From Cloeon dipterum (lineage: Eukaryota; Arthropoda; Insecta; Ephemeroptera; Baetidae), in contig NC_088787.1 of NCBI RefSeq assembly GCF_949628265.1, positions 2,594,501 through 2,658,500 of the forward strand: a stretch of DNA of 64,000 bases, in the 5' to 3' direction. Both the position numbers and the translations under genes were made by a program. Under the pieces are notes generated by a model. The model ran no database searches. It worked only from the letters and a program-made list of their open reading frames with translations, and was not told the origin of the DNA. Shown piece after piece: positions 1-64,000 of the stretch. Every line of letters begins with the position of its first letter. Positions within the stretch are counted from its first letter, which is position 1.

Positions 1-371
1 AAACTTTAAAAGTACGAACAAAAGCTTAATTTCAAAGTTTTAAAACTGTACTTTTGCACTTAGAACTTTTTTTGTGACACATAAATTGTGATATTTTGAC
101 GTATTCCAAAATCGCACCTGTAAATACATATTTCGGATTAATGGAATAAAAATTGTTTGAATTTGAATTTGCATTTTCCTTAGAAATATTTATTTTGCGT
201 GTATAGTAAAAAACGATGCAAAATAAAAGAAATTTAGAAACTTTAGAACCTGTCCGAAATTTCAGACACCGTACTATTACAATAATTTGTATTAAATGAG
301 TTGGTTCCTCGTAAAATTTTCCCAGTTTATTCCAACAGAAGCTCAAAACAGTTTTCGATTCAGAGACTTAC
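1..371 (-). other. Intron 1 of yellow-like gene A, running off the window
   Basis: The donor GTAAGT (reverse strand, starting at 371) opens an intron that continues past base 1. The second, third and fourth coding exons expected from the paralogues must lie outside the window. I see no exon-like stretch in these bases, and the open frames here do not resemble family members. Confidence 0.6.
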
Positions 372-683
372 ATGTAAATGTAAATTCCAGGATGGAAAAG
401 GAGCAAGCTTTGGAGGTGCAGTCGACGTGCCCCTCTTTGGCAGCCACACCAAAGTGGCGGGAATTCCGTCTTCCAAATCAAGGCTTAGAAACAGCCTCTC
501 TCCAAAAATAGCCATGTATCGGAAATAAACATTGCCTGGCTTGTATTCATCTTTCATCTGTCCGATTGAACTATCAGTTCCTGATGGCCAGATGAAATCT
601 AATTCATCCCACTGGTAGACGGTTGTGAAGTTGACGGCGTTGGCCAGGCACAGGCCATGCAAAAAGATGGCAGCAAAGAACAT
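372..683 (-). CDS. Yellow/MRJP-like gene A, first coding exon (partial)
   Basis: This exon encodes a signal peptide (MFFAAIFLHGLCLANA) followed by the N-terminal blade of a yellow/MRJP domain. The family hallmarks are an aromatic VYQWDELDFIWPSG block near residue 18, a GERLFLSL strand, and an ATLVWLP...APPKLAPFPSW end. It ends with PSWNLHLH at a GTAAGT donor in phase 0, the same place and phase as the paralogues at 14.4 and 30.4 kb. The start ATG at 683 lies just after a TTTTCAG acceptor of a 5' untranslated intron. The remaining exons lie off the left edge, so whether this copy has a membrane helix and tail cannot be seen. Proteins of the family are secreted or extracellular; the ligand or reaction is not evident. 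Confidence 0.85.
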
Positions 684-693
684 TGTGATCGAG

Positions 694-1010
694 CTGAAAA
701 CAAAAACATCAAATTTCTAACAATATCTTAAATCGTTCTAGTACAAATAAGATATCTATGCTTGATCGTCTATAGAAAATGTTTATCGTTAAAAATATTT
801 GCTAAAATATTTATTCATTCTAGTAGAGTCTCAGTGAGTTAAAAACGAAATACTTGAAAAACTGAGCTGAGACAACTTTAGCAAAATCCTGAAAATATAA
901 AAATTTATGACTCACCTTCTGCGGAACAGCCGGATCGAACAAGAGTAAAGGCACGAGGCGAAATGCTGAATGGCTTTTCCTGCTTCAACTCGAGCCTTTT
1001 TAACCAACCA
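694..1010 (-). promoter_or_regulatory. 5' untranslated exon, intron and promoter of gene A
   Basis: An intron runs from the donor GGTGAG (reverse strand, near 917) to the acceptor just before the ATG. The presumed noncoding first exon lies near 918-985. This block, including the stretch AATGCTGAATGGCTTTTCCT near 960-980 and a TTAAAAAG TATA-like element near 996-1003, is nearly repeated upstream of gene B (14980-15075), which supports its being a shared promoter module. Confidence 0.5.
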
Positions 1011-2090
1011 ACGCGGAACTTTTTCTCGCGCTTTATCTCGACTTGATAAAGTCAAACAACGCACTAACAAATGCTGGGTTAAAGCACAAAATAATTTTGC
1101 TGGAATAATTACAATTCGGTGGATAATGTGCTTTAAAAATGACTAATCAAATTCACTGAAAATTTGAATCTATAAATTTGGAAGTAGTGCTCTTGTTTTA
1201 GCTCGCAATATATAATGTTTTACATATTTTAGGAGACACATTTTTCCAAAATAGCTGATAAATAATATAGGCATACAAAGGCCAGACTTTGGAATATTTT
1301 GAGAAAAATTTGAACGAAATGCATCAGTTACATCCAGTCTTGTAATTTTTGTAATATTCGTTCTCCCTCTCTCTAAGATAATATGTATTTCTGTGACTTG
1401 ATAGCGAAAGAGGATGAGTGTATGCTCAGGAAATGACTTCTTTGGTGGTGTACACTGGCACCCCAAGAGAGCGAATACAATATCTTAGTAAAATTACATA
1501 ATCAGAGTGATAGCAAAACATGGCAAGGACTGCAACGATGGCTTATGATTTAAAAAAATTAAATAAGAATTTTGGATTGCTCCGAGTGTGGTAGAAAGAC
1601 ACGAGTATTGCACTTCATTTTTGGTCCGCAGACACACACAAAAAGGAAGTTGCTATCGACAATTAATTGTAATCAAGCGCCGATATCGAACAGCAAAAAT
1701 TAATGAAAAAGCCAATCAAAATGCACACAAGAAAATCCCAAAATTAACTGAGATCGAAGTCCAAAAAGGCCTTTTCAGGCCTTTACGAGTCAAAACTGAT
1801 TCAGAATCAAAATGAAATAAACGATTCAAGGAGTAGAGAGTAAGATTTTCGCCCCAAGGAGGAAAGTGTGCGGAAATTCCGAAAAAATTACTCTTAGTGT
1901 CTTGTCTTGGTCCGCTTGAATAGAACTGGAACTCTTTTCATGCTGCTTTTGCTTTTCTGACTTATAATTTATGTATAATAAAAACCTATCCATGTTAACA
2001 TTTCCTTGCCATTTATTTTTACAAGTTCATTATTTATGCAAATTTTTTCACTGCTAGTCAGAGAAAATCTATTGCGTTTCAATTTGAAGC
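1011..2090. other. Intergenic, no gene seen
   Basis: AT-rich sequence. The short open frames (for example 1170-1466 minus and 1588-1815 plus) have no signal peptide, known motif or splice support. Nothing recognisable. Confidence 0.5.
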
Positions 2091-2099
2091 CGGATATTT

Positions 2100-2840
2100 G
2101 ATTTCGATAAGGGGCTGACGCATGCAAAACCACAGCCTGCCTCGAAATAGGCACGTACAAGGAAAAAATTCAACCACAATCCAAACTCACAATCGATAAA
2201 AATCCATAGCTGTACACCAGCTGCCCAATTAAAAATTCAAATTAAATTTTCGTGTTGAACACCGTTGGAATCCTTCAGCTTATTGAGTCGCTTATTGTGA
2301 AGGAAAAGAGACAGCAGTGCACTATTTTTTTCTATGGACTCGAAATATCTCAAACTTGGTTTCCAGACCGGCTTGTTAGGTCCTCTGTGTGTAAGGTCGG
2401 AAGTCGGAACTCCATATCAGTCCGCGTTCGAAAATAAAAACATCAATTTTTATAATTTCCCATGACATTTTTACAGAGAAAATTAAAAAACTACGTATTT
2501 AAAAATTCAAAGCCAAACTCCTCTTAGGATTTTGATAGGATCGGCTCGTAATCGATCTCAAAAGGTTCCCAGATAACTTGCGCGAGTAAAAATCGTTCCA
2601 CTTTTTTTTTTAAATTTTTGCCTTTGACTGGGATGTGTCATTGTGGCGACCACCATCTGAAAAAAACGCATAATCCCACTCCTGTTGCAGGGAAAATTAA
2701 AGTTGATAAAACTTTCACAAAGGTTCTTCATTTTAAGATGGCTAAGGTGGCATGACCGGGAAAATTCTGCGTCTTAAGGTGCAATAAATTTTCATGGTAA
2801 CTCAAAAAATGATTCCATTTTGAAAACCACGGCGGAGTGC
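2100..2840 (+). repeat. Dispersed repeat copy, related to 62.8-63.3 kb
   Basis: Several blocks recur in the same order at the right end of the window: GGTTTCCAGACCG (2359 and about 62845), CTCAAAA-GTTCCCAGATAA (2557 and about 63015), and GGTGCAATAA (2778 and about 63237). It is a diverged noncoding repeat with no open frame of note. Its left part also shows a weak copy of the GACGCA...ACCACAATC repeat described at 3060. Confidence 0.55.
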
Positions 2841-3059
2841 CCCACTACACTGCAAGAAAATCTCAACCCGTCGCTTGTCATTAAATCTGGGGTGTCAAAG
2901 GTGAGATTTTCTCACCCCAGACTTGCAGTGTAACAATAAGGGCATATCTGCATGAAAATCGCACCGAGGTTTAAAGGTAAAAAGTGGTTAGTAAAATTAA
3001 CAGCCCTATAATTAAAAGTCAGAGTATTATAAATTTTACAGAATTGTGACAAAATGCGT

Positions 3060-3295
3060 CGTAACTTTTTACTTTCAACCAGGAACGTTAAAACAGATGT
3101 CCCAGATGTTGACTGTTAGGAATTGCTCGCCAGATGTTGGCCGCAAAAACGTCAGAAAAAACTATTTTCAATTTCAAGCAGGACATAAATTTTCGATAAA
3201 AAATTGACCTGGGTAAAACCGCATTGACGCACAGCAGCCAGTCCGAAATAAGCATGTACACGGAAGAAATTCGACCACAATCAGAGCTCAAGAGT
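3060..3295 (+). repeat. Duplicated upstream element, copy
   Basis: Contains TTTCAACCAGGAAC, TTCAAGCAGGA, AACCGCA-TGACGCACA and ACGGAAGAAATTCGACCACA in this order. The same series appears at 10955-11165, 15165-15420, 23740-24000 and 30905-31090. The copies lie near the 5' or 3' ends of the minus-strand yellow-like genes, so this is probably part of the duplicated unit and not an independent transposon. Confidence 0.6.
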
Positions 3296-3299
3296 TTTT

Positions 3300-4440
3300 T
3301 TACCCGTGCGACCGCCTCAGGGATAAGGGCAAACTTTCAAAGTTGAAACTTGCCCATTTTCGGTACTCGCGGGCCCCCTGCAGGAGCCCAATGGGCCCCG
3401 GGGCCACTAAACAGAAAAAGCAGAATTTTAAAAAATACGCGCGGCGGCGCCGCGGAGCCGCCGCGCATTTAATCTCGAATTTGACCGTCGGACACACACG
3501 ACTGAGTGCGCGGGTGTCTGAAACCGAATTTTGAGCAGTCTAACTCTTTCCAAATTCATTTTATAGGCGATTTTCGGTTTTTGGTGTGCAAATCGCGTGC
3601 ACGGCAGCGCACACGCACCGAGCCGCACAGATTTATTTTTGCCAAAATTCGAGTTTTCACCGCAGCACCGACCGCGACCCCTCAATCGAAAGCGCCCGCC
3701 GAGCGCTTCAACCTGGCGCGCCCAAACGACCTTCCCCAGGGTCACCCGTCCTGAGACCCTTTCGCAGGCCGAATTTAATCGCGATTTCGGCATTTTCCAC
3801 CAAGTTTGACGCTGCTTTGCGTCCACCAGCCGCACTTCGAACCACCAACCTTCCCCAGGTCGCCCACCCTGAGCACTTTTACTGCGCGATTTTGCCGGCC
3901 GCAACGACTCATTTCGCTTCCTTCGTCGCATTTAGAGTGCGTTTCGAATTCGCGAAAGCGGCGCAGCGTGCGCAAAAGACAATTTAAATCATTTTTTTGG
4001 AAAAATTCGAGTATTCGCCGCAGCGTCGACCGCGACCCCTCATTCGAAAGTGCCCGCCGAGATCTTTAACCCGCCGCGACCGGCCGACCTTTCTCAGGGT
4101 CCCCCGACCTGAAATTCTCGGACGGCGCGCCACGGTCTTCGCCGCCCGACGACCGAACCGGTGGAGCGATTTTCGCGCGCGACACCTCCTCGGAGGCGTC
4201 TCCCCAACTGCCCCGGCGACCTTTCTCAGGGTGGCCGCCCTGAGGTCTCTCCCAGAGCCGGTAATCTCGGCGTTTCCGGCGCCGCCGCCCGCGACCGGCT
4301 TTGGGGCGACTCCGAGTTGGCCCCCGCCCCCAATTTGCCCATACATCGGAGCTCAAGTGCGAAGCGCTTGTTGTACCTTGGAGTATTGCTCATGATTTTT
4401 GTTCAGTTGATTCAGTGAACGGGCGAGTGTGAGGCAGCCT
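3300..4440. repeat. GC-rich repeat island with repeated CAGGG/CCCTG hairpins
   Basis: GC content is far above the flanks. A near-palindrome of alternating GCGGCG/CCGCCG lies near 3440-3465. CCTT(C/T)CCAGG-type units with an internal CAGGG...CCCTG inverted pair recur near 3730, 3850, 4090 and 4220. Bases 4321-4371 match 47987-48037 perfectly in inverted orientation. The long open frames on both strands are a by-product of few stop codons and overlap one another; I do not regard them as genes. Confidence 0.6.
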
Positions 4441-5341
4441 GCTACACGCCATGGCGAAGCAGGTTGCCTAAACATCACAATATATTGCTCTATAACTGTT
4501 ATTTTTTCGTTGCGTTATCAAAATGTAAAATTCAGCTTACCCCGCAGTTGAGTTAAATAATTTAATTATTTCCAACAGTAATTTTACTGTCGTGAAATGT
4601 GTTTTAGGAATATTAAGGTATCAAAAAGTGGCTTTGGTGAGCTTTCCACCTAGTGTAATAATTGTGACGCATTGATGCCGAGATTTTTGGCTTGAGACAA
4701 TTGCTGTCCCTTCCTTTCCCTCTCACTTACGCAAAAGAGGAACCCAGTTATAAGGTGTGGGGACGGGGACAGGTAGCTGCTGCAATTTCAATGAGCACTC
4801 TTTTAATTAATGTTGAAACTTTTGTAGGGAACGTGAGCCTCTATAAACCTACTTAAATTTAAAAAAATTTATTAAATTTAGGGGGCGTCTCGGAGGAAAA
4901 ATTATTTTAATTTTGTGTGCACAAGACTCTTTGAACGCTCGGCATCTCTGATAACAGTGCCTAATCAAAAAATGAAGCGTCTTATCTAAAAAATAAAAAT
5001 GCTTTACCTGACAACCGTCGCTCCGGGGAAGGCAATCCACGTTATTTAATATTTTTTTGTATATATTATACAATATTTGGCTTGGATAGTATACAATATA
5101 ATGAAGAGCGATAAAGTGAAGTTAAAACGAAAGTTTTAAAATTGGTATTTATGTAATTATATACAGTAGTTTGTGTTTAAATGCACTCGAGTCCATGTTC
5201 AATTAAAATCTCAATCTTATCTAATCTCCGTCTCGATAACACAAAAATCACTTTTAGTTGTACGTGGTGGAACTGAAGGAGGCTACTTAAAAGCTAGACG
5301 GCAAGCGAAATCGCTGGTCGTGGCTGAGGATCGTCGGTGCG
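4441..5341. other. Intergenic and 5' region of the RCBTB-type gene
   Basis: No coding exon is recognised. The last 100 bases are probably 5' untranslated sequence of the RCC1/BTB gene that begins at 5342. Confidence 0.4.
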
Positions 5342-8173
5342 ATGTCGCAGATCAGGCTGGAAAAGTGGAAAATATTCGATTCGCTGAGCGATCAAGTCAA
5401 GCGGAGCATTCGCCTAGCACGCGTTTTTCGTGAGTGTTTTGTTTCCATCAATCCAAATATTACTTTTTATATTTAAGTTTAAATAATCGGATTATCTTCA
5501 ATGCGACCGGTCATTTATCTAACCGCAGTTGCCACATCTAAACATATTGTCACTCTTGCCTGCTCGCAAAAACCACATTTCGGTCCTCTTCTAACGTTCT
5601 AACGCAGATTTTCGTTTGAACTTTTTTATAGAGACAGGAAACCAAAGTCCTCCAAGTAGTGCGATATATGTGACGGAGGAAGACGAGGTTTTTGGCTTGG
5701 GATCAAATTTGTATGGATGCCTTGGCACTGGTGACACATTTCCGCACCCAACGCCGACAAGAATAGACGTTTTGTGTGGACAAAATATACAGGGTATAAT
5801 TTTTTTTATTTTACCCAGAAAGTACATATTTTACATAAATCGTTTATAAGGTCTAGAAATCAGCCCATTTGGAAACTCGTTCTTTGCGATTTCATCTCTT
5901 GGCTCGGTTTTCGCATGGGGAAAAAATAATTCTGGCCAGCTAGGACTGGTAACGCATCAAGAGATGATTATTCCAACCAAAATATCAGGAATTTTGGAGG
6001 GGAAAAAGGTTGTGCAGGTTGCCTGTGGCAAGTTCCATACCTTGGTTCTTACATCAGATGGACAGGTTCCAATGAAAATGCAATTTAAAGAATAAAATTA
6101 ATTCAAGGTCAACCTAGGTCTTTGCTTTTGGTCACAATCACTTTGGGCAATTAGTACTCGCAAACAACGTTGGAACTAATTTGCCAGCAAGAGTCGAAGG
6201 TCCTCTGACTGGAAGGTGTGTCACCGCGATTGCCTGCCAAAACCGTACATCCGTAGCACTGCTTGATTCCGGAGAGGTATAATGATCGTTTATTATAAAA
6301 TGATGGGGAAAAATGATGAATATAAGAGTCGACACATTAATTCTATAATTCTTGTTGGTTCTGATACATGGGTTTTTAATATTGTCCTTTGACCTGCATT
6401 AAAAAGTGGCGTGCCATCTGAACATAAATCTAGATCAATTTCTTTGATTCACTTTTTCCTTCCTTCCTCTGTTATGTGGAAAGATGAGTTTTTATTCACC
6501 TTAAATTTATACACAAATGTGATAATCCATATTAAATTTTTTACATATTAATTTAATTATTTCTTTTATTTAATTACTTTTTGTTACGAAGAATAGGATT
6601 AAAGGTAGATACAGATGCTAATACATTTTTTCTGAGATTGTTTTGTTATTTGTTTGGATATCTGTATATCTACAATTTTGTACGGAAGGTAAAATCATGT
6701 TTACCTGGTTAAGCTTAGAGGCTACACCCATTATTATATCTTAACCCTTATTTAACGAATTTTTAAGGTCTCAATCCTATTGGATAAAAATGTAACATTG
6801 ATTTTAGGCCTTCGCTTGGGGTTTGAATAATAATGGCATTATGGCAATCAAAATGAACGAACAACAAAAAATCCCAGTCAAAGTTTCCGGATTGGAAGGA
6901 GAGACGATTTCGAAAATCTCGTGTGGTCATGAACACACGCTTGCGTTGTCCACCGACGGAAAAGTCTATTCTTGGCAAAACAAACAAATAAACAGTCTTG
7001 CTCTTTTTGGAGCCAGAATGGAAAGTTTTTTGCCGGAGATAATTTCTTCAGCTATAGGCAGGTGAGGAAAACTTTCAATTTTCATGTTTTTCATTCAAAT
7101 TAAATATATCTCGTTGTTTTCATCTTCAGGGTTATTGATATTGCAGCTTTTTCTGATGCAAGTGCTGCATTAACTGAATTAAATCAAATTTACATCTGGG
7201 GTCGTCACGGAAGTGAGGATTTTATTTCTCTTTTAGAACAGCTTTTTTGAAAACAAATTGTTCCAGATCAAATGATACCGGCACCAACGATCACCTCTTT
7301 TTCGTCACTGGACGAAGTTTTCGCGCCAAACACATTCCGACCTCTGCGGCCAAATGGACCTTCGCCAAAAGAACAAATGATGACTCATGCACCTGACGTA
7401 GACAACGAACAACTCACAGACACACTCATTGATTGCCTCAAACAGGGGTTCAATGATTTAGTAATTTTATTTCAATTAAATGTTTAATCTGATACTTATG
7501 AGCTTTTTGGATGAACAGGAAACTGCTGATTTTGCGTTCGTTGTTGACGGAAAGAAAATTCACGTTCACAAAGCGATTTTGATGCTTCGCTGTGTCGTCT
7601 TCAAGACGATGTTTCTGGGCGATTGGAAAGAGTGTCACACAAAGTATCAAAATTTTCCCTAATTTGTTTCATTTTTATTAAAAAATAATTAAAGCGAGCA
7701 TACGATCGAGGGGCACAGTTTCGACGCTGTCTATGCACTCTTGAAATATTTCTACACAGACGAGCTTGAGGTGGAGCCAGAAAAAGCTCTTGGTAAATAA
7801 AATTGATATTATTTTATAAGTGTCATTTTTGTGACTTAATATTAATAGAATGCCTGAACCTGGCCCACTTCTACCAACTGAAAGGTCTTCAAACGAAGTG
7901 CGTGCGACTGATCAAATCTGGCGTGACAGCGGAAAATGCAGCTTCGATTTACGACAAGGCTCTTGTATTTGGCACCAAGGTAGCATTAAATTTGAAATAC
8001 AAAATTTAGGTTTGGCTTAATATTATTTTTAGGAACTCGAGGACTTCGTTTTTTGGTTTTGCTTGAAAAACCTGACAGCCGTGGTGAAAAGCGATAGTTT
8101 CAAAAAGTTGAGCGAGAAAGTTACCATTGATTTCTTCCAACGTGCTGCTGAACAAGGAGGCTTCAAAAATTGA
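5342..8173 (+). CDS. RCBTB: RCC1-repeat and BTB domain protein (RCBTB1/2 type)
   Basis: Eleven exons join in frame: 5342-5429, 5632-5793, 5851-6065, 6118-6276, 6808-7061, 7130-7212, 7267-7460, 7519-7643, 7695-7792, 7849-7979 and 8033-8173. They give 549 residues, the size of vertebrate RCBTB1/2. The start (MSQIRLEKWKIFDSLS) matches the short family N-terminus. RCC1 repeats fill about residues 30-320, with EDEVFGLGSNLYGCLGTGD, ACGKFHTLVLTSDG and CGHEHTLALSTDG blades. A BTB domain follows from about 385 (ETADFAFVVDGKKIHVHKA), then a BACK-like helical end finishing GGFKN. BTB proteins of this class are thought to recruit substrates to Cullin-3 ubiquitin ligases; RCC1 propellers bind partners. 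The third RCC1 blade reads HFGQLVLANN and lacks the usual GLG. Exon joins are inferred from GT-AG sites and phase. It is not related to the surrounding yellow genes. Confidence 0.9.
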
Positions 8174-8769
8174 CAACTTTGAAATATTTTTGATAGTTTT
8201 TACCATGCTTATTGTTTTAAAATTTCTTGTTACTGGCTCATTAAAATTTATTACTCACTCCTGTTTAATAGAAAAAAATTCGAGACTGGTTTTTATTTCT
8301 CTTCTCGTCTATATGCCGCTGCAATATTATTATTGCGTCTTGTGATGCATATCTAATCTCGACGGACAAATGGACTTTAGTGCCGTTTCAGAGATCGCTG
8401 CCTCTTATCTTTTACTGACGTCACGCACGCACTAAAAGCCCTGTAGTGCAATGATCGAGCTATACTTGGAAAAAAGAAATTTTTATATTAGTTTAGCAAA
8501 AAGGATCAGGCACTGGATATAAATTCTCATTGCGGCACAGATTCACTCATTCAGGTTTTTTGAGAGGAAATCTTTAACGTTAGAAAAACCTTGAACCAAT
8601 TTGAAAGCGGTGATAACAAAATGATACACCGCACACGGCACATTTTGCACGCGGCTCTTTTTCTTATCGCATATTTTGATATTATAAGCCCACCTTATCT
8701 GTTTTTTACAATTATTGCTGTAGCTCGCGGCTCGGGCAGTAGTGCTTTCATGATAAGAAAAAGTGTTGC
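8174..8769. other. 3' flank of the RCBTB-type gene
   Basis: Presumed 3' untranslated and intergenic sequence. A short open frame at 8127-8345 overlaps the last exon in another frame and is not supported. Confidence 0.4.
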
Positions 8770-8866
8770 GATGTCGAACTGCTTGGAAAAGTGGAAAATA
8801 TTTGACTCGCTGAGTGAACGCACGTGAAGCGGAGCATCCTTCTTGCAATTGTTTTCCGTGAGAATT
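8770..8866 (+). pseudogene. Decayed duplicate of RCBTB exon 1
   Basis: The stretch starting at ATGTCG (8770) encodes MSNCLEKWKIFDSLSERT and then TGA. It mirrors exon 1 of the gene at 5342 (MSQIRLEKWKIFDSLSDQV). The downstream bases (AAGCGGAGCAT... then CCGTGAG) still match exon 1 and its donor, but a two-base difference before AAGCGG breaks the frame. No later RCC1 or BTB exons follow, so this is a 5' fragment only. Confidence 0.75.
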
Positions 8867-9300
8867 GATTAATGGTGAGATGTTAACCTCGCTCATAAGC
8901 CCCGAATTAAAATGCAATTTCCGTGACAAATGATGACCAGGTAAATAAAATTTAAAGCTTGAAAAGACTGAAATTTTGAGAGGACAAAAAATAGAGGGTA
9001 TGTATATCGACAGAGAATTCAACTGTTTTCAATATTTCGATTTTAATTATCTCCCAAGCAAATATTTTCAAATAAAACAAAGCAAAATATTTTTTCTGAT
9101 ATGCAATTTAATTACAGATTTATTCCGACCATATCGCTCATCTCTAATCAAACCTTTTACAAATCTAAAATATCCTAACAAGCTATAAGCAATAAATATG
9201 CGTACAGTTCCAAAAACAATTCGTTGATTTTTAAAAACAAATTTTCTTCCACATTTTGCTATTATTTCCTAGATGAATAACAATGTATTGAGATAAGGCA
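8867..9300. other. Intergenic, no gene seen
   Basis: AT-rich. An open frame at 8976-9188 has no recognisable features. Confidence 0.4.
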
Positions 9301-9960
9301 TCAGTAAAAAAAGCAAATAGAAATTGAAGAAAACAGGCCAGCGACCAGCATGGGAAAATTTGGTCCAATTGTCTCGCCAGCGTTTTTACTGTGAAAAATC
9401 CACAGCAATAAACCATTGGGTCCACTATTTCCCCAACTACCACTGCCGCCTACTCCTCTGCCGCCTCCTAATCCTCTGCCACCTCCTACTCTGCCGCCAC
9501 CTCCTCTGCTGCCTCCTCCTCTGCCGCCTCCTCCTCCTCCGCCACGCCCACCGAGAGCAAAGAGAAAGGTGCTCTGGAAATAAAATGTTTCCTACATAAT
9601 GTTATCAGGGCGGCAAAATTTTAGTTAGTACTCTAAAAGGTTTTCTAATTGAGTTTTGAATTTAGGGATTTTAATTTAATATCAATAATGTTATAAATCG
9701 AAAACAATAAAAATGGAGGACGTGTAGTATTAAAATGGTATGCAGTTTCTATGGGTATAGAAATATATCAATTTTTGTATGAAAAAATTATAGGAATCGT
9801 ATAGGATGCGTACCTCCGATTGGTTGTCTATTTTCTCGTCCAGTAGCTCATCTGCTTCATCCAGGCTGATCGGGAGAGCGTCGGCAGGGTCACCTGAGGC
9901 CAAGAGCAAAACTGCGACCACGTGAACAAATAGGAGCAGAATGGTTGTTCGTAGTTGCAT
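9301..9960 (-). CDS. Secreted Gly/Arg-rich peptide precursor, candidate antimicrobial or structural peptide
   Basis: Two coding exons (9814-9960 and 9301-9573) join in phase 0 through a GTACGC donor and a TTTCCAG acceptor, giving 138 residues and a TGA stop. Residues 1-22 (MQLRTTILLLFVHVVAVLLL...) are a strong signal peptide. Residues 23-49 are acidic (SLDEADELLDEKID), like a propeptide. Residues about 57-98 are almost only Gly, Arg and Ser (GGRGGGGGGRGGGSSRGGGG, then GGGRG repeats). The last 40 residues are less ordered and hydrophobic, so an undetected further splice is possible. The acidic propeptide followed by a cationic glycine-rich part resembles glycine-rich antimicrobial peptide precursors of arthropods, but glycine-rich cuticle proteins look similar. 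A TATA box lies 44 bases upstream of the start codon. No homologue in the window. Confidence 0.65.
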
Positions 9961-10003
9961 TGTCAGTGGCTTCACATATACACGTACACCAAGGTGTTGC
10001 ACG

Positions 10004-10012
10004 TTATATATA
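10004..10012 (-). promoter_or_regulatory. TATA box of the Gly-rich peptide gene
   Basis: TATATATAA on the reverse strand, 44 bases before the ATG at 9960. The spacing allows a 5' untranslated leader of roughly 15-20 bases. Confidence 0.55.
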
Positions 10013-12007
10013 CACACTTCGAAAAGTTTTGATTTTTTGCCCTCCCCTCTACTGAGTGTACTTCAAAACTGTCGCAAGTCAACTCGTAATATTGTTAAAA
10101 TTATTATTCAGAGTAAAGTGTTTTGTCTATTATAAGAGTTTTAAAAAACATAGTGTATTGTTCATTTTTTCATCAACTAAAAAATCCAATCAATATTTTC
10201 TGATAAAAAGTGCAGTCAATTTTCTACTTGACGTTCTTTTCTAGATGGTTTCATTTTCTCAGCAGCATTTCCTTTCTATTTTCTGACTTTAATGGCCGAT
10301 CTCCGCGACAGCAAAAGCATTAATTCTCAATTTCACAGGTGTCTTAATCAGTGGAGACGCCTTAGACAAGTTATAACACCTAAACTCACCCAGTTTCAAA
10401 CCTCCACATTCAACAAAACAGATTAAAGCAAATTCAGTTGCAACAAAAGCGAAATCCTCCGCTTCATTTTGTGCCGAGCTAATTGCATAACCATAGAAAA
10501 TCATATCAGCTTGACCATAAAAATAGAAATATAAACAAATTGAAACGCAATATTAGGAAAATGACCATGTCCAATAACGCACAGCAGCACAGCACATTCG
10601 TCAAACAAGCATGAAATTATAAAGAATTAAGGGAAACAAAATCACACCCCTCTCTTAATAATAATTATATTAAAACCCCAAAATTGAATTACCAGTCCAA
10701 AAATAAGGCCTTTTCCGGCGTCCATGAGTAAAAAAGGGGCTAAAGACTTTAAAGGAGAAGCACGAGAAAAAAATACGATTCATGTAGTAGAATTAAATAA
10801 CTCTTATTTTTTTATTGAAGCCTGCGTTTTTATTATCCGTGCCCCAAGGAAGAATTGGATCGAAACTTCCAAATAAGGGATTCTTGGTCCAATGAAAGGA
10901 ACTGAGACTCACTTTAGGCTGCTCTAAATTCTGCATATGTGCTGCAATTTATTGTTACTTTCAACCAGGAACCTCTTAACAGAATCGTGATTTGAACGCA
11001 AATATACGTTAGAGCAAACTATTTTAGGTTTCAAGCAGGATAATTATTTCCGATTAGTGGTTGGCGTATCTATAAAACCGCAGTGACGCACATATAGCCT
11101 CTGTTCGAAGTGAACACGTAAAAGGAAGTAACTCAACCACAAGTCGAGCTAAAACGGGAGGAGTGATTAAAACTGATATTTAAAATCAGCTGCAAATAAA
11201 AATTAAATTAGCATGAATTTTCCTCATAGAATCGCTCCTGCTCGAAAGATTATTCCACAAATTATTCTTGCCTTGCAACCAACTAAATGATATTAACAAT
11301 TTTTTATTGCTTTTCTGCCTCGTGTTCATACAATTACTAATTTAAAAAAAGATTTATTTGTTTATTTTCCACAGCCACAATTCCAGCCTCTATCACGTCC
11401 AGTGTCTAGTGCTGTCCCATGAATTGTCACTACCAAATGGGCGCGTGTGTATGCTTTCCTCATCACAGCAAAAATTCTAAAATTCTACCGCTCAAATCAC
11501 CGCAGAGTTGTTGAAAATGTATGCAATCGGCTCGACACAAGCGCCGAGCAGGATGCATTGCCAGAGAAATTATACAGGCGCCTTTCATTTGAGCTTGACC
11601 ATTAAAATAAAAATAAATTTATAAACAAAACGAATGAAACACGATAATATATATAAAAATGATTGTCCTACGCACAGCAATTTGAAGCTGATCGTAGAAT
11701 TATAAATAAGCAAAAGATTAAATAGAATTATCGGAAAGGAATTTTTAAATGGCAATCATCTCTAGACAAATAAATGGGTTAGAAAAGAAAGGCCAACAGG
11801 TTAATTTGAGATTTTTATTTTAATGGAAATTCCGACAAATAAAAGATTATTTTGCTAAAATAGACGAGAAACTATAGCGTTACGTTCAGCTCCTGTATTT
11901 TTAATTATAACTATTAATTAAATTGCAACAAACAATATTTTTCATTATAGTATCAGTAGACAACTGTTTGCTGAGGGATAATTATAACAATGAATAAGCA
12001 TAATAAA
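10013..12007. other. Intergenic with duplicated-element copies
   Basis: No gene is supported. Bases 10480-10600 and 11560-11690 are diverged copies of each other (shared GCTTGACCAT and ATAAACAAA blocks). Bases 10955-11165 hold one copy of the element described at 3060. The open frame at 10289-10504 minus has no family resemblance. Confidence 0.5.
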
Positions 12008-14767
12008 TTAAAAGTTGACCATTTCGCCACTGCTAGGCAACACCTCAAGATATTGCACCGACTCCATTGACGGTGCAGAAGAAGGACCTGGTCCGACGCC
12101 GTCGTAAATATTATCCGGCTCCGTCGGACCAACATCGTCATACACCGGTTCTGATGGTTTTCCCGCTTTGGCTTTTCCCATCAGATGCCAAGGTACCTCG
12201 TAGGGCTCAGGAGAAGGGTTCCTGCCACTGGCGTAATCAGGGTCAACTTCAGAGTACAGTGGTTCGTCAGGATTATTCTCAGGTATGCTCGGTTCGGAAT
12301 TTTCAGGTGCGACGTCGTCGTACACTGGATCGTCCGGGATTTCCGCACGATTGTCCATCGGTATCTGTCTCGAAGAGGTTTGCATTCTTCTCATCCTCAG
12401 GGTTTGCCACACATGGACAATGCCGCTCAAGACCAAGAAAAACGCGAGCAAACAAATCACAATTGTGGTGAAAGAAAAGGCGGGAGCTTGAGGCGTAGTC
12501 CAGGCTGCAAATGGAATGGTTACAAGAAAGTGATTAGACTGTGTAGACACTGTTCCGGAATCTTTGATTCTTTGAGAAATTAAAATCCTTTGCAATTTTT
12601 AATATGTATGAATAAAATAATTAATTCAATTCCAAAAGCATAAATAGCAAATTTCATAAATTTTGGTTAAGTTTGTCAGTTTTTTATGAATTTTAAGAAG
12701 CAAGAATGAATATAAAAGCACGTGGTTATAATTTTTTGTGGTAAAATACACAAAATGCGTATTTATCTCGCAATCTTAAAGTGCACTTTGGTTGAATTTA
12801 CCTGTGGATGGGCTGAATAGATACATTCTTGCGCCGACTGCAGCCTTGACAAGCTTATGCCTATTCCCACTTCCGGTTACATTTCTCTCCGTCAACCATA
12901 AAGTGCCGTTCGTGTCCAAGGTAAAAGTAAATGGTTTTCCTGCATGCAGTCCTTCAACCTAAAGAGTGCAGTGATTTGATATTGTCTGCCTGACATTCCT
13001 GACAAAGCATAAATTGTCGGGAATACGAGGGGAAGATTAAAAATTAAGATGGTGTATTATATTTTGCATCGAATTAAAGGCGATGTTAACTTTTTAATTG
13101 AGTTGCAACAAACAGGGTTTTCCAATTATTGCAAAGCAATGAAGCCAATACATTAGAAAACATAAAAAATTGTGTTGAACTTAACTTATTTCTTGTAAAA
13201 TAGTTTTCTGGATTAGCAGAATTTTTCAATATTTTAATAACACTAAAATGGCAGAGATAATTTTTTACTTTTAAAGCGAGTTTTTATTACCTCATGAAAC
13301 CGCTGCTCACGAAAGGGCTCCGAAATGTTCCATTTAGAGAGGAAAATCTGGTTAAAAAAGGCAGCATACATGACATTGGCACTGTCGATTAACAATCTGT
13401 ACGGTCTTTCGGTCCATTTGCCTACGAATTTCACAGCAGCTATTGCGCCTTCGTTCTTCAGCTCAGAAACAGACACTGAGTACAGTTTTTTTGACCAATC
13501 CCTTTTCAGGTATAATTGTTCCTTGTTAGGAGAGAGGGCCAAGCATTCCCATCTTGTCCCAGTTACAACTGACCAGGATTTGTTCGTTTTACGACTATAA
13601 ACAACAACGTGCCCTGAAAAATAGTCCACGATGTACGCAAGGTGATCGTTTGGCGTTTTTTCGATCACTATATCGAGGAGCAACCTATTATTATGTAAAT
13701 GAGAGATGACTGCGTCCGGGAACTGGTGAACGCGCTCAATTTTGTCGTTGTTGAGCAGGTCGAATATCCAAATTTTACTCGAACAAATGCTGCTGCCGTT
13801 ATCAAGAACCCACAATTGACCATCAGTGTCAGCTTCAATACCTTTCGCCGACTGAATAGTGTCGCAGTTATCCTTTTTCTGGGAAGAGAAATAAAGAAAA
13901 TTTTGATATTTAAGCAGAACAATGCAATGAATCGAAATTTTGTGATGAATTATTAAATCAGCTAATTTATTATAAAAAAGTACAGGAAATTCTGAAGACG
14001 TGAATTCAAATCTATATATTGAACACATCATCTGACAGCATGAGTTGACACCCAGTATTTCCAGTGCATTTTACAGTTCAAAAAATTGATATGAAGGGAA
14101 TTAATGATTTCATATGAAAAAGATTTCTTGTGTTGAACAATCTTTATGGCTTTTTCTTGCTCAGTATTTGACACCAAAAGAAAAGAAAAGCTCATTTTAC
14201 TAAGCTTCCCTTTAACTGTAATTTTCTAAGGATAATCACTATAACAGCAAAGGAAATATATCGGGTGTCAATTTTGTGGTGTCAGATTAGTTTGACTAAA
14301 ATTTAATTTTTTCCGCTCACTGAAAAATATGAAAACTGATTTTTGTTGGTTTCTATTATATAATAAGCTCTGCTTGTCTTAAAACTGATATAACGAGTTT
14401 TCCCACTTCATTCTAAAATAGCCCCAAATCAGTTTTCCTTTCAGAGACTTACGTGTAAATGCCAGGATGGAAAAGGAGCAAGTTTTGGAGATGCAGTCGA
14501 CGTGTCGCTCGTCGGCAGCCACACCAGTGTGGCAGGAATTTCAGGATAGGGATCAAGGCTTAGAAACATCCTTTCTCCAAAAACAGCCATGAATAGAATA
14601 TATATTTTTTCTGGTTTGTAATTATCTCTAATCTGTTCAATATCTGAACTATTTGCTCCTGATGGCCAGACGAAATCAAATTCATCCCACTCGTAGACGG
14701 TTGTGAAGTTAACGGCGTTTGCCACGCACAGGCCAAGCAAAAAGATGGCAGCTATGAACGCAGACAT
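12008..14767 (-). CDS. Membrane-anchored yellow-like protein B with tyrosine-motif tail
   Basis: Four coding exons (14453-14767, 13291-13878, 12802-12958, 12008-12504) join with phases 0, 0, 1 to 518 residues. Order: signal peptide 1-17; yellow/MRJP propeller to about 353 (VYEWDEFDFVWPSG, GIEADTDGQLWVLDNG, WIFDLLNND, LDTNGTLWLTERN); a short stalk; membrane helix about 366-386 (TIVICLLAFFLVLSGIV); basic stop (RMRRM); then a tail of about 130 residues with PVYDDVAP, PLYSEVDP, PYEVP, PVYDDVGP, IYDGVGP and VQYLEVLP. YDDV and YDGV are separated by eight residues, ITAM-like spacing with Val in the usual Leu/Ile position. Family members are normally secreted, so the anchored form is unusual. Function is inferred as a receptor; the ligand is unknown. 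Confidence 0.88.
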
Positions 14768-14979
14768 TATGTTCGAGCTGAAAGCAAAGGAAAATCAAAT
14801 GTGAAAACCTTTTACTTATTTGTTTTATTACCGATTTTTATGAGTGACGGTCAACAGATAAATTTTTATCATTTCATATATTTGCTAAAAACGTTTACTC
14901 ATTCTAGCAGAGTCTCAGTGCATGAAAAGTTATTAATTTAAAAGACTGGGAAATAAATATTTAAGAATTATCTACTGAC

Positions 14980-15075
14980 CTTTTGAGGGACAGCTGGAGT
15001 GAACGAGAGCAGAGACACAAAGCAAAATGCTGAATGGCTTTTCCTGCTTTGACTCGAGCATTTTTAACCATCCAA
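14980..15075 (-). promoter_or_regulatory. Noncoding first exon and promoter of gene B
   Basis: Near copy of the block upstream of gene A (918-1010), including AATGCTGAATGGCTTTTCCT and a reverse-strand TTAAAAA element. A GTCAGT donor at about 14978 would pair with the TTTCAG acceptor directly 5' of the start codon at 14767. Confidence 0.5.
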
Positions 15076-15164
15076 CGCGGAACTATTTCTCGCGCTTTTT
15101 ATCACCTTCAAGATTGGACTAAAATAAATCCTGAAATAATAAAAAGAATTGTGAATAAAATGCG

Positions 15165-15420
15165 CAGCAACTTATATTTACTCTCAACCAGGAACCTTTC
15201 AACAGAATTGTTCTTCAGATATGTTGACTGCAAATATACGTTAGAGCAAAGTATTTTAAGTTTCAAGCAGGATAATGATTGTGGATTGACGTATACCGCA
15301 GTGACGCACATAGCCTGTTCGAAGTGAACACGTAAAAGGAAGTAACTCAACCGCAATCCAAGCTAAAACGGGAGCAGTGATTAAAACTGATATTGAAAAC
15401 CAGCTGCAAATTAAAACTAA
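15165..15420 (+). repeat. Duplicated upstream element, copy
   Basis: The best-preserved copy of the element described at 3060: CTCAACCAGGAACCTTTCAA, TTGACTGCAAATATACGTTA, TTCAAGCAGGATAATGATT, CCGCAGTGACGCACATAGCC and AAGGAAGTAACTCAACC occur in order. Confidence 0.6.
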
Positions 15421-16098
15421 ACGGCTAATAATAATTCTGCACATACATATGGATCGCTGATAACTGATAACCGCTGATTCCTGCATTGAATTCCATCTAT
15501 TATATTTTTTTTTCATATATATTATATTTTTTTACAACCTTCTGCACAGCACTTTCCGTGGGCTATGAGCTCAATGGGTCCCAATGTGGCCATCTTTCTG
15601 CCTCCCCGCACCGAGGTCTTTGATTGAAACGCAAAAGCAGGTGGAAAGGTGCGAAAACCAGCTAGTAGCGAGTCCAAGCAGAGAAATTACTAAATGGGCG
15701 TCTTTTCATAAAATGAATATTAAATTTGCGCGTGTCTTACGAAGGATGCAAATTAATTGATGTTAATGGGGTCAATCGTTATCATTTGCTTCTCTCGGCA
15801 AGAAACGAAATTGAGATTAACTTCGGAGCAGCGATGTTTTTAGCGGTCGGAAACCAGTGAAATCATTTATTCTACTGTTAGGGCGCTACTGTAATTATTA
15901 AGTATGCGTCTACAACTCCACTTTTAAGTTCTTTCCAAGTTGGTTTCGCTTTAAGAATTAATTTTGCAGTAATTCGCTATTTTTCTTTATGTAATTAAAC
16001 TTTAAAATATAATAAAATTAACCTTTATCATATCATTTTGTTTATTGGAGTGCCTAAAAAGCCACAAAAAATCTCCGCTGGGTTTTATTTAAGCTGTT
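15421..16098. other. Intergenic, no gene seen
   Basis: AT-rich 3' flank of gene C. No repeat or exon recognised. Confidence 0.4.
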
Positions 16099-17300
16099 TC
16101 AGCATCGTGCGTTGTCAACCGGGGCGGCCTTGAACAGTCGGAACCTCGGTGAAATTTTATTCGCGGTCAGAAGCCAGAGGTTATCGGCCTGGTCAAAGTT
16201 GAAGACTATCGGCCGGTAGTAATCCAACAGGCTGTCACCCTAATCACGGCACGAACAACAATATAATATTTTTAGAAATACATTTAAGTCATGTTTATAT
16301 TAACTTAAAAAGATGTTGGACAAATAATTACCAGATAGAATGATTCCTCCTTGAAGGGCTGCTTTGTGTTCCAGGTGTTGAGGGATCGATTATTCATAAA
16401 TTCCGAGTACAAAACTCCCTTCCGGTTCATGGCCATCTTCGAGGTACGAGATTCCCTGCGTCCGAGCAGCGAGACGCTCAGGTTCCTGTTTCCTGCCCTG
16501 AGTTCCGTCAGGGCGACGCCAAGCATCTGTTCATCGTCAGCCTCAGCGACGAAGAGGCGAGACCTGTCAGGACAAGGGGAAATCGCGAGGCCACTGGCGC
16601 GATTTTGACCAATGTCAACGCTCCAGGAGGCGTTCCTGGCCAGGCTGAAGACGATCAGGTGCAGCGAGCGAAGGTCAGACACGTAGGCGAACCAGTCGTC
16701 AGACGTCTGGTCCAGCGCCACGGCGTTCAGCTCCCTGGGCACGTCCACGACCTGAGAGGGGAACGAATGAACCAGGATGACAGTGTCGTTGTTTCTCAGG
16801 TCGAAAATCCACAGCTTCCCAGGGAACTCCTCGTAATTGCCGTTGTCCACTGCCCAGAGCCGGCCCGTGCTGTCCACCTCCACGCCTCGCACGTCCTGCA
16901 TCGCTTTTTTGTTGCCAAATTCCTGATTTCAGATTCATTGAAAATATTTATTTTGACAGTCTGAAAACCCAAATGTCGAATCTGAATGAATCACCTGCAG
17001 TTCCAGGGAGGTAAAGGGGGTCAGTTTGGGGCTGGTGCTTTGTTGGGAGATTGGCAGCCAGACCAGGATCGCAGGAACCTCGGAATTGAATCGAGAGAGG
17101 CTCAGGAACATCCTATCTTCATAGACTGCGAGGTACCAGGGCTCGATTTGCCGAAGGTCAAACCTGCTTCCATTCAGGGTCTTGTTTTTGATCTCTTCAG
17201 AGGGCCAATTGTAATCGAACGGCTCCCAATCGTAGACCGGTTCGAACTTGAAGGCCGAGGACACGCCCAGCAAAGAAACCAGGAGAAGAAAGCGAGCCAT
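16099..17300 (-). CDS. Secreted yellow-like protein C (no membrane anchor)
   Basis: Three coding exons (16995-17300, 16332-16922, 16099-16239) join in phases 0 and 0 to 345 residues. A signal peptide (MARFLLLVSLLGVSSA) precedes the family block VYDWEPFDYNWPSEE. The second exon carries GVEVDSTGRLWAVDNG, LWIFDLRNND and AISPCPDRSRLFVAEADDEQ. The last exon keeps the propeller strand FNFDQADNLWLLTAN and ends ...DNARC with a TGA. There is no fourth exon, membrane helix or tyrosine tail, so this is the conventional soluble form and the only such complete copy here. Codon use is more GC-rich than its neighbours, hinting at stronger constraint. It is divergent from gene D, with about 500 bases between start codons. 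Confidence 0.88.
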
Positions 17301-17348
17301 CTCGGCAGACGTTGTGCGACTAAATTGATTATTAAATGTGCGATCGCG

Positions 17349-17357
17349 TTTTATATA
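17349..17357 (-). promoter_or_regulatory. TATA box of gene C
   Basis: TATATAAAA on the reverse strand, about 50 bases upstream of the ATG at 17300. Confidence 0.6.
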
Positions 17358-17805
17358 CCCACATTTGACTACGTGACTTTAGCTCTCTAGGCGGATAAGC
17401 AAAAAAAACGCGTCGTCTGGCATCTGATGATAACATTTGACCCTTTGGCTCTGGAGATATCAAATGTGGGACCTTATTTTTATAACGAGATATTAAAATC
17501 TAATCTGTAGCTCAAAAATATTCATGATTGATATAGTTTTTTAAACTAGAGGCGATTCCCGGTGTGGTGTTGTGTATTTTATGTAATGACTAATATCACA
17601 CTTCCGCATCTCGGGAGATGTGGTCTCGTCTCTCACTCAGTGAGCAAAAAGTAAAAAACATCCGCCCGAACACTTGATGTGTCATTCCATAAAGGGACGC
17701 GTTTTGCGGCTTGGCTTTCTTATCAAGTGCGACCACGCCACTTTCCTCTACTTTCGGCTCACAGTCTGCTTCTACCACCGTGAATTTTAGGAGCATATAT
17801 TAAAT
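17358..17805. promoter_or_regulatory. Divergent intergenic region between genes C and D
   Basis: Separates the minus-strand gene C from the plus-strand gene D and must hold both control regions. No specific site is identified beyond the gene C TATA box. Confidence 0.35.
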
Positions 17806-19420
17806 ATGGCTCCGTTGTATTTCCTAATAGTATTTCTGCTTTGTGCGTCTGCCACAACTCTCGACTTCAAGTCCGTCTTCGAGTGGAATAGTTTCGAATT
17901 CAACTGGACCTCGGAGGAAAGCGAAAAGAAGGCCGTGAACGACGGGAGCTACAATCGCGAGAAAATTGAGCCTCGATTCCTAGCGTTGCACGAAAGGAAG
18001 ATCTTCCTCAGCCTTTCAAAACAAAATGGCGTTCCCGCTACCCTAGTCTGGCTGTCAACTGACGCGTCATCTACATCTCCTAAATTGAACCCTTACCCTT
18101 CATGGCCAAACCAGCAGGTTAGAATTAAACTTTGTCTTTGATTTTTTATTCATTATCCGGGTGGTTAAGGGACTTCTAATTTATAGGTTATGGTTTTTTA
18201 TAGGAAAAAACCAATTGTGACAAGATAGTGAGTTCCAGGGGGATTGAGGTGGACACCATTGGCCGTTTATGGGCACTAGACGACGGCAGTGAAGAAAATT
18301 GTCCACCAAAGCTAATGATATTCAATTTGACAAGCAATTCCGTCGAGCTGTCCCATATATTCCCTGATTCTACAGTGTCTCAGTCTTTTTCTTGGCTTCT
18401 TGGTGACCTTGTGCTGGACGAGACGAAGGACGATTGGTTTGCATACACCACGGAGTTTAATTACAGACACCTGGTGGTGTTCAGCCTTCGGGAAAAAAAG
18501 TCTTGGCGTGTGGAAGCCCAGAAAATACGCTCCAATGCGATTGCCCTTTCGCCAATGAGTAGAAGACAACACCTTTTTCTCAGTGGAAATGAAAGAAACG
18601 ACCTTTCAACCATATCTATCCCTGAACTCAGGGCTGGAGAGAAGAATTTGAGATTAACTTCAGCAGGGAACGAGACTGGATTGACCCACAGGATGATTAT
18701 GGACGAATGGGGAGGCCTTTATTTTGATCTCAGTCTCAAATCTGTGGTACGGTGGGACACGAGTGGACCTTTTAATAAGGTGCACATTTATAAGGTAAAA
18801 ATCTCGTGACATTGGAGCTGATACAATTTTAAACCTGTAGGAACAAAGTCACGTTTATTTTTGTGGAATTGAAAAAAAATATTTCTTAACGATGTAGGAA
18901 GAACGCTACTCCAATCGGCTATTTTTGTTTGCCTTTGACACAAATGGAAACCTCTGGCTCATGGCGCAATTCAAAGATCAGAAGCCAAAGTTCAGGCTAT
19001 CCAGGGCTGCAATGGGCGTCAGGAACTACCTTTACAACGCCTCGATAGGTAATTAAAAAACAAAAATCTCGAAAGTAAAGCAGGAAAAAAGCATTTCTCC
19101 TGATTTCAGACCCAAATGGACCATCTAAGTACGGAAATGGAATTTGCAACGGCAAAAAACACCAGGATTTGCTCGTTCTGAACATAATTTTGTCCTGCTG
19201 GAACGTGTTCAACCTTATCTCGATCGCATTCCAAATCTCTTGGTTCCACAGAATGAAAAAATGGCAAGACCGTATCGCGGCCGAAACTAAGAAAGAGGGC
19301 AATCAAATATTCAGACCACCTGCAATCCACCCAAATAAACCGCCAGAGCCAATCTACGAGGAAATCGATGCAGTTCCTTCCACTTCCACGCAAAACACAG
19401 TCGCAAAAACCAAAATGTGA
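17806..19420 (+). CDS. Membrane-anchored yellow-like protein D with a YEEI tail motif
   Basis: Exons 17806-18117, 18204-18794, 18901-19048 and 19110-19420 join in phases 0, 0, 1 to 453 residues. Signal peptide about 1-18; propeller with VFEWNSFEFNWTSEE, GIEVDTIGRLWALDDG, CPPKLMIFNL, VLDETKDDWFAYTTE and FDTNGNLWLMAQF; membrane helix about 371-392 (LLVLNIILSCWNVFNLISIAF); basic HRMKKW; short tail with EPIYEEIDAV (Tyr 433). YEEI is the classic high-affinity Src-family SH2 ligand when phosphorylated. The helix and flank closely resemble those of gene H at 34.7 kb (LNIILSCWNVF), so D groups with the plus-strand clade although its ectodomain is nearer C. Receptor function is inferred. Confidence 0.88.
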
Positions 19421-19789
19421 ATTTCTGTTCAAGCAAAAAATAATCTCTCTGCTGATTATTAAAAAAATTTATGTTAAAAACAAAACCTTTTATTCTGAAA
19501 GAACTATTATAGACCCACTATGAAAGATTGACGAACCATCAAATATAGTTAATTTTTTTCAATATAAATAAGCTTAAAAAGGAGTCTTAGAAGTATGCAG
19601 CGTGCGTGACACAAGAGTAGAGCACGTTGACTACCATTCCCCTTCAAAAAGCTAATTTTTTGTCGGAAGCGTTTTATATGGCCACGATTGAGCTCCTCTG
19701 CGCGGCCTCTCGGGCCCCATGTAATCCACTCGGCGGTGTTATTGGTTATTGCGGTGCCCGGTGAGCTAACAAAGCTCTGTCTTTTAATT

Positions 19790-20040
19790 CACGTTTCCTG
19801 TAAACAGTCTGACGTTTCTCTCGCGCACTCAGCGTTGGCCTCCGATATTGACGTCTTGATAGGTAGTATAAATATTCAAATTTAATTATTACTTGGATTA
19901 TTTGATAACTGCGTCACTAAACAATTTCCTTTTTTATGTTCTATCAGTAGCCCGATCATGATTTGACTGTTCCTTATTTCTACCATCATCCTTGGTGTGT
20001 CATCAGTTTTACAATTTTAATGGATTTGATGAGAAAAAGC
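19790..20040 (+). pseudogene. Decayed 5' copy of the tail-only membrane protein gene
   Basis: CTGTAAACAGTCTGACG, CTCTCGCGCACTC and GACGTCTTGA match the presumed noncoding first exon upstream of the intact gene at 26487. After an intron-like gap, CCCGATCATG at 19951 begins MI-stop-LFLISTIILGVSS, mirroring MIIWTYLILATLLGVSEA but with a TGA as third codon. Nothing of the membrane helix or tail remains; the sequence runs directly into the 3' flank of gene E. Confidence 0.6.
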
Positions 20041-20299
20041 AATATATTTTTTACTGATTTTTATTTTGAAATAATTGTTAAAAACAAAAGAACGTTTTGT
20101 TAACAAGGACGTAAAACCAAGCGTTACATGTTCAGCACTATTGTAATTTTTTAATCAAATATATTAAAATGTTCTACCTAATATTTTAATTATTAGTCTC
20201 AGTAAACAACTGTTTGCTGATGCTGAGGGATTTTTAACCTCACTAAGTAAACACAATAAATTAAGTTGACCACTATAAAGCCGAGTTCCGGCGCCACTG

Positions 20300-23200
20300 T
20301 CAGGGCAACACCTCAAGATACTGCACCAAATCTGTTGGATTACGTCCCGAGTTTCCGTTCCCTGAGGGTGCAGAAGAAGGTCCTGGTCCAACGTCATCGT
20401 AAATATTTGAACCAACTTCGTCATACTCCCGTTCTGACGGAATTCCCGCGTCGTTGTTTCCCAGATGTAAAGGTACCTCGTAGGGCTCAGGAGAAGGGGT
20501 CCTGGCAATGACGTAATCGTAGTGAAGATCAGGGCCAACTTCAGCGTACAGCGATTCGTCAGGATTCTCAGGTCTGGCCACTTCGGTGTTTGAATTTTCG
20601 GGCCCGACGTCGTCGTATGCTGGGTCTTCCGGGAAAACGGAAATAATTGCATGATTGTCCATCGAAACCTGCCTGAAGGAGGTTTGCATTCTTCTTATCC
20701 TCAGGGTCAGCCACGAAATGACAGTGCCGCTCAAGACCAAGCAACTGACGAAGAAACACACGAGCAACCAAATCAAAATTGTGTTCAAAGACTGACTCTC
20801 TCCAAGATCAGTAAAACCTCCGCTTGTTTCGTTTGATTCCAGATCCGGTCGTGGAGTTCCAGTCTTGCGTATCGGCGTTTGCGTGCTTTTTACGACTTGA
20901 ATCGTAGTCAAGACTGTGAAAGGAAAAGAAACGAAAGGGTGATTAGAACCTTTTGGGTGATGTTTGGAAATTAAATTCCAATGCGATTAATAAGTGTGTC
21001 TCAAATTGAAGAAGAGCATAAAAAATTCATACACTTTTTTAGTTATTTAATTACGTTCAGAAGCTCGAATGTAAAAGACGCGAATATGATTATTTTATAG
21101 CAAAGAACAATTTTATTTTTAAATATCTCTCGCATTGGAAAGTGCACTTGGTTTTGTGTGTTACCTGTCATGGACCGGCTGATTCTTGCGCCGACTGAGG
21201 CCTTGAGTAGTTTAAACCTAGACTTTCCCCCAGTTACATTTCGCTCCGTCAACCATAAACTGCCACTCGTGTCCAAGGCAAAAGTAAATGGCCATCCGAA
21301 ATCCAGTCTACCAACCTAAAATATTGCAGTGCTTTGATATTGTTAGCCTGACAAAGCATAAATTGACGGAAATATAAGGGGAGGATAATTAATTAATTGG
21401 TTCTAATATTTTCTAGAAAATTAAAAACAATTATTACTTCAATTTCAATTTTCCACGAAATTTTGACCGAGTGAAAGTATATAATTTCGTCTTGGCTTTC
21501 AACAAACAGGGTTCGTCAATCGTTTTAATGAGCGGATATGGAAACCATGTTAAAAATACTGATAAAAAAATGGGAAAGGTTTAAAGCAGAACAAATTTCA
21601 TCGAAAAACATTTTTCTTTACTTTTCAGACTTTAGAAATTTTTAATGTTAACTAGGCAGCATGAAAATGTTCTACTCTTTCAGGGAAATATTACCTCACG
21701 AAACCGCTTCTCATGAAAGGGCTCCGATATATTCCATTTAGAGAGGTAATTCTGGTTGTAAAATGCGGCGTACAAGACATTGGCACTGTTGATTAACATT
21801 CTGTAAGGTTGTCCATTCCATTTGCCGATTAATTGGACAGCAGCGCTTCCATCTTCATTCTTCAGCTCAGACACAGCCACTGAATACAGTTCATCGGAAC
21901 GATATTTTTCAAGGTACAACTGTCTCGCTTCCCTGTTGGGAGAAAGGGCCAAGGACACCCATTTTCTCCCTGGTGTTCTAACTGACCAGGATTTGTCCAT
22001 TTTTCGGCTATAAACGACAATGTGCTCAGAAGAAGGGTCCGTAATGTACGCAAGGTAATCGTCTGGCGTTTTGTCCAGCACAATATCACGCAGGTGCCTA
22101 TTATCAAATGGATGAGAGACGACTGTGTCCGGGAATTGGTGAACGCGCTCGGTTGTGTCGTTTTTGAGCAGGTTGAATATCCAAATTTTGCCCGAACAAT
22201 TCTTGCTACCTTGATCAAGCACCCACAATCGGCCATCAGTGTCTGGCTCCGTTCCTCTAGCCATCTGAATGGAATTACAGTTTTCTTTTGTCTAGGAAGT
22301 GAAGCAGATTAAATCAGTTTATTAAATAAATGGTGAATATGATTGAGTTTTACTTCTAATAATTAATATAATTTCAAATGTACCACCAAATTTCCATTGG
22401 CTTTTGGCTCGTCCAGTACGTGACACCATAAGTGTGAAGGAAAGCTCATTTTTAAGCTTCTCAACTGTACCGAAGAAAAAAATGAAAACAAAAAAATGAA
22501 TGATTTTTTAATTGATTAATTTGCTCTGCTCAACTGAACTGAAATTATACATATGTGTTACTAGTAGTTTATAGTGTTGTAGGGACACCCCCATTCCGTC
22601 AAACAATGACCACTCTGCAACACACAATTCACACAACAGACAAATCACATTGGTTGACGAGCATATATAAACCGACGCGACGCAATTCAAAAGAGAGAGA
22701 ATTCTTGCAACAGCCTAGACGACCGGACCAACCCTGAGGACAATCTGGACAACGATCCTGTAAGACGTAAAGATCGCCAGAGACGATGTTGCTTCCGTCC
22801 ACGATGTTGTCGATCGCACGCCTGGACTTGAGCGGTACCACACTTCGGATGCTGCGCCACGATTCACCGAAGTCTCTGACAAACCCACTCGGACACGTCC
22901 CGAGTCTTTTTATTCCGTCCCATTCTCCGAGCCTCACAACTACACATATCCAGCCACGCAGCCAAGTCTACTTATTGCCGATGTCGTCCCATCTACCACA
23001 AGTCGCAGTCCACACACGCAGCTAACAACTTAAACTTTAATCAAATTCATAATATAGGAAACCACTGCGCATCATAATTCTTTCCTATAGTGTCAAAAAG
23101 ATAAAGAAATTAAAAAACGGGAAAATATATTTTTAGAGTAAAATAATGGACACCTTGAGAGAAAGACATGATTTCAATGAATTTCAAAGATTCTCATTTA

Positions 23201-23584
23201 ATAATGAATGAGTTGATTTCACGTCAAATTGTCCTGAATATAGTTCTAAGAGAATCATAAAGCAGCCTTTTTCTTTCAAAAACTTACATGTAATTGCCAG
23301 GATGGGAAAGGAGCGAGTTTTGGAGGCGCAGTCGACGTGCCGCTCGTTGGCAGCCACACCAGTGAGGCGGGAATTCCAGAATACGTATTTTCAAGGCTTA
23401 GAAACAGCCTTTTTCGAAAAACAGCCATGTATCGAAAATCGACATCGTTTGGTTTAATTATTTGTCTAATCCCTCCATATTGCCAGACGCTATCAAATGT
23501 ATTCAACTCGTAGACGGGTGTGAAGTTGATGGCGTTTGCCAGGCACAGGCCGTGCAAAAAGATGGTAGCAATCAACGGAGACAT
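20300..23584 (-). CDS. Membrane-anchored yellow-like protein E with multi-tyrosine tail
   Basis: Exons 23288-23584, 21695-22291, 21165-21315 and 20300-20913 join in phases 0, 0, 1 to 552 residues, the longest family member here. Signal peptide about 1-17; propeller with GTEPDTDGRLWVLDQGS, IWIFNLLKND, VLDKTPDDYLAYITD and LDTSGSLWLTERN; a longer Thr/Ser/Pro stalk than in B or F; membrane helix about 393-414 (TILIWLLVCFFVSCLVLSGT); RIRRM; tail with AYDDVGP, LYAEVGP, HYDYV, PYEVP, EYDEVG, IYDDVGP and VQYLEVLP. The first intron is about 1 kb and contains an LTR-like insertion. Exon 1 has lost the usual WDEFDF aromatic pattern (VYELNTFDSVW). Inferred type I receptor. Confidence 0.88.
22575..23027 (+). 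mobile_element. Possible solo LTR inside intron 1 of gene E
   Basis: A 453-base block runs from TGTTGTAG to CTAACA, TG...CA ends with short inverted similarity. It differs from its flanks in composition and holds a promoter-like GCATATATAAACC at 22661. No clear target-site duplication was found, and no internal retroelement genes lie nearby. It could instead be unrelated intronic sequence. Confidence 0.35.
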
Positions 23585-23739
23585 TTTGCGTTTGAGCTGA
23601 AAGCAAAACAAATTCCATTGAGAAACATTTATTTATACGTGATGGTCAAGAATGCATTAAAAATATTTATCAAAATCCTTTTTTCGATAGTCCTAGCTGG
23701 TATCAATATTGGCTAATGCAGATGACACCACTTCATTGA

Positions 23740-24100
23740 TTTGGGCACCAGACTGAATGGTTATAAATATCAAGAAGGATATTTATTTTCAATCGGATGA
23801 GCTTGACGTAAGGAAAACCGCAGTGACACATGCACGCAGCCTGTTCAAAGTGAGCACGTACAACGAAAGAAATTCGACCACAAGCCAAGCCCAAGCTGGA
23901 CTGACATTGAATAACAAAAGCTGCAAATTTTCTATAGTGTTCAACAAAATTTAATTCATTACGGATCAGTGATAATCATCAACAAGATTTCATTTTCAAA
24001 TCCAAATAAACGTCTTAAAACAACGACAAAACAATGAAGAATAGTTTTAAATTTTAATATTTTCATGAAAACCGTAAAAACATGATTTTGCCCCATTTGA
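23740..24100 (+). repeat. Duplicated upstream element, copy
   Basis: Carries AAAACCGCAGTGACACATGC, GTTCAAAGTGAGCACGTAC, ATTCGACCACAAGCC, then ACGGATCAGTGATAA and the downstream TTTCAAATCCAAATAA part. Parallels 30905-31200 and in part 25230-25420. Confidence 0.55.
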
Positions 24101-24689
24101 TATTTATTTATTAACTTGTCGCGTCCAGTCTTGCCCTGCTCGGTTGCATATTTTCCGGGCGTGCTCAGCCGCTGCATTCAGCTACCAGCACGGCCCTACT
24201 ACTCGTTATTTGACTTAGTACACTTCTTTGTACTAGTGAAGGTTTTTTAATTAGGCCCTTGGTCCCGGAGCCAAAACAGAAGATCTCTCCCTGCGGGTCT
24301 CTACATGTTTTGAAAGAGAGTCAGGGTTTTAGTCTACGCCAAATGTTTTTGAGCATCGATACATATCGTCTAAAAACATCGATGGTAAAATATCGTCCTA
24401 TATAACAATTGGGGGGTGGGGGTTACGGCAACGCAACCTTGAAAGAAAATGGCAACGTTGGGCATAAGGCTTGCATTGTACAGTGTTTCAAGGTCGAGCT
24501 AAAAACGGTACTGTAATCCGCCACAATGTTAAGCTACAAAAAATCGATAAAAATCGATTTTTATTTCACCATGACTAGAAGGTTAATCACAATTTTAAAC
24601 AATTACGTTTTGCCAACTCTCCAATAATTCAAATACACAATTCCTTGTCACAAACTCTAATTATTAATTATTATTTAACTAAAATAAGA

Positions 24690-25190
24690 TAAATGCTTCC
24701 TTACCTCTATGGTTCAGTGTGTTTTGAAGGGGCACTCTTTACAACGATGTACCGGAGGCAAATGGCGTAATGAAAGCCAAGTGCGATGGGGAGCCTTTTT
24801 ATAACAACTCGCTAATTACTCATCTTTGCGGGTCTTTGTGGTGATAGCCGCTGGTGTAAGAAGTATGCACGCTCCTGGATGTAAAACGCACATGAAAACC
24901 AAATTATTTTGAGTCATTCTATAAAAAAAGAACAATTTAAAATGAATCATTTTTAATTTTCCCAGAACGTGAGCAAAAGGATGAACTAAAAGACGTGCGT
25001 ACGTGCGGCCAGCACCACAGATTCATAACGTCGTGGCTCATAAAAATAAAAAGTGTCGTTTCGCTAGTGCGTTAAGTCTGTGAGTGAAGTGCCTGTGCGG
25101 ATATGACTGCGGTACACTGCTCATTCTAATTTCAGGTTTTTTTGTCTCTGCTTTGGCCAGACCTTATCTCTGGTCGACGTCTTGAGGTAT
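24690..25190. promoter_or_regulatory. Bidirectional promoter module, copy 1 (gene E side)
   Basis: Reverse strand: a donor GAGGTAAGGAAGC near 24702 following CACTGAACC..., a noncoding first exon that would splice to the TTTCAG acceptor just 5' of the gene E start. Forward strand: AAGACGTGCGTACGTGCGGC (24989) and GGTCGACGTCTTGAGGTA (near 25172), matching the noncoding exon and donor upstream of the gene at 26487. Nearly repeated at 25440-26430 and, in part, at 31270-32050. Confidence 0.5.
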
Positions 25191-25439
25191 ATTGAATATT
25201 AATAATACAAATTTTTTGTAGTATTGAAAATTAGTTAAACGGATAATCCAATAACAGATGGCTGGCAACTGTCAACAAGATTTTCTTTTCCGCGCTCAAA
25301 GCCAAAGTAAATGGGTGTGTTGTAGTGTGGTATGATTAATTTAATTACGTCCTATATATAGTGACAAAACAATTGAGAAATTTTTAAATAAAAACATGAA
25401 TTTACCTCCATTTGAGATAATTAATGTCAATTTTATATT

Positions 25440-26480
25440 ATAATTTCAACAAAATAAGATAAATGCTTCCTTACCTCTATGGTGCAGTGTGTTTTGAAGG
25501 TGCAATCTTTAACAATGAACTGGGGGCATGGCGTTGTGAAAGCCGAGTGCGATAGAGAGCATTTGATAACAACCCATCGCGTTTTTCCTCCTTTGTGGTG
25601 ACAGTCGCGAGAGCAGTGCTAAAACGGATACGAAAAAAAATTAATTCTTTCTTTTCTAGATATTATCTTTATTTCTAATTTGGCTAGCAAATATGGTCCA
25701 TGGTTGAGTCATGAACATGAATATTTGTTTCTATTTAATTAACTAATATTAACCAAAAGCAGAGCTTCTCCCTGTCTACTTTTGTGATCAAGAGCATTCC
25801 CTTGCCTACCGTTCCCCTTCAAAAAGCTATATGTTGTTGAAGTATACACACGGAAGCGCTTTTTTGCATAAAATAAATTAAATTTTTTAAGTGTGACGCG
25901 GTCTCAAAGAAAAGATGTGTTGTCAGTTTCTGAAATATGAGCACAAATAAAAGCAACGTTTTTTTTAAATAAGCTGCATCACGACTAAATATTCGCTGAA
26001 GATTTATTTTAAATTAAGGAAATGTGAATCACACTCCTGGATGTGAGACGTTCAAGGAAAACCGAATAATTTTTTGCGTCACTCCAGAAAAAGAGCATAA
26101 TATTAAAACAATTTAATTTTCCCTGAATTTGAGGAAAAGGATGAACTGAAGGATGTGCGTACGTGCGGTTAGCAAAACAGATTCGTAGCGTGATTCATAA
26201 ATAAAGTGTACTTTCGCAAGTGCATTAAGTCTGAGAGTGAAGTGTCTATTACTACTCACATCTTGCGGTTCTGACTGCGGTACTGCCTGTTCTAATTTCA
26301 GGTTTTATTGTCGCTGCGCTGTCATTTAATTTCCAGTAAAGAGTGTGACGCTTCGATCTCTCGCTCACTCGGCTTTCGCCAGGCCTTGCCTCCGGTCACG
26401 ATCGACGTCTTGAGGTAGTGAATATTTGTTTTTAATTATTAATACCAACGCATTTTATCTTTTTATATATTTTACATAGC
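25440..26480. promoter_or_regulatory. Bidirectional promoter module, copy 2 (upstream of the tail-only protein)
   Basis: Repeats module 1: GATAAATGCTTCCTTACCTC (reverse-strand donor, 25460), AAGGATGTGCGTACGTGCGG (near 26150), then a forward noncoding exon (AGTGTGACGCTTCGATCTCT near 26340) ending GACGTCTTGAGGTAGTG near 26410. An intron follows to TTTTACATAG|CTCGATC directly before the ATG at 26487. The reverse-strand exon here has no gene of its own and looks orphaned by tandem duplication. Confidence 0.5.
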
Positions 26481-26486
26481 TCGATC

Positions 26487-27008
26487 ATGATTATTTGGAC
26501 CTACCTAATTCTGGCCACCTTGCTCGGTGTGTCCGAGGCCGCCCCTGCAGACTTCGGCAGAAACATGACTGACACTATAGACAATGCAAAAGAAGAGGAT
26601 TATAGGCTAAGATGTCGTCTTTCAACCATCATTCCATTCTGCATCTTTGGCGTCGCATTCATTTCATTGATCCTCCTGAGGAAGGAAACAGACCAAGTCT
26701 CGATCCAAGAGCCAATGAACGAGAACAGCGCGGAGCTCGGGTTGCCTGCTGAGCAGCACGTGTACCACGAAATCCAGGAAAGCCCGGAATACGAATTCGT
26801 CCCTGCCACACCCCTTTTATCAGTAACGGACATTTCGACAGAGTATGACGACGTTGGTCCTGCTGACAATGAGTCGGAAGAGGTGCTCTACGATGACGTT
26901 GGACCGGAGTCTGCTGCTTCAGTGCAGTATGAAGAAATGAACTGTGAGCTACCTGACCTCTACCTTCGAATCTTGCCTGATGACGTCAACGAGATCTATC
27001 AAAATTAA
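26487..27008 (+). CDS. Small single-pass membrane protein with a yellow-receptor-type tyrosine tail but no yellow domain
   Basis: One coding exon, 173 residues. Signal peptide 1-19 (MIIWTYLILATLLGVSEAA); ectodomain of only about 26 residues with one N-glycosylation site (NMT, residue 26) and one Cys; membrane helix 46-64 (STIIPFCIFGVAFISLILL); cytoplasmic tail 65-173. The tail carries VYHEI (Y93), EYEFV (Y102), EYDDVGP (Y120), LYDDVGP (Y135), QYEEM (Y148) and LYLRILP (Y159). YDDVGP and the terminal YL-x-x-LP motif are the same units found in the tails of genes B, E, F and G, so the tail is homologous by motif. YEEM fits a PI3-kinase p85 SH2 site. Layout resembles signalling adaptors such as DAP12, but the helix has no charged residue for pairing. 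Lies between receptor genes E and F. Function inferred only. Confidence 0.8.
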   Translation: MIIWTYLILATLLGVSEAAPADFGRNMTDTIDNAKEEDYRLRCRLSTIIPFCIFGVAFISLILLRKETDQVSIQEPMNENSAELGLPAEQHVYHEIQESPEYEFVPATPLLSVTDISTEYDDVGPADNESEEVLYDDVGPESAASVQYEEMNCELPDLYLRILPDDVNEIYQN

Positions 27009-27829
27009 TCTTTTCTTAGGCCAAGGCCTGGTTTGTGGTTGATGATGCATGAGGAAACACTGAAAAGATTCACTTACATGTTATTTTGCATTACAATAAA
27101 AAAGCATTCAGCTTGCTGGACACAAGAGTGGTGCCGTTTGCTTTCCTTCCGCCGATAAAATTAAAAATTTATCACAGCACGCGTTCATTTATGCTGGTGC
27201 GTGCAGTGTGTGATTCAAATGAAATGTTAATCTAAATAATTGCAGATTTCTATTCCTGAAACCAGGCTAAAATCGGCTGGTTTCCATTATTATATATTTT
27301 CTGCATACAAATTAAATATATCCCATTTGTTTCCATATTTATATTACTGCTGAACAGGTTTAAATCATCTAAGTGCATGCGTGACTTGAACTGCGACCTG
27401 CGACACCTTCTGCGAAGCCTCAATCTGGTTTTAACGGTGTAAAAATTAACATTTTAATAGTGTTGTTTGAATATTCGCCTATTTAGACACTGCGCAGTAA
27501 ACTTGTGCGCATCTTAAGCATGCGCAGTATGTTCAGATCGCTCTTTAAACTCACAGGAAGGCTAAAACTCATCACTGCGCATGCGTGACCCAAATTAAAA
27601 CCTTCTGCGCAGTCGTAGTTCCCACCGGGGACCAAGTTGCAATCTGCTTTTGGGGCGGAGGAGGCCACATCCGGGTCCATTCGAGGCAAAATTTCAGCAT
27701 GAGTCCAACCAACATTGATTGTACCCTCTGCGACCCAAATAGGAGCTGATTATTAATTTTTTCATGCGAAAAACCTGTGTGTGGCATTATATTATTGCGG
27801 TTTTTGGGGCGTTTAATTTAAGTTTCCTG
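27009..27829. other. Intergenic, no gene seen
   Basis: 3' flank of the tail-only gene. Bases 27370-27740 contain several CTGCGCA/GCATGCG-type short repeats. The minus-strand open frames at 27483-27787 have no family features. Confidence 0.4.
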
Positions 27830-28045
27830 TAAATAAAGTCTGACGCTTCTCTCGCGCACTCTGCATTGGCCAGGCCTTGCCTCCCATCAACGTCTTGAGG
27901 TAGTGATTATCTGTCCTTTTGTTAAATAATTTTTTAGTAGTTTTTCTTTTTAATTTTCTGTATAGCTCGATCATGATTTGCCTGTTTCTTAATGTTACCA
28001 CTTTACTCGGTGTATCATTACTTCTACAATTTTATTGGATTAGAT
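27830..28045 (+). pseudogene. Second decayed 5' copy of the tail-only membrane protein gene
   Basis: CTGTAAATAAAGTCTGACGC, TCTCGCGCACTC, GGCCAGGCCTTGCCTCC and AACGTCTTGAGGTAGTGA reproduce the noncoding exon and donor seen at 26340-26415. TGTATAGCTCGATC then precedes an ATG at 27973 encoding MICLFLNVTTLLGVSLLLQF and stopping at TAG four codons later. Only the signal-peptide region survives, and the sequence then joins the 3' flank of gene F, as the copy at 19.8 kb joins gene E. Confidence 0.65.
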
Positions 28046-28286
28046 GAAAAAACACAACAGTTTGATTCGGGAATTCAGAATTCATTTTCTTTTTTAGTAT
28101 TCTTACAAACGAAAGATTATTTTGTTAAAAAAGATGAAAACCAAGCGTTAAAATATGTTCAGTGCTCTGTTGTAATTTTTATTATTTAATTAAAAACAAC
28201 ATATATTTTTTATTATATTAATCTCAGTAGACAACTGTTTGCTGTTTAAGCTCAATGAGTAAACAAAATAAATTACAAGTTGACCA

Positions 28287-30665
28287 CTAAATCCGAGTTT
28301 CACCACTGATAGGAAACATTTGCAGATATTGCACTGATTCTGTTGACGGTATAAAAGAAGGTTCTGGTCCGACGTCATCGTATATATTTTCCGGCTCCGT
28401 TGGACCAACTTCATCATACACCGGATCAAATGGAATCCTCGCGTCGGTGTTTCCCAGACGTAAAGTTTCCTCGTGGGGCTCAGTAGAAGGGGCCCTGACA
28501 CTGACGTAATCGTAGTCAGCCGAGGTCAAAGGCTCAGGGTCAGCTTCAGCGTACAGTGGTTCGTCAAGGTTCTCAGGTCTGGCCTCTTCGTTTGAATTTT
28601 CCGGCCCGACGTCGTCATACACTTGGTCGTTCGGGAAAAAAGACATTATTCCACGATTTTCCATCGAAATCTGTTTCAAATAGTTTTGCATTCTTCTCAT
28701 CCTCAGGGTCAGCCACACAATGACAGTGCCGCTTAAGGCTAAGCAACACACGAGCAACCAAATCAGAATTTCTTCTGACGTCTCTCCATTCATGTAAACT
28801 TGAGGCGTAGTCAAGACTGCGAAAAGAAATGTGATTAGAACTTTATGAGCGTTGTAATATGTTCAAAACCTTTATTGCTTTGAGAAATTAAATTCCAATA
28901 GGGAGATGAATGAAAAGTCTGAATTGAAGAATTGGTTTTGCATTACCTGTGCATGGGCTGAATAAATACGATCTTGCGCCGACCGCAGTCTTTAGCAGTT
29001 TATGCCAATTCCCATTCGAATATTGACTTCTCTCCGTCATCCATAAAGTGCTGTTCGTGTCCAAGGCAAAATTAAACGGCCAAAAAGCACGCAGTTGACC
29101 AACCTAAAAGAGTGCAGTGATTTGATATTATTAACCTGGAAAAGCATAAATTGCCGGGAATATAAGGGAGAAATTTTATAAAATTTCGAATTTTCTGTTT
29201 TCCACATAATCGATATTTATTACCTCATGAAATCGCTGCTCATGAAAGGGCTCCAAAATATTCCATTTAGAGAGGTAAGTCTGGTTGAAAAAGGCGGCAT
29301 ACAAGACATTGGCACTGTCGATTAACATTCTGTATGGGTTTCCAGTCCATGTGCCGATTAATTTCACAGCAGCGCTTCCGCCTTCTGTCCTCAGCTCAGA
29401 AGCAGACACTGAATAGAGTTCATTGAAATCATATCTTCCAAGGTACAACTGTCCCTTGTTAGGAGAGAGGGCCAAGGAAACCCATTTTCTCCCTGGTGTT
29501 TTAACTGACCAAGATTTGTCTTTTTTCCGACTATAAACTATGATATGTTCAGATTTAGCATCCGTGATGTACGCAAGGTAATCGTCATGCGTTTTGTCCA
29601 GCACGATATCACGCAGCTCCCTTCCATAATACGAATGAGAGACAACTGTGTCTGGGAAGTGGTGAACGTGCTCGGTTGTGTCGTTGTTGAGCAGGTCAAA
29701 TATCCAAATTTTGCTCGGACATTTGCTGCTACCTTGATCAACCACCCACAACCGACCATCAGTGTCAGTTTCCATTCCTCTGGCCTTCTGAATAGAATTG
29801 CAGTTGTCCTTTTTCTGGAACGGAGAAAAAGAAACTGCTATTAACTTACTTAAACACATTATCCAAATCATCTTTTAATAAGCGAAAAAAAGCCAATTTT
29901 CTTCAGTAATTTCCCAACAGTTATTTTTCATAGAACATCACTGTAATGAAGCAGAAGCAGAGGAACATTTGTGTGTCAGTTATATGGTGATAGATGTGTT
30001 GACTAAAATTCAAATTTTTATTACTTTGTGTACCAAAGCAAAAATATAAAAACAGCATCATTGTCATTGGTTTCTAATATTTAATTTGCTCCTGCTTGAC
30101 CTAACTGATATTTATATGAGTTTCTATGTTAGTTTTCTCGTGGCAAAGAAAATAAAATTTAAAAATGGTATAGAAGATTTTTTAGAACATAATATAATGG
30201 ACATCATAAGAGGAAGACAGGATTTCAAGGAATATTAAAGTTGTATTTATCATTTCATTGTTATGAATAATAAATTAGTGGATTTTCCCGTCAATTTGTC
30301 CCAGACTATTCTGATAGATGCTTATTAAATCATTTTTCATTTCAGATACTTACGTGTAAATGCCAGGATGGAAAAGGAGCAAGCTTCGGATGTGCAGTCG
30401 ACGTGTCGCTCGTTGGCAGCCACGCCAAAGTGGCGGGAATTCCGTCTTCCAAATCAAGGCTTAGAAACAGCCTTTCTCCAAAAACAGCCATGTATCGAAG
30501 ATAAACATGATGCGGATTAAAATTTCGTTTCATCTGTCCGATCGAACTTTCCGGTCCTGACGGCCAGATGAAATCGAATCTGTCCCACTCGTAGACGCTT
30601 GTGAAGTTGATGGCGTTGGCCAGGCACAGGATAAGCAAAAAGATGGCAGCAAAGAACGGAGACAT
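28287..30665 (-). CDS. Membrane-anchored yellow-like protein F with multi-tyrosine tail
   Basis: Exons 30354-30665, 29224-29814, 28947-29103 and 28287-28816 join in phases 0, 0, 1 to 529 residues. Signal peptide about 1-18; propeller with VYEWDRFDFIWPSG, GMETDTDGRLWVVDQGS, IWIFDLLNND, VLDKTHDDYLAYITD and LDTNSTLWMTERS; membrane helix about 370-390 (ILIWLLVCCLALSGTVIVWL); RMRRM; tail with VYDDVGP, LYAEADP, DYDYV, PVYDEVGP, IYDDVGP and VQYLQM. YDEV and YDDV are eight residues apart. PYEVP of B and E is here PHEET, so that tyrosine is lost. Closest relative is gene E. Upstream noncoding exon near 31305-31400. Inferred receptor. Confidence 0.88.
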
Positions 30666-30904
30666 TTTGGGCTCGAGCTGAAAGCATGAAATACTCAAAT
30701 TGAAAACCGTGTATTTTATTACCAATATTTATGCGTGATGATCAAGAGTACAATGTTTTCCGTCAAAAATATTTGACTCTAGCAGAGTCTTAGCGAATGA
30801 AATATCAAATAATTAAAATACTGAGCGGGAGTAAAAATAGCAAATTATATTATTTACTCTAAATTAATTTTTGTAATGAGGAAGGCGCTTTTTATCAATA
30901 CATT

Positions 30905-31440
30905 GACGTCACCGACCGTAGAAACTTAAACCGCAGTGTGACACACACAGCCTCTGTTCAAAATGAGCACGTAAAAGGAAAACTAACTCGACCACAATCG
31001 AAGCTCAAGCGAGCTGACATTGAAAACCATCAGCTGCAAAATTTCGATAGTATTGAAAAAATTGTAGTGGCTAATTTAATACGGATCGGTGATAACTGTC
31101 AACCAGATTGCATTTTCGCGTTCAAGGCCAAAGTAAATGAGTACATGTCGCATGAATAATTACGTCCTAGAAATAGGGACAGAACAATTGGGAATAGTTA
31201 AATTTTTTTAAATAAAATCATGAATTTACCTCCATTTGATATAATTAAAGTTATTTAATTATTAATTATAATTTAATTAAAATCAGATGAATGATTTTTC
31301 TTACCTCTTTGGTGCAGTGTGTTTTGAAGGGGCAACCTTTAACGACGAACTGGAGGCATGGCGATGTGAAAGCCGAGTGCGATAGAGAGCATTTGATAAC
31401 AAGTCATCGCGTTTTTTCCTCCTTTGTGGCAGTGTTGGTT
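30905..31440. repeat. Duplicated upstream element plus gene F noncoding exon
   Basis: 30905-31160 is the element described at 3060 (ACCGCAGTGTGACACACACA, AAAATGAGCACGTAAAAGG, CGACCACAATCGAAGCTCAA). 31270-31440 repeats the first-exon block of the modules at 24.7 and 25.45 kb: a reverse-strand AAGAGGTAAG donor at 31304, then GTGTGTTTTGAAGGGGCAAC and GAAAGCCGAGTGCGATAGAG. It would splice to the acceptor before the gene F start at 30665. Confidence 0.5.
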
Positions 31441-32490
31441 GAATCATGAATATTTGTTACCATTTCATTACTAATAATAGCCAAGCACATGAGGGCTTCC
31501 TCTGCATGACTCCTTTTGTGATGAAGAGCATTCTCTGGAGTCGAAAAATAAATTTTCAAATACATATTATATATATACGCTGATAACTGCTCAACTGTAT
31601 ATTATAGATTTCACTGTCCACGTTCAAGGTCAAAGTAAATTGGGCTGTGGTTAAATTATGTCTAGAAGCCCTGCCAAAATAGTGGAGAGTGTGTTAAATT
31701 TTAATTAATCTTATATGATGCAAGAAGAACGCTTTTCATTTTCGCTGGGGATATATTTTAAATTACAAACAGTGAATCACACACTCCAGGATGTTTCACG
31801 CAGAAGAAAAACCAAATAATTTTGCGTCATTCTAGATAAAAATTTCTCCAATCATAATTTTTCATGATTTGAGGAAAAAGGATGGGCAATAAAAAACGTG
31901 CGTACGTGCAGTAAGAAAAACCGATTCATTAACGTGATTCATAATTAAATTGTCGTTTCGCGAGTGCCTATCCTTCTCGCGGATGTGACTGCGGTATACT
32001 GTCCGTTCTAAATTGCTTTGTATAATTATGCGCTGTCAATTAATTTAAGTTTCCTGTACAGAGTCTGAAATTAGTCAAAAATTTATCGTAGCCCGTTCAT
32101 TTTTGCTGGTGTGCCTAATCTGCATTTTACGACTATGTTCCTGCCAGATCCACCATTTTCAGGGTTTTACGAGGGAACTTTTCCATCAAGAAAGGAATTT
32201 CAACGGCCTTCGGTGCCCTGCGGTCGTTTTTTGAACTATATGTTTAATTTTCTCTATCGACGCACTGCGTCACTGTGCAATCAACACTACTGCGCATTTA
32301 TTCTTAAAATAAAACCGTTAATCGGGTTTGCGACAGAGTACCGATAATACTTATTTTATCACACGTACGTGAGTTTTAAAGATTAAAACTTCCAGTCCAA
32401 ATCAAGTTTGGGAGGCCAAGAGTTGAGTGGAAAGAAAACCTCTGATTGGTTCTGACTGCTCCTCCTCTTCGATTGTCTTTCTTAAGATCA
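31441..32490. other. Intergenic between genes F and G, with promoter-module remnants
   Basis: AACGTGCGTACGTGCAGTAA near 31898 and following bases match the forward half of the bidirectional modules at 24.97 and 26.1 kb. The open frame at 32111-32347 has no known features. Confidence 0.4.
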
Positions 32491-34224
32491 TGATGGTTCC
32501 ATTCTGCCTGGTGTTTCTGCTGTTCAAAATTTCCGCGGCCTTAAAACCTTACAACAGTCTATGAAATGGACGATTTTCACTTCATATTACCGAATCAGAG
32601 CAGCGTATTCTTGGATATCAGCCAAATTATGGGTTGGTATTTCTCTTTGGACAGAAAAAGGATTCTTCTAGGAATTCATCACGATAGCAAAGAAATTCCT
32701 TGCTCTTTGGCCTGGCTGCCCATTCCAACCAGCACGTCAACAACCCCTCCTCAGCTTAATCCTTACCCATCGTGGGAATTAAAGGTGTATAATTTAATTT
32801 TGTTAAGACACGCATGAAAAATTAGACAATATTTTTCTAGGAAAGAGATAACTGCAAAATGATCCAAAGTGCCAGAGGTTTGACGGTGGACAGCGTTAAT
32901 AGACTTTGGGTGCTTGACAACGGCAACGTAAAGTGTCCACCAAAACTCTGGATCTTTAGATTAATTAGCGATACCGTCTATATATCCCACGAGTTTTCTA
33001 CAGACGTTGTGAACCATGGCTATGAGCTAAGGTGGCTAAACGACCTTGTTCTGGACGAAACAGAGGATGACCGTTTTCTCGCGTATATTTCGGATTATGA
33101 AGAACACCTAGTGGTTTTCGACCTGAACATAAGAGAGTCATGGATCGTGCGAACCGGAGGTAAAACCATTCAAGCCTTGGCTCTCTCTCCGCTGAAGAAC
33201 AGGACGCACCTTTACGTCAGCCAATACCCCTCCAACGAACTACAAACTATTTCAGTGACTGACCTTCGGGCTGAAGAGAAAAATGTGATGCTAACAGCAG
33301 TAGGAAATAAGTCCGCATTCTCCAACAGGATGATAATGGACGCCATGGGGGTTCTTTACTTCGACCTGTGGACCAAGAAATCTGTTTCCGTTTGGAACTC
33401 TAATGCCCCATTCCAAGAAACGGTTTTTTATGAGGTGAGATCGGAAAAAATAATGTGCAATTAAGAGATTTAAATTTAATTTTGTTGTAGGATAAAAATA
33501 TCTACGCGTATAAGCACGACATGCCCTTCACTTTTACATTGGACACGAGGGGATATTTCTGGCTGATGGCCATTTACAGAACGGAACATCGGATAAGGAT
33601 TCTCAAGTCTGCCACCGTAACAAAAGGTGACTAATTTGCCAATTTTATCGTAATCTTTGCTGTGATTTAATTTATAATTTGTCAAAGGAAATTTATTTAT
33701 TTTCAGATCGTCGTAACGCAATAGAAACAACCAGGCTCTCGAGTAAGGAAGTAGGCGATTCTGAGCCTCAAGAAAGCTCTGATAACGCTGCTCTTGATTA
33801 TCAAGATGTGATTATTCTGTTGATCTGCTCAAACGTTGCCACCTTCACTCTGTTGGGCATTGTCACCTTTTGGGCAATTCTGAGGCTTAGAAAAAAGGCT
33901 CAAAGCTTGATTGAGACCGAGCAGGGAACGACCGGACCATCTGATTGTGAGCTAGACGATGCTTACGAAATCCCAATACATTCTTCGCGAGGAACGAGAG
34001 TAATCACTTGCGCCGCACCTTCGACATCTGAAGTGCTGGACAGATTGGGAACGCCGCCGCCCGTTCTAGTGGACGAGTACGACGAAGTCGGCCTTGTGGA
34101 TGAAGAGCAGGAAAATTGTTACGATTACGTCACTGCACCCGCGCCAGTATATTTTCGAGCGCGCGCTTCCGACACCGAGCCTTATCTCCGCATTCTGCCA
34201 AACATCACAGAACACCAGGTTTAG
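32491..34224 (+). CDS. Membrane-anchored yellow-like protein G, signal-peptide region apparently broken
   Basis: Exons 32491-32784, 32841-33434, 33491-33626 and 33707-34224 join in phases 0, 0, 1. From the ATG at 32491 the frame reads MMVPFCLVFL, then meets TAA at 32542, and the mature domain (TTVYEMDDFHFILPN) resumes downstream in the same frame. A one-base change near 32520 would restore a hydrophobic leader, so this is an old lesion or a base error. The rest is intact: GLTVDSVNRLWVLDNGN, CPPKLWIF, VLDETEDDRFLAYISD, LDTRGYFWLMAIY; membrane helix VIILLICSNVATFTLLGIV; tail with AYEIP, EYDEVGL, CYDYV, VYF and PYLRILPNITEHQV. The terminal YLRILP matches the tail-only protein at 26.5 kb. Without a working leader this copy would not reach the membrane. 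Confidence 0.7.
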
Positions 34225-34673
34225 ATTTTTAATTTGTTAACTCTGCCTGTAAAATATTATCACATTTATTTTATGGTTTGTGTTAGGTAAATTTATTAAA
34301 ATTTTTATCCTCGAATTAAAAGCAGCCTTTCATTCCTCTCTTTTACCTCTCTGCGCATCCTTTTCCTGTTGATTCGACATGCACATCACCCCCATCAGTT
34401 GCGAAAGAGCATTTAATTTACAGCGATTTTTTTCCTTGAAGTAAAGCAGCAGTAAATTTTTTTTCCTCTTGCGCGTCAGAGCAGCGATTGTGACGTGAAT
34501 CCATTATCGACAACGCGCATTTCGAAGGGAAACAGTTCCGTGTAGCTCGAGTTGGGGAGCGAAACGAAACGCCTTGAAGAGTCGAATCGACACTCGGTTC
34601 AGTGCTTTGGTGGAGGAAAGGCCATGTTTTCGTGCTACGCGCAGTGCATTTTTTAATTAGAATATTTCAAATA
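34225..34673 (+). promoter_or_regulatory. Intergenic and promoter/5' leader of gene H
   Basis: Shares GCGTCAGAGCAGCGATTGTG (34474), GGAAACAGTTCCGTGTA and CACTCGGTTCAGTGCTTT with the leaders of genes J (44.5 kb) and K (49.85 kb). A short upstream open frame (ATG at 34623, eleven codons to TAA) precedes the chosen start. Confidence 0.5.
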
Positions 34674-36611
34674 ATGTATTCACTGGTGTTTTTGTTGGTG
34701 TGCCCCTTCGCGGCCTCAGTAGCCAACGCCCTGGAATTTACTTCCGTCTACGAGTGGAATGAGTTCAAGTTCACCTTGCCTGATAACTCCAGCAAAAGCT
34801 TGAATCCAACGAAATTTGAAGATTCGTATCTTGCAGTGACTTGCGAAAAGGTGTTTATTGCACTCCACTATGAGAACAAGGAAATTCATTGCTCTTTGGC
34901 CTGGCTTCCAACCGACGCGACATCGACGTCTCCTCAGCTTTATCCTTACCCTTCGTGTGATTTGAAGGTATCGACTTATATCTTACATCCTTCCATTGGT
35001 TAATTCATAATATTTTTTTGTTCATATTATTCCATACCATAATTTTGATTTAAACTTCGTGGTCTATAATCATAATTTAACTATACTGTATACTATCAAG
35101 TATATAGTTTTCATATGTACACATATTTGTAGAGTAAAAGTGTTAATTTCCGACACGAATTTTACATTTAATTTTTCACAAGGTGATTATTCTATCCTTT
35201 TTAATGAAATTTCCTTATTTTGATAGTTAATCTTTCAGATTTGACGCAAAATCTATTTTAATAATCTGCAAATTTCCACAGATACACATATAAAGTATCA
35301 ATTTCATTTTTTAATTAAGGGAAGAGATAACTGCCAAACGATCCAAAGTGCAAGAGGTTTGACGGTGGACAGAGTTGGTAGACTTTGGGTTCTTGACAAC
35401 GGCAACGCAAAGTGTCCACCAAAACTCTTGATCTTCAATTTGAAGAACGATTCCGTGGAGTTCATCCACGAGTTTCCTCACGACGTCGTTAACAATGGCT
35501 CGAGGTCCCTGCAACTGCATGACCTTGTTCTGGACGAAACAGAGAATGCCGGCTCTCTTGCGTATATATCAGTTAAAGATACTCACTTCCTTGTTTTCGA
35601 CTTAAAAAGGAATCGCTCATGGCGCGTACAAATCAACAATAACATAATCATTCAAGCTTTGGCGCTCTCGCCGCTGAAGAACAGGACTCACCTTTTCGTC
35701 AGCCAATACATCTCCAAAGAACTCTTCTACATTTCAGTATCGAACCTCAGGGCTGAAGAGAAAAATGTGACGCTAACACCAGTAGGAAATAAGACCACCT
35801 TTTCAAACAGGATGACAATGGACGATAGGGGACTTCTTTACTTTGACCTGGGGCTAAACCTTTCCGTGTCCGTTTGGAACTCAAGTGACTCATTCTTTGA
35901 AAAGCAGGTTTATCAGGTAAATTGACAGTGTTTTTCTATAAATATTAAAATTTATTATTCATTTAAATATATTTTTCATAATTTGTTGGTCAATTCTGAT
36001 GTATTAACTGTTACAGAATGAAAGTATTGAAAAAACGGAGCCTATAACATTTTCGTTGGACAATAATGGATATTTATGGGTTATGGCAATTTACACCAAT
36101 GAGCCGAAGATAAGGATTCATAAAGCAGAAGTCAGTGGGAAGTCTTCCCTACAATGCGGTACCAACATTTAATTTGTCTCTATAATTCCTACTCATTATT
36201 AAAAAATCTACTTCCTCCTTAAAAATTGGTGCACTTTTAATGACTGTTGAATTTTCAGAGAAAGAGTCTCCTGGCCATTCTGGCTATTCTATCTTCTATG
36301 ACAATACCACCACCCCTTATTATCCACTTCCGACCTCAGTTGCCGAGCCAAAGGAAAATACTTGCAGTGACAAACTTGGTTTAAACATCCTAAACATAAT
36401 TTTGTCGTGCTGGAACGTTTTCTGCCTCTCCTCGATTGCATCCCAGATCGTTTGGTTCCAAAAGATGAAAAAGACGCAAGATAGGCTTGCCAAAACTAAT
36501 CAGGAACCTGCTGAAACTTCTATCGATGACGACGAAGGTGAACATATTTACGAAGAAATCGGTCCGAGGTCCACTTCCACGCGCCGCAGGAGAGCCGAGT
36601 CGCGCGTGTAA
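34674..36611 (+). CDS. Membrane-anchored yellow-like protein H with YEEI and C-terminal PDZ-type motif
   Basis: Exons 34674-34967, 35320-35916, 36017-36158 and 36259-36611 join in phases 0, 0, 1 to 461 residues. The start MYSLVFLLVCPFAAS is a clean signal peptide and is shared with J and K. The propeller has VYEWNEFKFTLPDN, GLTVDRVGRLWVLDNGN, CPPKLLIFNL, VLDETENAGSLAYISV, ALSPLKNRTHLFVSQY and LDNNGYLWVMAIY. Membrane helix about 386-408 (LNILNIILSCWNVFCLSSIA). The tail holds HIYEEIGPRS (Tyr 442) and ends RRRRAESRV. SRV at the C-terminus fits a class I PDZ ligand, and YEEI a Src-type SH2 ligand. Intron 1 is about 350 bases, longer than in most copies. Confidence 0.88.
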
Positions 36612-37329
36612 TCTGTGTTTCTTTATACTTCCTTGTGATATAAAATATAAGTAATCGATTTAATGCTTATCAGCTTTAGTTAAAATAAACTAACGTATTA
36701 TGTATGTAGAGCGATGTATCTCATATCTCATTTAATTATAATTACATAGCTTGCAATTAGTGTGATGTATCGACGAGTTTCTCTTCTGGCTGTTTGTCGG
36801 ACTTAAAAATAAATTTGAATTTTTGACCCTCAGCTGCTGTGGTTTTTGTTTCCTTATCTGCTTTCCTGTTGATTGGAGATTTACGTCAGAGTACCGCGGC
36901 TGCGATCACGTGACTAATGGCACACAAAAGTTGATTTAAAATAACTTTTTATAACACATACGCGGAGTTCAATTTTATTAATTTTGCTGAAACATGTAAA
37001 AGATTCCAGACTTTTGCGTTTATAATGCAACTGATATTAATTAAAATATGCCAGCAGCGTTGGCCGCCAGCAAGAAGTCGATAAATTGCTTCCGGCGCAC
37101 TTGAAAATATCATAAAAAGTATAAAAAAATAGCATTAGCGTGAGATAATTATTGTGTGTCATGTGTGTTAATCATTTCATGAACAAGAGATATAGAGAGC
37201 GAGAACGGCTTCCTTTTCATGATCTCGAGCCACAAATAAAAAAAATTAAAAATAACTGCTTTACAATTTCCCACAGATTTACGTTTTAATTATTGGATTC
37301 TGGATTTTTTTCAAGCGCTTTTGACGTTT
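36612..37329. other. 3' flank of gene H, duplicated in genes J and K
   Basis: CTCAGCTGCTGTGGTTTTTG and TTTCCTGTTGATTGGA near 36832-36880 recur at 46730 and 52025 after genes J and K, showing that the 3' flanks were duplicated with the genes. No coding exon seen. Confidence 0.5.
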
Positions 37330-38900
37330 GGAACGAAAAAACAGTCAGCGAATGTGAAAAGGGGGCGGCGCAGCGTCGAAAAAAATAGTGAAAAGTGGCT
37401 CTCAGGGTGGGGTAACCTGAAAAAGGTCGTCAAGATTGGTCAGCAGGTTAGGGCTCATTGAGGTTATTCGTTTGAGACCTCGTAACTTGAAATCCATCTA
37501 CCCGTTGAATTATTACAAAATTAAAACCAACCCTCAGCGTTTTGGCCGCTCAAAAGAATTGTAAAAATATTCGGTGGCGTTAGCAAAATATCGAAAAGTT
37601 GTCAACAGGTGGCGTCAAAACCACAAAAAAACCGGTTTCAGGTCGGGCGAACCGAGGAAGCAGGGTGAAAATCGGCAAAGAATGATCAAAATCAATGAAA
37701 AAGCCTTAAAAACCATCCGTGGAAAGGATCTCAGGTCGGGCTACCCTGAAAAAGGTAATTTGGGTATATCAAATAAAGGTTGAACAAAAGAGCTATCTGA
37801 TGAGGGGTCGTGTTTGACGACTCGATGAGCGGCCGATTTTTAAGAAAAGAAAAACCATTCCCGCCTTTGCACGTTACGCGTCGCTAAAACTGTTTTTTTG
37901 TAAAGTTCAGACCCTTAAATCTCGGCCGTTAGCGGTGGCACGAGGGTAAAACTTTCGGAAAAGGGCTATCAAGTGGTAGAATAAAAAGCGCCAACACCAA
38001 AAGCCCCAAAAAGCAACGCGCACCCCTTGATTTTACCCCCCGCGTTCGTGTCGAGACGTAAATCGTTCAAAATTTAAAAAATCTTTTAATTTTTCTTTGG
38101 CACGGATGGACTTGAAACTGGGTTTATTCTCATTTGGAATCATTTTTAGTCAATGCAGGGCGTAAAAACTAGAAAATTCTAAGCGGAAGTGGAAAATGTT
38201 GAAAAATTCTTAATTTCCATGTTAATTAAATGGGAGGTTGGTAAAAGGCAATTTTTCAGACTTGAAACCCTTAAATCTCAGCTGTTTTCGGAAATTTTGG
38301 TGTCAAATGACGCGTAGTTACATTTCTCAAAGGTCTCGTACTGTCAAATTTATTATTTTAACCCTTAAATTTTCTCATTCCCCTCGGAAGTTATTCAGGG
38401 CTTCGACTCTGTCCAAAAATCGACACTCTAAAAAATCGTAATAATTCCAAAAATGGTCCAATTTTATAAAAAAACGCACATGGACGGATGTGTATCATTA
38501 AGGGGCATCGACAGGTGCCACAATCATTGCTCTGCGGCCCACAGGGCCCCGGCAAGACCCCAAAAACCAAAACTTTGTAATGTCAGATAGCACGTTTTTT
38601 TCACCTTTAAAAATTCATAACTCGGCTCCTATTCGTTGTAGAGGCTAAAACTAATGTTCGTTAGACTTGCAATAAAATTCTGCGTCGGACAGACTCAAAA
38701 ACAACCCCTGTCTGCCCCCGTAACCCCAATACCTGCGCGAATAGTCATTATTTTATTCACCTTATGGGCCTGAGGGTGATTTTGATTAATTTACGAATTA
38801 TTATCGGGTTTCTAGTCTCGAATCGACCTTTATGCAAGTATTTAACATGGTGACCCCGGAAATCTGATATTTGGATGACAACAGTGAAGGATCAGCTGCG
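37330..38900. repeat. Dispersed noncoding repeat, long copy
   Basis: Contains the hairpin unit CTCAGG-TGGG-ACCTGAAAAAGG at 37400 and 37730, TTCGTTTGAGACCTCGTAAC (37467), ATGGACGGATGTGTATC (38480), GCGGCCCACAGGGCCCC (38534), AACTCGGCTCCTATTC (38630) and TATGGGCCTGAGGGTGATTT (38762). The same series is found in order at 62640-63660 and in part at 48100-49330 and 54540-55250. No reading frame is shared among copies. Confidence 0.65.
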
Positions 38901-39532
38901 GAAAACCATTAAACAACCTCTCTGATTTTTAATAAGGAAAGGAAATTTAATTAAAAACGAGCAGATTACAAGACGGTCTTGAGACCATCTGACAAAACTG
39001 AAAAATACATTCAGCTCGAGTTTTTTGTTGAAATATTCATAAAGATAACATTTTCAACTTGAAGCAGCGTAATTGGACTGCTTTTTGTCGGAAACCGCAC
39101 GGTGCTATTTTGGGAATTGTGATTTATTTTGTGGTCTCCACTGATCGATAAAGTGGATTTCTTTACGTCGGTCGTGCGGTCAGCAAGTTGATTTCTCGCG
39201 CCCAATACGCAATTCAAGTGAAACCGCAGTCTATCAAAAACGAACACAGATTCAATAAAGTAAAAACTTTCATTGCAAAAACAGTAATTACCTCTTATAA
39301 AACATGACTACTTCAAACTCATCTAAAATCTAGTTAATTTGAGAAGGAGCCTGTTGATGATCATTTTTAATTGTTCTCTGCATCATTTTGGGTGTGCAAG
39401 ACTGAAACCGGACGTGCTTTATCAAAACGAAAGGAAATAGTTCCGTCTGAGCTGATAAAAACGGCAAGATATGATTCAGGAAGATCCGAGGCAAATCCAT
39501 TCTTATTCAGACTTGCATCACACGTTCGCTGA
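38901..39532. other. Intergenic, no gene seen
   Basis: AT-rich. A minus-strand open frame at 39011-39247 lacks recognisable features. Confidence 0.4.
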
Positions 39533-40772
39533 ATTTGGCAGCAATCAAAAGCTACACTTCTCCTGAACCAAATGAAACATCAACGAAATCTGTGCGACTC
39601 TCCGTTCTCGTTTGGGAGCCGCACACGACGCACACAGAGAGTAAAACGACGTGTCGCGCGCGCTCTTGTTTTTTTACGTGATTTACGGCGGAGTTTGATC
39701 TGTAACCCCACATTTCTATCAAAATAAACGAGCTTTCCACTGGTGTGTTACAATTTGTTACCTCAAACTTTCAAAATCATAGCGCCGCACGCAGAAATTT
39801 TTTTTTAAATTTTCAAATTTTTGCAACTCCAAATCTTGGGTTCTAATAATCAGAACTGTAAATCCAGCATACCGTTCAACTCGTCTTGACCTTCCCTAGA
39901 TAGCCGGAATGCTTTGAGGGTGATCAGCCCTCATCCCCCTTCCACCCCGTGTATTAAAGTAACCAGAAAAATCGCATCGATTTGAACTTTCTGCAACTTT
40001 TTCACTGTTCAAAACGCTCTTAAATTGGAAAAATCTACCCCGAATTCCACTGGCTATCTAGAGGGGGTTAAGCCAAGTCGAACGGTGTGCAGTTTTTGCA
40101 ATTCTGATAATTAGAATCCGAGATTTAGCGATTGAAATGTCGGCAAAAATTCGAAAGATTTATTTTGTGCTAATATTGTCACTGCCAAATCTTTGATTCT
40201 AATTATCAGAAATGCAAAAATTAACCACCGTTGGACTCGTCTCAACCTGCCCTGACCAGCCAAAAGGTTTAGGGGTGCTTAACCTCCATCCCTAAGTTGT
40301 TACCCTTTTTTATACTTTTTTCGAGGGGGTTGAAGTATAGCAACTTAGGGATGGAGGGTAAGCACACCTTCAGCTCATCAGGGCAGGTTAATACGATTCC
40401 AACGGTGGGTAGTTTTTGCAATTCTGATAATTAGAACCCGAGATTTGGGGTTGCAAAAGTGACAAAATTTACAAAATTCCCAAAATTCTAATTTTCTCTG
40501 CGCGCGGCTGCTATTATTAAAAATTTTTGAGGCTAAAATTTAGTTTAAGCACACCATTGGAAAGTTTTCTTTATCCTGCAAGAAATTCATATGCATGACA
40601 TGTGGAGTTAAAGATAAAATTCCGGTGTAAATCCCGAAATTAAAAAACAAGAGCGCACGACACGTGGTTTATTTATTTTGTTCCTTATTGACGAGAGCGG
40701 AATGTCGTACAGATTTCGTATTTATCGCGTTATTTGGCCCAGGAAGAGTGTAGTTTTTTATTGCTGCCAAAT
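39533..40772. repeat. Large foldback element with nested inverted repeats
   Basis: The ends are imperfect inverted copies: TTTGGCAGCAATCAAAAGCT at 39534 mirrors the reverse complement of the bases ending near 40772. The arms continue inward through ACGAAATCTGTGCGAC and CAAGAGCGC-ACGACACGT. Inside lie two smaller foldbacks: 39826-39950 with 40050-40135, and 40180-40310 with 40335-40465 (shared AATTCTGATAATTAGAA core). No transposase frame is seen, so it is nonautonomous. Confidence 0.7.
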
Positions 40773-41017
40773 CAATTAATGGAAGTTGTGACACCCGAGT
40801 GATTTTTCAGTGATTTATTAATTTCACGTCAAAATTTCCCTTCCGGTGCAAATAACGTAATCTCTGACGTGCAAAATGCTATTTACATCACAATATGCGC
40901 ACGTACTTTTATCAAAATCGATAAAAATTTCCGCTTTCACTGATTTAAAAGGCGAACCCGAATTCGTATAGGACACACTTAAGCCTGGTCTGCTGAACAA
41001 ACTGCGTCTACCGCAAT

Positions 41018-42971
41018 ATGATTCGGATCTGCGTGATGCTCGGCCTGACCGCGACCTGCTTCGCCGTCAAAATCAATCTCGTTCACACTATCGACAATGG
41101 AATGCAACCTCAGTGCATTGCTGCGTCAAAGGAGAAGATTTTTCTCGGCTATAAAGCAGAGGAAAAATTCTTTGATAGAGCCCTTGGTTGGCTGCCAACT
41201 TATTCACCATTGATTCCTACTTCAGCATCGATTTTCTGGCCATCCATCGTGTCGGTGAGCTACCAAAACTTTATTATTCCAACCTTGATATTTATTTGAC
41301 GAACTCTATCTTTATTAGAAAATTGGCCAATGCACCATATATGACGTCAAAGGATTGGAAACAGACCGCAACGGTTACCTTTGGGTGCTAGATAATGGCG
41401 GCCCCTTAAGTTGCCCAAAACTCGTCATTTTGAACCCGGATGACCACTTTAATGAAATTATTCGGTACCAGTTTCCTGCTTTTTCAATTTTTTCCTGGCC
41501 CTCAAGTAACAACAGGAAGCTGCGTGGCCTTTTCCTTGATTGCTTTCAAGCAAACAAGTGTTTTGTGTACATTGCATACTCTGGCTCGAACCACATCGTG
41601 GTTTTTGATCCCAGCAGCGGATACTTCTGGCCCGTCGAAATCCAAGGGACTGAAATCTTCGCCATTGCTCTCTCGCCATTGAAGAAGAAGTTGTACATCA
41701 GCGGGTTCGAATCCAGTGAACTCTATTCCGTGTCAGTGGCCGAGATCAGGGCTCGAGAGAAGAGGGTGGTGCCCACGTTTGAGGGAAACATGGATGATTG
41801 GTGCTCGGAGATGGTCGTCGATGATGTCACGGGAATCCTGTACCTGAGCCTCACAAATTCGCTTGTGACCTACTGGAACACGAACACTCCTTTCCAATTG
41901 GTGAAAGTGGATTTTCAGGAAAAAAATGTAAGTAACTTTCAACTATAGGAAATAGCTTATCACTTATCACCCGCCACTTCCTCCAAAAATCCAATAATAT
42001 TAAATATTCGAATTAAAAACCGTCATTGACGAGCTTTCTGAGCACACCAAATGATTCCTGAGGATCGAATTAGGCAAAAAAGATGTTTTTCCGGCCAAAA
42101 TGTCGAACGGGACGTGCGAACTTTTTTTCCCGCCAAAAAATATGAATGCGAGAAATGCGCATGCGGTTTGAGCACTTGCAGTGAGACGAATGACTTTTTT
42201 CAGATGTAGCCAGCTCTGACGCATGCGCACTTTTCACATTCATATTGTTTTGGCGGGAAAAAAAGTTCTTCGTCGCGCTGGACATTTTAGCCGGAAAAAA
42301 TATCCATTTTACCTAATTCGACCCTCAGGAATCGATTGGTGGGCTCAGAAACCTCGTTGTCTTTAATATGCGCAGTCGAAAAGAGATCTATTTTCTCACG
42401 GCGGAGGACCAAGGATGTCCTGATTGGCTAACAATTGCGTATATCGCCGCCGGGCGAATCAGAACGTCCGTAGTCCTCTCCTTATTTTAGCGAAAATAGA
42501 TCCATTTTTATTATTTTGAAACTTTGCGCAGGGTCGTTTGAAATTCAGCTTTGCTAAGGAAAGTTCCGGGAACATCTGGATCATGCAATATAAAAGTTCA
42601 AAGGAAATAACGATGCTATACAGGATTGAAGTCGAGGCAGAATCGAATAACCGTTTCACTACTACAGGTAATTTTTCCGGTCTAAAAATAAACCACTGTT
42701 CCTTATTATTTATTTAATTTCAGTTAGCGGTGCAAAAAAAGCGGTTGATACCAAAACAAGAGACGAAGTTATCCCTGCGACTAAGGGGACTGAAATAATC
42801 AGCGTAAATACCAGCACGAAAAATTCTGAGAATATCGAAAAAGGAGGAAACGGCGGAACTCTAATTGTTACGATTACCTGCTTGATCATTGTCTCCATTA
42901 TATCGGTTGGAGGTTACCTGGCGTGGTCAAGAATCGTTAAGAAAAAGAGGCAATTCACCATTCCACGATGA
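41018..42971 (+). CDS. Divergent membrane-anchored yellow-like protein I with a short basic tail
   Basis: Exons 41018-41254, 41319-41927, 42532-42667 and 42724-42971 join in phases 0, 0, 1 to 409 residues. Signal peptide MIRICVMLGLTATCFA; the first exon is about 20 codons shorter than in other copies and has lost the VYEW block. The propeller is recognised by GLETDRNGYLWVLDNGG, CPKLVILNPDD, SNHIVVFDPSSG, ALSPLKKKLYISGF and SSGNIWIMQY. A Lys/Thr/Ser stalk leads to a membrane helix about 373-396 (TLIVTITCLIIVSIISVGGY), and the tail is only SRIVKKKRQFTIPR. There is no cytoplasmic tyrosine, so it cannot signal like B, E, F or H by itself. Intron 2 holds a MITE. Confidence 0.85.
42030..42356. mobile_element. 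MITE family 1, complete copy in intron 2 of gene I
   Basis: Terminal inverted repeats run from TTCTGAGCACACCAAATGAT on the left to ATCGATTGGTGGGCTCAGAA on the right, with matching ATTCCTGAGGATCGAATTAG and its inverse inside. Internal palindromic pairs TTTCCCGCCAAAA / TTTTGGCGGGAAA and GCGCATGCG are shared with the copies at 57.5 and 60.0 kb. No open frame. Confidence 0.75.
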
Positions 42972-43575
42972 GGAGAGGAGAGAAATCGTGAATCCCAACA
43001 GGACAACGAAAAAATGCATTTTATTATAAATTAATCATGGCATCATGGCCTACATATAATATCACAAGTATTAGCTGTTAAAAACTAAATAATAAATATC
43101 AGCAATTTAAAAACAAATCGTTTTGCATCCTTATTTTATTTCATATAAAACATGATTAATTTATGCAACCTGTAAGACATCAGTGCAACGCGGGCAGTTG
43201 ACTTCCGCATTCAAAGCTCAGATGTTTGAATTTAGAGCATCATAAAGGCACGGATTATTAATCATTCCGACTTACAAATAGTATCAAATAATTTTCAATC
43301 CGCTTTCAATTGAGCCTTAAGTTTCCTAATTTTTTTGATAATATTATTTGTTTGCATGAAGTTAAAAATATTTGGGTGTTTTTATAGATTTTGTTTTCAT
43401 TTTGAGCTTCTAGATTAATTCCATTCGAAAACATGTTATTTTTAATAAGGAAAACAACAACAAGAGGAAACGAGTGCCAGGTGAAAATAACAACTTGTCG
43501 TAATAACAGAAATGAAACTATACAGCATTACCATTTACTCTCCAATTTTAATTTGCAATTTTGGACAACCATCAT
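42972..43575. other. 3' flank of gene I and of Elongin C-like gene 1
   Basis: Convergent intergenic region. 43160-43240 (TGCAACCTGTAAGACATCAG, GCATTCAAAGCTCAGATGTT) recurs at 52290-52370 after gene K, another sign that yellow-like and Elongin C-like genes were duplicated as a unit. Confidence 0.5.
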
Positions 43576-44033
43576 TCAGCATTCTAGGAAATTAGCCGCC
43601 TTCAGCACATCAACAGCATCTTCAGGCCGAATAGGAAAATCGTCAGCATCCTCGCCCTCCTTCAATTTATTTACTCGCGCCCTGTACCCGAGGAAGTCGC
43701 AAACAATTTTGAGCGTTTGCGACCTGGACAAAATTTATTAACTTTAATAAAAATTTGTATTTTGCGAGTTTAATTCTACTCACGCTATGTTGCTAAGCTC
43801 GATTTGATTAATATCTCCTTCCTTGCACTGGGATGGGCCATCCAGAATCCGCCTGATCGTTTTAGACACTTCCACGGCGTCCGCTCTTTTGACAAAGAAC
43901 CCCTTCCCGTCCGCGGCGATCAGCTTGATGTATTCTGCATCCGGTCCGATGCAGTCCTTCAGGATAAGAGTTAATTGAATGGAGTTTGATAGAACTTTCA
44001 CTAAATTACCTGTTCGGTTATTGGTTGAGACAT
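43576..44033 (-). CDS. Elongin C-like protein 1
   Basis: Exons 44010-44033, 43784-43956 and 43576-43723 join in phases 0 and 2 to 114 residues, against 112 in human Elongin C. After MSQPITEQ the BTB/POZ-like fold follows: [48 protein letters not shown], and the end AANFLEC, equivalent to the AANFLDC end of true Elongin C. Elongin C links Elongin B and SOCS- or VHL-box receptors to Cullin-2/5 ubiquitin ligases. This copy is far more diverged than orthologous Elongin C usually is, so it is a lineage-specific paralogue whose partners are unknown. It has a TATAAAAG on the reverse strand at 44111-44118. It lies convergent to gene I. Confidence 0.85.
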
Positions 44034-44734
44034 GTTTGATGTTGAAACGACGAGACGCACACTACAAGCTCCTACAAGCGACTGGCTTTGACTGCGGGGA
44101 AGTACTAGTTCTTTTATATTATCACACGAGCTTCACCAAAACAAAAACAAATAACATGTTTTGGATTTATTTTCTTAACAATAAAATGTTTATTAGTTTG
44201 ACAATGTGTTTATTAAATTAATTGTTATTCCTGGAAACTCTTTGATTTGTTATCAAACGTTTTCCGCAAAAATTCTTCAAACGGTCTCCCTGCTTCAAGA
44301 AATGTTAGAGGATAAAGTAGATCAAGGTGAAACTTTTGGTGTAGGTTTTTGGTTTGAACCGAGCAAAAATTGCCAGGATGAGAACGCTATATACCAATCA
44401 GAAGGGTTAATTTAAGTTGCAACAAACAGCCTTTCCAGCTATTTCATAGTTGGCATTTTATCACCGTTCTTGGAATTTTCAGACGGGAGAAATAAAAACG
44501 CCACTTTTCCTTGAAGCAAAAGCAACAAATTCTATTTTTGTTCGATTTGCGTCAGAGCAGCGATTGTGACGTGCAGACATTATCACCAAAAGGAAATAGT
44601 TCCGTGTAAGTCTAGTAGAAAAGCGAAACAAAGCGTGTTGAAGAGTCAATTCGGTTCAGTTCTTTCTTGGAAGAAAGGTCATGTTTTCATTCGTGCTGGG
44701 CAGTGCATTTTTATTAATTAGAATATTTCAAATA
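44034..44734. other. Intergenic: exon-like relic, then promoter of gene J
   Basis: On the reverse strand 44225-44330 can be read as ...PFEEFLRKTFDNKSKSFQE-stop and resembles 55406-55475 (PFNKFFAERGMLDNKLENFQ-stop), so both may descend from one C-terminal exon. 44545-44680 is the promoter and leader shared with H and K (GCGTCAGAGCAGCGATTGTG). Confidence 0.4.
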
Positions 44735-46354
44735 ATGTATTCACTGGTGTTTTTGTTGGTGTGCCCCTTCGCGGCCTCAGCCAACGCCCTGGAATTTACT
44801 TCCGTCTACGAGTGGAATGAGTTCAAGTTCACTTTGCCTGATAACTCCGTAAAAAGCTTGGAACCCAGACAAGTTGAAGCTTGGTATCTTGCAGTGAGTT
44901 GCAAAAAGGTTTTCCTCGGAATCCACCATGGGAGCAAGACAATTAATTACACTTTGGCCTGGCTTCCAACCAATGCGACATCAACGACTCCTCAACTTTA
45001 TCCTTACCCTTCGTGGGAGGTCCAGGTATAGACTTTTGATTAGTTTAACAACTAAATATCAACTATTTTGGATATTATTTCATGCATTAATTTTGTTTCA
45101 AAACTTTCGTATCTCTAATCAAAAAATATCGTGACCTTTCAATCTTCATACTAATAAATAACAAGAATGCATTCCTTTTTATGCATGAAATTTTCTGATT
45201 TTGGTTGTTGTTTCATTAAGGAAAGAGCCAATTGCCGAATAATCCAAAGTGCCAGAGGTTTGACGGTCGACAGCGTTGATAGACTCTGGGTTCTTGACAA
45301 CGGCAACATAAAATGTCCAGCAAAACTCTTGATCTTCAATTTAAAGAACGATTCCGTGGAGTTCATCCACGAGTTTCCTCACGACGTCGTATCCCATAAC
45401 TATGGCGCTAGGTCCCTGCATGATCTTGTTCTGGACGAAACAAAAAATGGCTCATTTGCCTATATATCAGTTAGAGAAACTCAACACTTCCTTGTTTTCG
45501 ACTTAACAAGGAATCGCTCATGGCGCGTGCAAACCAAGAACATATACGTTCATGCTTTGGCGCTCTCGCCGCTGAAGAACAGGACTCGCCTTTTCGTCAG
45601 CCACTACTTCTCCAGAGAACTCTTCTCCATTTCAGTATCGAACCTAAGGGCTGGAGAGGAAAATGTCACGCCAATATCAGTTGGACAAAAGTCCTTCTAT
45701 TCAAACAGATTGACAATGGACGATAGGGGACTTCTTTACTTTGGCCTGGGGAACAACCGTTCCGTGTCCGTTTGGAACTCAAGTGAATCATTCCATGAAA
45801 AGCAGGTTTATCAGGTACATTGATAGTGTTTTTCCTTCAAAATGATTAGATTTAACTTTATTGAAATAAAGAATTCGACTTTTGTTGGTTAATTATGATT
45901 TATTTACTATTATAGAGTGAGAGTATTGATATTAAAAAGCCGATAACTTTTTCTTTGGACGATAATGGATATTTATGGCTTATGGCAATTTACATCAATG
46001 AGCCGAAGATAAGGATTCATAAAGCGGCAGTCAGTGGAAAGTCTTTCCTACAATGCGGTACACCATCATTTAATTATTCGTACATTATTAAAAAATCAAT
46101 TTCCTCCATAAAAATCGGTGCATTTAATGACTGTTGAATTTTCAGAGAATGAATCTCCACGCCATGGAAATTCTATCAGCAATAACAATACCACCCCTAA
46201 TTCACTTTCGACTGAAGGCGCCGGGCCAAAGGAAACCAAAAATGGAAATGCGACTTGCAGTGAAAAATTAAAAGCAATGTTTGTCTCTTTTAAACGTCGT
46301 TTACATCTTCTTCTCGACTCCTTTCTTGATTCTATCGAACCGAAAGATGAATAG
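44735..46354 (+). CDS. Yellow-like protein J, membrane helix and tail lost by frameshift
   Basis: Exons 44735-45025, 45221-45814, 45916-46057 and 46146-46354 join in phases 0, 0, 1 to 411 residues. The ectodomain is intact and very close to gene K (MYSLVFLLVCPFAAS leader, VYEWNEFKFTLPDN, GLTVDSVDRLWVLDNGN, CPAKLLIFNL, LDDNGYLWLMAIY). In exon 4 the frame differs from K just before the helix: K reads YLSLLNIVYNLFSTVFLTLL, whereas J reads MFVSFKRRLHLLLDSFLDSI and stops at TAG (46352). An in-frame upstream ATG at 44681 exists, but the start shared with H and K was preferred. The product may be secreted, peripheral or nonfunctional. Confidence 0.82.
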
Positions 46355-46490
46355 GACGTAAAATGCATAGGCTTGCCGAAACTAATAATGAACCTGATGG
46401 TTCTCTCCTATCTATGACGATGTTGCACCACCAATTCTGCAAATTTACAGGTCCACTTCCACGCGTCGCAGGAGAGCCGAGTCGAGTAAT
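46355..46490 (+). pseudogene. Relic of the gene J cytoplasmic tail
   Basis: Downstream of the premature TAG the sequence still aligns with the gene K tail: GCCGAAACTAATAATGAACC, TCTATGACGATGTTGCACCA (the YDDVAP codons, out of frame) and CGTCGCAGGAGAGCCGAGTC (the RRRRAES codons). The C-terminal codons after GAGTCG read AGTAATC, so the PDZ-type end is also gone. Confidence 0.75.
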
Positions 46491-47419
46491 CTGTTTCTTT
46501 ATATACTTCCTTGCGATAGAAAATATAGTATAATTGATTATATGTGCTTATTATCAGCTTTATTTAAAATATACTAACCCATATAGCGATTTATCTTATT
46601 TAATCCAAAATGCACTAGCTTGCAATTATAATGTGATGTAATTAACGAGTTTCATTATTTGTTGTTTGTAATTTAGAAAATATTTATGTTATTGAACTTT
46701 GAAAATAAACATGAATTTTTCTCTCTCAGCTGTTGTGGTTTTTATTTCCTTATGTGCTTTCCTGTTGATTGGAGATTAACGTCAGAGGTTGCAGTCATGT
46801 GACAAAATCAGTGTTTTATGTCTTTTATGTAAAAAGGGTAAAAAATTAAACAGTGCAGGAGAAAAAAATGTCTTCCGGCCGTCCGGACCGTAAAGGACTA
46901 TCAAATTTCACAATGATTAAAATATTATTAGCCGCGCCAGATGCCGCCGCCTGGCAAAAAGACACTTCGTTTTCAAAGCATTCATAAATAAGAGCAATAT
47001 TATTCATCCTGACGTAGAATCAAACTAGGAAGACTTATCAGTTTAAGGCAATTTTTGATCCAAATTTAATTAACATTCAGTGTCCTAATTTTTCTGATAA
47101 TATCCTGTATAGATAAATATTTTTCCTTTTTGTTTCCGAAATATCCCTGCTCTATTGTTAACTTCTGTAAATATATATTCGAAAACATGTCCTTTTTATT
47201 AAGAACCACAACAAGAGGAAAGTGAATTTCGGTTTCTAATACACTGAATGTATTAACTTAATGAAACTAATCGCATTATTATTACTTTCCAAGTTTTATT
47301 TTCATTATTGAACAACGAACCGATGTCCTAATGAAGCATTGCAGGTTATTAGGCATTATAACATCCTTTCTATTTCATCTTCAGGCAGATAAGGACCCTC
47401 GTCAATTTGCTCGTCGACC
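46491..47419. other. 3' flank of gene J, duplicated from the H/K flanks
   Basis: CAGCTGTTGTGGTTTTTATT near 46728 and TGTCTTCCGGCCGTCCGGAC near 46870 match the flanks of genes H and K. No coding exon seen. Confidence 0.45.
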
Positions 47420-47803
47420 TTAATTCAATTTTTTCACGCGTCCATTGTAATTGATGTCGTCGCACTCCTTTTTGAGCACATGCGACCTGCATGGAATTTA
47501 TTTTAATAATAATGCGAATCATTTTAATTCTACTCACGGGATGTCTTTAAATGTGATTTGGCAAATTTCTTCTGTCTTGCAATGCTTGGAATAGGGGGAT
47601 GTGCCGGCCAGCACCTCCTTTATCACCTGTGACATATACACGGCGTACGCTCTTTTGACAAAGAACCCCTTCCCGTCCGCGGCGATCAGCTTGATGTATT
47701 TTGCATTCGGTCCGACGCAGTCCTTCAGGATATTTACAATTTGAGTTAATTGAAATAGGTTCGATAGCTCAATAAAAATTACCTTTTCAGTTGGTTGATA
47801 CAT
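47420..47803 (-). pseudogene. Elongin C-like copy 2, truncated at the C-terminus
   Basis: Exons 47783-47803, 47538-47722 and 47420-47486 keep correct splice sites and phases (0 and 2). They encode MYQPTEK, GPNAKYIKLIAADGKGFFVK, a longer middle loop (AGTSPYSKHCKTEEI), CQITFKDIP and VLKKECDDINYNGRVKKLN, then stop at TAA. The missing last 25 or so residues are still visible beyond the stop in another frame (EGPYLPEDE...), so an indel removed the C-terminal helix that ends ANFL-C in the other copies. At 90 residues it is short of the 112-116 norm and probably nonfunctional. Confidence 0.7.
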
Positions 47804-47986
47804 GTCCGAGGAAACGAGACGCACACTACAAATAATTTCATTTAAGCGATTGGCTTTGACTAGGGGAGGGTCTAGTTCTTTTATGTAACTCATTAGTTCA
47901 CCAAAAAGAATACAAATATCATGTTTTGGGTTTTTTTTATTGTAATTAACAATATAATGTTTATAAGTTTGACAATGTATGTTATT

Positions 47987-49440
47987 ACAAGCGCTTCGCA
48001 CTTGAGCTCCGATGTATGGGCAAATTGGGGGCGGGGGTTTGCAGGGACTGTTGGCCAGGCGGAAAAGCATGGTACAGCAACCGCGGCCCAAAAGATTTTT
48101 TTTCCGCCCGAAATCCGAATTCTAAATTCCCATGTTAAGCTTATGGGAGGCGAAAAACCCTTCCGCGCCGCGCGCTAAAGACTACTCCTCCCAGGTTTTT
48201 CATCCGATCAGGTCGAATTTGGTCTTAAAATGCTCACAGATAAATTTCGCATCGACTCTTACGGGCTTTTTTGAATTTTTGCCCAGGTCCGAAGTTATGC
48301 CTGCCGAAAGGTACGGAATGGAAAATGGGCGAAATTTGCCCGTTTAATAACTTTTTTGCTGTGGGGCGGAAAAATATTTTCCGCACACCGTTGGCTTCCT
48401 CAACTCGTCGCCTAATAGAATCTCGAGTTTGGGGGCCCTGGGGCCCATAGGGACCCCGCGGGGGGGCCGCGAGTGCCGAAAAATCGCGTTTTCGAACTTT
48501 GAAGGGTCACCGCTGACCCTGAGGAGGTCACCCGGATTTCATACTCTTTGTGCCTTAGTTTTTTGGGCAAACTTAAAGATTGGCTATCTTGGAATTTTGA
48601 TCCCAGACAAAGTGGGCTCCCGTGTAAATCTTATGGGGATTTCGACTTTTGCCTGTTTTTAACCCTTTCGTCCCTTCCACCTTGCGCGCGGTTCGAGCAG
48701 GATGACAAACCCGCACATCAAAATGAAGCTAATTGCTTGCTCTTTCGAATGAGTGGTCGCGGCGGGCCGTCGGACGTCGCGGGCCTTTGCGGGGGCTCCT
48801 CAAAAAAAATAATTCTTGTCCAAACCACGTTTTTCGGCCTTTGGAATTTTATATCTCGGCTCCTATGGGAGTTGCGGGCCAAAACTGGTGTTCGTTAAAT
48901 CCGCCGGTAAATTCTGCGGCCGATGGCACTAGTTTCAACCCCCCATCCCAAACGCACCCCCGCTGCCCCCGCGAGAGCGTCGAAAAGGCCCTTTTTGGTT
49001 TTATTTTTTCTTTAAATTCGCCTATGGGCGGAATCTCAGGTTTCTCCATTGTTCGCGTGTTTTTGACCGACCCTCCGTCGACCACCCGGGTTTCGGCCTG
49101 ATCGGCTAAGGTGTAGTCAAAAACTTGATGAGGTTTGGCTCTCCAAGCATGTCAAACTTCCGAGCGAGATCAGTGGCTTCAGCTGGGCCCTGAAAAAAGT
49201 TGTTATGTCACGCATGCCTCGTTTTTCCCCTTTAAATATTAATAACTCGGCACTTATTGGTCGTCGAGTCAAAAACCAAAGTTGGTTTTAGGCCATAATC
49301 TGCGTCAAATGGGCTCAAAATTGGCCCCGTCCATCCCCGCTTCCCCAAAAGCAACCGCAAAGAGTATACCTTTTTTCTTTCGTTTTTATTATTATTAATA
49401 TTTTTAATGGTGACTGGTTCGCCCTCCATTTCTTATTGAG
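47987..49440. repeat. Dispersed GC-rich repeat copy
   Basis: Starts with 51 bases (47987-48037) identical in inverted orientation to 4321-4371. Contains GGGGCCCTGGGGCCCATAGG (48430), TATCTCGGCTCCTATGGGAG (48850) and AACTCGGCACTTATTGGTCG (49244). These match the repeat series at 37.3-38.9 and 62.6-63.7 kb. The plus-strand open frames at 48429-49101 are overlapping and unsupported. Confidence 0.6.
49106..49189 (-). pseudogene. Orphan last exon of a second LRR-gene copy
   Basis: Behind a TTTTTTCAG acceptor the reverse strand reads 27 codons and TAG, including ARKFDMLGEPNLIKFLTTP. It matches AEKFERLGEPNLTQFLTAPT at the 3' end of the LRR gene (57065-57150). Similarity stops abruptly, and no other exon of that gene was found here. 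The exon sits inside the GC-rich repeat. Confidence 0.65.
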
Positions 49441-50040
49441 AAGCATCGATTGGCTTTATTGTTTTCGCGCCTAATTTATTGTTGGGAATCCCAGCAAAAT
49501 GTCTTTTGGCACTTCGGGCCATTAAACACTTTTTAACTTCACGTTTAAAATATTGTCAGCCACTCCAGCCACCAGTGAAAATGGCCAGCTGCGGACAAAA
49601 AAAAATCGGCCTGCCAGCCACCGCACTTTAAATCTTTTGGCTGAGACCTCTAAATAATATTGGTCTTTAAAATCATTTTAAGCGCAACAGATATCATTAA
49701 GATTTTATTTAAAATGGATGTTCATATAGGGATATTAAAATATTTCAGAGATGGAATTATCAGCGTTCTTGGCATTTTCAGACGAGAGAAATAAAAACGC
49801 CATTTTTCCTTGAAGCAAAAGCAAAAAATTATTTTTAGTTTCGTTTTGCGTCAGAGCAGCGATTGTGACGTGCAGAAATTATCAACAAACGCGCATTTAA
49901 AATGGAAATTGTTCCGTGTAGGTCTATTAAAACAGCGAAACAATTCGTATTGAAACAGTCGAATCGACACTCGGTTCAGTGCTTTCTTGGAAGAAAGGCC
50001 ATGTTTTCGTGCTGGGCTTTTTTTAACTAGAATATTTCAA
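49441..50040 (+). promoter_or_regulatory. Promoter and leader of gene K
   Basis: 49850-50000 repeats the leader of H and J: GCGTCAGAGCAGCGATTGTG, ATTGTTCCGTGTAGGT, CACTCGGTTCAGTGCTTTCT. An upstream ATG at 50001 starts a nine-codon frame ending TAG. The earlier part has no recognisable feature. Confidence 0.5.
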
Positions 50041-51798
50041 ATGTATTCACTTGGGCTGGTGTTTTTGTTGGTGTGCCCCTTCGCGGCCTCAGCCAACGCC
50101 CTGAACTTTACTTCCGTCTACGAGTGGAATGAGTTCAAGTTCACTTTGCCTAATAATTACGTAAGAAGCTTGGATCCCAGAGGTGTTTCAGCTTTGTACC
50201 TTGCAGTGAGTTGCGAAAAGGTTTTCCTTGGAATCGAACATCACAGCAAGAATATTCCTGGCTCTTTGGCCTGGCTTGCAACCAATGCGACATCAACGTC
50301 TCCTCAACTTTATCCTTACCCTTCGTGGGAGTTACAGGTATAGACTTTCGATTAGTTTAACAACTAAATATCAACTCTTTTGGATATTATTTCAAGAATT
50401 AATTTTGTTTCAAAACTTCCGTACCTCTAATCAAAAAATATCGTGACCTTTCAATCTTCATACTAATAAATAAGAAGAATGCATTATTCCTTTTTATGCA
50501 TGAAATTTTCTGATTTTGGTTTTTGTTTCATTCAGGAAAGTTCCAATTGCCAAACGATCCAAAGTGCCAGAGGTTTGACGGTCGACAGCGTTGATAGACT
50601 CTGGGTTCTTGACAACGGCAACATAAAATGTCCAGCAAAACTCTTGATCTTCAATTTAAAGAACGATTCTGTGGAGTTCATCCACGAATTTCCTCACGAC
50701 GTCGTTAACCATAACTATGGCGCTAGGTCCCTGCATGACCTTGTTCTGGATGAAACAAAAAATGGCTTCCTTGCGTACATATCAGTTAGAGAAACTCAGC
50801 ACTTCCTTGTTTTCGACTTAACAAGGAATCGCTCATGGCGCGTACAAACCAACAACATATACGTTCAAGCTTTGGCGCTCTCGCCGCTGAAGAACAAGAC
50901 TCACCTTTTCGTCAGCCAATACATCTCCAGAGAACTCTTCTCCATTTCAGTATCGAACCTAAGGGCTGGAGAGAAATATGTGACGCCTTTATTTGTAGGA
51001 TATAAGTCCTCATTTTCAAACAGGATGACAATGGACGATAGGGGGCGTCTTTACTTTGACCTGGGGTTTAAACGTTCCGTTTCCGTTTGGAACTCAAGTG
51101 AATCATTCCATGAAAAGCATCTTTATCAGGTACATTGATAGTTTTCTTCTTACAAATAATTACAGATTAATCTTTATTTAAATAAATTTCTCGAAATTTG
51201 TTGGTTAATTCTGATGTATTAACTATTATAGAATACAACTATTGATAATAAAAAGCCGATAACTTTTTCTTTGGACGATAATGGATATTTATGGGTTATG
51301 GCAATTTATACCAATGAGCCGAAGTTAAGGATTGTCAAAGTGGCAGTCAGTGGGAAGTCTTCCCTAAAATGCGGTACACCATCATTTATTTCGTCTATAT
51401 AGAATTCCCATACATTATTAAAAAATCATTCCTGAATTACAATTCGTGCATTTTTAATGTTTGTTGTATTTTCAGAGTATGACAATACCACTCCCTACTA
51501 TCCAATTTCGACTGAAGGTACCTGGCCAAAGGAAACCACAAATGAAAATATAATTTGCAACGACAAATACCAATATTTGTCTCTTTTAAACATCGTTTAC
51601 AACCTCTTCTCGACCGTATTCCTGACTCTTTTGTACCTAAAGATGAATTTGACGCAAGACAGAATCGCCGAAACTAATGATGAACGCGATGGTTCTCCTA
51701 TTTACGACGATGTTGCACCACCAAGTCAACAAATACACGAAGAACTCGGTCCAAGGTCCACTTCCGCGCGCCGCAGGAGGGCCGAGTCGCGCGTGTAA
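50041..51798 (+). CDS. Membrane-anchored yellow-like protein K with tyrosine tail and PDZ-type end
   Basis: Exons 50041-50337, 50536-51129, 51232-51373 and 51476-51798 join in phases 0, 0, 1 to 451 residues. Signal peptide MYSLGLVFLLVCPFAAS; propeller with VYEWNEFKFTLPNN, GLTVDSVDRLWVLDNGN, VLDETKNGFLAYISV and LDDNGYLWVMAIY; membrane helix about 378-399 (YLSLLNIVYNLFSTVFLTLL); tail with PIYDDVAPP, then IHEELGPRS where gene H has IYEEIGPRS, so that tyrosine has become His. The C-terminus RRRRAESRV is identical to gene H and fits a class I PDZ ligand. Very close to J in the ectodomain, so J and K are a recent duplication. Receptor role inferred. Confidence 0.88.
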
Positions 51799-52439
51799 TC
51801 AGTTTCTTTCTACTTCCTTGCGATATAAAATAAATAATCGAATTTATGCTAATCAGCTTTATTTAAAATTTATAATTCTTTGAAATAAACTAACCTATAA
51901 CATATGTATCTCATTTAATCAAAAATAAACACCGCTTGTTTCATAATAAACAAGTTTAAAAGTTGCTTCATAATAAACATTAATGTTATTGAACTTTAAA
52001 AATAAATGTGAGTTTTTCTGCCTCAGCTGTTGTGGTTTTTATTTCCTTATCTCCTTTCCTGTTGATTGGATATTTACGTCAGAGGCTGCAGTCATGTGGT
52101 GTGTGTTTGTTTAAAATCGCTTCCTTGCTCAAATAAATCTAGTTTAGCTCTTTTATGCAAATAAAGGATAAAAAATTATATAGTGCAGGAGGAAAAAAAT
52201 GTTTTCCGGCCATCCAGGCCGTTAACGACTCTCAGTTAAACTATTTTCAGCCGCGCTATCCGCCTGGAAAATGGCCAGCCAGATTTATGCAACCTGTGAG
52301 ACACCGGTGCATCGCAGGCAGTTGACCTTTGCATTCAAAGCTTCAATGTTTGGATTTCGAGCATCATATAGAATAATCATTCTTACGTAGTAACAATTTT
52401 TAGGCAGTGCAATTTTGATCCGAATTTAATTTTCCTTCA
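51799..52439. other. 3' flank of gene K
   Basis: Contains the duplicated CAGCTGTTGTGGTTTTTATT and TGCAACCTGTGAGACACCGG blocks seen after genes J and I. No gene. Confidence 0.45.
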
Positions 52440-52860
52440 ATTCACCAGTTGCATAGACCCTAAGTGTTCGAAGCCGCCAACAGATGGCGCCACCGTAGAC
52501 ATTTTAAGGCACTTCCGCTGCGATTTCAGACTCAATCTAGCTACTGTGCATTCTTCAATTAATTTGCTATTTTTTGACGTGCTGAAAACCAAAATCGGTT
52601 CAGCCAATCGTCGTAGAATCGTTAAAAACTATTTTTTGAAATAAAAAAATCTTTTCCAACGTTTCTACGGCGAATGGCTGAACCGATTTTGGTTTTCAGC
52701 ACGTCAAAAAAATAGCAAATTAATTAAAAAAAGCAAAATAGCTAGATTGAGTCTGAAATCGCAGCGGAAATGCCTTAAAACCGCTTAAAACAAAATTTTT
52801 AAGAAAGTTTGTAGTTGCGCCATCTGTTAGCGGCTTTAATAACTAAGGGTTTATGCAACT
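52440..52860. mobile_element. MITE family 2, copy 1
   Basis: Long inverted repeat. The left end TTCACCAGTTGCATAGACCC with GCCGCCAACAGATGGCGCCA mirrors the right end GCGCCATCTGTTAGCGGC with GGGTTTATGCAACTAGTCAA. The inner arms share GACGTGCTGAAAACCAAAAT and its inverse. No open frame. The copy at 56137 is in the opposite orientation. Confidence 0.8.
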
Positions 52861-53104
52861 AGTCAATTACCTAATTTTTTGATATATGTTATTTATTATG
52901 CTAGATTTTGTTTCTAAAATTTCCCTGCTTTATTTTTAACTTCTGTGATTCTTATATCCGAAAACATGTCGATTATTTTTATTAAGGGGAGTGAATTGCA
53001 GTTTCTAATCAGGTTGAGCGCATTTAAATGACACTACTCTGCATTTTACCATTTATTTACTTTTCAAGTTTTATTATTTTTTCACCATTTTGAACAAGCA
53101 GCAT

Positions 53105-53559
53105 TCAGCAATCTAGGAAATTAGCCGCTATAATTACTTCAACAGCCTCATCAATCGAAACCGAAAACTCGTCGAAAAATTCGTCTGTCCCCTCCGATTT
53201 CTTGACGCGCGCCCTGTACTCGATGAAGTCGCATACCTTTTTAAGCGCATGTGATCTGGATAACATTTATAAATTTATTTAAATATAATTAGAATAATTT
53301 TATTTCTACTCACGAGATGTTTTTAAGCTCGATTTGATTGATCTCTCCTTCGTTGCACTCTACTTGCATCATCTGCCTTATCGTCCCAGACACTTCCACG
53401 GCGTCCGCTTTTTTCACGAAGAACTCCTTCCCGTTCTTGGCGATCAACTTGATGTATTTTGCATTCGGTCCGATGCAGTGCTGGAGGAAATTTCCGATTT
53501 GAATTAATAGAAAAGATTTTGATATATTTCTAAATTACCTTTTCGGTTGGTCGAGACAT
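53105..53559 (-). CDS. Elongin C-like protein 3
   Basis: Exons 53539-53559, 53314-53480 and 53105-53255 join in phases 0 and 2 to 112 residues, exactly the length of human Elongin C. MSRPTEK is followed by GPNAKYIKLIAKNGKEFFVK, KADAVEVSGTIRQMM, INQIELKNIS, ALKKVCDFIEYRARV and AANFLDC at the C-terminus. All structural blocks of the Elongin C fold are present and the ending is canonical. It lies convergent to gene K, as copies 1 and 2 do to I and J. A TATATAA (reverse strand) lies at 53641-53647. The partner and ligase are not evident; it is a diverged paralogue, not the conserved single-copy gene. Confidence 0.87.
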
Positions 53560-53807
53560 GTTTTTGATGAGGAAACGCGAGACACGCACACAAAAAGTTC
53601 CTGTAAGTGACTGGCTTTGACTGGGGAGGTTCTGGCCCATTTATATAGCTCAAAATAACATGTTTTGGAATTATAGTAATGTTATTAACATTTAATGTAT
53701 TTTATTTTGACAATCTGCTATTACTTTTGCTGGAAAATCTCATAAATATTTTCAGAATTAGGATTTGAATTTTTAAAATAAAACTTGTGTGTGTGAAATA
53801 TTTTTAA

Positions 53808-54281
53808 TCAAAAGTTCCTTTCATGCAAACGAAGGAAAATAGCAGCGTTCACAATAGGTGAGGCTAATCCACGCGGTAAACGGAGGTTAAAAATTGCCTC
53901 GGCTCTTTGTCCGGTGGCTTTGCAATGCGCGCAGTACTCGATGTATTTACAAACTTCCTCCAGCACTCGGGACCTGCAGGGTAAAATAAATTTAAATAAA
54001 ACAATCTGTTGTTGGATTAATAGAATTTTAGCACTCACGGAATTTCGGTAAACTCGATTTGGATCGTTTCGTCATTAAAACTAAAGCGTGGTCCACTTAG
54101 TAACTCTTTAATTCTGTCAGAATGGGCTTCGGCGTGACTTCTCTTCACGAGAAACTCCTTTTTATCAGAAGATATGAGCTTGATGTACTCGGCATCTGGC
54201 TGAGAAATTTTTATGAGTAATTGAGAAAATAAAATCTGAGAATTTAGGATTTACCTTTTCAATGGGCTGACTGTCAGACAT
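53808..54281 (-). CDS. Elongin C-like protein 4, divergent C-terminus
   Basis: Exons 54255-54281, 54039-54199 and 53808-53973 join in phases 0 and 2 to 117 residues. MSDSQPIEK is shared with copies 5 and 6. Exon 2 starts four codons late ([19 protein letters not shown]), losing the NC-V/I-G residues. The C-terminal part VLEEVCKYIEYCAHCKATGQ is retained, but the last helix reads NAAIFLRLHERNF, not AANFL-C, so its fit to the SOCS-box-binding end is doubtful. A reverse-strand TATATAAAG lies at about 54356-54364. Confidence 0.8.
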
Positions 54282-54539
54282 GATGATCTTGAGCAAGGAA
54301 ACAGCAGACTAGCTTTCTGACTCAGGCACTGGCACGAAAACAAAAAGCCCCAAGCCTTTATATACCGGCGAATTTATTTTCAGTACCCAGAAAATATAAA
54401 TTTTCAAAAATATTTCTTGCTTTTGGGCACATCAAGGTGTTTCCTCTAGACAACCTGATGAATTCGAAATATTTTCCATTTGGGCAATTGGCCTGTGTGC
54501 TGCGAGTGCAAGATCTGCATTGACAAACTCGAAAGATGC

Positions 54540-55250
54540 GAAAATTAGCGCCGAAGACGCCGTAAAAACCTGAGTAAGGTCTTTGACAGGTTGAAATTCG
54601 TTAGAAACGCGCCGCGGACAGGATCTCAGGTTGGAGTAACCCGAAAAAGGTTGTTTAATTACGGAAGGTGAAAAAATTACCTATCCAATGAGAGGTCGTG
54701 GTCGACTATACGACAAATAACGGCCGAATTATAACAAAAATTAACAAAAAGTTGTTGCTGCGCGTAAAATTAGCATTGATAATCACGAAGGAACCGAAAA
54801 GAAGCAACTGCGCCATCAAACCGCGTTAGAAACAGTCCTCAGGTGGCACGACCTGAAGAAGGTCGGTGACAGGGATGGGAAAAAACTCGTCAAATGTGCT
54901 CAAAATTGGAGAAAAATCGTTAAATTGCGGTTAGGGGAAGAATTTCAGGTTGGGGTACCCTGAGAAAGGTTGTTTGGGCATGCCAGGTCAAAGTCGATAA
55001 AAAGACCTGTCGAATGAGGGGTCGTGGTTGATGATGCGACTAAAGGTCGAATTTAAACAAAAATTAACCCCGCGACTTGGCAGTGCAAAATTATTTTAAT
55101 TAATTTTTTAAAAAAATCGCCGTAACTCGCCTATAGGCCGGAAATTTTTCAAACTCAGTTTCTCGTCTTTGTTCGTCAATTGGAAGAGGATAGGGTAGAA
55201 GTCGTGGCTCTCAAAATCTCTCAAACATTTTCGGAATAGGTTAATGTGTA
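54540..55250. repeat. Dispersed repeat copy with CAGG/CCTG hairpins
   Basis: CTCAGGTTGGAGTAACCCGA (54616), CAGGTGGCACGACCTGAAGA (about 54841) and TTCAGGTTGGGGTACCCTGA (54943), each followed by AAGGT, belong to the same unit family as 3.7-4.2, 37.4-37.75 and 62.64 kb. No gene. Confidence 0.6.
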
Positions 55251-56130
55251 TAAATAAATTTACCAGAAAATTTACGTTGCTTTATTTGATTGAATTTTTA
55301 AATAAAACTCAGAAGTTCCCTAAAGATAAGAAGTAATACGTATTTGGTTTATGTGATTGTTACGTTTATGTTTATAGGCTTGAAAATATATTATTAAATT
55401 AAATATTATTCCTGGAAATTCTCTAATTTATTATCAAGCATTCCACGCTCCGCAAAGAATTTGTTGAAGGGTTCCAGATGAAATAAAAGACATAATTAAA
55501 TGGATATGTTTGCTTATTCTCACATTTTGCATCCACATGTAGATAGTTTTGGGGGTTAAGGAGCGGGGGCGGGGCTGGGGGCTGGCTGGGGAGTTTATAA
55601 CTCTGATAGCACCTGAGATATTCACGTCAAGAGGGCGAAAAAGTGGTAAAAATCGAAACTCCCTTGAAAGGTTAACATATATTATTATTTCGGTTTTACA
55701 GAAAAAATTCCAACTTTGTTGCCCCCCCCCCCCCGCTCGAGCAGAGGGGGAGGGAAAACGGTGGCGCCCCCGCTCCGCACTCGAAGCGCACTGCGCTTTT
55801 GTAGTCAACGCATAAACATTACAAAATGACAAGTTAATTACACTAATCATCGCCAAATATTTTTGAATATCGTCAGAAAAACATCGATATTAAACATTGA
55901 TTTTTTTACCATGACTTAAATACACTTGCAAGCAACACTTCTGATAGACAAGTTAATAAAACTCTGTCAATATATCTGAAGTGAGCCCAATCTAGGAAAG
56001 AATAATTATGTAATAATTATTAAAATGACATCGCGACACACGTTAAAATCTCACCATCCCTAGGGCAGTGAATTCTCGACGGTTTTTGGCCAAAAAAGTC
56101 GACTAATTTTAGACTGTTTCTAAGAATAAA
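55251..56130. other. Intergenic; exon-like relic and a C-run
   Basis: 55406-55475 (reverse strand) is the exon-like relic paired with 44225-44330. 55550-55600 is G-rich, and a run of 13 C lies at about 55722-55734. The two overlapping open frames around 55434-55856 are judged spurious. Confidence 0.4.
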
Positions 56131-56136
56131 TTGACC

Positions 56137-56565
56137 AGTTGCATAAACCCTTAGTGTTCGAAGCCGCCAACAGATGGCGCAAACACAGACTTTCTTAAAA
56201 ATTTTGCTTTAAGCGGTTTTAAGGCATTTCCGCTGCGATTCCAGACTCAATCTAGCTATTTTGCTTATTTTAATTAATTTGATTTTTTTTGACGTGCTGA
56301 AAACCAAAATCGGTTCAGCCATTTGCCGTAAAAACGTTGCAAAAGATTTTTTTATTTCAAAAAATAGTTTTTAACGATTCTACGGCGATTGGCTGAACCG
56401 ATTTTGGTTTTCAGCACGTCAAAAAATAGCAAATTAATTGAAGAATGCACAGTAGCTAGATTGAGTCTGAAATCGCAGCGGAAGTGCTTTAAAATCGAAA
56501 GTCTACGGTGGCGCCATCTGTTGGCGGCTTCGAACATTTAGGGTTTATGCAACTGGTGAATTCGT
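56137..56565. mobile_element. MITE family 2, copy 2 (inverted relative to copy 1)
   Basis: Ends TTGACCAGTTGCATAAACCC and GGGTTTATGCAACTGGTGAA, with inner GCCAACAGATGGCGC / GGCGCCATCTGTTGGC. The asymmetric inner sequences (TTTCTTAAAAATTTTGC on one side, GTCTACGGTGGCGCC on the other) show that it lies opposite to the copy at 52440. Confidence 0.8.
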
Positions 56566-57064
56566 CGGCATTTTCGAGACAATAAAATTTTAAGTGCTAT
56601 TTAAATAGCTTAAAAATTGCACGATCCATCCTTCTCATTTGATTTCCCACAATGATCTGAAGCTTAGAAAAAAAATATTCAACGGTCTAAAATTCACAGC
56701 CCTAGCCATCACCTTACACAAAGGGAAGGAACAGTCTTTTTCCCATTTTCACTACGCGATTATCAAACAAATACTTTTGCAACAAATAAATTGCAGCGTC
56801 CTGTTTTGCACTCTAAAGGGTCCTGTGGAACAGCTTCGACAGATAGACTATTCTTTTCACTCTCGTTGAGAGCAGCCGCGCAGGTTGCAGGCTGCAAAGC
56901 CGATAGTTTGTGCCGCTTTCTTGCGCTGGACGTCGACGCGGTGGTTCCAGCTTCCAGCGCAGGTTCCTCGAGATGTAGACGTGGAGCAGCCGCTGCGTGG
57001 CAACGTGCTGCAGCTCAGCGCCGCCAATTGAGTAAAAAATGGACAAAAATTTATTTTATATCGA
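56566..57064. other. Intergenic, no gene seen
   Basis: Downstream of the LRR gene. The overlapping open frames on both strands are short and unsupported. Confidence 0.4.
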
Positions 57065-57225
57065 CTAGGGTGTGGGTGCGGTCAAAAACTGGGTGAGGTT
57101 TGGCTCTCCAAGCCTCTCGAATTTCTCAGCCTGATCAGTTTGAATTTCCGAAGGTCCAAAATCGACGGAGACATGCGCTTCGGTGACTTTCGGCCGAGAG
57201 ACGCGCATAAGTTTGATCAGGCGGC

Positions 57226-59897
57226 TCATTTCGACGAAAACGGGGCGGTTAAAGTCGTCGAAAGTGTCTGATTGCGAGATGAAACGGAAGAGGTCAGATT
57301 TTGTAGGACATTCGGGTTGTCCAGCAGGTTTTGCAGGGTTTCCACGAGGATAATGTTCTGGTGCGTTCTACTGATCGTCAGTTCGAATTTTTCCAGCCTC
57401 GGAGCAAGCAGGATTTTGGCCACTCTAATAAATTTACTGGAACATCTGAAGTCAAAATATACGAAAAAATTAAAACATGAACGGCTTAAAATCTTAAGGG
57501 AATTTATTTGGAAAGGGTGACGAATTTTCTGAGCACTTTAATCGATTCTTGAAGGTCGAATGAGGTAAAGTGGATGTTTTTCCACCCCAAAACGTCCAGC
57601 GCGACGTGCAAACTTTTTTCCCGCCAAAACAATATTAATGTGAGAAGTGCGCATGCGTCAGAGCTGGCTGGATGTGACAAAGAAGTCATTCGTACAGCTG
57701 CGGTCTCTCTGCAAGTGCTCAAACCTCACGCATGCGCGTATTTATATTTCTCGTGGTTTTGGCGGGAACAAAGTTCGCAGACGGTCTTTAAGAACTTCCA
57801 GGAATTTAAACCAATTTAATTCCGATAAAAACTCACGTGCAGGGCGTCCATATGAGTTCCTTGAGTTGAGCAAAGGACTGGATGCTCTCGTCTTTGGTCG
57901 GGATCGAGGAAAGTGAGAGCTTCTCCAGATTGGGGCATGAGTTGAAGATATCTCGTAAACTCAGCTGAATCGGTTCCGTTCGCCTATAGATCGGATCACT
58001 GATGTTGTGTCCGTATCTTGCTAATAGTGTTTCCACTCTAACAATATCCGGCACGTTGTGCAGTCTAAGGCTCTGGATGTTCGAGAACTGCAGCCAAGGG
58101 TGCAGGTTTGTCTCGTTGTAACACGGAAAAATCGGCCATTTAATCTACACAGAAAATAATTTTTCTCTAAATGCGCGTTAAAAACTAGTCATAGCACCGG
58201 GGGGTCGAGATTGACGCGATGGTCAGATATGGCGTCTGGTTGAGTACGGCGGGAAAGTTACAAACGTAAAATGAAATTGGGTTGGAAAAGATTTAACATG
58301 AAAAATGCCTTTTCAGCACAATTAATGTTTCTATTGTTGTTATTTCTTTACTAACAGCTGATTGGCAAATCAACCGTTAGATGGCACATCAGGACGATTG
58401 AAATGTAACAAAATACACGCGGGAATAATGAAATTGTTAGATCAGCACGCCTCTTTTTTGACACTTCTGATTAAATTGGCCGCTGGACTGTCTCCTGATT
58501 GGCCGCCATATTGACTTCTGACCGGCAAAGAATCAACACAGTTCGCAAACCGGACCCCAGTAGTCTATTTTTCTATTAATTTGGGCTAGATCTTGAGATT
58601 TAAAATAGTAAAAGGATACGCACGCAGGCACGCACGTGTGCCTAGTTTGGGGGCTGATTTCAGGGACATTTTGGATTTAAAATTTGAAAAGGGACAGGTT
58701 CAAATATTGAATAGCAGATTATCAAAATCAATAGAATTAACAAACCATGAGATGGGTAACATGAGGGTAAGACATGTTCAACGGCGTATTAAGCCCAATC
58801 ATCGCGGAGGTCAGCAGGTGTTTTTGGGAAGAAGGTTCCCTCAGAATGTGGATTTCCTCAGGGTACTGTGTCACTTCGAAAGTGTCATCGATGAGGCACT
58901 CGACGATTTCCATTTGGGGAAGATGCACTAAGCAGAATTCCCTGAGGTAGGCCAAATTATCCAGCGTGTCTGATGAAAAGTTGTCGGGACTTTTGAACAG
59001 GAACACCTTCAGTTGGGAGAAGTATGCCTTGAGTTTTTCGATCTCTACAGGGTCATTGCTTCGAGGAAATCCATCCGTCGAGCGGAAGATCACGTCCAAG
59101 TGTTTCAATTTCCGCAGTCTTTTGCAAAGCTCCACGATGTCGTTGAAGTCCAATTTGTACAAGGAAAACTTCAACATTTCCAGCTCTTTGAACTTGCAAA
59201 TCTCATCGATAAATTTTGCTAGGAACTGTGTCCATTTGGGGTTTTTAATTTTGGCTGCTTCCTTTTTTGTTTTTCTTTGAATGCTCAGATACCGGACCTT
59301 GGGCGCTTTTTTTACAATCGACGTTAAAACCTGTGAAAGTATAAAAGGTAAATTATTTATTTTCAAAAATATCCTTTGATTCTTTTTGGGCAGAATCAGG
59401 CAGTCAGGTCAAAATCATAGTATATAAACGTGAAACTTTGGTGGTATTTGGTCCTAATCAAGCAGAAATTGAGCCAAAATAACGAATTTTCTTACATATT
59501 TGATCAAATTTTGGTTTGCCCGCTGTGGGAAAAATGTGAGCAATCCATCAAGCACGATAAACGTTGTAGACGGGTGCAACAAGTTGATGTACGCGGTGGT
59601 CATCTTCCTGAATGTGTTCACACTTTGATTGTCTCTGCTGTCACATTTCTTCCTTTCCAACTTGATCTTCAACTGACGGGCAAGAGTTCTGGCTGTATTA
59701 TATATGACCCGGTATTATTTAATGCTTAATTAATTTTGAATTTCGACTCAACGTAAATTCGCCAGCTTCTTTCCGTAGGATACATTTTCGGCGTAGAAAC
59801 AGATGTTCTCGATGATTGAATCAGCTGCCAGAGTCGTCAATTTCTGGGAGGAAAAACGCTTCCTGTTCAAAGTATCAAGCCTTTCGTTGTCGTCCAT
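57226..59897 (-). CDS. Leucine-rich-repeat protein, F-box/LRR-like, with 3' frameshift
   Basis: Exons 59753-59897, 59496-59692, 58746-59330, 57837-58144 and 57226-57445 join in phases 1, 0, 0, 2 to 484 residues. The N-terminus (KLTTLAADSIIENICFYAEN, then YGKKLANLPRTLARQL) resembles an F-box-like helical start but lacks a clear LP-x-E/I core. Residues from about 115 on are irregular LRRs: LEMLKFSLYKLDFNDIVELC, LRKLKHLDVIF, NIQSLRLHNVPDIV, CPNLEKLSLSSIPTKDES and APRLEKFELTISRTHQN. In this frame the protein stops at TGA 57226. The other frame stays open to TAG at 57065 and reads FNRPVFVEMSRLIKLMRVS...GEPNLTQFL, whose end is conserved in the orphan exon at 49.1 kb. A one- or two-base indel near 57270-57330 is therefore likely. 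Substrate-receptor role in an SCF ligase is possible but unproven. Confidence 0.72.
57521..57790. mobile_element. MITE family 1, copy truncated on the right, in intron 4 of the LRR gene
   Basis: TTTTCTGAGCACTTTAATCG, GCGACGTGCAAACTTTTTTC, GCGCATGCGTCAGAGCTGGC and TTTTGGCGGGAACAAAGTTC match the copy at 59985-60310. The right terminal repeat is missing. Confidence 0.75.
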
Positions 59898-59984
59898 GGT
59901 TGGATTTAGGAATTGCCTGGACACAAATTAATTAATTAGTTATTAAATATTTTCAGAAACATAAAAAATTCGTCTTTGGCGAAG

Positions 59985-60310
59985 ATTCTGAGCACACAAA
60001 TCGATTCTTGAGGGTCGAATTGGGTAATGTGGATATTTTTGTCCTTCGCGACGTGCAAACTTTTTTCCCGCCAAAACAAAATGAATGCGAGAATTGCGCA
60101 TGCGTCAGAACTGGCTGGATTTGACAAAGAAGTCATTCGTACAGCTGCGGTCTCTCTGCAAGTGCTCAAACCAGCTCTGACGCATGCGCAGTTCTCGCAT
60201 ATACGTTCAAATTTTTTTGGCGGGAAAAAAAGGTTTGCACTTTTTGGTCGGAAAATATCCACTTATACCTAATTCGACCCTCAAGAATCGATTGGTATGC
60301 TCAGAAACTT
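59985..60310. mobile_element. MITE family 1, complete copy upstream of the LRR gene
   Basis: Left end ATTCTGAGCACACAAATCGA, right end TCGATTGGTATGCTCAGAAA. Inner pairs TTCTTGAGGGTCGAATTGGG / CCTAATTCGACCCTCAAGAA and GCGCATGCGTCAGAACTGG / CCAGCTCTGACGCATGCGC. About 88 bases 5' of the LRR start codon, so it may overlap that promoter. Confidence 0.8.
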
Positions 60311-60660
60311 TGGGACGGATTACGGCGCTTAATTTAAAAAAAATCGGTCGATACGGGGCGATATATCGAAATTTACTTATCCTTAAACACGGTGCGATAT
60401 CGATGTATCGCCCAGAAATTAAGCTGCAATTTTTGTGACCTGTAAAATTGGTAATTTGACGGGCATTCCTCGAGATCAGAACAAAAGTTTAATTTCATCT
60501 TGTAATTTCCAAGGGGCCAGTACGAATTCTACAATATTTATATTGCTGTCGCAAAAATTGTTATATGCTGATTGGGTAAACATTAATTTTAAGTTTTACA
60601 TGCTATTTATTTGTAAACAAAACAATAAGTGTATTTTTGTAAGTCAACGTCCTCTTTTAT
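60311..60660. other. Intergenic, no gene seen
   Basis: 3' flank of Elongin C-like gene 5. A short CGATATATCG / CGATATCGATGTATCG tract near 60360-60410 is the only notable feature. Confidence 0.4.
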
Positions 60661-61132
60661 TCAAAACTCAAGGAAATCAGCAGCAACCAAAATATCCAAG
60701 GCTATTTCAAGCGGTATATTGAACTCTGGAATTTCCCCGCCATTTTGTTCGATGACAGCGCATTTCGCCTTGAACTCGATGAATTTACAAATTACCTCCA
60801 GCACTTCACCTCTGTGGGATAAAACAAATTTAAAATGAACTGTTATTGGATTGACGGAATAATTGCACTCACGAAATTTGGCTAAACTCGATCTGATTAG
60901 TTTCGCCTTCAGCTAAAAAGGTCGGGCTGCTCAGCATCTTTTTAATTGTGCCAGAATGGGCCTCGGCGAGACTTCTCTTCACGACAAACTCCTTTTTATC
61001 GGAGGAAATGAGCTTGATGTACTCGGAATCTGGCCCGACGCAGTTCTAAATTAAATGAGCAATTGTGAAAATTAAAATAAAAATATGTGAAGATTTAGGA
61101 TTTACCTTTTCAATGGGCTGACTGTCAGACAT
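60661..61132 (-). CDS. Elongin C-like protein 5
   Basis: Exons 61106-61132, 60873-61045 and 60661-60811 join in phases 0 and 2 to 116 residues. MSDSQPIEK, then [86 protein letters not shown] and LEF at the end. The IPEF-I-P-EIAL segment is the closest in the window to true Elongin C; only the final Cys is replaced by Phe. Head-to-head with gene 6, which it closely resembles. Confidence 0.87.
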
Positions 61133-61509
61133 GATCTTGAGCAAGGAAACAGTAGACTAGCTTTTGACTGAGGATTTTATAACACTGGCACGAACACAAA
61201 GAGCCCTAAACTTATTTACGGGAATTTTGTTTACATAAACATCGTATTTTCAGAAGTCAGAAAAAGCACAGTAAATAAATAAATTTTGAAAAACATCAGG
61301 GGGTTTCCTAAACAACTTGATTACATCATAATATTTTAGGAAAGTATTTTCTGTTGCCGCGACATATTTATGTTCACAAATTCTCCCGTAAATAAATGGG
61401 AGAATAATTGTTGTGTTCGTGCCAGTATAGTATAAAATCCTCAGTCAAAGCTATAGTCGCTGTTTGTCGCTCTCTAGCTCTCCTCTCTGCTGTTTCCTTG
61501 GTCAAGATC
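61133..61509. promoter_or_regulatory. Divergent promoter shared by Elongin C-like genes 5 and 6
   Basis: Near-palindromic region. Each side has TATAAAATCCTCAGTCAAA (reverse strand TATA at 61175-61181, forward TATA at 61431-61437), followed by CTGTTTCCTTG-TCAAGATC and the start codon. The two halves are inverted duplicates. GTGTTCGTGCCAGT recurs upstream of each TATA. Confidence 0.7.
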
Positions 61510-62381
61510 ATGTCTGACAGTCAGCCTATTGAAAAGGTAATTTCTAAATCCCATAATAATCCAGTTGTATAAGCCCTTTGAGCGTTCGAAGCCGCCACCA
61601 GATGACGCCAACATATACTTTCGTAATAAATTTAATTTTAAATTACTTCCCTTGTGATTTTAGACTCAAATCTGTTATTGTGTATTCTTCACTTAATTTT
61701 CTTTCTTTTGACGTCCTGAAAACTAAAATGGGTTCAGCCATTCGCCATAGTATCGTGAAAAACTCATTTTTGTAATGTAAAATCTTTTCCAACGATTGGC
61801 TTAACCGATTTTGGTTTTCAGCACGTCAAAAGAAATAAAATTAAGTGAAGAGAGCACAGTGGCAGGATTGAGTCTGAAATCAAAGCGGAATTTCCTTAAA
61901 TTAAATTTATTACGAAAGTATACGGTGGCGCCATCTGTTGCCGGCTTCGAGCAACTGGTGAATTTTCAAAATTACTCAAATTTTAATAAAAAATTATTCT
62001 GCAGAACTGCATCGGGCCAGATGCCGAGTACATCAAGCTCATTTCCTCCGATAAAAAGGAGTTTGTCGTGAAGAGAAGTGACGCCGAGGCCTATTCTGGG
62101 ACAATTAAACGGATGCTCAGAGGCCCAACCCTTTTTGCGGAAGGCGAAACCAATCAGATCGAGTTTAGCCAAATTTCGTGAGTGCAAAAAATCGAAAAAC
62201 AGTTCATTTTAAATTTGATTTATCCCACAGGGGTGAAGTGCTGGAGGTAATTTGTAAATTCCTCGAGCACAGGGCGCAATCCGTAGTCATCGAGCAAAAT
62301 GGCGAGTTAATTCCAGAGTTCGATATACCACTTGAAATATCCACAGATGTTCTTTTCGCTGCTCATTTCCTTGGGTGTTGA
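61510..62381 (+). CDS. Elongin C-like protein 6
   Basis: Exons 61510-61536, 62005-62177 and 62231-62381 join in phases 0 and 2 to 116 residues. [75 protein letters not shown] and LFAAHFLGC. Intron 1 is 468 bases because it contains MITE family 2 copy 3; the equivalent intron of gene 5 is 60 bases. This gene is the inverted duplicate of gene 5, and the element therefore arrived after the duplication. Confidence 0.87.
61557..61965. mobile_element. MITE family 2, copy 3, inside intron 1 of Elongin C-like gene 6
   Basis: CCAGTTGTATAAGCCCTTTG with GAAGCCGCCACCAGATG on the left and GGCGCCATCTGTTGCCGGC with GCAACTGGTGAATT on the right. More diverged than copies 1 and 2, and it lacks the GGGTTTAT block at the right end. 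Confidence 0.7.
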
Positions 62382-62599
62382 ATTAATAATAAGATATTGG
62401 TTTACAAAAATACACATTTGTTTCATTTTTAAATCAATATTTGCCTGAAAATTCTAAAAACAACAACAAATATTTAAACTTATTTACGCATATAAGGTAC
62501 CAACGTCAATTGCATAACAGTTGCTTCGTTTTGAGCAAATAAAAGTGTATTTATAATGTTATTCAAACCGGAAATAATTTTGTGACAGTAATAAAAATA

Positions 62600-63700
62600 A
62601 TGTGGACCCCACGCTGGCGACAAATTGGCCCCAGGACTGATCTCAGGGTGGAGTACCCTGAAAAAGGTCGTCAGGGTGGGTAGGGCTTGTGAAGCCGATT
62701 CGTTTGAGATGTCGTGACTTGAAATCCGTGGACCCGTTGAATTTTAAGAAAAATAAAACAATTTTCGGCTGTGCACTTGTAAGTTGGAAAGCAGTAAAAA
62801 ACGAAAATTAATTTTTCTATGGGCGAGAGAAAGCTCAAAATCGGTTTCCAGACCGACGTTGAGCTTTCGTGTGTGGTCAAACAGAAATTATCGCAATCTG
62901 GGTCCATTCGCAAAAAAAAAATAAAATAAAATAGGCCAATTTCCGGAGTGAATATAAAAACACACATTTTTCAAACTTCTAATCAAAATGGATCGTAACT
63001 GGTTCGTAATTAGTCTCAAAATGATTCCAGATAAAGTACGCGTCGAGTATCTTCTGAGTTTTTAAGAATTTTTTGCCCTGGACCGGAGATATGGCTGGCG
63101 GAAGCCGAAATGGGTTAAAAATACCGCAAAATTCCACTAAACTTGCTTATTTTTGTTATGAAAATCCCAGGAGATGATCTTTATTCAAAACCTAGCCGAA
63201 ATGGCCGGGCGGCATTTCCGGAAAAAGCTTGGGTAATGGTGCAATAATTATTGGTGAAAATTTTGAGTTTTTGCAAAATTTGAATCTTTAAAAATTCATA
63301 TCAATTCGAAAAATGGCCCAATTCTAAAAAACCACACACGAGCGGACGTGTCTCGTCATGGGGTATCGATTGGTGTAGAAATCAACGCCGGCCGGCCCAC
63401 AGGACCCCAGCCGGGCCCCGAAAACCGAAATTTTGGGATGTCACAAATCATGCTTTTTTACTTTTAAAGATTCATAGCTCGGTTCCTATTGGTTTTACAG
63501 TGAAAAAATAATTTACGTTGGACTTGCGATACAATTCTGCGTATTTTAGACACCCTCACTACCCCCGCCAGCCCCCGCCACCTCCAAACCCCCCAAAAAT
63601 CCATGCTAAAAGAGTCATTTTCTTCTTAATTCTTCTATGGGTCTGAGAATGATTTTAATCCAAATAAATTAGGTTCACTGTTATAATTTTCAATTTGATT
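62600..63700. repeat. Dispersed noncoding repeat, long copy
   Basis: CTCAGGGTGGAGTACCCTGA with AAAAGGTCGTCAGG (62641), TTCGTTTGAGATGTCGTGAC, GGTTTCCAGACCGACG, GCGGACGTGTCTCGTC, GCCGGCCCACAGGACCCC, GCTCGGTTCCTATTGG and TATGGGTCTGAGAATGATTT follow the order seen at 37.3-38.8 kb. Its middle also matches 2.3-2.8 kb. Confidence 0.65.
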
Positions 63701-64000
63701 AGAATCATTTGATTAGCAATTTAATTAATTTTACGAAAAATTCATCGATAATTATATTTTTTTTCTATCGACGGAGTAAAAGTGTGTGAATTTACTGGAA
63801 TCGCCTTTTGCGACAGAAAAAATCGTTTGCTCGTCCTTGATAAAAAAATATTTCTTAACGTGCATGCGCCTTTTTTGTGTCATGTTAAATTCTTGGAAGA
63901 GAACAAAATGCAATTTATTATACTGTATTGGATATTTTGTCACTGCAAGGGTTGTTGTTTTTCTCTACCAAGGCCAAAAGGTGAGCAACCAGAATGAATG
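63701..64000 (+). other. Right-edge region with an NHL-like open frame, gene uncertain
   Basis: The frame around 63782 reads VCEFTGIAFCDRKNRLLVLD, which resembles one strand pair of an NHL or yellow propeller, then loses similarity. There is no clear start or splice support, and the window ends. Could be chance. Confidence 0.2.

Follow-up and report, generated by a model that had tools for sequence, protein, structure and literature searches.

Yellow proteins, studied as pigment factors, royal jelly proteins and salivary binders, are typically secreted. Among the tyrosine motifs in the tails of single-pass receptors, YDxV is a Nck-type ligand and classical ITAMs, of the form YxxL/I-x(6-12)-YxxL/I, carry Leu or Ile at position +3. 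In the available text on nephrin and Nck, phosphorylated YDXV together with Nck leads to actin reorganisation, and in that on fly macrophages an active chain of Src42A, the Draper ITAM and Shark is described.

A 64-kb stretch of the Cloeon dipterum genome, hereafter the window, holds an array whose products appear to combine a yellow domain with such a tail. The ectodomain is that of the Yellow/MRJP family, with a signal-peptide-like start. All three full-length models tested exceeded the 19.8-bit cut-off of the Pfam MRJP profile (PF03022; 67–88 bits, E 2e-18 to 9e-25), and the best PDB sequence match of exon 2 was MRJP1 (E 4e-20), followed by designed Pizza propellers, dopachrome conversion enzyme and a 43.2 kDa salivary protein. 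Unlike the known, secreted members, many of the copies studied here carry a predicted helix and a tyrosine-motif tail after the domain. Eight comparison loci in the same genome hold other yellow genes, and in the three whose end is in view (L001, L002 and L006) the frame stays open past the domain to a stop with no helix by hydropathy.

Exons 1–3 encode the yellow domain and exon 4 encodes one putative membrane helix and the cytoplasmic tail, with intron phases 0-0-1 common to many copies. The best-scoring splice sites had the expected phase at the exon 1 donor in all 50 models with a site, at the exon 2 acceptor and donor in 48 of 51 and 51 of 52, and at the exon 3 acceptor and donor in 48 of 52 and 45 of 51; the six exceptions at the last site include I, K and L. 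A phase-1, helix-coding exon lay within 1.1 kb past 34 of the 52 exon-3 anchors, which count one gene twice (models 8 and 9), compared with 7 when the same stretches were read as their reverse complement. When a Y[DE]x[VI] motif was also demanded, the counts were 26 and 0. Exon 4 starts are provisional, because motif content entered the score by which they were chosen. Chance open reading frames as the source of exon 4 were ruled out by the reverse-strand control and the common intron phases. The assignment of exon 4 to the yellow genes, proposed in an earlier note on this DNA, is backed by intron phase, by the control on the reverse strand, by sequence matches in Pfam and PDB, and by tails that recur in diverged subfamilies and on another contig; a yellow ectodomain followed by a single predicted membrane helix and a tyrosine-motif tail is supported as the gene structure.

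Eleven yellow/MRJP-like genes (A–E and G–L) were confirmed in the window, in an array bounded by exon 1 of gene A and the last exon of gene L, together with the tail-only gene F (Table 1). Copies C, H and K look damaged. The earlier note had counted eight copies with an intact helix exon; a helix-like stretch, called by a hydropathy window only, was recovered in B, D, E, G, H, I, J and L, although exon 1 of H is frameshifted. Its description of motif-rich tails in all of these but I needs correction, since tyrosine motifs occur in seven of the eight and J has none.

Table 1. Genes of the array, with positions in the window unless another contig is named.
Gene	Positions	Strand	Exons or matches	Predicted exon 4 product and remarks
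A	372..683	-	exon 1 only	exons 2-4 outside the window, to the left (C2:2592336-2594296); joined model stop-free, long tail, 6 motifs
B	12008..14767	-	14453-14767, 13291-13878, 12802-12958, 12008-12504	helix, 6 Tyr motifs; 518 aa model, stop-free
C	16123..17300	-	exon 1 match 16992-17300, exon 2 match 16329-16919, exon 3 partial match only 16123-16215	exon 4 looked for, not found
D	17806..19420	+	17806-18117, 18204-18794, 18898-19048, 19110-19420	helix, single YEEI
E	20300..23584	-	23288-23584, 21695-22291, 21165-21315, 20300-20913	helix, 7 Tyr motifs; 552 aa model
F	26487..27008	+		signal-peptide-like start (by eye), short ectodomain, one helix, tail
G	28287..30665	-	30354-30665, 29224-29814, 28947-29103, 28287-28816	helix, long tail; 529 aa model
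H	32566..34224	+	32841-33434, 33491-33626, 33707-34224	helix, YEIP, YDEV, YDYV, YLRILP; exon 1 frameshift upstream of 32566, between signal peptide and mature part
I	34674..36611	+	34674-34967, 35320-35916, 36017-36158, 36340-36611	helix, single YEEIGP; weak exon 3 phase-1 donor
J	41018..42968	+	exons 1-2 41018-41254, 41322-41909	helix-coding stretch 42852-42968, no Tyr motifs; model unsure because no match to exon 3 was found
K	44735..46450	+	open exons 1-3 44735-45028, 45221-45820, 45937-46062	exon 4 (~46.18-46.45 kb) frame-broken; weak exon 3 donor
L	50041..51798	+	50041-50337, 50536-51129, 51232-51373, 51476-51798	helix, YDDVAP, degenerate HEELGP unit; weak exon 3 phase-1 donor

The family is mostly tandem and has at least 197 exon-2 places in the genome. 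Two tail searches gave 55 and 105 matches, which are pieces, with some tails counted twice; several of those outside the window contain stops. An outlying tail on contig C3 also lies behind yellow exons (exon 2 match E 1.5e-70), which ruled out an unrelated donor gene as the origin of the tail. A search for relatives in viral contigs returned 26 pattern matches, none of which was confirmed. In the genome at large, four contigs of 36–43 Mb and a fifth, C5, extending past 31 Mb point to five large chromosomes; two telomere repeats searched for gave no match, and COX1 gave a single weak, partial one.

Four kinds of motif, YDDVGP/YDEVGP, YxEV, YExP and a YLxxLP close to the end, recur in the long tails. 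Apart from losses their order is constant, also between subfamilies whose ectodomains are 33–47% identical. Motif number varies, from 2–7 in long tails to 1–3 in short and 0–1 in cut-short ones, so that the earlier claim of motifs conserved in number and spacing holds only in part: apart from losses the order is kept, and most long tails have the tandem pair 7–11 residues apart. The gap of the YDxV pair is 8 in nine of ten core tails, 4 in E and 7–11 in m0, m1, F, H and C3; no closely spaced pair was present in the tails m3, m51 and m41. Copies without a long tail mostly have a one-motif tail, a cut-short tail (one Tyr still in five of seven) or a predicted secreted end. Across 17 of the 19 long tails (L011 and L015 left out), 45 YDxV sites were counted against a mean of 0.6 and a maximum of 4 in 1000 shuffles, 34 YxxVGP/VAP against a mean of 0.1, and 77 YxxV/I/L against a mean of 18.8, counts that are not independent because the tails are related. 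When tails were taken singly, enrichment of the broader Yxx[VILMP] pattern was weak in H (P 0.06) and in all three short tails (P 0.15–0.25), L014 being the same gene as m42 in this analysis.

Among ten close tails (of twelve; L011 and L015 left out), dN/dS was lowest at Tyr codons (0.24), with 0.46 over YxxV and 0.65 in the remainder. The tails are thus under real but modest selection, given the 0.65 outside the motifs, and gene conversion among copies could mimic tail conservation.

We consider it probable, at roughly 0.6, that these proteins are type I membrane receptors signalling through phosphotyrosine and SH2 adaptors. From known motifs we infer the cell topology, phosphorylation, SH2 partners, actin output and decoy role that follow. 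The yellow/MRJP domain, in this family a six-bladed propeller, would lie outside the cell and bind a ligand that differs from copy to copy; ligand binding or clustering would bring in a Src-family kinase, and the tail tyrosines would be phosphorylated. The YDxV sites may then recruit Nck/Dock-type SH2 adaptors, and two YDxV sites close together might in addition bind a tandem-SH2 kinase, for example Shark, with actin remodelling for engulfment, adhesion or cell migration as the putative outcome. One-motif, cut-short and predicted-secreted copies may be weak, non-signalling or decoy partners. The Cloeon dipterum genome contains 37 SH2 domain matches. As in nephrin and other YDxV/Nck-SH2 receptors, YDxV is repeated in the predicted cytoplasmic tail of a single-pass protein; unlike nephrin, whose ectodomain is immunoglobulin-like, the ectodomain here is yellow/MRJP and Nck/Dock binding is putative. 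Closely spaced tail tyrosines in a single-pass protein also recall ITAM/ITIM receptors such as fly Draper with Shark and the vertebrate immunoreceptors, but the ectodomain is unrelated and the +3 residue is mostly Val in place of Leu/Ile. A strict ITAM label is withheld because of this Val.

The same tails might instead belong to non-signalling, membrane-anchored propellers acting as scavenger or transport receptors, with the tyrosine motifs as YxxPhi endocytic sorting signals. The YxxV/I/L form enriched above, a tyrosine followed at +3 by a bulky hydrophobic residue, fits such signals too. However, the sites that are enriched have acidic residues at +1/+2 and Val at +3 and are often followed by Gly/Ala-Pro, which is SH2-ligand-like rather than AP2-like, and the YExP sites (YEVP, YEEP) are incompatible with YxxPhi, so that we regard sorting as unlikely. 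A somewhat less likely account is a runaway tandem amplification that is largely decaying, its tails alike through recent copying and gene conversion rather than use. The damage in C, H and K, the stops in tail matches elsewhere, the 18 of 52 models in which no exon 4 passed the phase-and-helix test and an ectodomain dN/dS reaching 0.94 among the 45 closest pairs would agree with it. On the other side, 42 of 52 models keep a complete stop-free ectodomain frame and dN/dS is lowest at Tyr codons. Moreover, motif order survives, with losses, on contig C3 and between the divergent subfamilies; because of this persistence the likeness of the tails is too old for recent copying alone, which was ruled out as the whole account.

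Least probable of the three is that the main products are secreted and that exon 4 serves as an alternative end only on rare occasions. Secretion is usual for yellow proteins, and eight genes outside the window can stop soon past exon 3, through a common acceptor leading to [DE]L[PS][LS]RG-stop, but most other copies have a phase-1 exon 3 donor followed by a helix-and-tail exon of matching phase.

That a receptor-like yellow version is undescribed, as the earlier note supposed, agrees with searches of mostly open-access literature on yellow/MRJP proteins or wasp genomes (preprints excluded), which showed no account of membrane yellow receptors; the text available from PMC5960102, PMC4238058, PMC4503800, PMC9333988, PMC8314478, PMC4053974, PMC6678240, PMC10033727 and PMC9960361 likewise contains none. 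The last of these notes an enrichment for 'caste determination' among the families expanded in T. dendrolimi, and MRJP-type copies might be the cause. If the signalling reading is true, these proteins would form a new class of receptor in insects. With about two hundred copies, many of them predicted to sit in the membrane and to carry phosphotyrosine-type tails, the yellow family would become a source of receptors, giving insects a large variable receptor repertoire and allowing a direct test of recognition by yellow propellers.

The long, one-site and cut-short forms resemble the paired receptors of vertebrates, and among related ectodomains the putative signalling tail was long in some, short in others and missing from the rest. 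On a 42-row ectodomain tree, hand-assigned tail classes required 17 changes, where 4 is the minimum and shuffled classes averaged 24.1; long tails changed 10 times, at least 4 of these forced by well-supported branches. A bolder and rather doubtful extension is an insect paired-receptor recognition system of about 200 genes, the counterpart of vertebrate variable immunoreceptor clusters, with long-tailed, one-site and cut-short or secreted decoy members and F-type, DAP12-like adaptors. Such a repertoire would have evolved from pigment and royal-jelly proteins, with gene F and a second propeller-less chain, seen just left of the window, as signalling adaptors. No propeller exon was found upstream of gene F, and F, without a propeller, gave no PF03022 profile match; its tail reads YHEI, YEFV, YDDVGP, YDDVGP, YEEM and YLRILP. 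The one-site copies have conserved polar residues within the predicted helix (SCWN...SQ).

Eleven yellow-like genes (A, B, C, D, E, G, H, I, J, K, and L), the number given in the earlier note, were recovered on both strands of the window by combining exon profiles with open frames and splice sites, and the tail-only gene F is additional to them. Their intron phases are 0, 0, and 1. A signal-peptide-like start and the beginning of the domain come from exon 1; exon 2 adds about 200 residues, the final repeat (..DTxGxLW..) is encoded by exon 3, and exon 4 supplies a linker, one helix, and the tail. For A, B, D, E, G, I, and L, the joined models read through without an internal stop. Splice phases were examined in 52 models built on 293.5 kb of sequence, some stretches joined and others single, and the best-scoring site lay in the expected phase for the exon 1 donor (50/50 models), exon 2 acceptor (48/51), exon 2 donor (51/52), exon 3 acceptor (48/52), and exon 3 donor (45/51). 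Helices and signal peptides were called by hydropathy or by eye, and all data come from one genome.

A good phase-1 acceptor within 1.1 kb past the exon 3 donor, opening a frame with a helix, was found in 34 of 52 models, versus 7 of 52 when these stretches were read as their reverse complement; when Y[DE]x[VI] was also demanded in the tail, the counts became 26 and 0. Shuffling the 17 long tails gave mean counts of 0.6 for YDxV, 18.8 for YxxV/I/L, and 0.1 for YxxVGP/VAP, against 45, 77, and 34 observed, and YxxP alone showed no excess in these tails (14 against 13.7). With one tail taken per subfamily or class (n = 9), Y[DE]x[VI] was in excess in eight (P ≤ 0.016) and the looser Yxx[VILMP] in five (P < 0.05).

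The long tails carry 2–7 motifs each, usually YDDVxP, Y[AS]EV, YExP, and a paired YD[DE]VGP-x(7-11)-YDDVxP, with YLxxLP near the end, and the short tails hold a single YEEI, YEEV, or YDDV, or two sites in model m39. Seven cut-short tails end soon past the helix: two lack tyrosine, four have one tyrosine in YVF, and m16 has one YDDV. Eight genes (models 5, 6, 7, 8, 10, 12, 13, and 14) have a common acceptor (..ATCCTTTTGCAG) behind exon 3, past which [DE]L[PS][LS]RG and a stop are read within an exon 4 remnant whose helix is incomplete, so that these eight products are predicted to be secreted; this acceptor end was absent from the remaining models examined alongside them. On a tree of 42 ectodomains the classes interleave, yet are more clustered than under shuffled labels, with long tails distributed over four distinct groups; H and m41 adjoin one-site relatives. 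Tails have thus been repeatedly lost, shortened, or exchanged.

The main subfamilies share 33–47% ectodomain identity and a common tail motif set in the same order, from which H, m41, and m51 have lost motifs. Ten close tails gave a dN/dS of 0.57 overall, with 0.24 at tyrosine codons, 0.46 at YxxV, and 0.65 elsewhere. For ectodomains, the 45 closest pairs ranged from 0.23 to 0.94, and windows along 20 core models gave values between 0.25 and 1.01, exon 3 being highest. These values fit a recognition part that evolves quickly and a signalling motif under tighter constraint, a pattern that gene conversion could blur. On contig C3, the locus L044/L047 matched exons 1, 2, and 3 (E 9e-31, 1.5e-70, and 1e-6) and carries behind them a helix and a tail with YEVP, YDDVGP, YDYV, YESM, and YSKV. 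As a query, this tail matched itself, H, and one further place on C2, the contig holding the window, and the locus may be closest to the founder. Another C3 locus, L004, matched exons 2 and 3 of the family (E 2.5e-62 and 9e-12), and no tyrosine tail was seen within it.

These proteins are read as type I receptors with the yellow propeller outside, and signalling of their tails via phosphotyrosine is considered probable (0.6). Dock is the Drosophila homologue of Nck. The YDxV units resemble in motif those of nephrin-type Nck ligands, and 37 SH2 exon matches were found in the genome. According to published reports, the Nck SH2 domain takes ligands of the YDxV type, and nephrin, once phosphorylated, forms clusters with Nck and N-WASP and assembles actin. 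Fly macrophages are reported to employ Src42A together with the ITAM of Draper and with Shark, which is Syk-like; the counterpart of this Draper is a form with an ITIM. The tails could use either a Nck-type or a Src42A/Draper/Shark-type route; Nck/Dock as the main partner is a tentative assignment. A paired-receptor reading of the propeller array is kept beside the phosphotyrosine-receptor reading and is judged improbable.

Judged by eye, gene F begins with a signal-peptide-like start and continues with an extracellular part of about 26 residues, one of them a cysteine, then a helix and a tail with six motifs; the sequence upstream of it matched the yellow exons only at E 0.28 or worse. Directly left of the window, a second F-like frame (L027) encodes a short membrane protein whose motifs are YDEIGP, YSVP, and YDDVGP, and the 5 kb before it gave only chance-level yellow exon matches (E 0.3 or worse); both are possible adaptor chains. 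Polar residues within a helix often serve pairing. In the one-site class and related copies, SCWN occurs in 10 of 11 helices, followed by SQ or FQ in 9 of 11; the helix of gene L lacks both elements, and that of m35 lacks Gln. Such conserved residues inside a helix are unusual for a plain anchor, and by analogy they may have a pairing role.

Exon 2 queries 1 and 2 each gave at least 150 scored places among 368 and 374 candidates of the same genome, at least 197 combined and at least 202 with a separate scan; these are minimum counts, with damaged copies among them. C2 holds 181 of the 202 listed places, 172 of these below 6 Mb. Two tail queries matched 55 and 105 pieces, and a Pfam search for all yellow genes gave at least 199 exon-level matches with the best 135 of 408 candidates scored. 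The genome also has yellow genes outside this family; of eight such loci, three have a frame that continues beyond the domain to a stop, and in none of the three was a helix called there by hydropathy, in contrast to the helix and tyrosine tail of the array copies. Searches of open papers, most of them directed at yellow/MRJP proteins or wasp genomes, yielded no description of membrane yellow receptors or of an array this large. The parts are of known kinds; as far as could be seen, their combination and scale are undescribed.

Coordinates of the array, related loci, and neighboring features
Feature	Location	Strand	Remark
Yellow-like genes	window 372–51798	both	
L027	C2:2586885–2587308	minus	F-like frame
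L044/L047	C3:7729221–7732820		
L004	C3:14510456–14514085		
One-site helices with polar residues	window 19110–19420, 36340–36611		examples
Leucine-rich-looking protein	window 57226–59408	minus	several frames
Elongin C-like frame	window 47537–48121	minus	presumed, by eye
Stretch shared with the elongin C-like frame	window ~4.0–4.4 kb		PICPYIGAQVRSAC
Short frame	window 9733–10062	minus	signal-peptide-like start (MQLRTTILLLFVHVVAVLLLASG)

Two of the leucine-rich-looking frames were tried and gave no Pfam family at E 0.01, and neither the short frame nor the presumed elongin C-like frame had a Pfam match. The stretch that the latter shares with the left part of the window is perhaps a dispersed repeat.
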